A stretch of DNA of 64,000 bases, from the NCBI GenBank assembly GCA_019096065.1, contig JAGUCH010000004.1:8990001-9054000 (forward strand). Reading direction: 5' to 3'. The notes below the pieces were generated by a model that did not search any database, was not told where the DNA came from, and saw only the letters and a program-made list of their open reading frames with translations. Below, one piece after another: positions 1 through 64,000 of this stretch; the stretch's first letter is position 1, and the number at the start of each line of letters is the position of its first letter. Origin of the DNA: Paracyclopina nana (lineage: Eukaryota > Arthropoda > Copepoda > Cyclopoida > Cyclopettidae). The position numbers and the translations under genes were made by a program.

Positions 1-1326
1 TTAGTGATTACAGATGCATTCACCAAATTTGCTGAATTTGTGGCACTTCCGGACAAAACTCCAGAGACTGTGGCCCACGCATTGTTCAATCGCTGGATCT
101 GTAGATTTGGACCCCCTTTTGTATTTGTAACAGACCAAGGAAAGGAATTCACGTCAAACTTGAGCAAGGCCCTATACGAATACATGGAAATTGATAAGAG
201 GCAAACATCGGCGTACCACCCAGCATGTAACAGTGCCGCGGAAGTTATTAACAAGCACATCGCCACTTATCTCAAGAAGATGATTGACTCAAATACACTG
301 GAATGGGAAGCAATGTTACCAGCCATGCAATTGACCTACAATAGTGGCGTGTCTAAAGCTACTCGGTACTCACCTTACTATCTTATGTTTGGAGTTCACC
401 CCAGGTCAAATTTGATGGACCCAAATCTGCCAGATCGAATCTATTATGGTGATGACTATGCATCGGAGATAAAACGACGGCTAATGTTGGCAAGAAAAGC
501 AGCCAGGGAGTCTAATCTAAGCTATAAAATTGACTACTCAGCACAGTACAACAAAAATAGGTCTAACTTGGTTTTTACAGAAGGAATGCAAGTATGGCTA
601 CACCAACCAGAACTGAGAAAAATCAACCCAAAAATCTCGAGTGAATGGACAGGACCGCACCTAATTTTGGCCATGAGAGACGACACGAATGCACTTATCC
701 AGAATTATCTTACAAAGAAAACCCGATTCGTGCATGTGAACAGACTGCGGCCTTACTTGGCAACAGAATTGCACAAGGAGCCAGAGACAACAAAGAACAG
801 TGAGTCAAGTAAAAATGCAAGTTGCCAAGTTTGCAAAAATGACAATGCAGCGTCTGCAAATCCGCTGTGTCCCGGCAAACATGGGGAGGGGAATTCAGGT
901 TATTTTACAGTTTTGCCTGATGACATTCACATCTTAAATCCCCAAGACCCAACTCCTTTACCGATCCCTTATAAAAAGGAGTCGGAGGAGCAGCAGCCTC
1001 AGTCTATTACAGATCAGACCCCCATCAAGGTGGAACCACAAAGCCCACCTAGCCCAACTCCGGACCCAAAGCCAACCTCTCTAAGCGGCAAAGTTAGAGA
1101 CTTGCTATCACCTTTTAAGGACTTCACACTAGGAGACCTAGCAGCCCCTATATATCCAAACCCTGACCGACCAGAACCGAAAAAGCAGAATCCTAAGCCT
1201 ACCAGCAGTTCCACGGGAATCCAAGTTACAAGGAGAGCAGCAGCAAAGGCCAACATAAACGTTGAGGACCTACCACTACCAACAAGAGACCCTGCCTATA
1301 AGCCTTATACTAAGAAGAAGAAGTAA
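1..1326 (+). CDS. pol: Ty3/gypsy integrase, 3' part of pol (partial at window edge)
   Basis: This is the C-terminal part of a retroelement polyprotein, already inside the integrase at the window edge. The catalytic triad is visible: Asp in VITDAFT (residues 3-4), Asp in VTDQGKEF (about residue 43) and Glu in SAAEVINK (about residue 79), which is the D,D-35-E spacing of Ty3/gypsy and retroviral integrases. A GPY/F-like segment (EWTGPHLILAM, about residue 213) follows. The last 170 residues are proline-rich and end in a lysine cluster. The frame is intact to its stop. The envelope gene starts eight bases downstream, which is the errantivirus order pol-env. Integrase joins the cDNA to host DNA in the nucleus. 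The upstream gag, protease and RT lie outside the window. Confidence 0.88.
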   Translation, partial: LVITDAFTKFAEFVALPDKTPETVAHALFNRWICRFGPPFVFVTDQGKEFTSNLSKALYEYMEIDKRQTSAYHPACNSAAEVINKHIATYLKKMIDSNTLEWEAMLPAMQLTYNSGVSKATRYSPYYLMFGVHPRSNLMDPNLPDRIYYGDDYASEIKRRLMLARKAARESNLSYKIDYSAQYNKNRSNLVFTEGMQVWLHQPELRKINPKISSEWTGPHLILAMRDDTNALIQNYLTKKTRFVHVNRLRPYLATELHKEPETTKNSESSKNASCQVCKNDNAASANPLCPGKHGEGNSGYFTVLPDDIHILNPQDPTPLPIPYKKESEEQQPQSITDQTPIKVEPQSPPSPTPDPKPTSLSGKVRDLLSPFKDFTLGDLAAPIYPNPDRPEPKKQNPKPTSSSTGIQVTRRAAAKANINVEDLPLPTRDPAYKPYTKKKK

Positions 1327-1333
1327 CAGCAAG

Positions 1334-3148
1334 ATGTCTCCACTAAATTGGATCAGGTGCATAACATTTTACTGCGCACTAAATCTGTTTTACATGCAGT
1401 GCCTTACTGATGATAACATTGTGACCGACGACACTGCCGGAGCCCAATACGGCTTTCACCATTTGGGAACAGCTGTCTTGTCTCTGAACTACGCCCACAT
1501 ACTGACACCTGTAAATATCACGGACTTGGCTACGTATATACTTGGGGCAAAAAGACTGGCTTCCATACTACATCGAGCAAGCGCAGCACACCCAACCAAT
1601 GCGGACCTAACACATTTGGCAGGGGCAACTATGGAAGAGTACACTCAGCTTGAGTCGAAGTACATGGATGTGACCAATTACTACTTAAAGAAAACCGGCA
1701 CCAACCCAATAGCGACCAGAGAGAAACGATTTATTGGAATTCTGTTAGCAGGCCTTGCTGGTATGGTCGGAGGAGCCACACTTTTTGGATTATTTGAAAA
1801 CGGAAAACTACAAGCATTGGCAAATGGTATAGAGGACTTGAGATTCAGACAGCAAAAGATGATCCATCTTATCGAGGGACTTGACAACAATATCCGCACA
1901 AATAGTCACAACATTAAACAGATTACTAAGGTATTAGATAAAGTGGAATCCATGGTCTCTAGAAATGCACTAGCAATTGAAGCGAGCATTTTGGCAATAT
2001 ATACTCAGCATGTTATTTCCTCCCTTAACCAGAAAATTGATGTTTATGTGTCAGCAGTACAACAAGCTGCAGCCCACAGACTTTCATTTGGCTTGTTATC
2101 GTATGAAGAGGCTGCTGAAGCTTTAGCAAATGCTCATGCAATGGCTGCAACTCACAACTTAAATGTTCTAATAGATGACCCCCAACAATTGTTCCAGCTT
2201 GAATCTAGTATATTATTCACTGAATATGGATTTATAATTATGACTCATGTCCCAGTTACAAATTCTGAAATGTTGTTAGATTTGTGGAAGTATTCTAGCT
2301 TCCCTTTTCAACTCCCTGATGCGAATGGAGTCATGCAGTTTTACCAAATTAAGCCCGAAAACGATGTTTTAGCCTTTAACCCGAAAAGCATGAATTATTT
2401 TGTATTAAGCAATCTAGATGTAACGTTATGTCACCATGTCCATAATTACTACTTGTGCCCCTCCATCACTTTTCTTTACAAGGCAACCATGCCCAACTGT
2501 TTAATGGCCCTATTTGCAAATAACTATGAAAAAGCGTTCAACTTATGTAAATTAGAAGTGACCAAGTATCCCGGAGATTATGTACTACCACTGGCAGACC
2601 AATCCAAGTACAAGGTGTACACGGCAAATGACAACAACTTGAGAGTCACATGCCAGGACGGATCCGTGGACGTCAAGGCTTTACCTCGCTTCTCCAAAGT
2701 CCAAGTACCCGATAAATGTTATGTCGATTTAACTAATTTTGTTCTCTTCCCGATTACCGACTTCACGACTACTGTCCCTCAACGAGTCTATACGGGAAAA
2801 ATCGATCACTGGGCACAAAGGCTAGAAGCAGACAACAGCCAAATTCATCAATTGATTACCAGCATTGGCAACGCAACGTACCACCCCATGGATTTGCACA
2901 CACTAAAGATGATCAAAGCAGCTTACCCTAGTCTTAAGGGATCGTGGACCTGGGTTGACTATGCCCTTTATTCTATCGTTGGAGTTGCTTTCTTAACCTG
3001 TGGATGTCTGGCTATTGGAGCCCTTCGAAACTTTTGGAGATCTAGAAGACATCGAGGAACCAGCAACACTCCTTTTAATATCAACGTCACGGCTACGGCT
3101 CCTCCGCAAGAGTTGCAACCACTTCAAAGGCAGGACGCTACAACCTAA
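1334..3148 (+). CDS. env: Errantivirus-like class I envelope (baculovirus F-type)
   Basis: This is a 604-aa type I membrane protein. The start is the ATG at 1334; an in-frame open stretch upstream overlaps pol and is probably not translated in that frame. A signal peptide lies in the first 30 residues (hydrophobic run around FYCALNLFYM). A furin-type site (REKR, near nucleotide 1730) is followed at once by a hydrophobic, glycine-rich fusion-peptide-like segment (FIGILLAGLAGMVGG). A heptad-rich region comes next, and a transmembrane segment lies near nucleotides 2955-3030 with a short cytoplasmic tail. This order (signal, furin site, fusion peptide, helices, C-terminal anchor) is that of baculovirus F (LD130) proteins and errantivirus Env. 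The frame is undamaged. In errantiviruses env is made from a spliced mRNA; no acceptor was proven here. Confidence 0.87.
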   Translation: MSPLNWIRCITFYCALNLFYMQCLTDDNIVTDDTAGAQYGFHHLGTAVLSLNYAHILTPVNITDLATYILGAKRLASILHRASAAHPTNADLTHLAGATMEEYTQLESKYMDVTNYYLKKTGTNPIATREKRFIGILLAGLAGMVGGATLFGLFENGKLQALANGIEDLRFRQQKMIHLIEGLDNNIRTNSHNIKQITKVLDKVESMVSRNALAIEASILAIYTQHVISSLNQKIDVYVSAVQQAAAHRLSFGLLSYEEAAEALANAHAMAATHNLNVLIDDPQQLFQLESSILFTEYGFIIMTHVPVTNSEMLLDLWKYSSFPFQLPDANGVMQFYQIKPENDVLAFNPKSMNYFVLSNLDVTLCHHVHNYYLCPSITFLYKATMPNCLMALFANNYEKAFNLCKLEVTKYPGDYVLPLADQSKYKVYTANDNNLRVTCQDGSVDVKALPRFSKVQVPDKCYVDLTNFVLFPITDFTTTVPQRVYTGKIDHWAQRLEADNSQIHQLITSIGNATYHPMDLHTLKMIKAAYPSLKGSWTWVDYALYSIVGVAFLTCGCLAIGALRNFWRSRRHRGTSNTPFNINVTATAPPQELQPLQRQDATT

Positions 3149-3173
3149 GCCCGATTGTCTTCGGCCCTATCCC

Positions 3174-3183
3174 TGGGGAGGGA
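3174..3183 (+). other. Polypurine tract of the errantivirus-like element
   Basis: A G/A-rich run (TGGGGAGGGA) lies 25 bases after the env stop and directly before the candidate 3' LTR. This is where plus-strand DNA synthesis is primed in LTR elements. Confidence 0.5.
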
Positions 3184-3420
3184 TAATGTGCAAAATGGAC
3201 TTGCACATTGCGTCTTCCTACTTCCTTGCAACCTTGAATTCCGCATAGCAACCCTTCCACCATTAAGTTGACTTTATCTTTGCACTTCCCTATTCTGGTC
3301 TATAAATACGCTTGGTCCTTCAAATAAACTAACTAGTTATACTCAGAGATTCGCAGAGACTAGGCCATTTTGTATCGCGGTTCCAGGAGCCACTATATTT
3401 TTTATTTAGTATTTGGTAAT
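3184..3420 (+). repeat. Probable 3' LTR of the errantivirus-like element
   Basis: This stretch follows the purine tract and has LTR promoter and poly(A) parts: TATAAAT at 3301-3307 and AATAAA at 3323-3328. The matching 5' LTR is outside the window, so both ends are estimates. The left end is set by the purine tract and the right end is a guess near a TAATTG. From 3421 to 3555 nothing recognisable is seen. Confidence 0.45.
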
Positions 3421-3555
3421 TGAACCGAGAAACCATGAACCCCTCAAAATTTTGTTCCAAAAAGTTCAGCTGTTGTTGAGAACGAGATACTCTCATCAAA
3501 ATTCAGTGCTCTAGGAGATATTTCAATGAAGAATGACTGGAACAATGGAGCGCAA

Positions 3556-6500
3556 TAACTGATGCTTTATTAGCTGAGCAGCAACAGTAGTGTTGATTGA
3601 CTGAGAAAGATAGGGAGATGTTTCGAGATAAAATGAGACTTATAATTAAGCGGCGCGAATATTCAAATAGAGTACATATTTCAAACATTTTATAGTATTT
3701 TCAGTATTAGTTTGCTTCAATGGAAGCGTAAATTGGCACAAGGATGCATGTGACCAAAACAAGGAGAAAAAGAAAGATGATGAGAGCATACACAAACCTG
3801 AAACAAACTGCTTTTTGCTCTGTGTCACTTAATCATCAAAATTTTACCACTTCAGCAATGGATGACCATTGCAAAAAATAATTTCTTTGTGCTTCCAATG
3901 CCCAAACGGGTTTTTAGACATCCCAGCTTTTTTCCCATTAGATGGCCATTTTCCATAATGGTCTGTGTAAAGGCGAATAGAAAACCAATAAATAATCTCT
4001 ACAATTGATATCATGCTAAAACCACAACATAGGCCAATTATGCCTCCAAATGCAGCTGAAATAAAATATAAAAGTCAATCAAGTGCTCTAAGGCGCAAGG
4101 TTTGCTAATTACCAATCACATCCATGACAGTGTACACTTGATCCCGAGAATATTTCACAATCCCAATCTCCTTAAAGTAAATGTGCACAATTGAGCTACT
4201 GTTAATGATTCGCTGCATTTCATCAGCTATCTTTTGCTTTGCCTCAGGTTTTAACTTATTCATTATCTCCTGCTTCTTGTACAAAATGTTTGGTGCTTTT
4301 TTGAGGTTTTCAAAGAACTCAGAGCCTTCTTTGATGGTAAAAAAGGACATTTCTTGGGAATATGTTGTCTCATCACAATCATTTGGACAATTACAAATTG
4401 GTGCACTTTGAATGTATCCTTCAGTATCAGATTGGCCCTCAGGCTGCAGAGCTTTCTTTTGATCTATTTATTTTCAAGAACAAATACTTTTTGATGATCT
4501 TTGTAGCATGATATGCTAGATTTGGTTTACCTGTTGTATTAGCCAGGCACTGAAGCCCATTCAGAAAGCAAGCAGTGTTTTTCCCCCATATGGAGCCAAA
4601 ATCCGGAAAGAAGTAAGGCAAGCAGCCACAAACACTCATCAAGTCCCTGGCTTGACATTCCAACAAGCATGCTTTGCGGCTGTAGTTTTGAAAAGCCTCT
4701 AATTTGACCTCTGGGTACATTTTCAAATCTTCACCATGGCTCAAGCATTTCCTTTTCTCAAGTGGCAAGCTCAGAACCTCATCAGAGGTGGTGGTGTATT
4801 GAGCTCCTACTGCTATGAACGCTTCTGCTCCTTCACCAACTACAAATCCTTTACCAGCAACTTCAGGAAAATCGTAAGGGCTATGTACCAGAACCTTGAA
4901 TCCCACAAAGTTATTATCAGAGGAGTAATGATATTCCTTGGCATTGGGGTAAAGAAGAATTGTCAGTCCTAGATTTGAGTTAGCAACATTTGTTCGCTTT
5001 AGCCTTGTTGGCTCCTCAGCAATTATTGTGACATTTGATACAATAATTCCTTCCTCTGTGATGCACTCACATTTATGACAATATGTTGTATTAGGATTCT
5101 CCATGCAACAATCACCACCATCAAACTTACATCCAACCAGATTAGTGTAATCAACACAGAAGGCATCACCAACCCAAAATGGTCTATAACCTTCTGAAAG
5201 CAATTCATTTCAACATTTTTTTCTACATCAATATAGTCACAGCTGATCAATTTTGTCTACATCATTGTACCTTGCTCTGGTCCAGTTGTGGGATCCAAAC
5301 AGCCACATTTTTTGCAAGCCTTCCAGCTATGATCAGCATTTGGGTTGCAACAGTCTCCACCATCATAATCACATGCAGGATGGTTATTAATGTCATCGCA
5401 AACTCCATCTCCAATTTTGTTAGCTCCAGGATAAGGACACCCTAGATAAAAATCGTGATTGCTCATAGTAGTGACTAGTTCTTTCTTTCTACTACCTTCA
5501 GCATTTGTAATCAGATTCTCTTCATCTATACAATTATTGCTTGAATTACAACAGTCACCTCCATCAAAGCCACAGAACACATTATTTGTTATGTTGTCAC
5601 AACTCCCATCACTGACAAGTTTTGTAAATGGGCATTCTGAAGATCAATGAATTCAGCTTTTTTTTTAAATTATAGAATTGTAATTACTAGGATAAGGCGG
5701 GTAGCAAAAGTTCTTATAGTATTCATAGTAATCAAAGTAGTCATAGGAATCATTGTTGTTACCTCCAAACACAAAACATCCAGCTTGGGAATCAATGCTT
5801 TACATATATGCCGCAAAAGGAACAAAAGAGATAAGTTTCTACCTCCATATTCATATGACTGATTTTTCACGCAATCTTGTTCATTATATCCAATTGAAGA
5901 AGGATTGCAGCAATCACCCCCATCATAATCACAATAGGCATTGTTATTATTAAGATCACACCAATCATCAGAGATCCAATAGAAATACTCACAGCCTTAA
6001 GCAGTGTAAAATAGATTAGTAATAGAAATGTTAAAAAATGCGGCTAGTTTATCGGTTTCAAAGAATTAAGTATTGCTGTCATCAAATCATCCAGCTTATT
6101 TATTAGGTCAAAATGCAAATTCAGCCTTAAAAGTCTTCTTGTACTACCTTGTGCATGCTTATAGAATGTACCTGTTGTCAATGTGGACCAGAAGCTATCA
6201 TACCCTGAAAAAAAGCATCAATCAATTAAGGAAACTTATGAGCAAAATGCTTTACAGTTTATGCCATATTCATCATCATATGCATACTCATCTTCATTTG
6301 TTGCTTCTATGTTTTCATCAGAACGGCTGCAATGGACAAAAAAGCATTAATCATCATTGTTTGATTAAAATCATGAAAGACTTATTACAATTGCTCTGCT
6401 AGCTTTAAAGTGTTGAATGAGCAACAGAATCCATTGTCAGTCTTCCTGACACCAAAAAAGTCACCACATTCAACTACTTGACCTTGCCATTCGCAGTAGA

Positions 6501-8735
6501 GAATCATGTTACGGCAAGATGGCATTGCCTGAAGAAGTATCTTAAGTTATTGTTTGCATGTTCTGGGTTGCATCATCCATACCTTTTGTGCCAGAAAAGT
6601 TAGGTTGTCCTTCAAGTCATTCATGATCTTTCGCGTGACATTAAGTGAGTGAATGCTCTCATTGTATATGGTGCTATTTGTATCGAATGTCAATGTTGAA
6701 ATCAATGCGAGTTTGAGATTTTCTGTAAAATTTGAATAGTTGTTGCCAAGGCTCAACCATGGTTCCTTCTCAAAGAGACTTTCAAGCCTTGTCATCTCAA
6801 TTCTGTTGTTAGAACAGATGGTGACAGCAGGAAAATAGACTTGCCAAATGGGAAAATTGGTGGTTTCAACTGAAGTGATAGTTGGCACAAATTGCCATTT
6901 ATCATAGATTGGCTTCATCACATATGCACCAAATAGCAAGAAGCTGAACATCCATATCACCCATAGAATCCTATTGAGAATCAATCACACATTTCCCTTG
7001 AAATCAATGGATGCATTCTGTTTGCTTAGTACCTTTCCCACCATGGTCGATCATCTTCAGCAATGTATGCAAGCCCATGTAGGCTTGTTCGTGCACAAAA
7101 TTGCTTAGCTTGCACCAGCATGATATTTGATGCCTTTTTGTTGAATTCTTTCTCAACAGTTGCCATCTTCAATTCCAACCTTTTCTCAACTGCTGATGAA
7201 AAATTATCTATTTCTTTTTCAATCGCAAAAGCAATTGCTTTGCGAATGCGATTGACTGGTTCTCTATACTTGAAAGCAGCAGGAGGCTGATCTTCCAGAG
7301 TATATCTTGGTATTCCCTTCTTTCTGTTCAAATTATTGGAATCCAGCACCGATTTTTCAAACCAAGCCATTTCCTCATCAATTTGATCATCTGGCTTATC
7401 ATACTTAAAATTATCTGGAGGCTTATCTTCAGATAGAAGTACATCCTTTCCTTTCCTTTCACTACTTGCAAACTTTTCTACCTCTTTTTCGATTGTCCAA
7501 GCTACTGCCTCACCAATATCATTGCCTGGTTCTCTGAACATGACAGAATTGGTAGGCTCATCTTCTTCAGGAAGTCTAGGTATAGTTTCTTTAAAGCTTC
7601 CAACTCTCATGATTTCAACGCTAAACTGCACTATGCAATTTTTTGCAACAGAGTATCCTTTTTGGCCCTTATTAAATTATGCATAAGCCAGGACAAGTTT
7701 AATTACCAAGCAAAACTAATTATTGCTAAATTTGATTAATTCTAATGGGGGAATTGATGCATGGATTAGTTTTAATTGCCTGACTGACAAATGTATTCAT
7801 GCATAATCAAAGCGTTTGTTCCTTACCTTTTAAAAAATATCTCAATGATGGCATTTATCAAAATGGACTAGTTGGGCCATCAAATAAATGAAAAGTAACA
7901 AATTACTTGTTCCACCAAGTCCCTGTTTTTCCAAACAATCCTTCCAAAGATACCATTATTTCGATTTTTGTTTTTTCCTACAACTTATATATTATAACAA
8001 GATGATCTATACTAGTAAGGTGAACTCTTACGGCAGCTGTACCGTTACTAATCTAATAACTACGCTTTGGTAGCCTTCAAGACAAACTTTTAAGAAAGAT
8101 CCGTGGATTTTCATTATTGTTTTTGCAGTGGTAATCATGTTTTATGCCAAAATCTCTTTGAAAAAGCTTAATTGTTTCATGAACAAATATGGCTTTGTTC
8201 CGTCAGGATTGCTCGTTAGAGATAGCCCTGTGTTATAAAAAGGGATCATTTCATAATTTGTGTTAAAGGCCTGAATTAAAAAGTCAGCATAAGCATGGAT
8301 CCATAAGCAATTATTGCAAATTACACCAGCAGTGCTTGAGCAAAGCATACAAAACAAATCATGTTCAGAATTGAAAATGATTGTCTGGTAATTGGTTATA
8401 AATTAGGTTTTTTCAATTAAGGTCATACTTTTTCAAAGATTTCTCAACCCGTGCAGCAGCCATATAAGTGTAATTGGTTCAATTTATTCTATATTTGTTT
8501 AGTTGTGGCTCAACCTGAGGTTGCAGGAGCAATGCAATTGAGAAAAATCTTAATTGTAACTACCCAAAATATGGGCAGTGGCCAGATAGCCAGCACACAG
8601 AAATCCCAAAATTACACAATGAACATAACAGCCTCATTAACCATGGAAACTCAGCCTATCATGTGCTTTGCCAAGCTCACAGTCCTCACTCACTTCATGA
8701 ACTTAAACCATCTCACAATCCTCACCCACATTTTG
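3556..8735 (-). repeat. Duplicated block A (LNR-ENaC gene and flanks)
   Basis: This block is very similar in the same orientation to block B at 25796-31000, including exons, introns, about 350 bases beyond the stop codon and about 1.1 kb upstream of the start. The left edge is a shared ACTGATGCTTTATTAGCTG. The right edge is the stretch around 8575-8735 (CTCACAATCCTCAC-rich). The two blocks are a tandem duplication later separated by about 17 kb of mobile and repeated DNA. Confidence 0.85.
3844..7610 (-). CDS. DEG/ENaC channel with LNR (Notch) repeats, copy A
   Basis: Amiloride-sensitive-type Na+ channel subunit of the plasma membrane. Twelve exons on the minus strand keep phase throughout: 7033-7610, 6583-6970, 6389-6528, 6256-6326, 6172-6204, 5843-5995, 5763-5783, 5496-5636, 5271-5441, 4531-5193, 4113-4451 and 3844-4055, giving 969 aa. 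The start is the ATG at 7610, conserved in copy B. The cytosolic N-terminus has three diverged repeats of about 45 aa. TM1 begins at ILWVIWMFSFLLFGAY. Three clear LNR modules (WC/CDYDGGDCC type) and a fourth in exon 10 sit in the ectodomain. The ASC signature is YSRKACLLECQ...CGC, then CNCPNDC, then TM2 (exon 12) with the GFS selectivity motif. No damage is seen. An LNR array inside a DEG/ENaC ectodomain is unusual. The 21-nt exon 5763-5783 is the least certain part. Confidence 0.88.
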
Positions 8736-8742
8736 ATTTTGT
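7611..8742 (-). other. Upstream flank of LNR-ENaC copy A
   Basis: AT-rich non-coding DNA that is well conserved with 29908-30800 upstream of copy B. It probably contains the promoter and 5' UTR, but no convincing TATA box or 5' UTR exon was identified. The short open frames here are not supported. Confidence 0.5.
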
Positions 8743-9170
8743 GAGAGCCAAAACTTGCGCATCGCGTATTGCTGCTTATAAACTACAAAGAAAATACGAA
8801 ATTCTGGACAAGGTTAAATTTGAGTCAAAATGTCAGTAGTGGCTGATAATTTGAGGCATTTGGACCCTAAATGTGAGGCAAAGTCATTATTTGACTAAGC
8901 GAGAGCCAAAACTTGCGTATCGTGTTATGCTGCTAATAAACTACTAAGAAAATACGAAATTCTGGACAAGTTTTAAATTTGAGTCAAAATGTCAGTAGTG
9001 GCTGATAATTTGAGGCATTTGGACCCTAAATGTGAGGCAAAGTCATTATTTGACTAAGCGAGAGCCAAAACTTGCACATCGTGTATGCTGCTAATAAACT
9101 ACTAAGAAAATACGAAATTCTGGACAAGTTTTTGAGTCAAAATGTCAGTAGTGGCTGATAATTGGCGAAA
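8743..9170. repeat. Tandem repeat of about 158 bp, 2.7 copies
   Basis: Units begin at about 8743, 8900 and 9058 with GAGAGCCAAAACTTGCRCAT and share AAATACGAAATTCTGGACAAG and GTCAGTAGTGGCTGATAAT. The third copy is shortened. A similar motif recurs near 20565 and in degenerate form at 9700-9960, so the family is dispersed. Confidence 0.8.
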
Positions 9171-10114
9171 CAGCATAGTAAGAGATAGGCGGACACAAAA
9201 ATACTGAGTGTTCCTGTGCTCTCAAAATTTGCTAAAGGGAATCGTGAAGCGAGCCATGTATTTTTGAGGCATTTAGTGAAGGGAAAATTAACAATTTGCC
9301 CTTCAAACAGCATTAAATCTCACTTAGTATATGTTCAAAACCTATGTGTAGTTGTTCAACTTACATTTTATAAGCCATAACAACAAAAGAAATTGGGTTT
9401 AAATTGAAGCTTAAGATTAGGTTTACTGGAGCCATTTTCAGTTGACAATAAAATTGCGAAGGGTGGAGTGAGTTTTTGCTCAAAATTCCGCCAATCTTTC
9501 CATTTGCTGTCAACTGAAAAGCGAGCGATGAGTGTTTGCCGCTCTCTTATTATGAAGTTTCTCTAGGGCAAACACAGCGAACACGGGCGGCAATGTATTT
9601 TTTTTCAAAATTGATTTTGTAACTTAAGAAAAAAATTCTAAGTTTTGCTTGCATTTGATCCCTGCCTATGCAGTCGCGGCCGCGTTGTACTACCATATAA
9701 TAGGTAAAAAATCGCGAAATTCTGGACATAGTCTTTGAGCCAAAATGTCAGTTGCAGATGCTACTTTTAAGCAAGTTGACTTTAAATGTGAGGAAAAACC
9801 AAGTCAAATTTGAGTCAAAATGTCAAATGAAGCTGTTACTCTTGGGGCAAGTTGACTTGCCTCAATTTTGAGTTTACAATTGCGAAAACTTGCGCATCAC
9901 AGCTGCAAAGATAACACGAAATTTGACTGTTGTAGCTGTTACTTTGAGGCAAAATCATTTTGAGATTTTATCTTCGGACTTTTGGAACCAAAAGCCATCC
10001 TGCAAAAGTGAGAAAAATAAGGAGGATAAAAAACAACAAACCAACACGCGAAAACGGGGAACTTTTGTGTAGCATTGAGTGAGAATGCAAAAAAAAGTGA
10101 TGGATCGAGTTTCA
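9171..10114. other. Non-coding, degenerate repeat relics
   Basis: No gene is recognised. Pieces of the 158-bp family (GCGAAATTCTGGACAT, GAGCCAAAATGTCAG) recur at 9710-9980. The rest is AT-rich and unassigned. Confidence 0.5.
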
Positions 10115-10359
10115 TGTAGCAGGGAGCGTGTCGGCCTACGGGTCGACCGCTCGCTGCGCGCGCTCGCCTCGGGCGCGCGGTAGTATAACGAGTAGTATAG
10201 TGTGACCATCAGTAAAGGAAATAAAATCACCGTATTGACACGTGTTGTCTGCGGCCCAAGATCGACCTCTGCTAGCCTTCCAGGCCCGTCCCCGCTAGAT
10301 GTAGCCTAGATCCGAGTAGTGGCTTGATAAGTCACAGTTGTATATCTCGACCTACTACA
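10115..10359 (+). repeat. 5' LTR of the decayed gypsy element
   Basis: A 245-bp direct repeat of 17731-17975. It has TG...CA ends and is preceded by TTCA. Confidence 0.93.
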
Positions 10360-10361
10360 TA

Positions 10362-10379
10362 TGGCGCGGGTCGTTGGAC
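10362..10379 (+). other. Primer binding site
   Basis: TGGCGCGGGTCGTTGGAC lies two bases after the LTR and starts with TGG, the complement of a tRNA CCA end. The tRNA species was not identified. Confidence 0.55.
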
Positions 10380-10688
10380 CTGTGATTTCATCACACTACT
10401 ACTAAGTACATCCTGCCGGAAACTAAGTGCTAAGTATACAATATAGAAAGGGAAATAACGTGCTGCTCAATGCTCGGAAGTCAACTGCCACATGTGAACC
10501 CATGTGCAAACCACGGTAAAGAGATTGTAATGCTGAAAGCATAAGAAGGCAGTTGACTATAAAAGATGCTGATGGCAGGAATAAAAGCTCAGACCAGAGC
10601 AACAAAAAGGGACAGAAATCACTCTGCAAAGGTTACAGCTGCAGGTGATTAAATAACAATCAAATCAAACAGCCGATCCTTCCAACAA

Positions 10689-11536
10689 TGGCGCATGCAT
10701 GTGGAAGCCCAGTTTGACAGCTCGGCAGAGCCCGAACTGATCAAGAAGACCCTGATCAAGTCATCCATCGTAGGCCTTGCACTGGAGATGATCAACTCCA
10801 TTGACAAGAAGCCCGACGACGATGCATATACGTTCCGACACTACCTCAACGACTTCGAGCGGGTCAAGAGGCTGCCAGGGTAGCCTACGATACCGCTGCC
10901 CAGGACCTGCAAGAATCCGTCATGACATGGGCGGCCCGCCTTAAATCGCTCTACCTGAGGGCTTTCGCCAACGATGCTGCGCGATGCGCACAAGTCGACC
11001 GGGATCCCAAGGTCATACGGAAGTTCACCATCAACCTGCGGGACCCTCAGACGCGCTGGTTGGTGATCGCCAGCAAGTACAACACGCTGACGGAAGCCGC
11101 CGCTAATGCGTCCTCCAAGGAATGTTTGGTCGGACTGGCCGGTGGCAAAGCCAACCCTCTGGGACAGGGGGGCATCATGCAGATGACCCAGGCCGCACCT
11201 CAAGACCAACCCGACGTCGCCAAAATCATCGCAGCCTTGGGCGACCGGGCCAATATGAGATGTTACGGCTGTGGCGGCTACGGTCATCTCAAAGCACAAT
11301 GCACCAACCACCGCCAACCCGCTCAACAAGGCCGAGGGGGCTTCCGGGGCCGAGGACGTGGAGGCCGAGGACGTGGAGGCCGTGGCCGAGGCTGCGGCGG
11401 GCCGTACTCAACAGCGCCACCAGTCTCGCCTCAGGAGTATAACAAATACCGGAACGCGGCCATCGCTCACGTGGCCAATACCTCTGTGGACGCCTACACC
11501 TGGGAGGCGCTAAAAAACGGAGCCAGCCGGTCCTAA
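10689..11536 (+). pseudogene. gag: gag (frameshifted)
   Basis: Nucleocapsid-capsid precursor of the gypsy element in two frames. 10695-10883 gives the N-terminal part, and the frame continues to 11536 after an apparent one-base shift near 10868-10883. The C-terminal half has one CCHC zinc knuckle (CYGCGGYGHLKAQC, near 11263-11304) followed by an arginine-glycine-rich run (11330-11400) that would bind nucleic acid. The usual order and the single knuckle fit Ty3/gypsy Gag. Confidence 0.75.
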
Positions 11537-11592
11537 GGGACCGGCCACCAACTGAACCCTCCATCACCTCACCAAACACATTCACGTCCGCC

Positions 11593-14500
11593 ATGGCCAA
11601 ATCATTCCTCGGCCAAATTTCCAAAATAAACAAATCTTATGTATCCGAAGTTCCGATCCAAATTAACAATGTAAAGGCAAGAGCCCTTATTGATAGCGGG
11701 AACACGTGGAGATCTGTCATGCTGGAGATATTGAGCGAAGTGCCCAAAACTCTTATGCTCCACATTGGTACATACCAGCAACCTTTCAAGTTCCGGCCAG
11801 CCGTCATAGCCAACTTGACCATGGACATCAACCTGTTGGGGCCCTTCATGAAGGCCCATGATATAGATCAACTCCATAGTGCCAACTCCTTGCGCATTCG
11901 AGGACGTATGATAAAGTTGGCAGGGGGGACACTCAACAAAAACGATAACCGCGCAATCAATGTCCATGCAGTCTATGTGCAGGGCGAGGCTATGATAGCC
12001 CCAATGTCCTTTTGCGCCATCTCTGCAAAGATCCCCACTTGGCACCGATCGCCACATACGGATGGAATCATCGAGGGATCAGGGGACTTCATGGAAGCCA
12101 CAGAGCTCCACCCATGGCAGCGGGCTCTCATCCGGCCGGACGAGAAAGGCAACTGCATCGTCGGGGTTATCAACACCACTGCGGAGCCCCTCATCATCCG
12201 TCACAATACCCGGTAAGGACAGGTTGAGAGCTTGAGACGAGCACCAACCGTGGCCAAACTGGCGGCCTGCAGCTACGTGGCCAAGCTTGAGGGGGCCCAA
12301 ACTAGGGCCCAAAGCCCGTACACAGCCGAAATGGCTCAAACCTTCATTCAGGAGTTCGAGCTGGAGGACAACGCCCTTTTGAACACCCCTCAACTGAAAG
12401 CCCGTACCTTGGCACTGCTACTGCAATACCAGGACACCTTTAGCCTCAATGGGTCCTCGGGCCAGACTGACCTGGCCGAGCACCGCATCGATGTCATCCC
12501 GGGTACCCAACCCATCAACATCCGCCGGAGACCTATCAACCCGCACCTGCAAACATCACTGGAAGAGCAAGTCCAGAAATGGCTCAAGGAAGGTATCATT
12601 GTCCCTATACAGTCACCTTGGTGCGCACCCCTGGTCCAGGTCACTAAGAAGAACGGGAAGACCAGATGGTGCGTTGATTATCGCTCCCTCAACAAAGTGA
12701 CCATTGTCGACACGCACCCTATCGGCGACATCCGGGACAACCTCAATCGGTTGGCCCACTCGCAGGTATTCTCCACCTTGGATACCACGGGAGCGTTCCA
12801 CCACGTCCCTGTGCAGGCTGAAGATGTGCCCAAAATGGCCTTCGCCGCCAACAACTCCACCTACGCGTTTGCCTACATGCCGTTCGGGCTCACCAATGCA
12901 CCCCGGACATACGCATGCCTCATCCAGCGGGTGTTGGAAGGGATTCCTTACGACATTGCCCTGCCATACTGCTGATTCACAGCCGCGACGTGGAGTCCCA
13001 CTTTGACCACCTGCGGCGGGTACTGGATGCCCACCAGCAGGCAGGCCTCAAATAACAGCCATCCAAGTGCCACCTGTTCCGCCGCCGCATCACGTACCTA
13101 GGGCACGTCATCACCCCCGAGGGCCTTTCCGTGGTTCCCGAGTATATCAACGTGGTCAAGAAACGGCCCCTACCGCGCACCCGGCGGCAGCTGCGCATCT
13201 TCCTCGGGAAGTGCGGCTACTACCGATCCTTCATCAAGGACTACCAGAAGGTTGCCAAAGCCCTGACGGACAAACTCAGCAAGGAGGAGGACGTCCCCGA
13301 CACGGCCGAGTTTGAACCGCCCTTGGAATACAACTCTGCTTTCGAGGAGCTCAAGAAGCGACTCTGTACGGCGCTTATCCTAGCCTTTCCCAACTTTGAG
13401 AGCCCCCAGCCGTTCATCCTGGATACCGACTGGAGCGGAGACAACCAATGCGTGGGGGCTGTCCTGTCCCAAGTGCAAGGGGGAAAGGAGCGGGTTATCC
13501 TCTTTGGAGCCAAGAAGCTGACACGGAGTCAGGCCAATTACTCCGCCACTCAAGGGGAACTCGCCGCCGTCATCATCTGGCTATGCAAGTGGCGGTACTA
13601 CCTCCAGTACAGGCCCTTCATACTCCGCACGGATCACGCCGCCCTGCAGTGGATCCGCACCATGGAGGAGCCCCGCAGCATACTCGCCCGATGGCTGGAA
13701 ACCATAAGTCAGTTCGACTTTAAGGTTGTCCACCGAGCCGGGACCAAGCATGCCAACGCCGATGCCCTCAGCCGGTCCGAGCACGTCACTGACACCGAGG
13801 GGACTGATGTGTCTAACGAGAGCTGCGCCGGCGTCCAAGCCGTGGTAGCCTCTAACGAAGCCGCCCTTGACGTCGCCAACCCGGCGGAATGGATCCAAGG
13901 ACAGACCAAGGACGAGGACCTGCAGCTCATCCGGCGGCTGATCAGTCAGCAGAACCGACCAGGCCCGGAGCATAAGGAGGCGGCCTCCCACCGGGGCAAA
14001 ATCCTGTTGGGCCTCTTCAACAGCCTCTACCTGGATGACCAAGGGTTGCTCAAGTACAAAAAGGAGGAAGGGCAAGGCCGCTAGACCCGCCACCTGGTTG
14101 TGGTTCCCCGATCCTCTGAAGAAGGTTAGGTTTAGTGAGGCACGTCCACGAAACCATGGGACACCAGGGCAGAGACACCACGGTTGACAGGGTCTCCCGC
14201 CAATTCTACATGCCAAATGCCACCCGGGTGGCTGCTGAGGTCGTAGCGACCTGCTGCACCTGCCAGAAGCACCAGCCGGAGGCCAATGACCAGCGTCACT
14301 CCTTGCATTCCCACCGGGCAGGTTATCCCTGGCAGCGGGTCGCCATCGACTACGTGGGGCCACTCAAGCCGCCGGTCGACAGGCATCAGTACCTGTTTAC
14401 CGTACGCGACCTCTTCAGCCTTCAGCCTCTTCCCGTGCGCTTGGGCCAATGCCGACACGGCCGTGAGGTTCCTGACCTCAGAAATCATCCCACGCTATGG

Positions 14501-15386
14501 GCTAATGGAAAACCTTCATTCCGATCGGGGTACCCACTTCACAGCTGCCCTGTTCCAGCAAGTCGCCAAAGCACTGGGCGTCCGGCACTCCACCACGCCG
14601 GCCTACAATCCCAAGTCCAACTGGGTCGAACGAGCTCACCGGGACCTCAACGGCCTCCTGGCCAAGTTCATTTGTGGACGGCCGTCCCGCTGGAAGGAAG
14701 TACTACCGGTGGCCCTGTTCATCATGCACACCACCAAATGCCGCATGACCAGTTACGCTCCCTACGAATTGCTGTTTGGACGATCCGCCACCTCGCAACT
14801 GGACCTGCTGTTCGGGGACCCGCAGCCGCTATTGAAGGAGGCCTCCGAGGCCGGGCAAGTTGCCCAAGCCCTCAAAGCCAGGATCCAGGCAGCCCACGAA
14901 TGGGCCAGGAAGAACATGGCCACCTCGATCAACCGGCAAAGAATGGCCTATCACAAGGACAAGACGACTTACGTCCCGGGGCAACAATTGTGGCTGTACA
15001 CACCCACCGTAGCCCGGCACATTTTCAAGAAACTCCAGACCTTCTGGTCGGGCCCCTGGACCATTCTCAGGAAGGTCAACGATGTGACATTCGAAATCTT
15101 GCAGGACCCTTCATGGATTCAAAAGAAGTCCGAAGTGGTATCAATTGATCGGCTCAAACTGTACCGTGCGGCGGCAGAAGATGCCAATGATGGCACCCAT
15201 GGCAACCCGCCGCCGGCCAACGCAGACCTGTCCATGCGGGGCGACGAATTCGCTGAGGACGTTGCACTTCCCTCAGACGATGAAGGCGAGATCGAGCTCC
15301 CAAGCCAGCAAGCAGATCAGCCGGACACGGAGCTACCTCCGCTGGTACCGATCAATATGCCGCCTTACAGACCATTGATGGCATAG
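11593..15386 (+). pseudogene. pol: pol: protease-RT-RNase H-integrase (broken)
   Basis: The retropepsin segment is at 11593-12216 (active-site IDSGN near 11690), ending in a stop. RT follows in another frame from 12232 (WCVDYRSLNK, then FGLTNAP). The frame ends at 12975 exactly where the catalytic YxDD box should be; that box is missing through a small deletion. The RT thumb and RNase H run 13131-14084 (TDWSGD, TDHAAL, HANADALSR). The integrase runs 14135-15386 with the zinc-binding H/H/C/C, the D-D-E residues (AIDYVG, HSDRGTHF, NWVERAH) and a GPY/F-like WSGPWTI. A frameshift lies near 14400. At least four disruptions make it non-functional. Confidence 0.88.
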
Positions 15387-15940
15387 CCAACGGTCAAAAT
15401 GCCACAATTCAGACCACTGCCTGAAATGAGCGATTCTGAAAATGATGATTTCGCTACACCGACAAACTCGGGTAGCACATCAAGCACCGAGCAATAATAC
15501 AACGAGCAGCACAACAAAAAGACGGCCACAAAAATTTCGGGGGCCCCCCTAAGTATACTTTGAAAATTCTGTGGCTTTAAGTGCAGAACTGTAGCATAAA
15601 TGCACAGTGCGGGTTGCACGAACCCATTAGTAAAACAATAAAATAATAAGCACTAAACCGGCAGGTGTACACAATAGGAAGGCAGCATGTCGCCGCCCTC
15701 CGTTGCTACGTGACCCTGACCCACGAAGTAACCCGATGTGGATTCGACAGCGTTAGCTAAGGGACCCAGATCGTTGCCTACCATCAGCCTTATACCGTGT
15801 CGCCTCAGGCTTGCCGCAAGGCAGTGGAACGGGGATATCTGATTGTCGAAGGCCAACGGGTGAATGTGATGCTCAACGTGCCCGCCAACTTGGCTTATTT
15901 CTCCTGAGGAGGCCTTGATGGAGACCATCGATGCCGGACC

Positions 15941-17712
15941 ATGTCGTTCAGTCACAACGGGGTCATGTATCACCGCTCCTACGAGCAGACCCAGATTGAC
16001 GCCCTCGTCACTGCTGTTTACGGGAAGCTACACACCAGCTCAGGCCGGGTGGTGTTTGACCATTACATCGTGGCCAACTACCGAGACAAGATCGTCCACG
16101 ACACCCTCGAAGGCACCATGGTATGGGAAGCCCGTGACACCACTTGCATGGAAGAGACCTCTGAGGTCTACCAAGGGCCTGCTTCGCTATACCCGCACCA
16201 GAACTCCACCATGCTGGGCCAAGTTGGGGATCTGCTCCTGATCGCCGCGAGGAAGAATCCAGGTACGCGGGATTCGTCCTCAAGGGAGTCCAGTCGACCT
16301 GCCAGAGGCGGGTCTTCCGAACTCAGCTGAGGGACTTTGCAGTCGTCCTTCTCCGCCCGGGCGAAGCCCCCATCGCCGCATCAACCCACCTGACTGAGGA
16401 GGTCCACCACGCACATGTGAAGACCCAACTGGCTTTCCTGCACGCCGAGCACGCCTTGCATCTCGACGACCGTTTCAAGTTCTTGCAGGACCTCATCTGC
16501 AAGAATGAGCGGAGCATCCTGCATACCAAGCTGCAAGACATGGCCAGCGGCGGGTCCGCCACGCTTGACTCCCATGGGCCCGGCCATTTGGTCACCCGAG
16601 CCGGGGCTGTAGCCTACATCACCAGCTGCTACCCGATGCAAGCCATGACGCGCGCTTTCCCTAACTGCACGCAGGAGATTCCCGTGCTGGTCGGAAACCA
16701 GTCCCAGTTCGCGGATCCCCTCTCCTTTATATTGGTAGACCGGCCCAGCATCATACCCTGCAACGCCATCACGCCCGTGAAGTGGAGGATCCAGGGACAC
16801 TAGATGTGTGCTACCCCTAGCATCCACTCCTGCACGCCGCCGTCGCAATTGGACCCCACCTCCGACCAACAACATGGGCGTCCATACGAGATTGGTCGGG
16901 GCCTTGGAGGCGGCATCTACTCCGCCCAGCAGCAGGCCGAACATGCCCTCTACCTGCAGCTGTACCATGTGCGCGAGGCCGTGGTCACCACTCTGACCTC
17001 TAATGTCCTGAGGAACAGCTTCGCACGCGGCTCGGGGGCCACTACCCTCTGGTCTGAGGACGACATCGACATGATGTTCGACCAGGTGGGCAACGTCCTA
17101 ATCCCCTTCTTCTCGACCGTGGGAAAATACTGGAGCTACATGACTGGAGGTTTGGTGGTCCTGGGACTCATCAAAATCATCCTAGGCTCTATCATCCACA
17201 TGATTATCCTGTATCGCAGCCGAGGGCTCGGGTGGTGGTTGCTGTACAGCCTGTGGCACACAGCCTTCATGGCAGTCGAGCTCCCCTGGCGCATGGTAGC
17301 CAATCTGGGTAACGATGGACCCTTGTTTCCCGGCGACGACGATGATGATGACGATAACCCGTATTTCCGGCGCCGACCCCACTGGAAGCGGGACCCCCGA
17401 GAGCGAGTTGCCACCGAGCTCAGCGACTTCACGGTGCAAGATGGTTCGGAACCTGGAGAGAAGGACCATCTGGACGCCCCGGCAGAGCCGACGTCACCCC
17501 TCAAGGCCCTCTGCCGGTGGGCGCGACCCGATAAGGAGACCCAGGTATATCAGGACCTCCAGGCCCAGATCCGTACTATTCACCAGCAATACACGGATCT
17601 ATACGGGGTCCTGCAGCAGGCACTTCCCCAGGTGCGGGCGACTGACGCTAATGGGACCCAGCGGGGCTCCCTGCTGGACCTGACTCAGCCTGTCACTGCG
17701 AGGACACAGTAA
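15941..17712 (+). pseudogene. env: Envelope-like membrane glycoprotein (broken)
   Basis: The membrane-protein gene downstream of pol lies in pieces: 15941-16330, a second frame from about 16345 to 16803, and, after an in-frame TAG (16801-16803), 16804-17712. The middle part has a cysteine-spaced segment (CTQEIPVL...FADPLSFI) followed by conserved-looking cysteines. The last part has a strong membrane region at about 17090-17220, then an acidic run (near 17335-17355) and a 120-residue hydrophilic tail. It is not an F-type envelope, as there is no furin site plus fusion peptide. The cysteine pattern recalls rhabdo/chuvirus-like glycoproteins captured by arthropod elements, but this is a guess. 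Confidence 0.55.
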
Positions 17713-17720
17713 CCTCCTAG

Positions 17721-17730
17721 CGTGGGGTGA
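17721..17730 (+). other. Polypurine tract of the gypsy element
   Basis: CGTGGGGTGA lies directly before the 3' LTR. It is purine-rich and correctly placed. Confidence 0.5.
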
Positions 17731-17975
17731 TGTAGCAGGGAGCGTGTCGGCCTACTGGTCGACCGCTCGCTGCGCGTGCTCGCCTTGGGCGCGCGGTAGT
17801 ATAACGAGTAGTATAGTGTGACCATCAGTAAAGGAAGTAAATTCACCGAATTGACACTTGTTGTCTGCGGCCCAAGATCGACCTCTGCTAGCCTTCCAGG
17901 CCCGTCCCCGCTAGACGTAGCCTAGATCCGAGTAGTGGCTTGATAAGTCACAGTTGTATATCCTGACCTACTACA
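17731..17975 (+). repeat. 3' LTR of the decayed gypsy element
   Basis: Partner of 10115-10359. It is followed by the TTCA target duplication. Confidence 0.93.
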
Positions 17976-18430
17976 TTCAGCTTGGCTTGAAAGCTTGACG
18001 CTGAAACCCGGCTTGAGATACATAAGCAAAAAGCTTGGGATCGCTCGAACCAAATTTTGAAAAGCTTGAAAAAGCTTGAACCCAAAAAATGCAAAGCTTG
18101 AAAAAGCTTGACACCAAAAAATTTCAAAACTTTATCGATTTTTAATCAAAACAAAAAAGGGCTGATGTTAAAATTAACAAATACTTGAGGGAGTGAAGTA
18201 CTTTAATCTTAGTTAAAGCTATTTCTTCATGTCTTTATTTGTGCTTTTGGGTAATTTTGTCAAATCTGGTGACTAATCGCCATTTTTTATGTCACAAAAC
18301 TAAAAAAGTGAAAAGCTTGAAAGAAGCTTGAAATGTTTTTAAGCTTGAAAAAGCTTGATAATAATTTTCAAAAGCTTGGTACCACTCGAACACTTTTCTA
18401 AAAGCTTGAAGCTTGATCAAGATGAAAATT
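17976..18430. repeat. AAGCTTGA-rich degenerate repeat
   Basis: Many copies of AAGCTTGAAAAAGCTTGA and variants, irregularly spaced, in AT-rich DNA. No gene. Confidence 0.65.
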
Positions 18431-19589
18431 TCCGGCTCGTTCCATCACTGCCCGGGTCGTTTCCAGCTGCTCTGGGTGAACACCAGAAACTTAGATTAAT
18501 AGAGAAACGAAATTATGTGACGTCAAAGGGGGTGCGTGCCTCTTTTTTGGGACGCTCCAAAAGAGAATACAATGGCTTTTTGGAGCTGGCAGGCTGAGTT
18601 TTGGCTGGGGCTGATTTTTCATTCCAAATATTTCAGAAATGATCCATTTGAGATCAATGTCAAGTAAAGTTTGAATGTAAGTTGACCAAGTGCCTCTAAC
18701 TTTTATTTTCAACAGTTTTAAAGTTCTTATTGAAAGTATCAATATATGTAAGAATCATTTTTATGGTACAGCCATTTTATGGTTCCCAGCTAAGCATTCC
18801 TGGAAATAGCCAACTACTTACAGATAAAGTCGATTCTCTGATATATATGAACAAACTTGCGAATCTGGTTACTCTGACATCATTTGACGGAAAATCTCGG
18901 CTGTTGGGAAACCAAGGTAGTATATGTAATCTCTTTCTGATATAGGCTGATTCTGGCTTTGCTTTAAATGAAATTTTTATTGCCAAAAAAATGCCGAGTG
19001 TGGCATTTTTTGATAGAGTAGGGTTATATAAAAGTAATGAAAAAGATAACTTATTGACGTGTAGCTGAAAAGTGGAATGTTTACATTTTTACTTCGCTTC
19101 TCTTATAATCTGAGTCTCTGTGTGAACACTATGAGTACGCGGAAAGAATTACAAAGGGGACGTTAACTTAAGACCGGAAAAACATAAAGTGGGATTTGCT
19201 CAGGACTGGTTATACTCAGAAGCATGAAACTTTGCATAGAGATAGATTTTGGGATCATAAGCAGCTTTTAGAATAAACTTTTCTGATATCTATGATAACT
19301 TGAGAACTAGGTAAAGGTGTCCATAAATGGACAGCGGGGGGCGGGCCTACAGTTTTGAGCAAAAGCTTGTACTAATTTTGTACCATCATAATTGTTAATT
19401 ATTTTTCTCTACCAGCAACCAAAAATCCCTGATAAGGTTTCAATTTCAAAACAGTTCTCAGTTTATTTCTCTTCCAAGGCTAGCACATAATAGGGAAAAA
19501 CAAAATGAAAACAAAAATATTGGGAAAAACAATTTGACCAGGGGAATCTTCTCATCTTCTTTTGAAGTTGAGATAGGGCTACTTTTTTA
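18431..19589. other. Non-coding stretch
   Basis: No supported gene. A short piece at 18445-18490 (GCCCGGGTCGTTTCCAGCTG, CTCTGGGTGAACAC) resembles the repeat array at 25150-25680. Confidence 0.5.
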
Positions 19590-19930
19590 GTCTGAATAGC
19601 CCTTTCAGTCTTAGCAGCCTCAATTTACAGTCTAGAACAGCCTCAGTCTTGAGTGGCCTTAATTTGTAGTCTAGAGGAGCTGCAATTTACATCTTGAACA
19701 GCCTCAAATTACTGTCTTGAGCGGCCTCACTTTGTAGACTTGGGTGGCCTCAATGTATAGTCTTGGGTGGCGTCAATTTGTAGTCTTGAGCAGCCACAAT
19801 TTGCGCCACGAAAAGTCCAAATTGTAAGCAATTTGCGGTCTTGAACAGCCTCACTTTGTTGTCTTGAGCAGCCACAACTTGTAGTTTTAAGCAGCCCTGT
19901 ATGAAGTCCAGAACAGCCTCATGTTTCAGT
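19590..19930. repeat. Degenerate minisatellite of about 30 bp
   Basis: Roughly ten diverged copies of AGTCTTGAGCAGCCTCAATT with a period near 30 bp. No coding potential is supported. Confidence 0.7.
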
Positions 19931-20626
19931 TTTAATTTTATATCATTGGTTAAAAATGTGCGATGCAAAATTGCAATGGCTGCATGGTGTCAATCTGCAG
20001 TGGTTCAAACTCAGTCTCCAAATTGAGCTAGAAGTAGAAGTGGGCAGCTGTACTTGGATCGACTTGGACGTACAGCATGAGGCTCCGAAACTGCACACAG
20101 CGGGCTGCTCTGAAGTAGTAAATAAACCGGCCGAATCGGCTGTAGCGCGGTTGCGTTTTCGGCGCTTCACCCTGTACTTTCCTTGGAAAGACTGCAACTG
20201 ATCGCCCTTGGATAGACAGACAGAACTCATAGTCCCTGGAGTGATGAGACGGATCATCCTTGGATCAACTATGAAGACAAACAGTCAAGGAAACAAATAG
20301 TCTTTGGATTGACTACTATGACTTGGTGACAAGGTGAAACAAAGGCCAAATGTGGGCCTTGTCAAAAATCGCAATTTTGCTCAAGCAATTATTCATATTT
20401 CTCTATCTGATTTTTTGTATCAGGCAGCACTCTTGTATTAAGATAATTTTTCTCCTCTCCTTACAATGTTTTTTGTGCATTTTCTATAAGAGTTTTGGGC
20501 GTACATGAACAGGACATTAATGTGAAGCAAAGTCAAACTTTTGACTCATTGTGAGCATGCAAGAGCAAAAACTTATGCATCGCACTATACTTCTACTTAA
20601 TTGCTACAAATGCCTAGCAACGCTTT
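19931..20626. other. Non-coding stretch with dispersed repeat pieces
   Basis: 20205-20330 holds copies of the CCTTGGATCGAC-type repeat also seen at 31425-31905. 20560-20605 matches the 158-bp repeat family of 8743-9170 and forms the left border of the BEL/Pao-like piece. Confidence 0.5.
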
Positions 20627-22837
20627 GTGGCACTAAGGGGAGTACCTCGTTCCATTCGGTCAGACAATGGGCCTGGGCTGCCATCGACAATGGCGGTACT
20701 GTGGGGAGATGAACGCCATGACACATTGTTACAACAATTGAAGATGCTCGACTGGAACTATTTGATAAAGTGGTCCTTAGACGTGGGCGTAAAAGATTGG
20801 TCCTTTTCTCCTCCATACAGCCCCCATTTCAATGGTTTGGCCGAAACAAGTGTTCGACTATGGAAGACCCATTACTATAAGCTGTACTGAAGATACACCT
20901 TCACTCTTGATGAGTTTATGACTCTGACGTGCCGAGCGATGTCAGTAGTTAATAGTAGGCCGGTGGGGGAAATTCGCGGCGAGATTATTACACCCAACCA
21001 TTTTTTAACGGTGGGACCCCCGGGAGAACTGCTTCCTATCCAGGGGGTGGAACAGGTGGACAACGCCGCAGTCAGATTCGGTCGGATAGAGAGCTTTCTA
21101 CAGAAGCTATGGGCCGAATGGGTACCAAGTTACTTGTTCAAACTGCACAAACTCCCCAAGTGGTCGAAGTTCGTCGCCCAGCTGGCCCCGGGCCAGATGG
21201 TGTTAGTTGTAGACGCCAAAGAACGCAGATGCGACTGGCGGTATGGCAAGTTCATGAAATTGATCGCAGGAAAAGACGGTGTTGCACGCAAATCCGAGGT
21301 ACAAGTAGTGCCACAAAAGAAGCCCAAGTTCGTCATGATTCAACCTATAGCCAATCTGGTGCCTCTCTCCGTGTTTGAAGATGATTTTGCCCTCAATCGG
21401 GTGCAACCTCCTGCTTTAGAAATAGAGAGGCAGACAGAAAAGGATATTATAGAAACCCCCACGGAAATCAGAGCTGCACAGAGGAAGGCCGAAAAGGCGA
21501 GGAAAAAAAAGATGGCCAAGCTACATACCATTCAGCCTGTCCCCTCACAGCCAAAAAAGACTACAGCCCGCGACACTGTCTTGTCCAAAGAAGTACCTAC
21601 CTTTTCAAATCATCACCAGGGCTCAGCGCCGAAAACAGCTACAAGAGGAGAATCGAATCTCACTCTTTACACAGCTGTTAGAAGTGCCCATTTAAATACC
21701 ATGACATCACTTGGGGTCAATGACTGTCAAGCGAGCGTTGACCTCTTCATTCATTCATCTTTTCTGGAAACATCGATACCCCCCGCCAAGAAACACCCAC
21801 GCCAAGTACATTCCATCCAGCGCACCCGTCCAATCAGTGCGGATGAGTTTGTTTTGATGGCCGCTGATTGGTCGTCCACTTTGGCTGTCACTTTGACGAC
21901 ATCTGATTGGCGTAGCGCTTATCGCAGTACACGTGATTGGCCGAGCCAAGACCTCTTAGCTCGGCTGAGAACTCTCTCAGTCAGCGTCACGACGTCAACA
22001 AGTGCACACGTTTACTCCAAAGTGTTGACAAAAGATTCGCAAAAAGGACTGTCCTTTTCTCAAATCATGGGAAGAGACGATACATCGAGCGGCGGCTGCT
22101 CGAAACGGAGGTATGAGGAAAGAACTGAGCCCAAAAAGAGGCGCCAACGGCGGAGATCGAGCTTGGAATCTCTGAGTAGTAACCACGTTGATAATTCTCC
22201 TCTATCTGATCGTAGGGTAACTTTCTCGCCCGACACTAGCCAAAAGGATGGCAGCCCCAGCGGCTACTCAAAAAATCGCCCTCAATCCACGAGGCCTCTC
22301 AACATGCGCACTGTCGAACTCAGGAGGTGCATTTTGTGGGGTGTAGGATACACCAACGAAGACTGGCTGCTCGACGTGGAGGACACCGAAGTAGACTGGG
22401 CCACGACAGAGCCTCCGATCCCGCAGAACACTCGTGATGAACAGTTGGTCGGAGTGTCGGATCGATTCGCCACTCAATATGGATTTGTGCGGGCATGGTT
22501 CATTGAAGACCTTCGAAAGCTGGACTATGTGGCTCTGGCCTTGGTATACACTGAACCCAAGCACGCCATCCTGGGGTCTCAGCTAGACTTTGGGACCTGG
22601 CCAGGGTTGGACTGCCGACCAGAAGCTACAAGAATCCAGGCCAGACTGGCTGGACTAGAAATGGACGCCATGAGGCTGGGAGCCATCGCAGAAGGAGCAG
22701 CCCCTTTGACAACCATGCTCCAATGCCACCCAGATCTGTTTAGCAGATATGCCGCCAGTTTGGCTACTTTCAACGCGCCATTCAATCCGCCCCCGCCCAC
22801 CATGCAACAACAAAATAAGGCCACGCAAGCGCTTTGA
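20627..22837 (+). pseudogene. pol: BEL/Pao-like integrase C-terminal half with long extension
   Basis: The frame opens inside an integrase catalytic domain: SIRSDNG is the second Asp region and FSPPYSPHFNGLAETSVR carries the Glu. It continues through VVNSRPV, TPNHFL and a W...W region to the integrase C-terminal domain (GQMVLVVD, WRYGKF), a set of motifs typical of BEL/Pao. An in-frame TGA at 20888-20890 cuts it. After the integrase the frame runs on for about 450 residues unlike any known pol tail, with a basic cluster (KKRRQRRR near 22130-22150). It ends at a TGA (22835-22837). Everything 5' of about 20608 is missing, so this is a truncated copy. Confidence 0.75.
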
Positions 22838-24838
22838 GTGTATTCGGCTGTATTCACCACGGTAGCAGTAAATCAGCATCAACATTTGCTAGCCAAAGAC
22901 AACGACCCACCTCCGCAGTCCACGTCAGATATCACTGACTTGGATCTCAGGAACACTTATTGGCTCTGTTTCCAATACGACACCGACTGCCCTCTAGCTT
23001 TGGCTTTGTTGAAGGGGGAGCAGCCCTCAAGGGACTGCGAATATCCTTTTTGTGCTTTGAAACTACCTCTGACACAAACCACAGAGCTCCCCGTGCCGCA
23101 CGGGAGCGTGGCCGCCCGACAGATAGCTTATTTGCCTCTGTCCCAAGCCAAAGAAGGAATGGCTGTGTCTGGGCCGCTCAATCTCTCCAAAGAAGGGCAT
23201 CGCACCATTATCAAATACACTCGATCTGATCAGTGGGGAGTTGTAGAAAAAACTTTAAAAGCCTCAGGATTCTTTGACGCCATTAAAGAACACCGCTATG
23301 TGTCCATTCACTCAGCGGGGTGGTCCCTGGGGGCCTATCGTGACGCCAGATTCCATGAACCTCAGCCTCCACCTGAGTCATTCACCATACTCAACATCTT
23401 GGCGTGGAACGGGGTCATGCTGTGCATGCAAGTGAACTTTGTTGGACTGACAGAAAACGTGAGAGGAGTCCCCGTACCCCCGCTTATCAAACAACTCCAA
23501 GAAGATCCTACCGTACGAAAGTACCAATTCAACATATCGAGAGAAAAACGATGTCTGGCTGCCATGGGCATTCAACTGCAAGCCGCCTGTGAAGCCACAA
23601 ATCGAGCTGCTTTCGCGTTCCCACAACCCACTTTGAAACACAATGATGTAAAAACAGGCAAACAGTTTGTGGCAGCGCAACTATCTTTGCCTGTCATTTA
23701 TGAACTGGTAAGGCCTGAGCGAAAAAACGACAAGAAGTCGGCCAGGCATTTGGTCGGCTTACTACAAGATAAATTGTACTTAGAGCAAGAAGAAAAAACG
23801 ATCATCGACATCGCTCAATTGAACTACGCCAAGCAGTTGTCTTTATGGGAAGAAGAAGCCATAAGATATATGTTCTACGAAACGGCACTGCCGCTCATCT
23901 TCTTAACTCACGAGGTGGCCTCCATCATGACAAACTTAAACTGCCCCGACCACGCGGATTCTGCTCGCTGGAGTATAATGTTATTGGATCAAGTTTATGG
24001 CATCAGGCAGCTATCCAAGCTGCCCAACAAAAATCCTCGGAATATACGGCCATTCAGAATGGATGAGTTTATGGACATGAAGTCCAAACGTCCAGGTCCA
24101 GCCTACTTCTATGTCAATGAAGACGTCGTGTCTGTGAACACTGAAAGAGAAGTGCTGCGATTGCAAGCCAAACCGGATATGTTTCGGCCTGTAGATCTAG
24201 CCAATTGCACTCCATCTTTAAAAGCTCGATTGCTGCGAATCGCAGGAGTCACCGACGTCGAAAAACTCACGCTGAATCGGGCGCTGGATCAACTGTTTGA
24301 CTCGGGGCCTGCCTTCCCTCATCGCTGCTTACGCTTTGCCTCTACTCAACATTGTGCCACATTGGAGGAAGTGTCCGCGGCAGCCGCGGACATACCGAAG
24401 GTCACCCTTACCAATGAAGATCTGAAAACAGTCACTATTGCAGATCGACTACCTATTCCTCCCCAAACCTGTCAAAATGTACCTGTTCAATGTGTGTACC
24501 CCCGATGCCTCTCCACAGAACATGTGATGGCTGTGTGCCCTAAACTGCTAGAAAAATGCCAAAGATGCTACGCATATGGACACAACGCCAACGACCACAT
24601 CAAAGTACCTTTCGTGAGGTTGATCGTAGACTTCCACACTTGTGCTCCCTTCCACAGCCAGGCTATTAGCCTAACTCAAAATTTGGAATGGGCCAAAAAT
24701 ATAACTTCCCGAAAAAACATCAGCTTAGACATCTACGCCAACGACACCCTCAACTCTCAACTTACAACTGAAGGCCACCCTATGGCCATGTTGTGCCTTT
24801 CATTCCCTGAAGCCACGGGGGGAGCTGGCAAAGTATGA
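22838..24838 (+). CDS. Downstream ORF in the same frame, zinc-knuckle protein of unknown role
   Basis: A 666-codon open stretch follows the TGA at 22835-22837 in the same frame, so the two may be one long product interrupted by a stop. There is no ATG at its beginning. Near the C-terminus (24480-24600) two Cys/His clusters occur (CVYPRCLSTEHVMAVC and CQRCYAYGHNANDH), similar in spacing to retroelement zinc knuckles. The rest is not recognised. It could be a rearranged capsid-like protein or a new 3' gene of this Pao lineage. A poly(A) signal follows at 24904. Confidence 0.5.
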   Translation: MYSAVFTTVAVNQHQHLLAKDNDPPPQSTSDITDLDLRNTYWLCFQYDTDCPLALALLKGEQPSRDCEYPFCALKLPLTQTTELPVPHGSVAARQIAYLPLSQAKEGMAVSGPLNLSKEGHRTIIKYTRSDQWGVVEKTLKASGFFDAIKEHRYVSIHSAGWSLGAYRDARFHEPQPPPESFTILNILAWNGVMLCMQVNFVGLTENVRGVPVPPLIKQLQEDPTVRKYQFNISREKRCLAAMGIQLQAACEATNRAAFAFPQPTLKHNDVKTGKQFVAAQLSLPVIYELVRPERKNDKKSARHLVGLLQDKLYLEQEEKTIIDIAQLNYAKQLSLWEEEAIRYMFYETALPLIFLTHEVASIMTNLNCPDHADSARWSIMLLDQVYGIRQLSKLPNKNPRNIRPFRMDEFMDMKSKRPGPAYFYVNEDVVSVNTEREVLRLQAKPDMFRPVDLANCTPSLKARLLRIAGVTDVEKLTLNRALDQLFDSGPAFPHRCLRFASTQHCATLEEVSAAAADIPKVTLTNEDLKTVTIADRLPIPPQTCQNVPVQCVYPRCLSTEHVMAVCPKLLEKCQRCYAYGHNANDHIKVPFVRLIVDFHTCAPFHSQAISLTQNLEWAKNITSRKNISLDIYANDTLNSQLTTEGHPMAMLCLSFPEATGGAGKV

Positions 24839-24903
24839 GAGGTTGCGAGGATCTCTTAGTATAATTTGCGTTATTGTTGATGTGAGCTGTTTTTTACCGC
24901 AAA

Positions 24904-24909
24904 AATAAA
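24904..24909 (+). terminator. Poly(A) signal after the Pao-like ORF
   Basis: AATAAA lies 66 bases after the stop at 24838, in the right orientation. Confidence 0.5.
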
Positions 24910-25149
24910 TCACTCCTGAATCAACACTTAAACCGTCAACTAGTAAAACTCATAGTATATAATATTTCAACCATGTTCAGTAATAAGATATGAAAGTTGT
25001 GCTGTCAGTATTAGATTCCAACTTGCTGCAGGCTGGAGTTTCCTTAGCTAGGCCGTTTGGCTTCGGAATTAGCAGCGGCTGCCGCTGTTTCGGGTCATCT
25101 TGTCTTTAAGTTGGATTCTTGTCTTCATCTCTTTGGCAAGGCCTGTCTG

Positions 25150-25680
25150 GATTCGTCAGAAAGAAAGACAAATTTTGTTTTTGATTTCTGATGGTCCACG
25201 CGCGTGGTAAGCTCTGCATGGCGTTGGGTGAGCAGGCCTGCCCAGGTCACTTCCAGCAGTTCTGGGTGAGCACAGTGAGTTCGCGGAAAGAAAGACAAAT
25301 TTTGTTTTGATTACTGAGGGTCCACGCGCGCGGTAAGCTCTGCGTGGCTTTGGGTGAGCACACCTGCCCAGGTCGCTTCCAGCGGCTCTGGGTGAGCACA
25401 GTGAATACGCGGAAAGAATGACAAATTTTGTTTTGATTTCTGAGGTTCCTTGTGCGTGCGCACGGGAAGCCTTGCGTAGCTTTGGGTGCACACGCCTGCC
25501 CAGCGACTCTGGGTGAGCACAGTGAGTATGCGGCAAGAAAGACAAATTTTGTTTTGATTACTTAGGGTCCACATGTGTGGTAAGCTCTGCATGGCGTTGG
25601 GTGAGCACGCCTGGTTGGGTTGCTTCCAGCGACTCTGAGTGAGCACGGTGAGAACGCGGCAAGAAAGATTTCTGAGGGTC
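25150..25680. repeat. Tandem repeat of about 125 bp, four copies
   Basis: Copies start near 25158, 25278, 25408 and 25530, with a short fifth copy at 25655. Shared parts are AGACAAATTTTGTTTTGATT, GGTCCACGCGCG and CTCTGGGTGAGCACAGTGAG. Long open frames on the minus strand here are by-products of the repeat. Confidence 0.85.
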
Positions 25681-26126
25681 CTCCCCCTCTTGGGAAGGAT
25701 TGGGTGGCACAAGTTGAGGCTGTTTTCTGTTTTGCTATTTTTATTGTGATGCTCAATCGCGGGCGTGCCCATTTTGGGGAGTCTGTGTGCTATGATTACT
25801 GATGCTTTATTAGCTGAGCAGGGACTGTAGCATTGATTTACTGAGAAAGATAGGGAGATGTTTTGAGGTCTTAGGAGACTTATAATTAAGAGGCGGGAAT
25901 ATTCAAATAGAGTCCCTGAGTCCCATTGTTTTTGCAGTATTTGTTTGCTTCAATTGTTGTGTAAATTGGCTCAAGGATGCATGTGGCCATAACAAGGAGA
26001 ACAAGAAAGATGATGAGAACATACAGAAACCTGAAACAAACTGCTTTTTGCTCTGTTTAACCTTATCATCAAAATTTACCACTTCAGCAATGGATGACCA
26101 TTGCAAAAAATTTCCTTTTGCTTCCA

Positions 26127-29100
26127 CTACCCAAACGGGTTTTTAGACATCCCAACTTTTTTCCCATTAGATGGCCATTTTCCATAATGGTCTGTGTAAA
26201 GACGAATGGAAAACCAATAAAAAATCTCTACAATTGATATCATGCTAAAACCACAGCATAGGCCAATGATACCTCCAAAGGCCGCTGAAATCAAATATAA
26301 AAGTCAATCAAGTGCTCTAAAGCTTAAGATTTGTTAATTACCAATCACATCCATGACGCTGTACACTTGATCCCTAGAATATTTCACAATCCCAATCTCC
26401 TTAAAGTAAATGTGCACAATTGAGCTACTGTTAATGATTCGCTGCATTTCATCGGCTATCCTTTGCTTCTTTTCTTTTGTTCTAAGCTCACTCATTGTCT
26501 CTTGCTTCTTGTACAAAATGTTTGGTTCTTTTTTGAGGTTTTCAAAAAACTCAGAGCCTTCTTTGATGGTAAAAAAGGACATTTCTTGAGAATATGTTGT
26601 CTCATCACAATCATTTGGACAATTACAAATTGGTGCACTTTGAATGTATCCTTCAGTATCAGATTGGCCCTCAGGTTGCAGAGCTTTCTTTTGATCTAAT
26701 TATTTGCAAGAACAATTTTTTTTTCTTATCTTAATAGCAATGCATGCTATATTTGGTTTACCTGTTGTATTAGCCAGGCACCGTAGCCCATTCAGAAAGC
26801 AAGCAGTGTTTTTTCCCCATATGGAGCCAAAATCCGGAAAGAAGTAAGGCAAGCAGCCACAAAAACTCATCAAGTCCCTGGCTTGACATTCCAACAAGCA
26901 TGCTTTGCGGCTGTAGTTTTGAAAAGCCTCTAATTTTACCTCTGGGTACATTTTCAAATCTTCACCATGGCTCAAGCATTTCCTTTTCTCTAGTGGCAAA
27001 CTCAGAACCTCATCAGAGGTGGTGGTGTATTGAGCTCCTACTGCTATGAACGCTTCAGCTCCTTCGCCGACTACAAATCCTTTACCAGCAACTTCAGGAA
27101 AATCGTAAGGGCTATGTACCAGAACCTTGAATCCCACAAAGTTATTGTCAGAAGAGTAATGATATTCCTTGGCATTGGGGTAAAGAAGAATTGTCAGTCC
27201 TAGATTTGAGTTAGCAACATTTGTTCTCTTTAGCCTTGTAGGCTCCTCAGCGATTATTGTGACATTTGATACAATAATTTCTTCCGGCTCCTCCGCTGTG
27301 ATGCATTCACATTTATGACAATATGTTTTATTAGGATTCTCCATGCAACAATCGCCACCATCAAACTTACAACCAACATGATAGTGTAATCATCATAGAA
27401 GCCATCACCAACCCATAATGGTCTGTAACATTCTGAAAGCAATTCAATTCAATATTTTTTCTACATCAATATAGTCACAGCCGATCAATCATGTCTATAT
27501 CATTGTACCTTGAGCTGGTCCAGTTGTTGGATCCAAACAACCACATCGTTTGCAAGTCTTCCAACTATGATCAGCATATGGGTTGCAACAGTCTCCACCA
27601 TCATAATCACATGCAGGATGGTTATTAATATCATCGCAAACTCCATCTCCAATTTTGTAAGCTCCAGGATAAGGACACCCTAGATGAAAATAGTAAGCTC
27701 ACAGCACTGATTTCGAAAACATTTTGCTTCTTTCTGCATGGCTCCTACCTTCAGCATCTGTTATCAGATTCTCATCATCAATACAATTGTCACTTGAATA
27801 ACAACAGTCGCCGCCATCAAAGTCACAGAATACATTATTTGTTATCTGGTGACAATACCCATCGCCAACATAGGTAGGAAATGGGCATTCTAAAGTACAA
27901 CTAATTAACTTATTTTCTTAATCAAACAGATATAATTACTTGGATAACTTGTCTTGCAATAGTAGGAATCAAAGAAAGTACCTTCATAAACACATTCAGC
28001 TAGGGAATCAAGGCTTTTTAATGTAACACATTGATATTATTGAGATATATTCCTACCTCCAAATTCATATGACTCATTTTTCACACAAAATCGCTCTATA
28101 TAACCAATTGAAGTAGGTTCGCAGCAATCACCCCCATCATAATCACAATAAGCATTGTTGCTCGAATGATCACAGACAGAATCAGAGATCCAATTGGGAT
28201 ACTTACAACCTTAAAACATTGCAATTAGCATAGATTAGTTGAAGAAATGCTCTGTAAATGGGACCAATGTATAGGTTTATGGTAGTAGGTCCTCCAAAAG
28301 AAAAAAGACCTATAGGTATTCTTGTTACTATCTTCAAATTTACTTGCTTATTATTTTGCTCAAAAAAGTAAATTAAGCATAAGTCTTAGATGCTATGTTA
28401 TTCTGCATAGGTCAGCTACCTAGTGCACTAATAAAATGTAGATCAGAAATTTGTAATTGTATAAGATGAATACCAGTTGTTAATCTGGACCAGTAGCTAT
28501 CATACCCTAAAATTGTATCATTGATTAATCAAGTATACTTATGAGCAAAATGCTTTACAATTTTGGTCATTTTCATCATCATAAGCATACTCTTCTTCGC
28601 TTGTTACATCTATGTTTTCATTTGAACGACTGGAAAAGACAACAAAGTATCAATCGCATTATGAAAATATTTCAAGACTAATTACAATTGCTCTGCTAGC
28701 TTTAAAGTGTTGAATGAGCAACAGAATCCATTGTCAGTCTTTCTGACACCAAAAAAGTCACCACATTCAACAACTTGACCTTGCCATTCGCAATAGAGAA
28801 TCATATTCCGGCAAGATGGCATTGCCTGAATAGGAATCTTAAGTTATTGTTTGCATGTTTTGGGTTACATCATCCATACCTTTTGAGCCAGAAAAGTTAG
28901 ATTGTCCTTCAAGTCATTCATGATCTTTCGTGTGACATTGAGTGAGTGAATGCTCTCATTGTATATGGTGCTATTTGTATCGAATGTCAATGTTGAAATC
29001 AATGCGAGTTTGAGATTTTCTGTAAAATTTGAATAGTTGTTGCCTAGGCTCAACCATGGTTCCTTCTCAAGGAGACTTTCAAGCCTCGTCATTTCAATTC

Positions 29101-29907
29101 TGTTGTTGGAACATATGGTGACAGCAGGAAAATAGACTTGCCAAATGGGAAAATTGGTGGTTTCAACTGAAGTGATAGTTGGCACAAATTGCCATTTATC
29201 ATAGATTGGCTTCATCACATATGCACCAAATAGCAAGAAGCTGAACATCCATATCACCCATAGAATCCTATTGAGAATCAATCACACATTTCCCTTAAAA
29301 TCAATGGATGCATTCTGTTTGGTTAGTACCTTTCCCACCATGGTCGATCATCTTCAGCAATGTATGCAAGCCCATGTAGGCTTGTTCGTGCACAAAATTG
29401 CTTAGCTTGCACCAGCATGATATTTGATGCCTTTTTGTTGAATTCTTTCTCAACAGTTGCCATCTTCAATTCCATCCTTTTCTCAACTGCTGATGAAAAA
29501 TTATCTATTTCTTTTTCAATGGCAAAAGCAATTGCGTTGCGAATGCGATTGACTGGTTCTCTATACTTGAAAGCAGCAGGAGGCTGATCTTCAAGTTTAT
29601 ATCTTGGTATTCCCCTCTTTCTGTTCAAATTATTGGAATCCAACACCGATTTTTCAAACCAAGCCATTTCCTCAACAATTTGATCATCTGGTTTATCATA
29701 CTTTAAATTGTCTGGAGGCTTATCTTCAGATGGAAGTACATCCTTTCCTTTCCTTTCACTACTTGCGAACTTTTCTACCTCTTTTTCGATTGTCCAAGCT
29801 ACTGCCTCACCAATATCATTGCCTGGTTCTCTGAACATGGCAGAATTGGGAGGCTCATCTTCTTCAGGAAGTCTAGGCATAGTTTCTTTAAAGCTTCCCA
29901 CTCTCAT
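26127..29907 (-). pseudogene. DEG/ENaC channel with LNR repeats, copy B (frameshifted)
   Basis: Same exon order as copy A, with conserved splice sites: ATG at 29907, TM1 exon near 28880-29270, LNR1 near 28050-28215, an 18-nt mini-exon at 27982-27999, LNR2 near 27765-27893, LNR3 near 27509-27680, and the fourth LNR plus ectodomain at 26770-27437. In the exon with the fourth LNR a one-base deletion relative to copy A (within 27370-27392) shifts the frame just before the DGGDCC segment. The rest of the ectodomain is open only in another frame. The last exon ends early at a TAG (26127-26129), about 16 codons before the position of the copy A stop. Either a recent pseudogene or, if the deletion is a sequencing error, a functional paralogue. 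Confidence 0.8.
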
Positions 29908-30840
29908 GATTTCAAGGCTAAACTGCTCAATGCAGTTTTTTGCAACAGAGTATCCTTTTTTGCCCTTATTAAATTATGCATAAGCCAGGACAATTTTAAT
30001 TACCAAGCAAAACTAATTATTGCTAAATTTGATTATACAGGGGGAATTGATGCATGGGTTAGTTTTAATTGTATGTTTGACTAATGTATTCATGCATAAT
30101 CAAAGCGTTTGTTCCTTACTTTTTTTAAAAAATATCTCAATGATGGCATTTTTCAAAATGGACTAGTTTGGCCATCAAATAAATGAAAAGTAACAAATTA
30201 CTTGTTCCACCAAGTCCCTGTTTTGCCAAACAATCCTTCCAAAGATACCATTGTTTCGATTTTTGTTTTTTCCTACAACTTACATATTATAACAAGATGA
30301 TCTATACCAGTAAGGTGAACTCTTACGGCAGCCAATATCTTCTCTTTGGTAGCCTTCAAGACAAAATTTTAAGAAATATCTGGATTTTCATTATTGTTTT
30401 TGCAGTGGTAATCATGTTTTATGCCAAAATCTCTTTTAAAAAGCTTAATTGTTTCATGAATTAAAATGGCTTTGTTCCGTCAGGATTGCTCGTTAGAGAT
30501 AGCCCTGTGTTATAAAAAGGGATCATTTCATAATTTTTGTTTAAGGCCTGAATTAAAAAGTCGACATAAGCATGGATCCATAAGCAATTATTGCAAATTA
30601 CACCAGCAGTGCTAGAGCAAGCATACAAAACAAATCATGTTCAGAATTGAAAATGATTGTCTGGTAATTGGTTATAAATTAGGCTCCTTCAATTAAGGTC
30701 GTACTTTTTCAAAGATTTCTCAACCCGTGCAGCAGCCATATAAGTGTAATTGGTTCAATTTATTCTATATTTGTTTAGTTGTGGCTCAACCTGAGATTGC
30801 ATGAGCAATGCAATTGAGAAAAATCTTAATTGTAACTACC
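29908..30840 (-). other. Upstream flank of copy B
   Basis: Closely similar to 7611-8575. No gene or promoter element was recognised with confidence. Confidence 0.45.
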
Positions 30841-31000
30841 CAAAATATGGGCAGTGGCCAGATAGCCTGCGCACAGAAATCCCAAAATCACACAATGCAC
30901 ATAACAGCCTCATTAAACATGGAAACTCAGCTTATCATGTGCTTTGCCAACCTCACAATCCTCACTCACCTCACCAACTTCAACCATTTCACAATCCTTA
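30841..31000 (+). repeat. Inverted repeat, left arm
   Basis: The segment from GGGCAGTGGCCAGATAGCC to the CTCACAATCCTCACTCACC stretch returns as its reverse complement at 31915-32055. The two arms enclose about 0.9 kb. Confidence 0.75.
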
Positions 31001-31424
31001 GCTGCCTCACAATCCTCACCAACCTCATCAACCTCATTCACGTCACAATCCTCAATCACCTCATCAACCTCACTCATTGTGAGGTGAGTGAGGTGAGGTT
31101 GGTGAAGATTGTGAGGCGGGTGAGGAAAGTGGGGTGAGTGAGGATTGTTGTCGATCCAAGGGTAGGAGTCCACTTCAAACATCTCACAATCCTCACCAAC
31201 CTCACAACCTCACCCGGCTAACCCTCCTCATCAACCTCATTCACCTCACAATCCTCATCCTCCTCATCAACCTCACTCACCTCACAAAATCCTCACTCCC
31301 CTCATCAACCTCACTCACCTTACCCATCTCATTCCCCTCACAATCCTCACTCACCCCACTTTCCTCACCCGCCTCACAATCCTCACTCACCCCACTTTCC
31401 TCACCCGCCTGGACTCCTACCCTT
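31001..31424. repeat. CTCACAATC / CTCATCAAC simple repeat
   Basis: Dozens of short copies of CTCAC, AATCCTCAC and CTCATCAACC. At 31075-31140 the orientation flips (GAGTGAGGTGAGG), so the array contains a local palindrome. Confidence 0.8.
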
Positions 31425-31905
31425 GGATCGACAACGGATCGTCCGTGGATAGACTACGACAAACCGGCCTTGCATCGACAAAACGGATCATCCGTGGACC
31501 GACTGTCAGAACACACAGTCCTTGGATAGACCAGGACTGACATGTATTAGGTTAGACAAGAAAAACGAAATGTACTTGGATCGACAAGACGAATCGTCCT
31601 TAGATCGACTATGAGAACATACAGTCCTTGGATAGAACAAAAGTTTTTGTTGAATTCTAACATTGTACAGTACGTTCTAGCTGTCGATCCAAGGACGATC
31701 CGTTTTTCGATGCAGGGACAGTCAGTTATGTCAGTCTATCCTAGCACAGTTCGTTCTAGTCGACCTAGGTCCTGCTAAGTCATAGTAGTCGATCCAAGGA
31801 CTATCCGTCTCGTCGATCCAGGGACTATGAGTTCTGTCTGTCTATCCAAGGACGATCTGTTGCAGTCTATCCAGGGACAGTATGTCCTAGTCGATCCAAG
31901 TACGG
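31425..31905. repeat. CCTTGGATCGAC repeat in both orientations
   Basis: Copies of CCTTGGATCGAC or GTCCTTGGATAGAC run forward up to about 31630. Reverse complements (GTCGATCCAAGGAC) follow from 31680 to 31905, forming a loose foldback. Confidence 0.7.
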
Positions 31906-31914
31906 CCGCCCGTT

Positions 31915-32055
31915 GAAGTTGTTGAGGTGAGTGAGGATTGTGAGGTTGGCAAAGCACATGATAAGCTGAGTTTCTATGGTTAATGAGGCTGTTTTGTGGA
32001 TTGTGTGATTTTGAGATTTCTGTGCGCTGGTTATCTGGCCACTGCTCTACTTTTT
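31915..32055 (-). repeat. Inverted repeat, right arm
   Basis: Reverse complement of 30841-31000 (CTGGTTATCTGGCCACTGCTC end). Confidence 0.75.
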
Positions 32056-32599
32056 CACATTTCATCAACTTTTTGAGCATTTTACAGCGTGACTTTTAAG
32101 TTTTTTAAATTGAGATCTTTTCTTGATTTTTTGCCATTAAAATGCATCTGCGCCATCTACAATGTATTCTTTATTTAGAAAAAAAATGGATTGTCAAAAG
32201 AAAAGAGATTGCTAGCCCAAAAATGTATAAAAATAGACAACATCAGCTAGAGTGTAATTCGTAAAAAAATAGCACTTCTTTCACTTCATTTTGTTGGTCA
32301 GTATTCAATTGCGTTTATTTCACTTTGTAATCAATTCTAAAGTTGCTAAAATTCATTTTATGGCTTGTTGTTCATAAATTCCTATTTTTATCACAGCTTG
32401 TTGTACTGCAAAAATCCAGTTATTCCACTTTATCAAAGAAAAGAGTCTGATGCTATGAATTTGATAGACGGAGAATTGTAGTCTTGCAATGTTTTAACTC
32501 AATTTTTATAAATGTAAACAGGAAGATGAAAAATTGGCTGTCACACTTTTGCCCCTCGCTGTTTGTCATTGTCCCCTTTTTTCATTGTTTTACCTTTGC
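32056..32599. other. Non-coding stretch
   Basis: AT-rich. No gene, RNA or clear repeat recognised. Confidence 0.5.
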
Positions 32600-33250
32600 C
32601 CCTTAGTACATTTCCCCCTTAGTGCATTAGTCACTTTTTAAATAACCCACTTCGTACATTTGCCCTTTGTACATTTTCCCCTCTGTACATTTGCCCCAAT
32701 GTATGTACATTTGCCTATTTGCCCCTTTTTAGATTTGCCCATTTTTATATTTGCCCCTTTTTACATTTGCTCCTAGGTACATTAGCCACTTTGTACATTT
32801 GCCCCTTAGTACATTTGCCCCTTAGTACATTTGCCCCTTTGTACATTTGCCCCTTTGTATATTAGCCACTTCGTACATTAGCCACTTTGTACATTTGCCC
32901 CTTTGTTCATTTGCCCATTGGTTCATTAGCCACTTCGTACATTTGCCCCTTTGTACATTTGCCCTTATGTTCATTTGCCCATTGGTACATTTGCCCCTTT
33001 TCACATTTGCTCCTATGTACATTTGCCCCTTTTTACATTTGCCCCTTTTTTCATTTGCCCCTTTTTACATTTGCTCCTAGGTACATTAGCCACTTTGTAC
33101 ATTTGCCTCTTAGTACATTTGCTCCTTTGTACATTTGCCCCTTTGTTCATTAGCCACTTTGTACATTTGCCTCTTTGTACATTAGCCCCTTTGTATATTT
33201 GCTCCTTTGTACATTTGCCGTTTTTTTCATTTGCCCTTAACTTTTTTGCC
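32600..33250. repeat. 18-bp minisatellite (TTTGTACATTTGCCCCTT)
   Basis: About 35 copies of an 18-bp unit with small variants (ATTAGCCACTT, TCATTTGCCC). Because 18 is a multiple of three, frames stay open on both strands; these are not genes. Confidence 0.9.
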
Positions 33251-33339
33251 ACTCTCGATGTTGGTTCTTTACCTCATTTAAGCCAAAATGGATAAGAATT
33301 CAATTTTTGCTTTTATTTTGTGGAGACCAATCCCAAGAG

Positions 33340-33600
33340 GCAAGCCTCCAAGGGGCCAAATGCACAACAAGGCAAATTTCAAAGGAGTTACTCTCCTGAG
33401 AGGGGAAACCTCCAAAGGGTCAATATCCAGAGGGGCAAATGTCCAGAAGGACAAACGTCCAAATGGCAAATGGCCAAAGGGGCAAATGGCATTTGCAATC
33501 CCAATCTCAGAAGGGGAAATGTCCAAAAAGGCAAAAATCTTTAAAGCCAACAACCAAAAGGGAGAGAGGCAAACATATTGGGGCAAAGGGTGAGGGGCAA
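33340..33600. repeat. GGGGCAAATG-type repeat, inverted relative to the 18-bp array
   Basis: Irregular copies of GGGGCAAATGTCCA / AAAGGGGCAAATGGC. The core GGGGCAAATG is the reverse complement of CATTTGCCCC from 32600-33250. Confidence 0.7.
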
Positions 33601-33984
33601 ACGTCCTAAAACCTTTTCATTGTAAAAAATAATACTTTTCAACGATTCTTAAATTTAATGCATCAGACTCAGCTGCTACTAGGCGTCCAAGGCAGGGAGC
33701 TTGACAAAAGCTGTCTCGGATCATTTGAGCGGGCAAGCTACAATTTGCTTGATTTGCCAAATCTTCAATTATTGTGCTGAATTTTTGCTCCTAAACTAAA
33801 CTGAGTGGAGCTGACAAATGCTTTGTAGAAAATGGCACCAATTTACCTTTGTCTCTGCCTTTTGATGGCCAAAGATGACTTTATAAAAAATATCAAAATC
33901 GCTTCGCTCAATAAAAAAAAGACAAATAACTTGAAACTCAAATAGAAGGGGCAAAGACATCAGAGACAAAATTGTGATTCAGTC
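33601..33984 (+). other. Upstream region of the kelch gene
   Basis: AT-rich, no coding potential. It probably holds the promoter of the kelch gene, but no box is convincing. Confidence 0.4.
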
Positions 33985-36597
33985 ATGAAGTCCTACATTT
34001 TTGCAGTTTCCTTTTTTTTCCTTTTGGCCTCACAAATTGAGGCCAATACTGATGTCCAAGCCAGGATCGACAATATAGAAAGTAAAATCGTCCAGTTGCA
34101 GACTCAGGCAGAGGCAAAGGTGAATTGGCGCCATTTACTAAAAAGCATTTTCAAGTTTCCCTAGTTTTATCTTAGGAGCGAAAATTCAGCGCAAGAATTG
34201 AAGAATTAGAAAAGGAAGCAGTGGCAAAGGTAAATTGTGACAAAAAATCTTAAAAAGATGAATTTTAAACTAATTTTTTGGTTCAAAGAATCCCTAAAAA
34301 TTAAAAGTTTTCTTAAATATATACTCAATTAATATCAATTTTTCTACCAAAAATAAACTAATTTTCCAAAAAACAACAATTATGATTAAAAAATATTTAG
34401 ACAAAATATTAATTTTGAATTTTCATAAAATATTTTTTTTTCATTAGGACTCCAAAATTGCAAGGTTAGAGGAATGGGTCAATTGTCAAGCTCCACAGCT
34501 CACTCATTGCCAATCACCTCTTGCCCATGAAAGTACTTTCTAAAATATTACAATAAAATAAAAATATAACACACACACATTTCAGAAATTCTTGTGGTTG
34601 CAACTGGAGACCCCAGCTCTGAGTCACAGCTAATTGAATATTTTGAAGGAAAAAATGGAGGCCATGTTGATTGCAAATTTGGCAAATATCTGCCCATCAG
34701 AACCTTTGGAGGAACTGGTGCTCTCCTCAATGGAAGCTATCCACTCATCTGTGGTGGCTTCATTGAGAAGGAAGGAGTCACCAATGGTTGCCATCATTTG
34801 GACCAAACTTTTGTGGGCCAACCTTCCATGTCCAAACCAAGATTCAGAGCTGGAAGTATCAGCTTAAGTGATACTGAGATCTTGGTTGCTGGAGGATACA
34901 GCGATTGGTTCCTCACACAACTGAAGACCACAGAGATTGTGTCCTTGAATGGACCCTCCAGAGCTGGCCCTGACTTGCCCCAAGCATTGGCAAGACACTG
35001 CTTCATTAAAATCAATGAAACCTCTGCAATGATCATTGGAGGAGGTGAGTCTTAATCTAAGGAATTGAGACATTAGTGGACTCAGTTAACTGTAATCACT
35101 TTGTGGACTATTGTGGAATTGTGAACTGCATGAACTATTTGAGCTGTGTGCACTGTGAACTGGATGTGTGTACTTAGTTTGTGAACTGTCTGCCAACTAA
35201 ACTTGTGGAATGAATTAACAATTTGTGAACTATTTGTACAGTGTGTGCTGAGTGAAATGCATGCACTTTGAGAACTATGAGCAATTTGAGAGTTATGTGT
35301 ACATTGTGAACTATTTGCAATGGGTGCAGTTGAATGGGCTGTATTTGTGATTTGTGAGCTGAGCACGTTTAGTAAAATGTTGTCAATTGTGAACTGTGGG
35401 CATTGTGGATTTAGTGCGTATCATAGGCTATCAGCGCAGTGGACATTGCCTTTACTTTTTGAACAGTGGGCAATTTGTGAACTGTGTGCACTGTGAATTA
35501 AATGAGTGGAATGAGCTTTTTGTGCTGTGCACAGTGTCTATGCTTTGTGTACTACGTAGGCTGTGGGCGCAATGTGAACTGTGGGCAGACTGTGAACTGT
35601 GGGCACAATGTGAACCATGAATGTGAATTGTGGGCACAATGTGAACTGTGGACACTTTGTGAACTGTGATCACTTTGTGAACTGCGATCACTTTGTGAAC
35701 TGCGATCACTTTGTGAACTGCGATCACTTTGTGAACTGCGATCACTTTGTTAACTGCGATCACTTTGTTAACTGCGATCACTTTGTGAACTGCGATCACT
35801 TTGTGAACTGCGATCACTTTGTGAACTGCGATCACTTTGTGAACTGCGATCACTTTGTGAACTGCGATCACTTTGTGAACTGCGATCACTTTGTGAACTG
35901 CGATCACTTTGTGAACTGCGATCACTTTGTGAACTGCGATCACTTTGTTAACTGCGATCACTTTGTTAACTGCGATCACTTTGTTAACTGCGATCACTTT
36001 GTTAACTGCGATCACTTTGTTAACTGCGATCACTTCGTGAACTGCGATCAATGCTTTTTGGTCCCAAGAAAGTACTGCAATGTTGCTACTTACTTCAATT
36101 TCAGATGTTGATAAAACCTGGTTTCTGGACATCCCTTCACTTCAGTGGAAGGAAGGTCCAAGTTTGAGGACTCCAAGGGAAAGTCATGCCTGTGCCACAT
36201 TTGGTGACAAATTGGGCCACCAATATGTCATCGCAGCTGGAGGATTCCACAATGACAATTATTTGGAAGAAGTGGAAATACTGGACTTACAAAGCCTTTC
36301 ATGGACTCAAGGTAAAAATCAACTTCATTTCTGAAGATAACATTTGTCCCAAAATAAGTGTCAGGGCCAGCATTGCCACAAAAAATGGGTCATATGAGCA
36401 TGGTCACAAGTCCAGATGGGCAAAGTGTGTTGATCATAGGTGGTTTCGATGAGAGCCAAGCAAGACCAGACTTCCTCAAGTTGATGTGTGCCAATGGTGG
36501 AATGGAGAATTGTCATTGGCAAAGGTTGAGTGGCCAAAAGCTATCAGTGCCAAGACATTCCTTTGTGGCCTTTCACATTCCAGCAGAGGTTTGCTAA
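33985..36597 (+). CDS. Secreted coiled-coil / kelch-repeat protein
   Basis: Six exons with consistent phases (33985-34119, 34176-34229, 34448-34532, 34586-35044, 36105-36311, 36365-36597) give 390 aa. It starts with a signal peptide (YIFAVSFFFLLASQIEA). A short coiled coil made of similar heptad segments follows, spread over exons 1-3 (ARIDNIESKIVQLQ, ARIEELEKE, KIARLEEW). The rest is kelch-like blades with double glycines (AGGYSDW, IIGGG, AAGGFHND, IIGGFDES) and Trp/Tyr at fitting positions, so probably a secreted beta-propeller. Function and ligand are unknown. Intron 4 (35045-36104) is filled by a minisatellite. It converges with the CD36 gene, and the two poly(A) signals are only 8 bases apart. 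Confidence 0.87.
35100..36050. repeat. 18-bp minisatellite inside kelch intron 4
   Basis: From about 35645 to 36050 there are some 22 near-perfect copies of GTGAACTGCGATCACTTT. Two blocks have the GTTAAC variant (35748-35778 and 35948-36024), which shows local unit amplification. 35100-35640 is a decayed version (TGTGAACTGTG). Both strands read open because of the 18-bp period. Confidence 0.93.
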
Positions 36598-36626
36598 AAC
36601 ATTTAAGATAAAAAATCAAAATGTCT

Positions 36627-36632
36627 TTTATT
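36627..36632 (-). terminator. Poly(A) signal of the CD36 gene
   Basis: AATAAA on the minus strand, about 92 bases beyond the CD36 stop. Confidence 0.7.
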
Positions 36633-36640
36633 CATTTACC

Positions 36641-36646
36641 AATAAA
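36641..36646 (+). terminator. Poly(A) signal of the kelch gene
   Basis: AATAAA on the plus strand, 44 bases after the kelch stop. The 3' ends of the two convergent mRNAs should overlap. Confidence 0.75.
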
Positions 36647-36724
36647 ACAGAATGTGAATGTATTAGCTATGATTTCATCACTAGTTATTAATCAAAAACC
36701 AGGTAAAATGACAAATGTTTCTCC

Positions 36725-37720
36725 TCATGACTTGTCTTCGCTCTCTTGGTCTTCTTCGACTTGATTGCGAAGACTTGGTGCCAAAGGCGCTTGATTTTCC
36801 TCCCTGTCTGGCAATTGTGACTCAGTTGAATTGGCAGCATCTTCTTCCTCAATGTTGTCATAAGATGACTTTTTGACGGCTTTGGCAAAGTGGACAAAAA
36901 AGCTGTAGACAAGTAGAGCGACTCCAATGGCAGCCATGACACTTCCAAGTGAAATGATGATCACCTTGAAGTTGCCAAGGTACCACATTTTGCCAGTGAG
37001 TGCCACAGGCAATTCCACCCCAGTTTCAAACCAGATGGTGGGCAAGAAGGTTGTCATTGGCAAGTGCTTGAATGCTGACAATTCGACTATCCGGTCAAGC
37101 TTGACATTGACTTGGAATCGCGCCTTGACACTCATCACCACTCCAGAGGTTGGCTCAAAGATGAAAGCCGTCTCATGTTGGCTAGCATTGGGACTTGTCG
37201 AGTTGGCACCTAGAAGGCTGGCATAGTAGGGATCAGCCTGGAAGAAATGGGGCTGCGACATGTAAATGGGAGCACCAAAGCGACAAGCTGAAGCATTGAA
37301 GACTCCGCTTGGCAGTTGTCGATGATCCGGATTGAAGCAAGCATTGGCTGGATTGACCGAAGCATTGGCAAAAAACATGGGTGACACCTTGTACTCAACA
37401 CCTTTGGTGTCATGCACTTTGGCATTTGAGTTGTCGAGAGTCAGTTCAAGTGTCCGACAAAGATCGGGATTGAAGACATACTGCTTCGCGTTGTCTTCCA
37501 TATAAGGCGGAAAGAGATCAGGTGAACCCGCATATGCTCCACAAGCACCAGGATAAAAAGGTGAAGTCCTAGAGTAGTTAAAAGTGGCAATCCTGCCCAA
37601 CTCCCCAAGACCATTGAAACCAGTGTAGACATTGTTGATGCCATCCGAATACCAGGTGTTGTTTTTGCCAAAAAAGAAGCCAAACTTGGATGTCAGTCCA
37701 TCCATTTTGATGCCGAGCTT
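36725..37720 (-). pseudogene. CD36-family scavenger receptor, C-terminal part (split by insertion)
   Basis: About 331 codons of a CD36/SNMP-type receptor: the family motif KFGFFFGKN, a cysteine-rich loop region (PFYPGACGAY, NPDLC, ACFNPDHRQLPSG), the segment FEPTSGVVMSVKARFQVN, and a second transmembrane helix (VIIISLGSVMAAIGVALLVYS) followed by an acidic cytoplasmic tail. The first part of the gene lies 24.7 kb away at 62450-63029. The exon is otherwise undamaged. The last four bases (GCTT, 37717-37720) are the target-site duplicate. Without the insert, 580 + 992 nt make 524 codons including the stop, the normal size for this family of lipid and lipoprotein receptors. Confidence 0.9.
37717..37720 (+). 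repeat. Target-site duplication, left copy
   Basis: GCTT directly before the 5' LTR, repeated at 62450-62453. If the final A of the LTR is counted, the duplicate could be read as AGCTT. Confidence 0.85.
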
Positions 37721-38429
37721 TGATGGACGACAAGTTCATCATGGCGTTATGATATGGAAATGGGATGACAGAAACAGAAGGAAGAAGAAGATGACTATTC
37801 AACGCAAAAATATCAACCATAACCTCGCAACCTCCCTGTTGAATTGCATCAGAAATATGGGAAGGAAGATGAAGCTACCTGGTGAAGGGAGGTTAGCCTT
37901 GGGAGGACAAGGCAGGATTGCGAGGTAGAAGGGAGTTCTTCGGGGGACCTCAGAGAAGCAACATGTCAACTTTATAGCTAGAGGTTGACTGGTGTGAACT
38001 CTGCCAGCAGCTGGAACCTGAAGATCCTCACCAAGTTTGATGTGTGCAGCACTGAAGCGACAGTCGCAGAGAAGAAACTTTATTGTCATATATATTGTTT
38101 TGAGCTCTGATTAGAAGCAGCTGTTATGTCGTGTTGTGCCAGCTAATGAATAGAAAATACCATCAGACCTTAATGAAGTATATTAGTGCTCAACTCATAG
38201 CGAGGTCCTGATCCCTGGAATGATCAGGGTGAAAGGGCGAGCCTTAACCACTGGTCAACTGTACATAAGCGTGCCGAGAGGTTCCTTGCTAGAAGCTGTG
38301 TACGTGAGGCTGCGGCCTCTGCATAGCGGCTTGTGAGACCTGGCAGCTCCGGTGTTGCGAATGAGTACTGGACTTGGGACCGATGCTTAACCTTCCTAGG
38401 TTCCTAAAGAGAGTACGAATTGTACACCA
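37721..38429 (+). repeat. 5' LTR of the giant element
   Basis: 709 bp, TGATGGACGA...TGTACACCA. No mismatch to 61741-62449 was seen on direct line-by-line comparison. A CATATATATTG at about 38087 could act as a TATA box. An open frame on the minus strand occurs in both LTRs and is not considered a gene. Confidence 0.97.
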
Positions 38430-38432
38430 TTT

Positions 38433-38450
38433 TGGAGGCCCCGGAGGGAT
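38433..38450 (+). other. Primer binding site of the giant element
   Basis: TGGAGGCCCCGGAGGGAT lies three bases after the 5' LTR. Its complement ends in GGGGCCTCCA, as in some tRNA-Thr acceptor ends. The tRNA assignment is tentative. Confidence 0.7.
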
Positions 38451-39716
38451 AGAATGGCCACTCTCTCTCTAGTGGTTTGAAGACCAAAAGAAGTCCTGGA
38501 AAAAGATGGATGGATGCGTCCTGAAGTTACCCATTTGTGGCTGTGAATTGCCGAGGGCGAGGCTGCAATGGTTAGGCGGCACTTTAGTTGCGACTGGGGT
38601 GTGTCAATACTGTAAAAGTCCTGAGGCTGACGAGCCAAGAAGGCCATCCCGGTGGAAGTGTCTATGTGTAGTCTAGCGGTAAATGCAATGAAAAAGGCAC
38701 ACGTACATTTCGCACCGTTGCCACATTTAGAGGTTGTGCCTAAATAGACTATATCTATGAATGGACGGCCCTAGTTTGTGAAGAAAATTCCATGGATCCT
38801 AGCCAGACAAAGTTCCTATGTTGTGTGGCTTGGTACTATCATTTCCTAAGGGAGAAGGCCCGTGGGGACGTCCTTGCTTGTCTTAAGCTGGAAAATGGGA
38901 GCCAAGCAGCCGGAAATGGTAGCCGGGTGGTGGCATGCGTGTCATTGCCCCTGTGGGCTTTAATGGGTCAATGGAGCTCAAGATGGGAGCCATTTTGGAA
39001 AGTTGAACCCGTTAGAAGCTGAAGCAGATGGAAGAACGAATAACCTGGAGCGTGTAGGGCGTGCATGGAGCTTGGGGTGGAAGCCACCCTGGAAAGTGTA
39101 TGGTGCTCTGGACCAGGGCTCTTCTGGGGCGCAAAGAGTGCGCGCCTGGGCGAGCTTCGTATACCTGTGTGTGTGTGTACCTCTTTCTCTTTCCATTCAC
39201 TTTGTTGAGCTTGCTCAGCACAGTGGCGTTCAGGATTGGTAAAAGTGAATGCAACCCTTGTTTTTCAGCTTGTGGGCACTTAGGATTCTGTTGGACATCT
39301 GGTGCCTAGGTTTGGTAATATCCCTTCTGAGCAAGTGCTCATCTTTATTCTTGTGTGTGTGTGTGTATATTTGTGTGCGTGTGGGTCTTTGGTGAAGACT
39401 ACTTAGGTAAAAGTGGTCCTAATCATTGAAATAAAAACTTGTCATAGTAATTGCAACTTTTTCTCCGAGTCACTTGACCGGCGTAAGTAGGAAGCTAACT
39501 GTGCTTTGAACAGTATTACGATTAAAAGCTTTAGCTTTTAATTGAGTGCGATTAGAGGCCTAGTGCTTTTAAGTCGTGCGACATAGCTCTGTACGAAAAG
39601 TTAGCATTTGTGTTAACTTAGTACAAAAACCTAGTTGAGTCTTAGAGATTAACTTCTCTGACGAAACTAAAGGACAAGTTGAGTTAAAGAGAACCTCTCT
39701 TTAGCGAAACGGAAGG
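38451..39716 (+). other. Untranslated leader of the giant element
   Basis: About 1.3 kb with no supported gene. GGTAAAAGTG occurs twice (39239-39248 and 39406-39415 region) and could be a 5' splice site for a subgenomic RNA. A TG-rich microsatellite lies at 39353-39385. Packaging signals would be expected here but none can be pointed to. Confidence 0.5.
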
Positions 39717-42203
39717 ATGTCTCGTGATTTGAAAAATGCACTTCGAGTGCACTTGGAAGTCACTGAGATTGCTTTGGGGAAACTGCTGAAACCTTGCACT
39801 CCTACTGGGGGAAGCAGGGAGGCAGTGAAGGACTTTCTATCGTGGGTCAAGTACCCAACGTCTACTGGTACCTTGAATGTCACCAAGACAGAGGTGGTAA
39901 GGGCATGGAATGCTACACAAATTATTGTCCTAAACACCGAGGAGCCCCTTTCTCTTGATTTGCATATTATGAAAATCATAGAGCAAATGCCCCAGGATGA
40001 TCCTATTAGACAGATTATGGTGGTGGTCAGGTATGTCAATGCAATTGACCCTCCTGATCGCAATTCGGCTACGTGTGCTTTGCTCCTCTATTGTTTTGGT
40101 ATGGAGTATTTGAATAAAGCATTCAGGGAGAAGAAAACGATCATTCTTAACAGGTCTACTGATGCTGGTGAAGAGGACTTTGCTAGCCCTAATGAGGAAT
40201 TGGAGCCAATAATAACAGCTCTGAGTACCATGATTAATAAAGAGAAACTTACTAACCCAGCAACAGGATTAGATGCTGTTGCTGCTTTGTTTGGATTACG
40301 GCCTGACTTCTTCTTAGAACCTGATGAGGAAGAAGGACTAGTGATCTCCACTTCGTTTGCAGTGGAGGATCCGCCAAAGGATGCTAATAAAAACAAGTCA
40401 TTGGACCTGTCGGCCATCCCCAAGAAGGTTGGGTTCCAAGATGGCCAAAAATCAATCCTCACTTCTACTAAAATGACTTTGAAAGACTTGACTGTCCTAA
40501 ATAATTCGGTGGTCCTGCCCCCTGGTAAGGTGGTAGAAACCACAGTAATGAAATTGTTGAAAGGAAAGACCTTGAGTCCATATGACTTGGGTGTGGTGCG
40601 AGCCCATTACACTGCGTTGCATGATGCGAGCACTGCTAATAAAATAATAGCTACTGCCCAAATGACTGCAAAGCACATGTTTGGGGCTGACCCAAATGAT
40701 ATTTACGAACGAAACCTTGAACGGGTTTTGAAATTAGCTGATGCTGCGTCCAAGGATTCATTAGTACCAGTGGCTGAGTCGGTCTACCATGAAGATGCCC
40801 CACTGGATGAAAGGATTGAAGCTATCAATATTAATGAAATAATAGATGTTGAATCTGCTAGGCGAGTTGTGTTGCAAATGGTGGATCCGGAGTTGTCACC
40901 TGGAAAAAAGGTCATTGAGATGCAAAAACTATTTCAGGCCTTGCAGACCAGACCTGAGTTCACCCCATTGCAGCGCAAAATCTTTGTGGAATGTCACTTA
41001 AAAAGCCCTGAGGTGAGCTATGCTGTTCCCTCGTACTCCGAACATTCGAAAAGTGTGTATGATCCTAAATACAATAAGGATTATATACCTTTGCCTCCTA
41101 ATGGGCATCTGAAATTTGCCAATACTAGTGCCCTCAAGGAGATCAGAGCAAAGTACGCTAAGAGGTTCGATATGCAAAGTTCTTCTAATACTGCTGATAG
41201 TGTGCTAGAATTCTTGCGCACAGTGAGCACACTGGCCCGCCGGTATGACTGGAGCCATGATGCTATAATTGAAGGTTTATGCGAAGGGGCTACTGCAAGC
41301 ACAGCTGAGTACTTCAGAGGTGTGGCAAGTGAAGGCGTAGAGATCCTTTGGAATGACATCTATGCTTACACCAAGAATGTCCAGGAGGTAGATGAGTTTG
41401 TAAGAATACATAACATCATCAGGAACCCCACCCAGACTTTTGATCAATCCGTTAGGGAATTGTATAAACTCAGGTTGCGAATCCATAGAGACTCTATGGA
41501 TGGAGATGGCAAAGCACATGCCATTTCTGAGACGATCACTGATGCACATGCCCTACTGAAAAGGCATTGGCCTCAACAATACCAAGGGTATATCAATATA
41601 TACCATGAGCATCTGTTGAAACAAGGTACGCCCCTGAGGAGCATGGCCGCTCTATCGGAGATGGTCAAGGTAATTGGGGGCCATGTGGGGACTCACATAC
41701 CGAAAACTGAGCGAGACAGAGGGGCTAGAGATGCTAGGCTACCTATGGCCCCAGCTGTTAAACACAAAGCCCATCTTGCTATGGTTGAAGTTGATGAGGA
41801 CAATTTGGACAGTGCTAGCATGCTATCAGTGATGTCACATGTTAGCTCAAAGAGTGCCAAAATAATAAGTGCTCTGCATGGTGAGTTGGCTAGAAAGAAT
41901 ACAGAATTGGAACGCCAAACTGCTGAAGTAGCGGCATTAAAAGCCGAGACTGAGGCTGAGCGATCTAAAAGAATTGCAGCTACCTTTAATATCGACATTA
42001 GTAAGCTGCCGGCGGGAAACCCATTTGAAACAGGTGGATGCCTGTTCTGCAATGGGACCCACTATGCCAAAAGTTGCGAGAACTATCCAGGTGTTTCACT
42101 GGATGAGTTAAAAAAGGATGGCACTGTGTGTATATCTTGTAAAGGATTACACAAGGTCATAAATGGATTACCGTGCTGGAAGTCGAGACAAGCACGAAGG
42201 TAA
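39717..42203 (+). CDS. gag: Gag polyprotein of the giant element
   Basis: 828 aa, larger than usual for Ty3/gypsy Gag (300-500). The start ATG at 39717 follows ACGGAAGG and is the first long frame after the leader. Residues 1-460 are not recognised. A helical capsid-like part lies at about residues 480-650. A coiled coil lies at about residues 715-765 (ELARKNTELERQ). The C-terminus has two zinc-knuckle-like clusters, CLFCNGTHYAKSC and CISCKGLHKVINGLPC, in a layout that also recalls BEL/Pao Gag. Gag forms the particle and binds the RNA genome. The stop codon TAA overlaps the ATG of pol (TAATG). Confidence 0.82.
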   Translation: MSRDLKNALRVHLEVTEIALGKLLKPCTPTGGSREAVKDFLSWVKYPTSTGTLNVTKTEVVRAWNATQIIVLNTEEPLSLDLHIMKIIEQMPQDDPIRQIMVVVRYVNAIDPPDRNSATCALLLYCFGMEYLNKAFREKKTIILNRSTDAGEEDFASPNEELEPIITALSTMINKEKLTNPATGLDAVAALFGLRPDFFLEPDEEEGLVISTSFAVEDPPKDANKNKSLDLSAIPKKVGFQDGQKSILTSTKMTLKDLTVLNNSVVLPPGKVVETTVMKLLKGKTLSPYDLGVVRAHYTALHDASTANKIIATAQMTAKHMFGADPNDIYERNLERVLKLADAASKDSLVPVAESVYHEDAPLDERIEAININEIIDVESARRVVLQMVDPELSPGKKVIEMQKLFQALQTRPEFTPLQRKIFVECHLKSPEVSYAVPSYSEHSKSVYDPKYNKDYIPLPPNGHLKFANTSALKEIRAKYAKRFDMQSSSNTADSVLEFLRTVSTLARRYDWSHDAIIEGLCEGATASTAEYFRGVASEGVEILWNDIYAYTKNVQEVDEFVRIHNIIRNPTQTFDQSVRELYKLRLRIHRDSMDGDGKAHAISETITDAHALLKRHWPQQYQGYINIYHEHLLKQGTPLRSMAALSEMVKVIGGHVGTHIPKTERDRGARDARLPMAPAVKHKAHLAMVEVDEDNLDSASMLSVMSHVSSKSAKIISALHGELARKNTELERQTAEVAALKAETEAERSKRIAATFNIDISKLPAGNPFETGGCLFCNGTHYAKSCENYPGVSLDELKKDGTVCISCKGLHKVINGLPCWKSRQARR

Positions 42204-45200
42204 TGTCTGAAATGGAAGAAGAACCTAAAACAGACACTACACTTGATGATTGTTATGTTCTGCCCTCATTTATGCGTGGAGAATGTAACAAAGAAGTAGG
42301 GAGAGTGTATTTTGATCATCTAAAAGCACTCTCAGAAAAGAGAAAACAGTGCGCAAAGAGGCCTGATGAAAAAACCTCAAGTGCCATTGTTTTGGCCATA
42401 TCTGGTTCTCAGTACATGAATGAGACTAAAGATGGGTTAACCCCACCTAGGATGTGGAAAGGAATATTGTTATGGGTAATTGTGATGCTAGCTTTGGTGC
42501 TGTGGCTGAACAATTATGACCAAGTCGTGCCTGTAGCGATAGTATACATTATAATAATGGTATGCTGGTGTATGTGCTGGTTTTTTCCAGACACATCCCA
42601 CACGTATGATGTACCTGTACATGTGGCGAAGCTAACTGCTGGCTGCATTGAAACTCCGGATGAAAATGTACAGCCAGAAGGGATCATTAAAGATGATGAC
42701 ACGCTAAGTGTATTTTCCTTAAAACTACACAATGTGTGTGAAAGGTACTACATACCTGTCCAAATTACAGGCCAGATAAGACTTCATGCCTTATTTGACA
42801 GTGGAGCAATGGTTCAAATCATATCTCGCACACTAGTAAGGTTAGTTGAAGAAAAATTGGGTTACTCATTACCGCGAGTTCAAACCAATTATCTTATTAA
42901 GAATTTCAATGGGGAAGAATTTCCCAGCACTGAAGGTGTGGTTCTGCAAGTCGCCTTTAACAATAGAGTACTGATTAGACAAGCAGTGTTCTTAGTCTCT
43001 GACTGTGAGACCCTGCTTATGATTGGGAATTCGTTATTAGTAGATAACAACATACGCTTGACTAGTAGGGATGGAAGTCATTTTATTGATTTCCCAGGGC
43101 GAATAAAATATAAAAAGATTCCCCTAGTCCTTACTAAGGAAGCGTTTTACCCTGTAGCTATAAATGAAAGTATTACTGTGCTACCTGGAAGGGAAGTGAC
43201 AGTTAATGCTAGCTTTCCGCATGAGATACCTTTGGTAGCTGAGCCCATTCTTGGTGATTCAGACGCCGAAGTGGACCATGATGAAGTTAAAGTAAAGCCA
43301 GAAAGTAAAAGCGTTTACTCTAGCTTTCATGATAAGTGTTTGGAATTTAGTCCGGATGAGGATTATACCAGCGCTACTGCTGAAGGATGTGTTACTTCTG
43401 TGACCCGGAAGGGCACTTTTCCAGTGCAGATAGGTAATAATTCTGACGAGCCCATTTACATTGAGGCTCATTCTATCATAGGAAAGGCTAATATTGTTAA
43501 GAAACAACGCTATAAGCCTACCCAAATAGTGCATAAGTTAAACCTCAGTTTAAAGTCTTTGAACCATATAGTGGACACTTGCTATTGTGAGTTTATTGAC
43601 ACGCATATTTTGGTGCAATTTGTTGACATAAATGGATTAGCTTTCACTGACATGCACACCTTTAATGAACAAGTTCACATAAAGGGTAATGTTAAACAAA
43701 AGCTAACCAGACATTGGAACCATGTTTTCATTGCCTCTAACCAATCTGATGGTTTTGAGGAAATCACTGATGACTTATTGATAGAGTTTGTCAGTAAATG
43801 GAACTGGAATAGCCTACCATGGGTAGTTGTTGTCCCTAGTGACAAATTATTGTCTGGGGAACAAAAGCGGATTATATTAAAGCTCAACTCTATAGTTGAA
43901 AAACTAAGTGTAGTTTGGGTAAAATACAAAAACGTTCATGATAAATGTAGGACTATAGCTCTCACTCCTATAGAGAATTACCTGGCTGGTATGGAGAGAG
44001 TGGTGCTAACTATCATGGTTCATAGTTATGATTGCTTTCCTGTTGCTTATCAAAGAAATGGAAATGATAAATATTACGAATTCACTATCTTGGGTGCTCC
44101 CACCGTCATGTATAAGATAGCAAATGATATAGAACTAATGATCCATGTGCCTTGCCCCAAATCAAGGGATGTTGGTTACATGGCTACCTTAGTTTACAAT
44201 ATATTTGGCCACTTACGTTACAAATGTGTGGCTGATAATATATGGGTGAGAACCTTAATGGATGGTGATGTGTCAGTAGAAGAACCTGTGTGTTTAGCAG
44301 TGTCTTCTGCATTGTTATTACTATCGGGCTTGCCTATGTATCCACATAAATCTACATTTGAGGATATAAAGACAAAGTTTGGTGGTTTTATACCTTTTGA
44401 GTTTAAGCCAGAAAATTGTGCTTGTGCTCTTTGTCTAGCTAACCGTGCTGGGTCTAAGATAGTGTGTAAAAGTTACACTACAATATATGAAGGCCCTATA
44501 GCTGATCTTTGTGTCAGGCAAACGGTAATTAAAAACCCATCTGAATTGGACCTAGTGTCCGCTTCTTTAGAAATAACGCAAGACGAGGCAAAGAATCAGA
44601 GGCTGTATGAAGAGGTTTATAACCTTTTATTGCAGTTCCCTAGTGAATTTGACCCACATCGAGTTCTAAATGGAGTAGCTGGCTACACCTTTCCATTGGA
44701 ACTTGACACCGTCTTAAAGTTTGACCTGGACCACATACCAGTGGAAGTCAGAGAAGACTACAGGAATATATTGATAGAATATAAGGACATCTTCTCTGAT
44801 GATCCGAGATCTTTTAGGTTATGGAATGTGGACCCCGTAAAGTTTCAATTGAAGGACAATAAACCCCTGGTACCGAAGGTGTTTAACATGTCTGAATATG
44901 AAACCACTCAAGTGGATAGAAAGATATCATTGATGTTATCTTCTGGTCTAATTGAGATAGTAGATAAGTCTTTGAATAGGTACTCTGCTTGTCCTTGCTT
45001 CTTGACATCAAGGCCAAACGATGAAAAGTTACCTATGAAACAACGTAAACCTAGGTTATTAGTGGACCTGACGTCCTTTAATAAGAACCTAATTTTCACG
45101 CCATCTGAACATATTGTTCCACCTATTCCTACATTATTAGGGATGCTTTCGAACTCATGTTTGATGTCATCTTTTGATGTCACCTCAGGATATGACAATT

Positions 45201-48200
45201 TACCTGTCGATTCTGACAGTGCAGATATGTGCTGCCTAGCTGTGACGTCACCACGGTCTAGGTATAGAGGCCTTTATTTGAAAAGTAAGGCTATATTGCA
45301 GGGTACGGCCTTGGCTGTGAGAGAATTTTCATCTTTATTAATTCAGGCAATTAATCCTGAAATATTACCTTTCACTTGTGTCTATGTAGACGATTTATTG
45401 GTCTCTTGCAAGAATCCGGACAAACCGAAGCCGGCAACTCTAGACGATTATAAGAGGCATTTAGGTGATCTCAGGAAACTGTTTGACAGTTTAAGGGAAC
45501 TAAATGCATTATTACAAATCAAAAAGACTCAATTAGGGGTCAAGGAAGCTACAGTCCTTGGACACCTCATAAAAATTGATGAGCATGGAGTTATGACGAT
45601 GCAGATGCCTGATAAATACAGGACTGCGTTTGATGACTTCCCGATGCCTTCAACAAAGAAGCAATTACAAAAGTTCATTGGTATGACCAACTGGTTAAGC
45701 CAATATTGTCCTAACATGGCCACTTACACGGCACCTCTATTGGATGTAATGGCAACTAAACAGGGGAAAACAGGGAAGTTTAACTTCTCCCCTTTTCAAG
45801 AAAAATGCTTTTACAAGGTTATAGAGGAAATAAAGACAGGAATGTCCTTGGCCTTGCCTAACTTCAAGGAAGCGTATTTAGTAGTAGACTCGGGTGTAAT
45901 AAGTACCTCAGCTCTACTTATGGAAATTGATGCCAATGGGAAGGCAGTGTGTGTTGGGGCTCACAGTGCTAGATTCCCATTGTCAGTGTGCTTGTCTTAC
46001 CACTCGTTTCAGCGAGAAGCATTAGGTGTATTAATGATGATACACCACTATAAAAGTATACTCTTTGCGTATGAGCGGTTAGTGATAGTAACTGATTGTC
46101 TATCGATTGCCAGTATACTGGCTAGCTCATTTACTGGTAAAGATGCTTTTACGCACAGACTTGCAGCGAGAATATACTCCTTGCCAGTAGCGTGGAAAAT
46201 ACGTGCTGTGCCAAGAACTGAGATTGAAATTGTTGATATATTATTGAATAAGTATCATCAAACTGAGGGAAATACAGTGTTCTTTGCACCGTATTCCATT
46301 CAATCGCAAATTACGAAGGACATTTATGCTGGTGTTTATCCACTCCCGGAGGAAATTTCCTCTAAAGTAATAACCACGCAGGAACTTTTGACACATGTAT
46401 TTGACACTTTGGTTAATTCAGGTACTATGTCAAAGTCTTTACTACAAAAAAGATTACAATGTCTGAATGACAAGTGGGTTGAACTAATAGGTTCCTCTCC
46501 ACCTTTTGTTCATGATGACACTTCCACTATTCTTCATGCGCGTCATAAGGATGATGATGAGGTTGACAGGTTAACTGAGGTTTCGCATTCATTTGAAGGT
46601 GAAGCTAACCCTGAATCCCCTGTCTTTGACATAGAAAACAATGTTATTGTTGACGCAATTACTGTTAAGCGTAAAATATCGGTACATTTACCAGGAATTA
46701 CACGCAACCTTCTCATACGTTTGCAACAAAACTGTGAGGAAACTCAAAAACTAGTGAACATGTTAGTTCTCACTCCTGAACACGAGGTACCTACCAGTAT
46801 TGCGGCCAGGTACCGTGTCATTGATTGTGCACTTCTTGTTATTAGAAAGAATGTAAAGTTACCTTTTACGAAGGCCACCAACACGAAAGTGTATATGAGC
46901 ATGCAAAATTGTGTTTACTTAATGGCCTGCATTCACCTTTTACATAACCATTTAGGAAGTAAGAAGGTGAATACCTTGTTTACACAGTCTATGTTCTCAA
47001 CTTATTCTGCTAGAATAAGTAGAATAATTGTAGGTGCGTGCATGCATTGTGCACTGTATAGACAAGCAAATACAAGGTTTGTGGGTAAGGGCAGATTCCG
47101 TATTCCGGATAAGCCCTTTGACCTTGTTATGATTGACCTTGCTTACTTTGATCAAACTTTAGTCAAAGGAAAGGATGCCAAAGTATGCCTAGTTATTATC
47201 GATGTTTATTCGAAAATGATAATAGCTAAACCTTTGTTAAATTCCACTTACAGGGAGGTAGCTACTGCTATGGAAGAAGTAACCTCCTTGTTTGGTGTGC
47301 CTAAAACCTTATTGGCTGATAATGGAGCGCAGCTTACTAGTAACCATGCCCTCCAGCGCTTGATTGACAAGTATAAAATACAGGAATTGTGCCAATACAG
47401 AACACTGTCACCAAACAAACATTCAAATGCTTATGCTGAGAACAGTGTTCGTGTTTTGAGGAATGCTTTAATACTAAACTCCAAGTCATATAAGCGGCCT
47501 ATGAGTGAAGTATTTAAACTGTCTGTATATGCCATAAATAACCGCCCACTAACTTATTTATCATATACTGACCCGAATGGAGTCAAAGTAATACCTACTC
47601 CATTCTCTCTATTCTTTGACAAAATGCCAGGTTACCACCTTGGACGTGATGTCTTTGAAATATTGAGCGAAAGTGAGGACATCATACATAAAGCTGAATG
47701 GCAGGATGTCATGAGGAAGTATGATGAGGAAGAGCAAAGACGTTTTGAACTAATGAAAGCCACTGAAAGGCCTTCGTTTAAACCTGAAATTGGTTCATTA
47801 GTCTTAGTTATTAAACATCCTGTAAATAAGCATGGGTACAAATTCATGCAGGATCTATTTGAGGTGATTGATGTGGGGTCCCACTCCACTGTGACAGTAA
47901 AACCTTATTTGCATGATGGACTAACTCGTGAAGTCAGTCTGGATCATGTAAAGTTGTACCGGTTTCATGAGTTATATAAGTTCTTACCTGAAAAGATAAC
48001 TCATTTGCTTATGCGGCCTTACACTCCTGATGAGATGTTACAACGTCTTTCCAGGAATGAAATGCTTAAATTCTTGGAGGAGGATGAGCCTGAAGTAAAT
48101 GAGTATGCATTGCGAAATCGAGTGTCACAAAGTATTGCCGCTCGAGATGAAGCGAAAAGTGAATGGGCTTCCAACGTAACAGAAGAACTTATTACTGCTA

Positions 48201-48838
48201 CTTCTTCGCTAGGAACCTCTACCATAAAGGATCACCAAACCTTGAAACATTCTGGATCTATACTGCGGAAGAAGGCTACTGATTTGTTTAAGCCCTCTGA
48301 TGTGCGTCGCATCCAGGAGGAAAATCGTAGAATTGTTAAGCAGCAATGGGACAATTATGTACCTAAACCACCGCCTAATGAAGGTGTGACTGATTCTGCT
48401 GATTCTGCTCATATGAAGGAAGGTTCGTACCTTTCTCCGGATGAACAGAAGGCTGATAAACTCATTGACCAGTTACTCGAATCTAGTAGCAAAACATATG
48501 AGACTACCCTCTACGAGGAGCTTAAGTCTCTCCAATCGGAAGATTTACCCACTTTTGAAGACTTGGCTGCAAAAGGGAAGGTATTCCTCGAAGTACCGAA
48601 ATCCACTCGACCACGCAGCCCCAGTCAAATAAGTACACCTACTAATATGACTGGGACACTATTGAATGATGATGTCAGTCCAGTTCCTCGTGCTTTTAGA
48701 GGTCGAAGGTCACCGCGCCCCAGCCCCAAAAGCCCAGAACAGGAAGAAGCTGACATCTCAAAAGTAGTGAGCGAGGCCTCGTTGCTTATAAATCAAGATA
48801 AGTTTGATACGGATCTTGAATCGCTAGCTTCGCACTAG
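42203..48838 (+). CDS. pol: Pol polyprotein: membrane segment, protease, RT, RNase H, integrase
   Basis: About 2211 aa from the ATG in TAATG at 42203; the frame is open from 42143, so a -1 frameshift from gag is also possible, but no classical slippery heptamer was found. In order: two hydrophobic segments (residues 83-129); retropepsin with LFDSGA (Asp 199); about 600 unassigned residues; RT (LVDLTSFNK near 951, YVDD at 1061-1064); RNase H (VVDSG, QREAL, VTDCLS, IVDIL; about 1228-1343); and integrase with an HNHLG/CMHC zinc site and Asp 1645, Asp 1706, Glu 1746. A GPY/F-like segment and a roughly 230-residue hydrophilic tail follow. All catalytic residues are present. Membrane helices in front of the protease are odd for this family. 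Confidence 0.9.
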   Translation: MSEMEEEPKTDTTLDDCYVLPSFMRGECNKEVGRVYFDHLKALSEKRKQCAKRPDEKTSSAIVLAISGSQYMNETKDGLTPPRMWKGILLWVIVMLALVLWLNNYDQVVPVAIVYIIIMVCWCMCWFFPDTSHTYDVPVHVAKLTAGCIETPDENVQPEGIIKDDDTLSVFSLKLHNVCERYYIPVQITGQIRLHALFDSGAMVQIISRTLVRLVEEKLGYSLPRVQTNYLIKNFNGEEFPSTEGVVLQVAFNNRVLIRQAVFLVSDCETLLMIGNSLLVDNNIRLTSRDGSHFIDFPGRIKYKKIPLVLTKEAFYPVAINESITVLPGREVTVNASFPHEIPLVAEPILGDSDAEVDHDEVKVKPESKSVYSSFHDKCLEFSPDEDYTSATAEGCVTSVTRKGTFPVQIGNNSDEPIYIEAHSIIGKANIVKKQRYKPTQIVHKLNLSLKSLNHIVDTCYCEFIDTHILVQFVDINGLAFTDMHTFNEQVHIKGNVKQKLTRHWNHVFIASNQSDGFEEITDDLLIEFVSKWNWNSLPWVVVVPSDKLLSGEQKRIILKLNSIVEKLSVVWVKYKNVHDKCRTIALTPIENYLAGMERVVLTIMVHSYDCFPVAYQRNGNDKYYEFTILGAPTVMYKIANDIELMIHVPCPKSRDVGYMATLVYNIFGHLRYKCVADNIWVRTLMDGDVSVEEPVCLAVSSALLLLSGLPMYPHKSTFEDIKTKFGGFIPFEFKPENCACALCLANRAGSKIVCKSYTTIYEGPIADLCVRQTVIKNPSELDLVSASLEITQDEAKNQRLYEEVYNLLLQFPSEFDPHRVLNGVAGYTFPLELDTVLKFDLDHIPVEVREDYRNILIEYKDIFSDDPRSFRLWNVDPVKFQLKDNKPLVPKVFNMSEYETTQVDRKISLMLSSGLIEIVDKSLNRYSACPCFLTSRPNDEKLPMKQRKPRLLVDLTSFNKNLIFTPSEHIVPPIPTLLGMLSNSCLMSSFDVTSGYDNLPVDSDSADMCCLAVTSPRSRYRGLYLKSKAILQGTALAVREFSSLLIQAINPEILPFTCVYVDDLLVSCKNPDKPKPATLDDYKRHLGDLRKLFDSLRELNALLQIKKTQLGVKEATVLGHLIKIDEHGVMTMQMPDKYRTAFDDFPMPSTKKQLQKFIGMTNWLSQYCPNMATYTAPLLDVMATKQGKTGKFNFSPFQEKCFYKVIEEIKTGMSLALPNFKEAYLVVDSGVISTSALLMEIDANGKAVCVGAHSARFPLSVCLSYHSFQREALGVLMMIHHYKSILFAYERLVIVTDCLSIASILASSFTGKDAFTHRLAARIYSLPVAWKIRAVPRTEIEIVDILLNKYHQTEGNTVFFAPYSIQSQITKDIYAGVYPLPEEISSKVITTQELLTHVFDTLVNSGTMSKSLLQKRLQCLNDKWVELIGSSPPFVHDDTSTILHARHKDDDEVDRLTEVSHSFEGEANPESPVFDIENNVIVDAITVKRKISVHLPGITRNLLIRLQQNCEETQKLVNMLVLTPEHEVPTSIAARYRVIDCALLVIRKNVKLPFTKATNTKVYMSMQNCVYLMACIHLLHNHLGSKKVNTLFTQSMFSTYSARISRIIVGACMHCALYRQANTRFVGKGRFRIPDKPFDLVMIDLAYFDQTLVKGKDAKVCLVIIDVYSKMIIAKPLLNSTYREVATAMEEVTSLFGVPKTLLADNGAQLTSNHALQRLIDKYKIQELCQYRTLSPNKHSNAYAENSVRVLRNALILNSKSYKRPMSEVFKLSVYAINNRPLTYLSYTDPNGVKVIPTPFSLFFDKMPGYHLGRDVFEILSESEDIIHKAEWQDVMRKYDEEEQRRFELMKATERPSFKPEIGSLVLVIKHPVNKHGYKFMQDLFEVIDVGSHSTVTVKPYLHDGLTREVSLDHVKLYRFHELYKFLPEKITHLLMRPYTPDEMLQRLSRNEMLKFLEEDEPEVNEYALRNRVSQSIAARDEAKSEWASNVTEELITATSSLGTSTIKDHQTLKHSGSILRKKATDLFKPSDVRRIQEENRRIVKQQWDNYVPKPPPNEGVTDSADSAHMKEGSYLSPDEQKADKLIDQLLESSSKTYETTLYEELKSLQSEDLPTFEDLAAKGKVFLEVPKSTRPRSPSQISTPTNMTGTLLNDDVSPVPRAFRGRRSPRPSPKSPEQEEADISKVVSEASLLINQDKFDTDLESLASH

Positions 48839-49683
48839 AAAATGTAGGTGAATTCATAGATGATGAATATATAGACAGCCAACCACTATATCAGACTACA
48901 ATTGCTGATGTGCTAGAAACCTTTGAATCTGAGAAAGATTTTGAAGAGACTCTATCTAAAGTAATGGCGGAGAACAGAAAGTTTTCTCCTGATACAAAAA
49001 ACCGATTTCTAGATGCCTTTAAGCGAGGCTCACAATTACTAAAGAAAAAACTCTCTATGTCGCCAAAGAAAAATGACAAAGAAGAGGATGGAAATCAGAG
49101 TATAAAAAGTAATGTAATTCCGTCAGCCCCCACACGGGAACAAATATACGAGACAGATATGTTACAAAATGATAGTGAGTCTTCTAGTACTAGTTCTCCG
49201 GAAGATGAATTGTTATCACCAATTAAGGAAGCCGCAGTGCCTGGGGCCAGTGATGAAGTGGAGCCGGAAGGTGCTGCTGCAGCGATACCTCTAAAAATCC
49301 TCCAGCGTCCTCGTGAAGGGCTACGAGACAAACCAAGAGTTGATTATAAAGCGATGGTAACACGCCGATATAATAGAAAATTACCTATCCACTATAATCC
49401 TGGACATCCACGTGAGTCTGCGCTCACTCCAGAGGAACGTGAATTGGCCCGGATCAAATACTCGTTCAGGAATCCTAGGCCAAAACCTAATGAAAAATAT
49501 ATTTTACAGAAGGTGGTTCCTGCTTGGAGGAAAGATACTAACGTGGCAACGGTCCAAGATTACTCCAAGTTCCTGGAAGCAGGTGGCTTAGACCACTTGA
49601 ACGATAGTTTTGTACAAGAGCTGAAAAAGTTGAGGCTGAACCGCCACGAACTCTATCTGCTGGTACATAAACAATTCAAGTAA
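48820..49683 (+). CDS. Third ORF, -1 relative to pol, acidic/basic low-complexity protein
   Basis: Open from 48820 to 49683 in the frame -1 to pol, overlapping the last 19 bases of pol. It has no early ATG; the first in-frame ATG is at 48964, and GTG at 48910 is possible. The composition (KKK, EDE, SPEDELLSPIKEAAVP) resembles the pol tail, so it may be a pol extension reached by frameshifting, or separated by a one-base indel. No family is recognised. The C-terminus (YSKFLEAGG...LRLNRHELYLLVHKQF) looks folded. Confidence 0.6.
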   Translation: MASFALENVGEFIDDEYIDSQPLYQTTIADVLETFESEKDFEETLSKVMAENRKFSPDTKNRFLDAFKRGSQLLKKKLSMSPKKNDKEEDGNQSIKSNVIPSAPTREQIYETDMLQNDSESSSTSSPEDELLSPIKEAAVPGASDEVEPEGAAAAIPLKILQRPREGLRDKPRVDYKAMVTRRYNRKLPIHYNPGHPRESALTPEERELARIKYSFRNPRPKPNEKYILQKVVPAWRKDTNVATVQDYSKFLEAGGLDHLNDSFVQELKKLRLNRHELYLLVHKQFK

Positions 49684-50778
49684 CCTGATAATATGACCAG
49701 AATCTGGTCTTTATTTGGTATTCGTAAGATGCCACATTTTCATATAGTAAGTACGGTGGCCATGCTTTTTACGAAAACAAACATTACCAGCTAGTAACTG
49801 GTAATGGAATACTAAAAGTGTAAAGAAAAAGGTTATATTTTGCCTATTGCTTTAACCATAACCGAGTGTGGTCATGCTTTCTAAGTATATACATTTGTAC
49901 CATAAAGCACTTATGTATATGGGGAATCGTGATGCACAAAGGCCAAATACTCCCGTGGCAGATGCCAGAAAGTATGGAAATAAAGTGAACAAAATATTGC
50001 TGCGTCTGATTTAACAAAATCAGTGTGTAGGGTAATATGTCATCACCAGGGAATGGAGCCTCTTATTAGGCCCCTGATACTGTTATAGCTAGTATACTAA
50101 GAACGTCATGCAAATAAAAATCTGATTTGGCGTAACTTAGGATGCTGGCTTCAGATGTATGATAAAATCTTTCAGAACTTTGCCCCTAGGCAATTGGAAG
50201 TTGCAAGTGGGGTTGATCAAAGTGATCAGTGGGGCGCAGCTTTTATGCCACTCCCACTAATGATATTACTATAAAATTAACGAAGTGCCTGATGCACTGT
50301 GGCTATGTTCAAATGGAACCCTTGAACAACGCATAGATGCGAATGGTACGATGTGTGGAACTGTTTTCGAGCTTATAACTTGAAAATAACCCGAACAAAA
50401 TGTCACGAATGATTACAAATTCGTGTACCTTTTTTACGATTTTTTACTCATCAGTGAAATGCTTAGCCAGCACAATAGCACTGGCGTCAGCGTTACAATA
50501 TTATAAAATATAAGGCATTTATGTCTTGCTACCTTTTAATAGAACACTATTTGTCTCCAAAAGATGATAAGTGAAAACCATTTGCAACCTTTTGGGGGCA
50601 GCTCTGGTGTGACTAGCTCCATACCAGTGTGCGACTGCAAGTGCAAATGGGGTTGATTAAGGTTGATTAAGCAAAAATCTTGCTTCCATTATGGACTTCA
50701 GAGTTGACCGCCTCTTTGATAAAATCTTAATGAGGCGATGTAAGAGTTCAGCATAAAGGATAATTGCTGGAATTCTAC

Positions 50779-50810
50779 GCTTGAGTTCCACGAAGGTGGT
50801 AAACTCAAGC
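50779..50810. other. Stem-loop (12-bp stem)
   Basis: GCTTGAGTTCCAC, loop GAAG, GTGG-TA-AACTCAAGC. A strong inverted repeat. Confidence 0.7.
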
Positions 50811-50986
50811 TATAAACTAAATGCGAAATGTACGCCACCCTCGGACTGAACCGAACAAGGGCACTCGCATAAGATTACCACTACTATCGGCCACTTGGCA
50901 CGTAGTGTAATATAAATAAAATGAATGATAAAATAAGGTGTGTGCTGAACAACTAGGGCACATCAATTCTTAACATCATGGACGAG

Positions 50987-51012
50987 AAGTATCAGGCTGC
51001 CACCTGATACTT
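50987..51012. other. Stem-loop (10-bp perfect stem)
   Basis: AAGTATCAGG, six-base loop, CCTGATACTT. Confidence 0.75.
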
Positions 51013-51231
51013 GCATACTATATGGATTTGATAAAAAGAGCAAGAATAAAATAGGGGAGCTCAGTAGCGCCTCTTGGCTACTTCTTCTTGTCCCACGTAC
51101 AGCTCTTTCAACTGAGCGTGTACTATACAATATTGCCAAGCGTCCAGATGGAAAAGCAATCTGCTTAAGCTGCAAAAAGACTTTGGCCAACTTGCAAGTG
51201 CCAATCGACATTTCAATATGAATCAAAGAAC

Positions 51232-51455
51232 GGGTCGCCATTCTTCAATCGCAGCGCTGCCCAGCCATGGATGGGCGTGGGCTAGCGCAATAATAGCCTC
51301 CGTTGCATTAAGCAACTTTAAAAAATAAAAATTAGAAGACAAAAATGAAGGATGCGACACCCTTGCAAGCGGGTCGCCGTTCTTCATGCACTGCTCTGCC
51401 CGAATTGGGCTAGAGCAAGCGCGATAATAGATTACGTTGCATTAAGCAACTTTAG
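51232..51455. repeat. Two diverged copies of a 90-bp unit, 139 bp apart
   Basis: Copy 1 at 51232-51321 and copy 2 at 51371-51455. Both start GGGTCGCC and end in GTTGCATTAAGCAACTTTA, itself a GTTGC/GCAAC stem. Both have a GCCC...GGGC stem in the middle. Confidence 0.8.
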
Positions 51456-51540
51456 AAACGTTCTTGGCCACAGCGTCCTGTGACCATGTTTATTTAAAAA
51501 ATTATTATTATTTTATTAGTACTGAGCAAAAGGATACTTA

Positions 51541-51704
51541 CCTGAAGACTGCCAAGTTTTGGAAGGATTTTCCTCCCAAAACCTGAGCTTCTTGGGTAGG
51601 GGGGGTACCCAGAGCCAGAGCACGCACAAGCCAGAGAGCGAGTGCGCGCTGTCACTAAAAATTCCAAAAAAAAATGGAGGCGTCCTTAAAACAGACGCGA
51701 CCAC
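51541..51704 (-). other. Possible exon on the antisense strand
   Basis: On the minus strand the sequence reads TCTTCAG|GTAAGTATC at 51540, a near-perfect 5' splice site. The preceding 164 bases are open (62-codon frame including read-through), but no start, acceptor or partner exon was found. It may be a 5' exon of another antisense transcript. Confidence 0.3.
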
Positions 51705-52280
51705 TTCTAGTTTGAGGCGGTTTTACCCCTTTGTTAAAGCAAGCTGAAGTCTAGACTGAAACAGCCCAAGAATTCCAAGGGAACAGTCTGCCCTAAAACT
51801 ATAACAATGCACACCAATAGGAAAAACGTAGCGCTTATATTATAACATCCTGGCCCGCGTCAGGGTGCAATTACATAAGGGGTGTGGCGCCACCTAGAGA
51901 CCAAGGGGCCCGCGCCCATTTGAAAACGTTTTTGCTAAATTAGCAGATAATTTTGCAAAATAAGCAGACTGCAAACTAAAACATTGTAGTTTTGCTCGGG
52001 AAAAAGATATCCAAAAGCGACTGGATTTGTCAAAATTCTGCCAAATTCTAATAAATGCTGAGTAGCCTTTGCAGAACTTTCCCTACAAGATATGTACACG
52101 TATGGAAATTTGAGCATTAAGGTAAACTAAGCTAAAGTTCTTGCTCGGTCAGCTGAACAAGCTTCTATATAAAAAAGCTGACTTATATCAAAAAATCTGT
52201 CTATGATATTTTGGGTGCAGTGACCACTGAAACCATTAGTAAAAGTGTGCTGGCTGCAACGTATGTGACGTAGCCGTAGC

Positions 52281-53108
52281 CTCCAGGGGGCGCGACTATC
52301 CCCATATAACTGTGGCAAGGATGATGCATATTTTATGCAACAACCTAGTACCTGAAACAGTACATCATTGGTGCCGTTATGCATGGCTTAATAAGTTGAC
52401 CAGACCAATACTAAGTTTGGCAAGGAGTTTATAGAAAACATCCGGACTTGATTATGTATTCAAAGATAGATATCATGATGCTTGGTCATGAATTGAGCTA
52501 GAACCTACTGGAAACCATACTTTATTATCTTTTTGTTCCTCGTCTGGTTCTATGGTTTTGCCCTGGGACCAGATTGAGTTGCAAAGGTGACTGATGCCGC
52601 AGAGTATGCGCCTTATAAAAAGGCCGATAATTGCTCTAGTAGCTCTTGCTTTTCCGTCCTATAACCGAGCTATCTGTACTGGTACTCAGTCACAAATAAG
52701 CGCACAATTTTTATGTGGCCCCATTTTGGGCCTTTAATGATAACTAGACAAAGCTATAAGGTAAAGCTTTACAATGAAAACGATAAACAGTGAGTGCTCG
52801 TTTACCATTACATGGAAACAAATAAATAGTACTCAAACAGGTTATGTGTCTGTGCCTAAAGTTGGCCTTTAGCGAGCCAGAAGTTTTGGGTTGGATGAGG
52901 GACAATGACCCTTCTGAACAGACAATGAACTGCCATGAGTTGAGTAATGGTTATTGCTTGGCAAAAAACATTATTGAACGTCTTCCCCGCTGTGTGGTTT
53001 TGCTAGAAGATGAAAATAATGGCAGACACTGCCCATAAAAAGCAATGGTACGGCAGACAGTAAATGGGTAAAACGTTACAAACGTTGCGGTTAATAGTAC
53101 TGAGGGTT
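52281..53108 (+). repeat. Core repeat unit 1
   Basis: Starts with a CTCF-like core CTCCAGGGGGCGC (52281-52293). 275 bases later (G at 52560) comes hairpin A (GGTTTTGCCC), and about 147 bases after that hairpin B (ATTTTT, GGCCC...GGGCC, 52707-52742). Confidence 0.6.
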
Positions 53109-53937
53109 GCGCCAGAGGGCGCTCCATGACTCGTTGACTATGCTGCACCTGAAAATTACTGCCTGCCTGCGAAGCGAAACCCGAAATAATAGCTTTGCAG
53201 GTATGTGCTTGGGGCTGTAATACATAGCCTTCTTTACTGTAGCTGCAGGTGGCTTAAAAATGGCTATTCATGCTACAAGTATGAGAATGTTCAATGTAAA
53301 TGAGAAAATGGTTTGATGGTTGCTAAACAAAAATGTACGAACAAACCATTACTTTATGACAACTTTGTGCTTGTCTGCTTCTGGGGTTCTGTCCCCAGGA
53401 GTAGGTACCGTGCAGTAGCATTCAGTGGTCTGTCATGTAGCAGTACACTGGAATCTTACTAAAAGCTTCCAGTTAGAAAGCGCTTAATATAAGCTTATGG
53501 CCATAGGACCACTGTCTGCTAAAGGTCACACAATTTTTGTAGGGCTTCGAGCCCATTATAATGTATTATGTGTGGCCTAAGAACACTTATGATGCTTATA
53601 AAAAACTTGAAGAAAAAGTCATGTTCTATGAGCAATAATGTTAAGCGTGGAGGCTAGTAAAGCTAGCTGACATGATGCTACTATAATTTTGCACTTCCTG
53701 TAAATCGTTCGATTTTAGGGCTCGACCACTGTGCAAAATGGGGCGATCTGATCTGGAACGTGTTACTGAGGCTCCAGACTTAGCTGAAAATAACTTTCTC
53801 AGTGAAAGAAGTAAGCTTGCCCACCAACAAAATGATCGCTAAGATAATGGCGATAAAGAATGCGAGATAAGCTGTGTACGCTGGCATTTTACTTGCTTGC
53901 GCCTTATGAGCATAAAGGTTAGTACAGCAGTGAAGCT
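53109..53937 (+). repeat. Core repeat unit 2
   Basis: CTCF-like GCGCCAGAGGGCGCTCC (53109-53125). Hairpin A is CTGGGGTTCTGTCCCCAG (53381-53398, offset 277). Hairpin B is ATTTTTGTAGGGCTTCGAGCCC (53533-53554). Confidence 0.65.
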
Positions 53938-54544
53938 CGCTAGATGGTGCCGCTAGCCAAAAGAGTGGCTGGAACGGACAGTAAAGTTTGCAATATACAA
54001 AAGGTGTAGCAAAGGAACTATTTCCATTTGCTTCATCGACAAAATATGACCTAGAGGGATCATGAATGCGCACATGCTTTGTGGATAAGAACTACGTAGC
54101 ACGCTATAACTTGAGAAGTGTGCAAACGAGGAGCATATCGCCACATTGTACGTAAAGAAAATGTGCATCAATAAAGGCTTTTAACTTTGTGACTCTGTTT
54201 GTGCTTGGGGTTCTGCCCCCTACAAGCCAAATGAGACGCTGCCGTAATAGTGGCCATAAGCTGAGTGGTTGCCTCTCCACCTCAGGTTAGACTCATAAAT
54301 GAGCTCTTGGCAAATGGCGCTAATTACACGAAGGCAGTTAATTTTTGTGGGGCTCAAAAGCGAGCCCTATCATTAAAATATAAGATATGAGGGCATTGAC
54401 TTGGAAAAGTTCTGAGCGTGCTGATGTGAAAAGGAGCTCATGATAATAACCGATGCTTCTTATGCGCCAATGAGAATGCAAATATCATCTTAGCACTCAG
54501 TCTAAGAACGAAACGTTATGAATACAAATTACCGCTGTGTTAGT
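53938..54544 (+). repeat. Core repeat unit 3 (shortened)
   Basis: CTCF-like CTAGATGGTGCCGC (53940-53953). Hairpin A is GGGGTTCTGCCCC (54207-54219, offset 273). Hairpin B is ATTTTTGTGGGGCTC...GAGCCC (54341-54367). About 200 bases are missing before the next unit. Confidence 0.6.
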
Positions 54545-55015
54545 GCTAGGGGGCGCCACGGGTGGTAATCGTGAATCATAAATTACACCAGTAATGTCAT
54601 GCCATTATAGCGTAGAGGCATGAGAACCAAGGAGCAGTGCTTTAATGTGGACTTATTATTAATGTGCATTGAGAACCTTGCTGAAGCTTTGAAAGGCGTC
54701 GAGGCTAACATGTACTGCTTCTTTTACCAAAAGAGAAAATAAGACTGATGGAAAGATGGTACCGCAGTGTGTGCTATACAGACCATATTTTTGTTCACTT
54801 TTTGTTCCTAGTCTCAGCTTGGGTTTTGCCCCTTGCTTGAGCTAAGGTGCGTAAGGCATCTGGGATCAGAAGAATAAAGCGATGCTCCAGGGGCTAGTCC
54901 CTTGGTTTATGGGCTTGAACTTTCTTCTTTTCTCTGCTTATGACACCTGATTTCGGATGCCTCCACGCACCCGTATTTTTGTTGGGCGATAGCGCCCCTT
55001 ATTATAGCTAATATG
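54545..55015 (+). repeat. Core repeat unit 4
   Basis: CTCF-like GCTAGGGGGCGCCA (54545-54558). Hairpin A is GGGTTTTGCCCC (54821-54832, offset 280). Hairpin B is ATTTTTGTTGGGCG...CGCCCC (54976-54999). Confidence 0.6.
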
Positions 55016-55468
55016 GAAAGTAATCTACTCGTCGCACCGTACAGAATTTTATGTGCAAGTGCTGAACCGAGTACGAGAAGGTTATTGTTATTACCTGCTC
55101 ACGTGAGGTGACGAGATAAGACCTTAACCTCTGATTATCTGCTATGGCTTTCTACCTGTGGAGCTAATTATAATGTGTGTGACAAACGCTGTAAATGTAG
55201 CTTTTCGTTAAGATGCTTGAGAAAATGCAAAGCTACTATACACAAACATGAGAATATCGTAGTCGGCAAGGCTCGAGTTATGCCATGCTAGTGTAAATAT
55301 GATATGATAAGATGAGGCAGGCAAAGCAAATCGGCACTCGAAAAAGCCGTAGTTTTTGCTGAGGCTTTGGCAATGAATGGATGAGTCAGCAAAACAATAG
55401 TTTGCTCAGCTCAGAAAACGCGAAATGATGTGCGATGACTCAGATATCAAAAGTAGGGCGAAACTGGC

Positions 55469-55474
55469 TTTATT
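55469..55474 (-). terminator. Poly(A) signal of the 132-aa antisense gene
   Basis: AATAAA on the minus strand at the end of a GC-rich 3' UTR exon that begins at 55557 after a pyrimidine-rich TTTTTTCAG acceptor. Confidence 0.6.
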
Positions 55475-55614
55475 GCCCGAAAGGGAGGTGAGGCCGGGCC
55501 CGGCGGGAAGGTGGGCCGGGGGTGCGCCCTGTTGCCCCTCCTCGCATCCAGACAGTTCTGAAAAAATAAAAACAGTGTCAAGGGTAATTCCGTTAAGCCT
55601 GATAAGGACACTTA

Positions 55615-56157
55615 CTACACCACGCCCTCGAGGGGGTCCTCGGTCTCGGGGATCCCGCAGAGGCTGAGGACCCAGCGGGTCGCCCGGGGGAGCTCCTCTG
55701 GCTCGGCCCAGAAGCGGCTGACGAGCCGGTACAGCCCCCGGGGCTTGGCCCGGTTGACCCAGACCAAGCCCGGGAGCACCACCCCATAATAGGCGGCCGC
55801 CGCTGCCACGTTTATGGCGATGCCCTAGAGAATCTCTTCGGCCTGCAATGAAAAGGAAGATCGCTAAAGGGATCTAATCCGTTACGAAAAGAACTTACAA
55901 CACCATCCCCCTGGCAGGTCTGGCCTTGAAGGCCCGCTAGCTGGCCTGCGGGCTCCTGGGGCAGCAGGACCGCGGACTCGGCCGCGGCCTGCCCCCCTTC
56001 GACGGGAAGGTGGGCGGGGGCAGCCGTTGCTGCTGCTGCTGCTGTTGATTGTTCTTTAGACTGTAAAACATAAAATGTTGTTTTACGAATAAGATTGCAC
56101 TGGAATTTGAAGATTTCTGTTTGCACTTACGAAAAAACCGTCCAAAAATGGGGCCAT
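55615..56157 (-). CDS. Antisense spliced gene, 132-aa small membrane-like protein
   Basis: Coding exons 56131-56157, 55899-56060 and 55615-55824, all phase 0. Donors are GTAAGT and acceptors are TTTTACAG and CTCTAG; a 3' UTR exon follows from 55557. The start ATG at 56157 has AAG before it and G after. An alternative acceptor (TTGCAG, exon from 55842) would add six codons including a TAG, so acceptor choice decides between a 67-aa and a 132-aa product. The middle is alanine/proline-rich. The C-terminal third has a hydrophobic run (AAAAAYYGVVLPGLVWV) and a tryptophan-rich basic part. Exons are about 70% GC, unlike the neighbours, which suggests foreign origin. No family recognised. Confidence 0.6.
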
Positions 56158-56367
56158 CTTGGAAAGAATGCTAACTGTGGCGCTACCAAGTAATTTGTTA
56201 CGTATATGAGTAAGAAGTTAACCAAAAGTGCCAAAATAAATGGAATAATTGCGTTAGCTCATAAAGCAGCCCTGACTGCTATGCCGGCATTCTTGGTTGA
56301 TGTAACTACCACACTTGGCGGTATCTAACTTGTGTTATGGTTATAGGACTATTAGGGCATTAGTGCT

Positions 56368-56381
56368 TTTATTAGTTTATT
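56368..56381 (-). terminator. Poly(A) signals of the 294-aa antisense gene
   Basis: Two AATAAA on the minus strand (56376-56381 and 56368-56373), about 85-100 bases after the stop at 56466. Confidence 0.65.
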
Positions 56382-56465
56382 GGATCTGTTGAAGCTCATG
56401 TAAATAAAAACAATGACATAGTGCTAAAACAGAAAGCTAAACACGACGAAACATAACGGTGATCT

Positions 56466-57554
56466 TCAATTGGGAGACGTTGTGGAAGTGCTTGGCACTC
56501 CTTTGGAGGCCTCATCTGGAAGCTCATGGATTGTGGCTTCGGCAATCCGAGGGGTGTTGATATAAAATTGGCTCCTGTTCCGGCGCCGTTTGTTGCGTTT
56601 GCGCTGCAAACTGGGGGCTAGTCTCTCGGGTTCCTGCAATTATAAAAAATAGTAAGATTGAGAGATGAGTTTGCTTTCTTTTCGGACCAAAAGTTGATTG
56701 TAAACTTCTGACCCCTTTAGAATGAGAAACAGAAAAGGAGGCTTACTTGTCTCGTTGGCCGCAACACGTCATAAACTGGCTCGTGTGCCAATGGTACAAA
56801 GGCCTGGCGAGGGAGAGAAGCCACTTGAAAAGTGGGCATTCCATCCCGCATAATGATCATCCCCTCGAAATCCGAAGGCAAAGCGGGGAGTGAGGGCAGG
56901 GGCCGTCTGGTCAAAGTCTCATAAATGCCCGAGGTCGATGGGTTTAACAGGGGCAGGGCCAGAGGTTCCAATTCCACTGGTTCCTCATGCTTGACCTTCT
57001 CGATGCAAGCCCGGCAGAAGCAACAGCTCTTGCATTTCTTGTACAGCTTGTACAAGAGGCATGTAGTGAGAATCAACAGCACCTGCAAAGTAACAAGCGC
57101 ATATTACCTCTGTGTGGTTGAGGATAAGTCTTGGAAAAGGAGGTACTAAATAAGAGATGAAAAGCTTGCTTACCAAAATGACTGTGATGGTGGTTGCTAG
57201 GCCAATCCAGTCTTGCAGCCCGTATTGCTCAAAGTCAAAGACGCCACGAGGAGTGGCTGCTGAGAAGTCTTGTTCTGACTCCTCACGGGACTCTATTGGT
57301 CTCCTGGGCTCTACTAGTTCAGGTGGAGACGATGAAGTTTCTGGAGCTGGTGTGGTTGACATGACAGTGACCTCGGTAGAGGTCACTGGAACCTCAGTTG
57401 CGGCCACTGGAGAATAAGTTGAGGTCCGAGTCCAGGACTCGGGCAGCTTCCAGCGAGTAGTGGTGACTAGAGGCAGCCTTGTGGTGCTCGAAGTCATGAG
57501 AGTTGTAGTTGCTGGAGTTACTGGTGTGGTAACCGGTAATTGCATAAATCCCAT
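56466..57554 (-). CDS. Antisense spliced gene, 294-aa mucin-like membrane protein
   Basis: Three exons in phase 0: 57174-57554, 56747-57082 and 56466-56633. Introns are 91 and 113 bp with GTAAGC donors and TTTGCAG / ATTGCAG acceptors. The N-terminal 105 residues are Thr/Ser/Pro-rich, as in O-glycosylated stalks. A transmembrane helix spans the first splice junction (WIGLATTITVIL plus VLLILTTCLLY), followed by a Cys-rich juxtamembrane segment (KKCKSCCFCRAC), a proline-rich tail with possible tyrosine signals, and a basic cluster (RKRNKRRRNR). No cleavable signal peptide; topology probably N-out by reverse signal-anchor. Good start context (AACAAGATGG). TATA and initiator lie upstream. Family unknown; could be an accessory surface protein. 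Confidence 0.7.
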
Positions 57555-57618
57555 CTTGTTTAGTGTCGACGAAAAGTTGGCCTATTAAAAGTGGTGGGGT
57601 TGAAGGACTGCTTAAGAC

Positions 57619-57653
57619 TGAAGTGAAAGCTGTCCAGGGCAATGCCTTTTATG
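57619..57653 (-). promoter_or_regulatory. TATA box and initiator for the 294-aa antisense gene
   Basis: On the minus strand CATAAAAGG (57645-57653), then TTCAGTC with the A at 57619, 32 bases downstream, which is the arthropod TATA-Inr spacing. A 65-nt 5' UTR without ATG precedes the start at 57554. Confidence 0.6.
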
Positions 57654-57858
57654 CAGGAGAGCTTGTCCTATGTCACAAGACCGAGTCTTGAGCTGTGGAA
57701 TTTGTTGACTCAGCATCTTGGAGACAAGAGCAACAAATCCAGCGGGGAGAAATGATTCACCCAGGCCACAAGAAAATTGCGCACTATAATATGAACGTGC
57801 TGGAGAAATTATGGTAATAATAACGCTGTGAGGCGCTGTTGGTTACCTGTTTGGGAGC

Positions 57859-57894
57859 TATAAAAGAAGGGGTGGAAATGAGCAGGTTACAGTC
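57859..57894 (+). promoter_or_regulatory. TATA box and initiator for the 545-aa gene
   Basis: TATAAAAG (57859-57866) and TACAGTC with the A at 57891, 32 bases downstream. The next ATG (57896) is only five bases away, so the leader would be very short. An upstream start site using the ATG at 57878 is possible. Confidence 0.5.
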
Positions 57895-59476
57895 TATGAT
57901 GAACACTGCTGCTGATACCACCCTACCCAGCCTTGCCAAACTTGGTGAAGCTTTGCCTGAAAACGAGATGGATTCAAAAAAGAATGTTGAAGTCCGAAAG
58001 GTTGACGTGGTCATGATCCCGCAGATAGAGGATCATGAACATGAGGCTTTGCTTATGGAAGAGGTACCTGAGGGTGTGGCCCCTGGTGCAATCGATCAGG
58101 ATGCCTACCGGGCTAATGCCCAGTTTTGGGATGAAGAAAGTGCAGGGTTAGACCAGATGGCGCTCTTTGCTGATGCCCAAACTGGCGATGAAGCTGATGA
58201 GGCAGAGGGACATCCCTTACATGTGAGAGGAGGGGATGCTCCAAGGAAGGACTCTGGTGACCAGGTTATCCATGAGAATGTAGAACATGAGGTTGCAATT
58301 GTGACTCGGGCTCCTAATGCTAGAGTTCTGACTGAAAAAATGGATCAGGATGATGAAGGACCAGCACCTACTCACAATGGTGAGGTAGCCCGTGCTGACC
58401 CTAGATTGATGAGGCCTTGCATAGTTGAGCTCCCCCTTGGGGATGAAGCTGTGAGGCTAAGGTATCCTGTGGCGTATCAGGACTTGATCCGCCCTCCATT
58501 TCCGGATACTGTCAAGACTTATAACCGTCAAGCAATGGCTGTACGGGAATTGGTCCAGAGGGGCTATAACGAAGCCATGTTAAAAGTGGCTGTTAGCAAT
58601 GCTCCGATGGTTAGCCGTGAACGAGCCTTCGACGTCACGGTACGGTGCAATGGTGAGGTCCTGGAGCAACCGGACTTTCGTCGCCCGCTCAAGGTGTGTA
58701 ACTTTGAAACCTTCGAGTTACAATTAAAGCCAGTTAGCGAGGGAGGACCGCTACCAGACTTTGTGGTGGTTTTCTTGATGTTGGGGACGCTCCCAGTCTT
58801 CAATTTGCCAAAGGAGGCTGCGTTCAATGACACCTATCATCGACGCACGAATGTAAGGGATTGGGCTGCGATTCAAAGCCCCTCTGCACTTAGCTACGCA
58901 GTCTACAATGTCCAAGGAAGAGACGGTGCCAGAGTACCTGTTGTGGTATCCAAGCATCTGGCTAAACATGGCGTTGTTCAACTGAAGCCAACACTGGATA
59001 GGTCTTTTGCCAATGCCAGGCTTTTTATGGATGTAAGCTCACCTTACTTCCAGTTGCACGTTGGAACCCCATCTTGCCTAATGCATGAGGTTGCCCAAGC
59101 TCCTCGAAGAATCGATATCAAGGTCGACTTGACTGCCATGCTGCCCCGCGAGGTGGGCAGGTTTGTGGAACGAGTTGAGCGCTCTAACCCCCAAGCGATG
59201 CGTTTCATCTCTGGGGCCCGCTCACTGAAGGTAGCCGAAATACAGGATCGGCCACAGAAAAACCGTCGAGGTACCCGCACTTACTTGGAGGCGGCGACTA
59301 ATCAATCTGCTGGGGCCATGTCTATTAAACAAGGAGCTCCAAAAGCGAAACGTACCAAGGGCGACAAGGAAAAGGCTCGATTGGGCCAATTAATTGTAGC
59401 CAAGATGGAGACGCTATCATCAACTGACTTGAAGTCCTTTGGAGCGGCGATAAATGAGTTTGTTGACCAATTCTAA
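57878..59476 (+). CDS. Sense gene of unknown function (about 530 aa)
   Basis: An open frame of 545 codons from 57839; the first ATGs are 57878 and 57896. The first 190 residues are acidic and probably disordered. Residues 200-470 look globular with beta-type segments (FDVTVRCNGEVLEQ, FETFELQLKPV, FVVVFLMLGTLPVFNLP). The C-terminus has a basic stretch (KAKRTKGDKEKAR) and a short helix. No membrane segment and no known motif. It could be a structural, nucleic-acid-binding or host-interaction protein; no homologue is claimed. It has its own TATA-like promoter and lies just upstream of the envelope-like ORF. AATAAA at 59620 may serve as its poly(A) signal. Confidence 0.7.
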   Translation: MSRLQSMMNTAADTTLPSLAKLGEALPENEMDSKKNVEVRKVDVVMIPQIEDHEHEALLMEEVPEGVAPGAIDQDAYRANAQFWDEESAGLDQMALFADAQTGDEADEAEGHPLHVRGGDAPRKDSGDQVIHENVEHEVAIVTRAPNARVLTEKMDQDDEGPAPTHNGEVARADPRLMRPCIVELPLGDEAVRLRYPVAYQDLIRPPFPDTVKTYNRQAMAVRELVQRGYNEAMLKVAVSNAPMVSRERAFDVTVRCNGEVLEQPDFRRPLKVCNFETFELQLKPVSEGGPLPDFVVVFLMLGTLPVFNLPKEAAFNDTYHRRTNVRDWAAIQSPSALSYAVYNVQGRDGARVPVVVSKHLAKHGVVQLKPTLDRSFANARLFMDVSSPYFQLHVGTPSCLMHEVAQAPRRIDIKVDLTAMLPREVGRFVERVERSNPQAMRFISGARSLKVAEIQDRPQKNRRGTRTYLEAATNQSAGAMSIKQGAPKAKRTKGDKEKARLGQLIVAKMETLSSTDLKSFGAAINEFVDQF

Positions 59477-59592
59477 ACATATGTATTTTGATTTTGGTGT
59501 AGATATGGATTATGAGTTTTGATCAACTTGCTAAATGGACCTCGGGTTCTAAGTAGGTTAGACTCGAGATATACGGTATTATAAAGTAAGAT

Positions 59593-61626
59593 ATGGTCTT
59601 GTGCGCACCTGACTATACTAATAAATGTTTGGTGGGGAAGGCTGGCTCGCTTGCCTTACCCGAAACAAGTACCTGTTGTACATATAAGGCGGCGTGGGCC
59701 TGGGGCCTAGTCAGTTTGTGCTTGACATTCGCTGAGTTAATAATGTTGGTGCTTGTGCTTTTGACTTTGTCTGTGCCCATAATCAACGGCCGGGCTGCAT
59801 CTAATGCACTATTAGATGGACCGGTATGTCACAAAGGGCATGCCTTGGTCCCTGTGCGCGTGGTTTACCATCCTAAGCCTGATAAAAAGGCTATGATCAT
59901 AGATACTGGTAACTTCCGCCAGCTCCTTGAAAAGACCCTCGACTCGGTGAATGTGCTCGAGGATGGTGTGGGGCGGTTAACAGAGGAGGTTCCTACCACT
60001 CAGACTCCCACTGACGTAGTGACCTACCAAGATAGAGAATATGTGGGTGTTAAGGCTCCACCAACAAAATTGGATGAGGAGTGTAAGACACTAGGACTTG
60101 ATTTTAGTTCGTTTGTTCCGGAAAACCAAGGTGACATGGACAGAACATTAGAACTCTTGACTCAAGCAGCAGATTCTAATACTGCGACCACCTTCACTTT
60201 TTGCTTGAAGTTTCGTTTCATTGGGAACACTCCAGTTTCACTGGATGGACATGTTCCGTTTGATAGAATTCCATGGAAAGAAGTTCCTAAAGCTTCCATC
60301 AAACCTGGATTCCCATGCATAACAGGGAAGTTTGCTGACAAAAAACTAGTGGAGGCTTCGTCACATCTTTATGACGGCACAAGCTCGGTGGGAACTATTT
60401 GTGTACGTCATAAATATGCCATTAATCATAAGGGCCAGATCAGCCATAAATTGTCCAAGGCCAAAAGTATGGTCAACCATGCTTTGACTGCTCTTAAAAA
60501 CCTTGCTGAAGCTGGTCGCACTACAAAATTTACTGAAGGAATGATGAAGAAAGTCAAACTTCTGGTCATTCCGGATAATATTAGTTTAGCAGTACACATG
60601 CTGCGAAAGGTTAGTGATGCATTTGTAAAACTTGGTTACTTGCCTGGAGATTACCAGGAAGTGCTAGCGATGGTGGAACAAATAGTTACCTTTGCTAGAA
60701 ACATTAGGCAGGTTGACAAGCGATTCAGTCTGCCCCGAGTTAACATAGCTAGTGATCTGGAGAACCAAGCTGTGACTAATAGTGTGTATGATCCACTAAC
60801 TAATACTGAAGTTGTGGGTGATAGTGTATCTCAGGGAATGATGAGTTTCCACAGTTTGGATCCTGAACCTGAAGTGACATTTAAAGTAGTGTCTAGAAGT
60901 GTTCATGGACAAGTGTTAGCGGACACATTCTTAACAAAATATAAAGATATGGCTTATGTCACTAAGGATCTACCCATTTATGGAGATTGCTATATGCATG
61001 ATGCCAATGTCACTGTGTGTGGTAATAAGCATGTTACAATGCCATATGGAGCCCAACAGTGTGCCAAGTTATTATTGGGCTTAGCCTTGGGTGACCCTTT
61101 TTCCGAGTGTAACATGGTCCCATTGACTGATAATACATTGGAAGAAGTGGCTTGCCAGGAATACAGGGGATTCCTGAACGTCATCAAGGACACTTCCATA
61201 AACAGGACTTGCTTAAATGACTTTAAGAATTCCATAACTTTAGTGCCTGGCTCGTACCAAGTGCTGAGCCATTGCCTGGTCACGATGGGAAGTTATAGTA
61301 CTGGGTATGAAGACTCCCCGTGGGAAAGTGACATTTTGAAGTTCTTTACAAAGTTTCCAGAGGAAGAGCCATTGGGTTTGTTTGACCATTGGAAAATCAT
61401 ACTAATTATAAGCACACTTTCAGGCTTTATTATAATTTTGTTAGTCTGCATCCTAGTGTGGAAACGTCGGGCACTAATCCGCAGATGCTGTGGAGAGCCT
61501 AATTATGTTGAACCAAGAACTGGGCGCCGGCGAGTTAATGCCAGGCGCCTTGACAATGAAAAGGACCCCATGGAAATGGGACTGATGGGTGCAAAAAACA
61601 AACTTGGAGCTGCTACGTTAGTATAA
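59593..61626 (+). CDS. env: Envelope-like type I membrane glycoprotein
   Basis: 677 aa from the ATG at 59593, shortly after a TATAAAG; an alternative start about 50 codons in gives a cleaner signal peptide (MLVLVLLTLSVPIING). The ectodomain of about 550 residues has scattered cysteines (CHKGH, CKTLG, CITGKF, CVRHKY, CYMHD, CGNKH, CAKLL, CNMVP, CQEYRG, CLNDF), NxS/T sites and a helical part (KAKSMVNHALTALKNL). A transmembrane helix lies near the end (IILIISTLSGFIIILLVCILVW), followed by a basic tail. No furin site plus fusion peptide is visible, so it is not F-type. Position before the 3' LTR fits an env. The fusion class is unknown. Confidence 0.7.
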   Translation: MVLCAPDYTNKCLVGKAGSLALPETSTCCTYKAAWAWGLVSLCLTFAELIMLVLVLLTLSVPIINGRAASNALLDGPVCHKGHALVPVRVVYHPKPDKKAMIIDTGNFRQLLEKTLDSVNVLEDGVGRLTEEVPTTQTPTDVVTYQDREYVGVKAPPTKLDEECKTLGLDFSSFVPENQGDMDRTLELLTQAADSNTATTFTFCLKFRFIGNTPVSLDGHVPFDRIPWKEVPKASIKPGFPCITGKFADKKLVEASSHLYDGTSSVGTICVRHKYAINHKGQISHKLSKAKSMVNHALTALKNLAEAGRTTKFTEGMMKKVKLLVIPDNISLAVHMLRKVSDAFVKLGYLPGDYQEVLAMVEQIVTFARNIRQVDKRFSLPRVNIASDLENQAVTNSVYDPLTNTEVVGDSVSQGMMSFHSLDPEPEVTFKVVSRSVHGQVLADTFLTKYKDMAYVTKDLPIYGDCYMHDANVTVCGNKHVTMPYGAQQCAKLLLGLALGDPFSECNMVPLTDNTLEEVACQEYRGFLNVIKDTSINRTCLNDFKNSITLVPGSYQVLSHCLVTMGSYSTGYEDSPWESDILKFFTKFPEEEPLGLFDHWKIILIISTLSGFIIILLVCILVWKRRALIRRCCGEPNYVEPRTGRRRVNARRLDNEKDPMEMGLMGAKNKLGAATLV

Positions 61627-61740
61627 AGCTAAAGTTTTGTTGTATCACTTATCATTTACTATTGAGCAATCTAGTCACCTTTTTTCATATTTTAGTTCAT
61701 AAAATGATGACAAAAGCTGAAAAAGTTTGGGCCGGGGTAA
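61627..61740 (+). other. 3' untranslated region and purine-rich stretch before the 3' LTR
   Basis: 114 bp. The last 20 bases (AAAAGTTTGGGCCGGGGTAA) include a weak purine tract that would prime plus-strand synthesis. Confidence 0.5.
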
Positions 61741-62449
61741 TGATGGACGACAAGTTCATCATGGCGTTATGATATGGAAATGGGATGACAGAAACAGAAG
61801 GAAGAAGAAGATGACTATTCAACGCAAAAATATCAACCATAACCTCGCAACCTCCCTGTTGAATTGCATCAGAAATATGGGAAGGAAGATGAAGCTACCT
61901 GGTGAAGGGAGGTTAGCCTTGGGAGGACAAGGCAGGATTGCGAGGTAGAAGGGAGTTCTTCGGGGGACCTCAGAGAAGCAACATGTCAACTTTATAGCTA
62001 GAGGTTGACTGGTGTGAACTCTGCCAGCAGCTGGAACCTGAAGATCCTCACCAAGTTTGATGTGTGCAGCACTGAAGCGACAGTCGCAGAGAAGAAACTT
62101 TATTGTCATATATATTGTTTTGAGCTCTGATTAGAAGCAGCTGTTATGTCGTGTTGTGCCAGCTAATGAATAGAAAATACCATCAGACCTTAATGAAGTA
62201 TATTAGTGCTCAACTCATAGCGAGGTCCTGATCCCTGGAATGATCAGGGTGAAAGGGCGAGCCTTAACCACTGGTCAACTGTACATAAGCGTGCCGAGAG
62301 GTTCCTTGCTAGAAGCTGTGTACGTGAGGCTGCGGCCTCTGCATAGCGGCTTGTGAGACCTGGCAGCTCCGGTGTTGCGAATGAGTACTGGACTTGGGAC
62401 CGATGCTTAACCTTCCTAGGTTCCTAAAGAGAGTACGAATTGTACACCA
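61741..62449 (+). repeat. 3' LTR of the giant element
   Basis: 709 bp, identical to 37721-38429 as far as direct comparison shows. It is followed by the GCTT duplicate. Confidence 0.97.
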
Positions 62450-63037
62450 GCTTCTCAATGAGTCCAGCTGCATCCAGGATGGGATCATCATAACCCTCGA
62501 AAAGGAGTTCACGAACAGTCTTTCGAATGAAAATTTCTTCTTTCTTGAGGAATCCCAAGCCCATGTTGATGATGCCTTTGGTTGCACTAGGCAAAGGTTC
62601 AATTTTGGCACCTAATGTAGCCAAAGGGACATTGACAATTGTGATTTTTTCATCGAGATCTCCAGACAGGTGTACCCAAGTCTTTGCTTGCTTGTAGGTG
62701 ACCGTTCCATTGTCGGGGTGCCAAACCTCATCGAATTTGTGGTGGAACTCCTGGAAAATGTAGGGGCCCATCTCCACTAGGATGGGCTTGGCTCCATAGG
62801 CTGACACCTCATTGGCATTCGAGATGTTGAACAGGTACATTTTGGACACGAGTGGCACAGGCAAGTCCTTCCACATTGGGTAGCTTTGGGAGCTGGGAGA
62901 CAAGACCATGTTGTCCCGGAGGATGAGATCCAGTGCTTGGTTGCTGATGCAAATCAACACAATGCCAATGCCAAGAATGCTGGCACCAACCAGGATCTTG
63001 GAGTACTTGCAGCCACAACAGACTGCCATTTTTAAGC
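62450..63037 (-). pseudogene. CD36-family scavenger receptor, N-terminal part (split by insertion)
   Basis: Start ATG at 63029 with context AAAAATGG. First transmembrane helix (ILVGASILGIGIVLICISNQ), then the ectodomain with PMWKDLPVPL, YLFNISNANE, VEMGPYIFQE and ATKGIINMG, all CD36 landmarks. The exon begins at 63037 after TTTTTTCAG, so a non-coding first exon lies upstream (not found). The coding sequence runs to 62450, where the LTR starts; read-through would add about eight foreign residues and stop in the LTR, leaving about 201 aa. That product lacks most of the ligand-binding ectodomain and the second membrane helix. Confidence 0.9.
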
Positions 63038-63039
63038 CT

Positions 63040-64000
63040 GAAAAAATTTAAAGCCAAATTAAGCAAGAAAAATGAATACTGCCCAAGACATCTCTGATTG
63101 TGGCTCAAAGCTCAAATTACACTTCTAAAGTCCAATTATGCTGAAAAGGTCCAATTAAGCTTTCAAAGGCCAAAAATGCTTCAAAAGTCAAATTGTGCTA
63201 AAAAGTCCAATTATGCTTTACAAGTTAAATCGTGCTCCAGAAGTCAAATAATGCTTCAAAAGCCAAATTAAATTTTGCTCTATAAATCAAATTGTGCAAA
63301 AAAAGTCCAATTATGCTTCAAAAGTCAAATTGTGCTAAAAAGTCCAATTATGCTTAATAAGTAAAATTGTGCTCCAAAAGTCGAATAACGCTACAAAAGC
63401 CAGATTAAATTTTGCTCTTTAAGTCAAATTGTGCTCCAAAAGTCAAATAATGCTTCAAAAGCCAAATTAAATTTTGCTTCAAAAGCCAGATTAAATTTTG
63501 CTTCAAAAGCCAAATTAAATTTTGCTTCAAAAGCCAAATTAAATTTTGCTTCAAAAGCCAGATTAAATTTTGCTCTTTAAGTCAAATTGTGCTAAAAAAG
63601 TCAAATTGTGCTAAAAAAGTCAAATGAGCTAAAAAAAGTCAAATTGTGCTAAAAAGTCCTATTACGCTTAACAAGTCAAATTGTGCTCCAGAAGTCAAAT
63701 AATGCTTCAAAAGCCAAATCAAAATTTGCTTTATAAGTCAAATTGTGCTAAAAAAGTCAAATGAGCTAAAAAAGTCTAATTGTGCTTGAAAAGTCAAATT
63801 TGGCTTCAAATGAAAAATATTTCATCAAAAGTCAAATTATACTTCCACATCCAAATTATGTATCAAAAGTCCAATTATGCTTAATAAGTCAAATTGTGCC
63901 TCAAAAGTTAAGCTTTGCTTAGGTAAGTCAAATTTGACTACAAGTCGCCAATTTCGGCTCAAGTTTCGCTCAAGAGTCGAATTTCGCGCCAAATTGGCAA
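63040..64000. repeat. Degenerate tandem repeat (AAAAGTCAAATTGTGCT)
   Basis: Dozens of copies of a unit of about 20-22 bp, such as AAAAGTCAAATTGTGCT and CTTCAAAAGCCAAATTAAAT, fill the region upstream of the CD36 coding exon. It is probably intronic or promoter-distal. No gene seen. Confidence 0.85.

What the first reader, a model, noticed from the sequence alone, without database searches (positions are those of the whole stretch)
37721..62449. A 24.7-kb LTR retroelement with apparently identical LTRs and intact ORFs
Both 709-bp LTRs match base for base by eye, ends are TG...CA, a GCTT duplication flanks them, and gag, pol and three or more further genes are open. The size is about three times that of normal gypsy elements, and the gene content includes several unrecognised proteins. 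It may represent an undescribed lineage of giant retroelements or endogenous retroviruses.
Basis: partly seen in the sequence, partly recalled or inferred. Interest (0 to 1): 0.95.

Follow-up and report, generated by a model that had tools for sequence, protein, structure and literature searches.

The report
Giant retrovirus-like element with antisense gene
A 24.7-kb retrovirus-like element, one of dozens of related giants in one small animal genome, carries conserved genes that matched nothing in the databases searched, among them a predicted spliced, highly variable membrane-protein gene on its opposite strand, which would make it a new kind of giant animal retroelement.

Summary
The two 709-bp LTRs are identical, end TG...CA and are flanked by GCTT. 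It is no assembly join: 14 further LTR pairs were read in the same 92-Mb genome; all 15 copies have a 4-bp duplication, 13 of 15 are 23.5-24.8 kb long, and 10 of 15 have identical LTRs. Without the element the flanks form one open CD36-type host frame. A second family (~23 kb; pol 75-82%, env 40-49% identical) adds dozens of copies.

The enzymes are Ty3/gypsy type; the primer site matches a tRNA-Thr gene. Gag, ORF4 and the env-like protein matched nothing in the searches run; env and ORF4 are under strong purifying selection. One correction: this copy's pol frame ends at 48836, where four sister copies read on.

The surprise is the opposite strand: at 57554-56466 lie three exons with conserved splice signals, a poly(A) signal and dN/dS 0.14-0.35, predicting a mucin-like membrane protein. 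It looks like a swapped cassette: copy C4b has 99%-identical ORF4 but 39-57% identical exons here. Four predicted ~190-nt RNA structures, one well supported, lie between pol and this gene.

Likely an unreported giant lineage of env-bearing Ty3-type endogenous retroviruses; expression, infectivity and host are not shown.

The parts
37717..37720 (.). target-site duplication GCTT, left
37721..38429 (+). 5' LTR, 709 bp, TG...CA
   Evidence: identical to 3' LTR; 47 genome matches, fragments included
38433..38450 (+). primer-binding site, complement of the 3' end of tRNA-Thr(AGT)
   Evidence: kept in the 14 other copies read; 15-mer found 74 times, control 0; tRNA-Thr gene with that 3' end
39717..42203 (+). 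gag, 828 aa, two C-terminal zinc-knuckle-like motifs (my reading)
   Evidence: open frame; no Pfam or NCBIfam family
42173..48838 (+). pol: weak protease, RT, RNase H, integrase core; frame -1 to gag; frame ends earlier than in four sister copies
   Evidence: Pfam, PDB match to Ty3 RT 2.8e-22, open frame 2231 versus 2513
48910..49683 (+). ORF3, 257 aa; by length the C-terminal part of the pol frame in four sister copies
   Evidence: 43% identical stretch in family 2
51517..51661 (-). conserved block with splice-like ends on the - strand (CAG|GTAAGTAT donor); possible untranslated antisense exon
   Evidence: 79% identical in copy C5a, counterpart in family 2; stops in C5a
52549..52738 (+). RNA unit a, predicted structure (weakest)
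53366..53556 (+). RNA unit b, predicted structure
54190..54374 (+). RNA unit c, predicted structure with most compensatory changes
54808..55001 (+). RNA unit d, predicted structure
55618..55824 (-). antisense gene B, exon 2 (predicted), 69 aa
   Evidence: changes at codon positions 14/7/30 versus family 2 and 5/6/13 versus C5a; C5a has one stop in this frame
56368..56381 (-). antisense poly(A)-type signals AATAAA downstream of gene A
56466..56633 (-). antisense gene A, exon 3 with stop
56747..57082 (-). antisense gene A, exon 2: rest of the transmembrane segment and cytoplasmic tail (predicted)
57174..57554 (-). antisense gene A, exon 1: Ser/Thr-rich mucin-like ectodomain and start of the transmembrane segment (predicted)
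57555..57898 (.). predicted two-way internal promoter; TATAAAAG at 57859 on +, TTTAATA on -
   Evidence: TATAAAAG in the seven other family-1 loci printed, TTTAATA in the window, C5a and C6a
57899..59476 (+). ORF4 (likely start at the eighth codon of the longest ATG form)
   Evidence: dN/dS 0.07-0.13
59743..61626 (+). env-like gene, 627 aa, N-terminal hydrophobic stretch and C-terminal transmembrane segment (read by eye)
   Evidence: dN/dS 0.075-0.126
61729..61740 (+). polypurine-like tract GGGCCGGGGTAA
   Evidence: same in 12 of the 14 other copies read, one base changed in two
61741..62449 (+). 3' LTR, 709 bp
62450..62453 (.). target-site duplication GCTT, right

Best explanation
The element is a 24.7-kb LTR retroelement with a Ty3-type reverse transcriptase, present in at least 15 copies, that likely copies itself by tRNA-Thr-primed reverse transcription and carries, besides gag and pol, an env-like gene and its neighbour ORF4, both under purifying selection, and, on the opposite strand, a predicted three-exon gene for a mucin-like membrane protein. 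Shown by the sequence: the LTRs, duplications, primer site, gene order, selection on env, ORF4 and the antisense exons, and the conserved splice signals. Inferred: gag-pol is made from the LTR promoter; ORF4 and the antisense gene are likely made from a two-way internal promoter at 57.56-57.90 kb; the antisense introns would survive each copying cycle because the genomic RNA is the sense strand, on which they are not spliced. The env-like protein would let particles leave and enter cells. The antisense gene, which differs as a block between otherwise near-identical copies, would be a surface protein under pressure to change, most simply an attachment, immune-escape or superinfection-exclusion factor. 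The structured RNA units would act on the long genomic RNA or as separate small RNAs.
For: LTRs, duplications and primer site. Enzymes. Purifying selection: env dN/dS 0.075-0.126 in the 4 of 8 comparisons that are not saturated, ORF4 0.073-0.127 in 6 of 9. Antisense gene A: 12 exon comparisons with four copies, dN/dS 0.137-0.346, no internal stop, GT after and AG before each intron boundary; matched in 13 of 15 other family-1-type loci (some exons in part) and, exon 1 only and weakly, in 2 of 2 family-2 loci, whose - strand shows a similar split transmembrane layout by eye. Cassette: C4b is 98-100% identical across ORF4, 50-62% across the 56589-57589 blocks of gene A. Youth: 10 of 15 LTR pairs identical, the rest 1-2 mismatches; of 39 near-full-length family-2 env matches listed, 37 have no stop.
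Against: No RNA or protein data: splicing, promoters and translation are predictions. The env-like protein has no recognisable relative and its AlphaFold model is poor (pLDDT 42), so 'envelope' rests on position, a signal-like start and a C-terminal transmembrane segment. This copy's pol frame ends early, and five of the nine other family-1 copies have still shorter pol frames, so many copies are not intact. No canonical slippery site was found in the gag-pol overlap. The RT tree is unresolved with a very long branch. Gene A has no clear signal peptide in family 1 (by eye). Two degraded loci, L077 and L078, show no gene A.
Confidence: 0.78

Rival explanations
1. A giant Ty3-type retrotransposon that has captured cellular membrane-protein genes and never leaves the cell; the env-like protein is not a fusion protein.
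For: No convincing similarity of the env-like protein to a viral fusion protein by Pfam, PDB sequences, the 5.8-billion protein search or BFVD folds (the fold search rests on a poor model).
Against: Place just before the 3' LTR, selection as strong as on ORF4, conservation across two families. Such selection over many copies is easier to explain if the protein serves the element's own spread.
Confidence: 0.25
2. The antisense frames are by-products of constraint on something else (a regulatory region or a sense RNA) and are not a gene.
For: The neighbouring region is rich in conserved noncoding blocks; no RNA data.
Against: Third-position bias and dN/dS 0.137-0.346 in three separate exons, all phase 0, with GT and AG kept at the junctions, plus an antisense AATAAA.
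Confidence: 0.07
3. The RNA units are Sm-class small nuclear RNAs, or the 51.5-kb block is a U1 mimic.
For: U-rich AATTTTTG-like stretch before a 3' hairpin; the block at 51534 starts ATACTTACCTG like the host's own U1 genes.
Against: No Rfam match; the U-rich site changes in other copies; a CTCAAAA-like motif that I read by eye about 60 bases ahead of four of six host U1 genes is not seen ahead of the block (not tested statistically); on the other strand the U1-like end is a consensus splice donor with a pyrimidine tract and AG at the far end.
Confidence: 0.12
4. Assembly join of separate loci.
For: None found.
Against: 14 other copies with paired duplications, 12 of them of like length; empty site gives an open host frame.
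Confidence: 0.01

Closest known systems
Burro giant gypsy-like elements of planarians (PMC6431247, passages seen)
   Same: Animal Ty3-type LTR element with an internal region above 20 kb and an env-like part
   Different: Burro has a 4,873-aa polyprotein with env between gag and pol and apoptosis- and ubiquitin-related domains; here gag and pol are separate, env is last, and there is an antisense gene. No sequence comparison was possible.
Ogre elements of plants (PMC6431247, passages)
   Same: Up to 25 kb, Ty3-type
   Different: Ogre owes much of its size to 1.9-6.5-kb LTRs, with an 11-13-kb interior; here LTRs are 0.7-0.9 kb and the interior is 23.3 kb
Retand, Grande, RIRE2 of plants (PMC11963269 and PMC7264820, passages)
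   Same: [quoted passage not shown] Grande gene23 has its own upstream promoter
   Different: Retand antisense ORFs mostly encode TRP28 in a 2.9-6.6-kb region; the passages seen mention no introns in them and no env in Retand. Here three predicted exons, a predicted membrane protein, a 12-kb region and an env-like gene
Errantiviruses and insect endogenous retroviruses (listings with abstract starts; PMC12440569 passages)
   Same: Ty3-type gag-pol-env in arthropods
   Different: Baculovirus-type env there; no Baculo_F match here; usual errantivirus size recalled as several kb
HTLV-1 hbz antisense gene (PMC10186651, passages)
   Same: Spliced antisense gene in a provirus
   Different: hbz starts in the 3' LTR and encodes a bZIP factor; here a predicted internal start and membrane protein
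Troyka (PMC12440569, outline and passages)
   Same: Separate deep animal lineage near Ty3/gypsy
   Different: Troyka has CG...CG ends, 3-bp duplications, no env, interior at most 7.7 kb

Membership tests
Ty3/gypsy (Metaviridae) | LTRs with TG...CA and 4-6 bp duplication | tested here: met
Ty3/gypsy (Metaviridae) | domain order protease-RT-RNase H-integrase | tested here: met
   (protease match weak, E 0.029; RNase H below Pfam's cut-off)
Ty3/gypsy (Metaviridae) | RT nearest to Ty3 | tested here: met
   among PDB chains Ty3 RT 2.8e-22, then 8r0s 2.4e-12, 7kse 2.9e-11, 8wus 2.6e-8 (I recall these as caulimovirus-, foamy- and MLV-type)
Ty3/gypsy (Metaviridae) | place inside the clade on an RT tree | tested here: inconclusive
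   14-row tree, branch length 3.42, 7 of 11 inner branches open
Errantivirus | baculovirus F-like env | tested here: not met
   no Baculo_F match for env, although Baculo_F is found in another element of the window
Burro | single giant polyprotein with env between gag and pol | tested here: not met
   separate gag and pol frames, env-like gene last
Burro | sequence relationship | not testable with these tools
   no Burro sequence held
Ogre | very long LTRs (1.9-6.5 kb) | tested here: not met
   709 bp
Retand | antisense TRP28 protein | tested here: not met
   no such Pfam match on gene A or B exons
Troyka | CG...CG ends and 3-bp duplication | tested here: not met
   TG...CA and 4 bp
infectious retrovirus | functional fusion glycoprotein | not tested
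   only layout and selection known

The most novel reading that the evidence does not exclude
A new lineage of giant complex retroviruses of small invertebrates, alive in its host today: 23-kb interiors read from both strands off internal two-way promoters, with an antisense, intron-bearing, serotype-like surface-protein cassette that proviruses trade by recombination, a paired ORF4-env module with no known relatives, and a bank of viral structured RNAs.
Probability: 0.45. Interest if true: 0.92.

Novelty: new variant of a known kind. Interest (0 to 1): 0.78.

Why it matters
Reverse-transcribing elements have traditionally been held near 10 kb by the cost of copying and packing one long RNA; in the review passages seen, only Burro is named as an LTR element with an interior above 20 kb. 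This genome holds dozens that are recent and under selection, so how a 23-kb interior is copied, packed and expressed becomes testable. An intron-bearing antisense gene would show how a retroelement can keep introns through an RNA stage. The block-wise variable surface-protein gene hints at a live contest between element and host, or between elements. The pol is so divergent that it may bear on how Ty3-type elements gave rise to retroviruses.

Tried and rejected
U1 mimic at 51534: set aside, because a motif seen by eye ahead of four of six host U1 genes is not seen there and the reverse strand reads as a splice donor; this is a judgement, not a test. Sm-class identity of units a-d: kept only as a rival; Rfam gave three hits far under cut-off and the U-rich site varies. 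A search for the same units in one family-2 copy by loop motif and stability scan found no clear counterpart. Homology for env: phmmer, profile, Pfam, PDB, the 5.8-billion set (only the 7993 best-sharing candidates were scored), BFVD folds, all without a convincing match; the best PDB profile hit, E 0.0026 to an RNA polymerase subunit, I judged chance. ORF4: PDB single and profile none, model pLDDT 39 and not fold-searched, not searched in the 5.8-billion set. Gag: Pfam and NCBIfam only. RT tree unresolved. Host: the CD36 C-terminal piece matches environmental contigs at up to 56-57% over most of its length and one transcriptome entry that I recall as a copepod; the two hits named by organism are bugs at 34-36%. 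A crustacean host is a guess. Claims that no such element is in print rest on paper searches only, in an open-licence library.

Covariation: the structure was predicted from the same rows; unit a (two copies) and the d unit of copy C2d were left out; compensatory pairs were 2 of 50 (b), 11 of 50 (c), 2 of 54 (d), slid controls at most 1, 3 and 1, so only c is strong. In one search two rows were duplicates of one copy and are not counted. In one search four env and three ORF4 comparisons were saturated and give no ratio. One search used typed lists (63 of 68 env rows, 12 of 81 ORF4 rows) and pairs a primer site with any same-strand entry within 60 kb, so 72 of 74 is not a strict count of separate elements. 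The genome search scores only its best candidates, so its counts are lower bounds.
Full report
CHECK. The LTRs at 37721-38429 and 61741-62449 are 709 bp, without a mismatch, TG...CA, with GCTT on both sides. A search of the window's own assembly (91.95 Mb, 10 contigs) with the LTR gave 47 matches, fragments included. I fetched 14 further LTR pairs with their flanks. With the window, all 15 copies have a perfect 4-bp duplication, each a different one, and 10 of 15 have identical LTRs, the rest one or two mismatches. By their LTR coordinates 13 of 15 are 23,464-24,799 bp long; two are 34.1 and 37.2 kb, which I take to be nested insertions. Taking the element and one duplication out leaves one open 529-codon CD36-family frame. 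So this is a real, recent insertion into a host gene.

HOW MANY. With ORF4, env and pol as queries the genome shows a second family: pol 75-82%, env 40-49% and ORF4 39-50% identical to the window. Its LTR, read from one copy, is 918 bp, and 14 LTR pairs span 22.9-23.4 kb, 12 of the 14 with equal scores within the pair. Of 39 near-full-length family-2 env matches, 37 have no stop. A third group has pol 65-66% identical (4 of 55 pol matches) and was not followed. The primer site TGGAGGCCCCGGAGGGAT is the complement of the tail of a tRNA-Thr(AGT) gene in the genome; its 15-mer occurs 74 times, the reversed control 0 times. 72 of 74 have a listed env or ORF4 relative downstream on the same strand, 61 of them 18.0-22.4 kb away. 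If that means about 70 elements of about 23.5 kb, they would be near 1.8% of the genome; this is my estimate.

GENES ON THE SENSE STRAND. Pfam finds RT, RNase H, the integrase core and a weak protease in pol, and nothing in gag, ORF4 or the env-like protein. The RT-RNase H part matches Ty3 best among solved structures (2.8e-22). In the 5.8-billion protein set 13 of 3877 candidates hit the RT-integrase part, at 20-26% identity. env, as an alignment of nine copies, hit none of the 7993 candidates scored. IMG/VR scans for env, ORF4 and RT-integrase, each by two to six short peptide patterns, gave no relative. AlphaFold models are poor. env and ORF4 are nevertheless under strong purifying selection: dN/dS 0.075-0.126 and 0.073-0.127 in the comparisons that are not saturated. 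Pol lies in the -1 frame to gag with a 60-base overlap and no canonical slippery site there. In the window the pol frame ends at 48836; in four other family-1 copies (C4a, C7a, C3a, C2c) the open frame is 2513 codons, which by length takes in the stretch that is here ORF3. The other five family-1 pol matches (C1a, C2a, C4b, C8b, C2d) have shorter frames of 1299-1584 codons. This copy is thus broken in the C-terminal part of pol, behind the enzymes, and several sisters are broken elsewhere.

THE OPPOSITE STRAND. Between ORF3 and ORF4 the + strand has about 8 kb with no frame above 86 aa. On the - strand three exons, 57554-57174, 57082-56747 and 56633-56466, all in phase 0, would make a Ser/Thr-rich ectodomain, a transmembrane segment split by an intron, a tail with YETL and YDVL motifs (my reading) and a stop, followed by two AATAAA signals. 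Compared exon by exon with copies C5a, C6a, C4c and C2d, 12 comparisons give dN/dS 0.137-0.346, no internal stops, and GT and AG kept at the junctions. The exons are matched, some in part, in 13 of 15 other family-1-type loci; two degraded loci show none; in family 2 exon 1 is found weakly in 2 of 2 loci, where a similar split transmembrane layout can be read. It behaves like a cassette: copy C4b is 98-100% identical to the window across ORF4 but 50-62% across gene A (250-base blocks), with the edge near 57.57 kb and exons 39, 53 and 57% identical, the last over 30 residues. By identity to the window's exons I see about four groups; they were not compared with each other. A second antisense exon at 55824-55618 shows codon-position changes of 14/7/30 against family 2 and 5/6/13 against C5a, though C5a has one stop in it. 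Upstream of ORF4, TATAAAAG at 57859 is kept in the seven other family-1 loci printed, of both branches; TTTAATA lies ahead of gene A in the window, C5a and C6a.

RNA UNITS. From 52.5 to 55.0 kb four paralogous ~190-nt units share a 5' hairpin with a GGGTTYTGYCC-like loop, a long folded middle, a U-rich stretch and a 3' hairpin. Copies C5a, C6a and C4c have three counterparts each, C2d four. Stability z-scores against plain shuffles were -1.9 for unit a and -3.9 to -5.9 for the other six units tested. Compensatory pairs: 11 of 50 in group c, slid controls 0-3; 2 of 50 and 2 of 54 in groups b and d, slid controls at most 1. Structure is well supported for c, plausible for b and d, open for a. 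Rfam has no match, and one family-2 copy shows no clear counterpart.

READING. The enzymes, ends and primer make it Ty3-type; the env-like gene suggests that it works like an endogenous retrovirus; the rest has no match in what I could search. Introns in an LTR element are expected to be lost when the genomic RNA is spliced, but on the antisense strand they are invisible to that RNA; this is inference from how such elements copy. A membrane protein that keeps its frame but differs as a block between nearly identical proviruses is what one expects of an attachment, immune-escape or exclusion factor; exchange by recombination and that function are inferred.

COMPARISON. The review of giant transposons (PMC6431247, passages) names Burro and Ogre as giant LTR elements; both differ in layout. 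Antisense genes are known in plant elements (PMC7264820, PMC11963269, passages) and in HTLV-type viruses (PMC10186651, passages); in those passages none is a multi-exon membrane-protein gene in an animal Ty3-type element (HIV-1 ASP is described there as an antisense membrane protein). Troyka (PMC12440569, outline and passages) fails on ends and duplication length. I therefore call it a new variant of a known kind.

Noticed in passing
4-3148: 3' part of a gypsy-type element with integrase and a Baculo_F env, a usual insect-type env beside the unusual one.
   Followed up: no
10114-17976: Seemingly decayed gypsy-type element with RT, RNase H and integrase frames, a Monjiviricetes-type fusion glycoprotein at 16804-17712, and 247-bp direct repeats (96%) at 10114 and 17730 that look like its LTR ends.
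   Followed up: partly
3555-8722 and 25795-30998: Direct repeat of about 5.2 kb, 86-93% identical, 22.2 kb apart; segmental duplication or very long LTRs.
   Followed up: partly
20918-22837: Frame with DUF5641, which I recall as typical of BEL-type integrase ends, followed by an unmatched 666-aa frame at 22838-24838.
   Followed up: no
32628-33319, 35532-36122, 63109-63781: Minisatellites of 16-, 18- and 19-bp units.
   Followed up: no
51231-51458: Two tandem repeats of about 137 bp inside the element, with a GTTGCATTAAGCAAC hairpin in each.
   Followed up: no
G000:C6:1149755, C7:5635096, C2:1043067, C3:820219: Third group of relatives with 65-66% identical pol and frames up to 2488 codons, not among the listed env and ORF4 matches; may carry other 3' genes.
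   Followed up: no
42461-42586: Two hydrophobic stretches in the N-terminal part of pol, ahead of the protease-like region, unusual for a pol protein (read by eye).
   Followed up: no
36725-37720 and 62454-63029: CD36-family host gene, one open frame, split by the insertion.
   Followed up: yes
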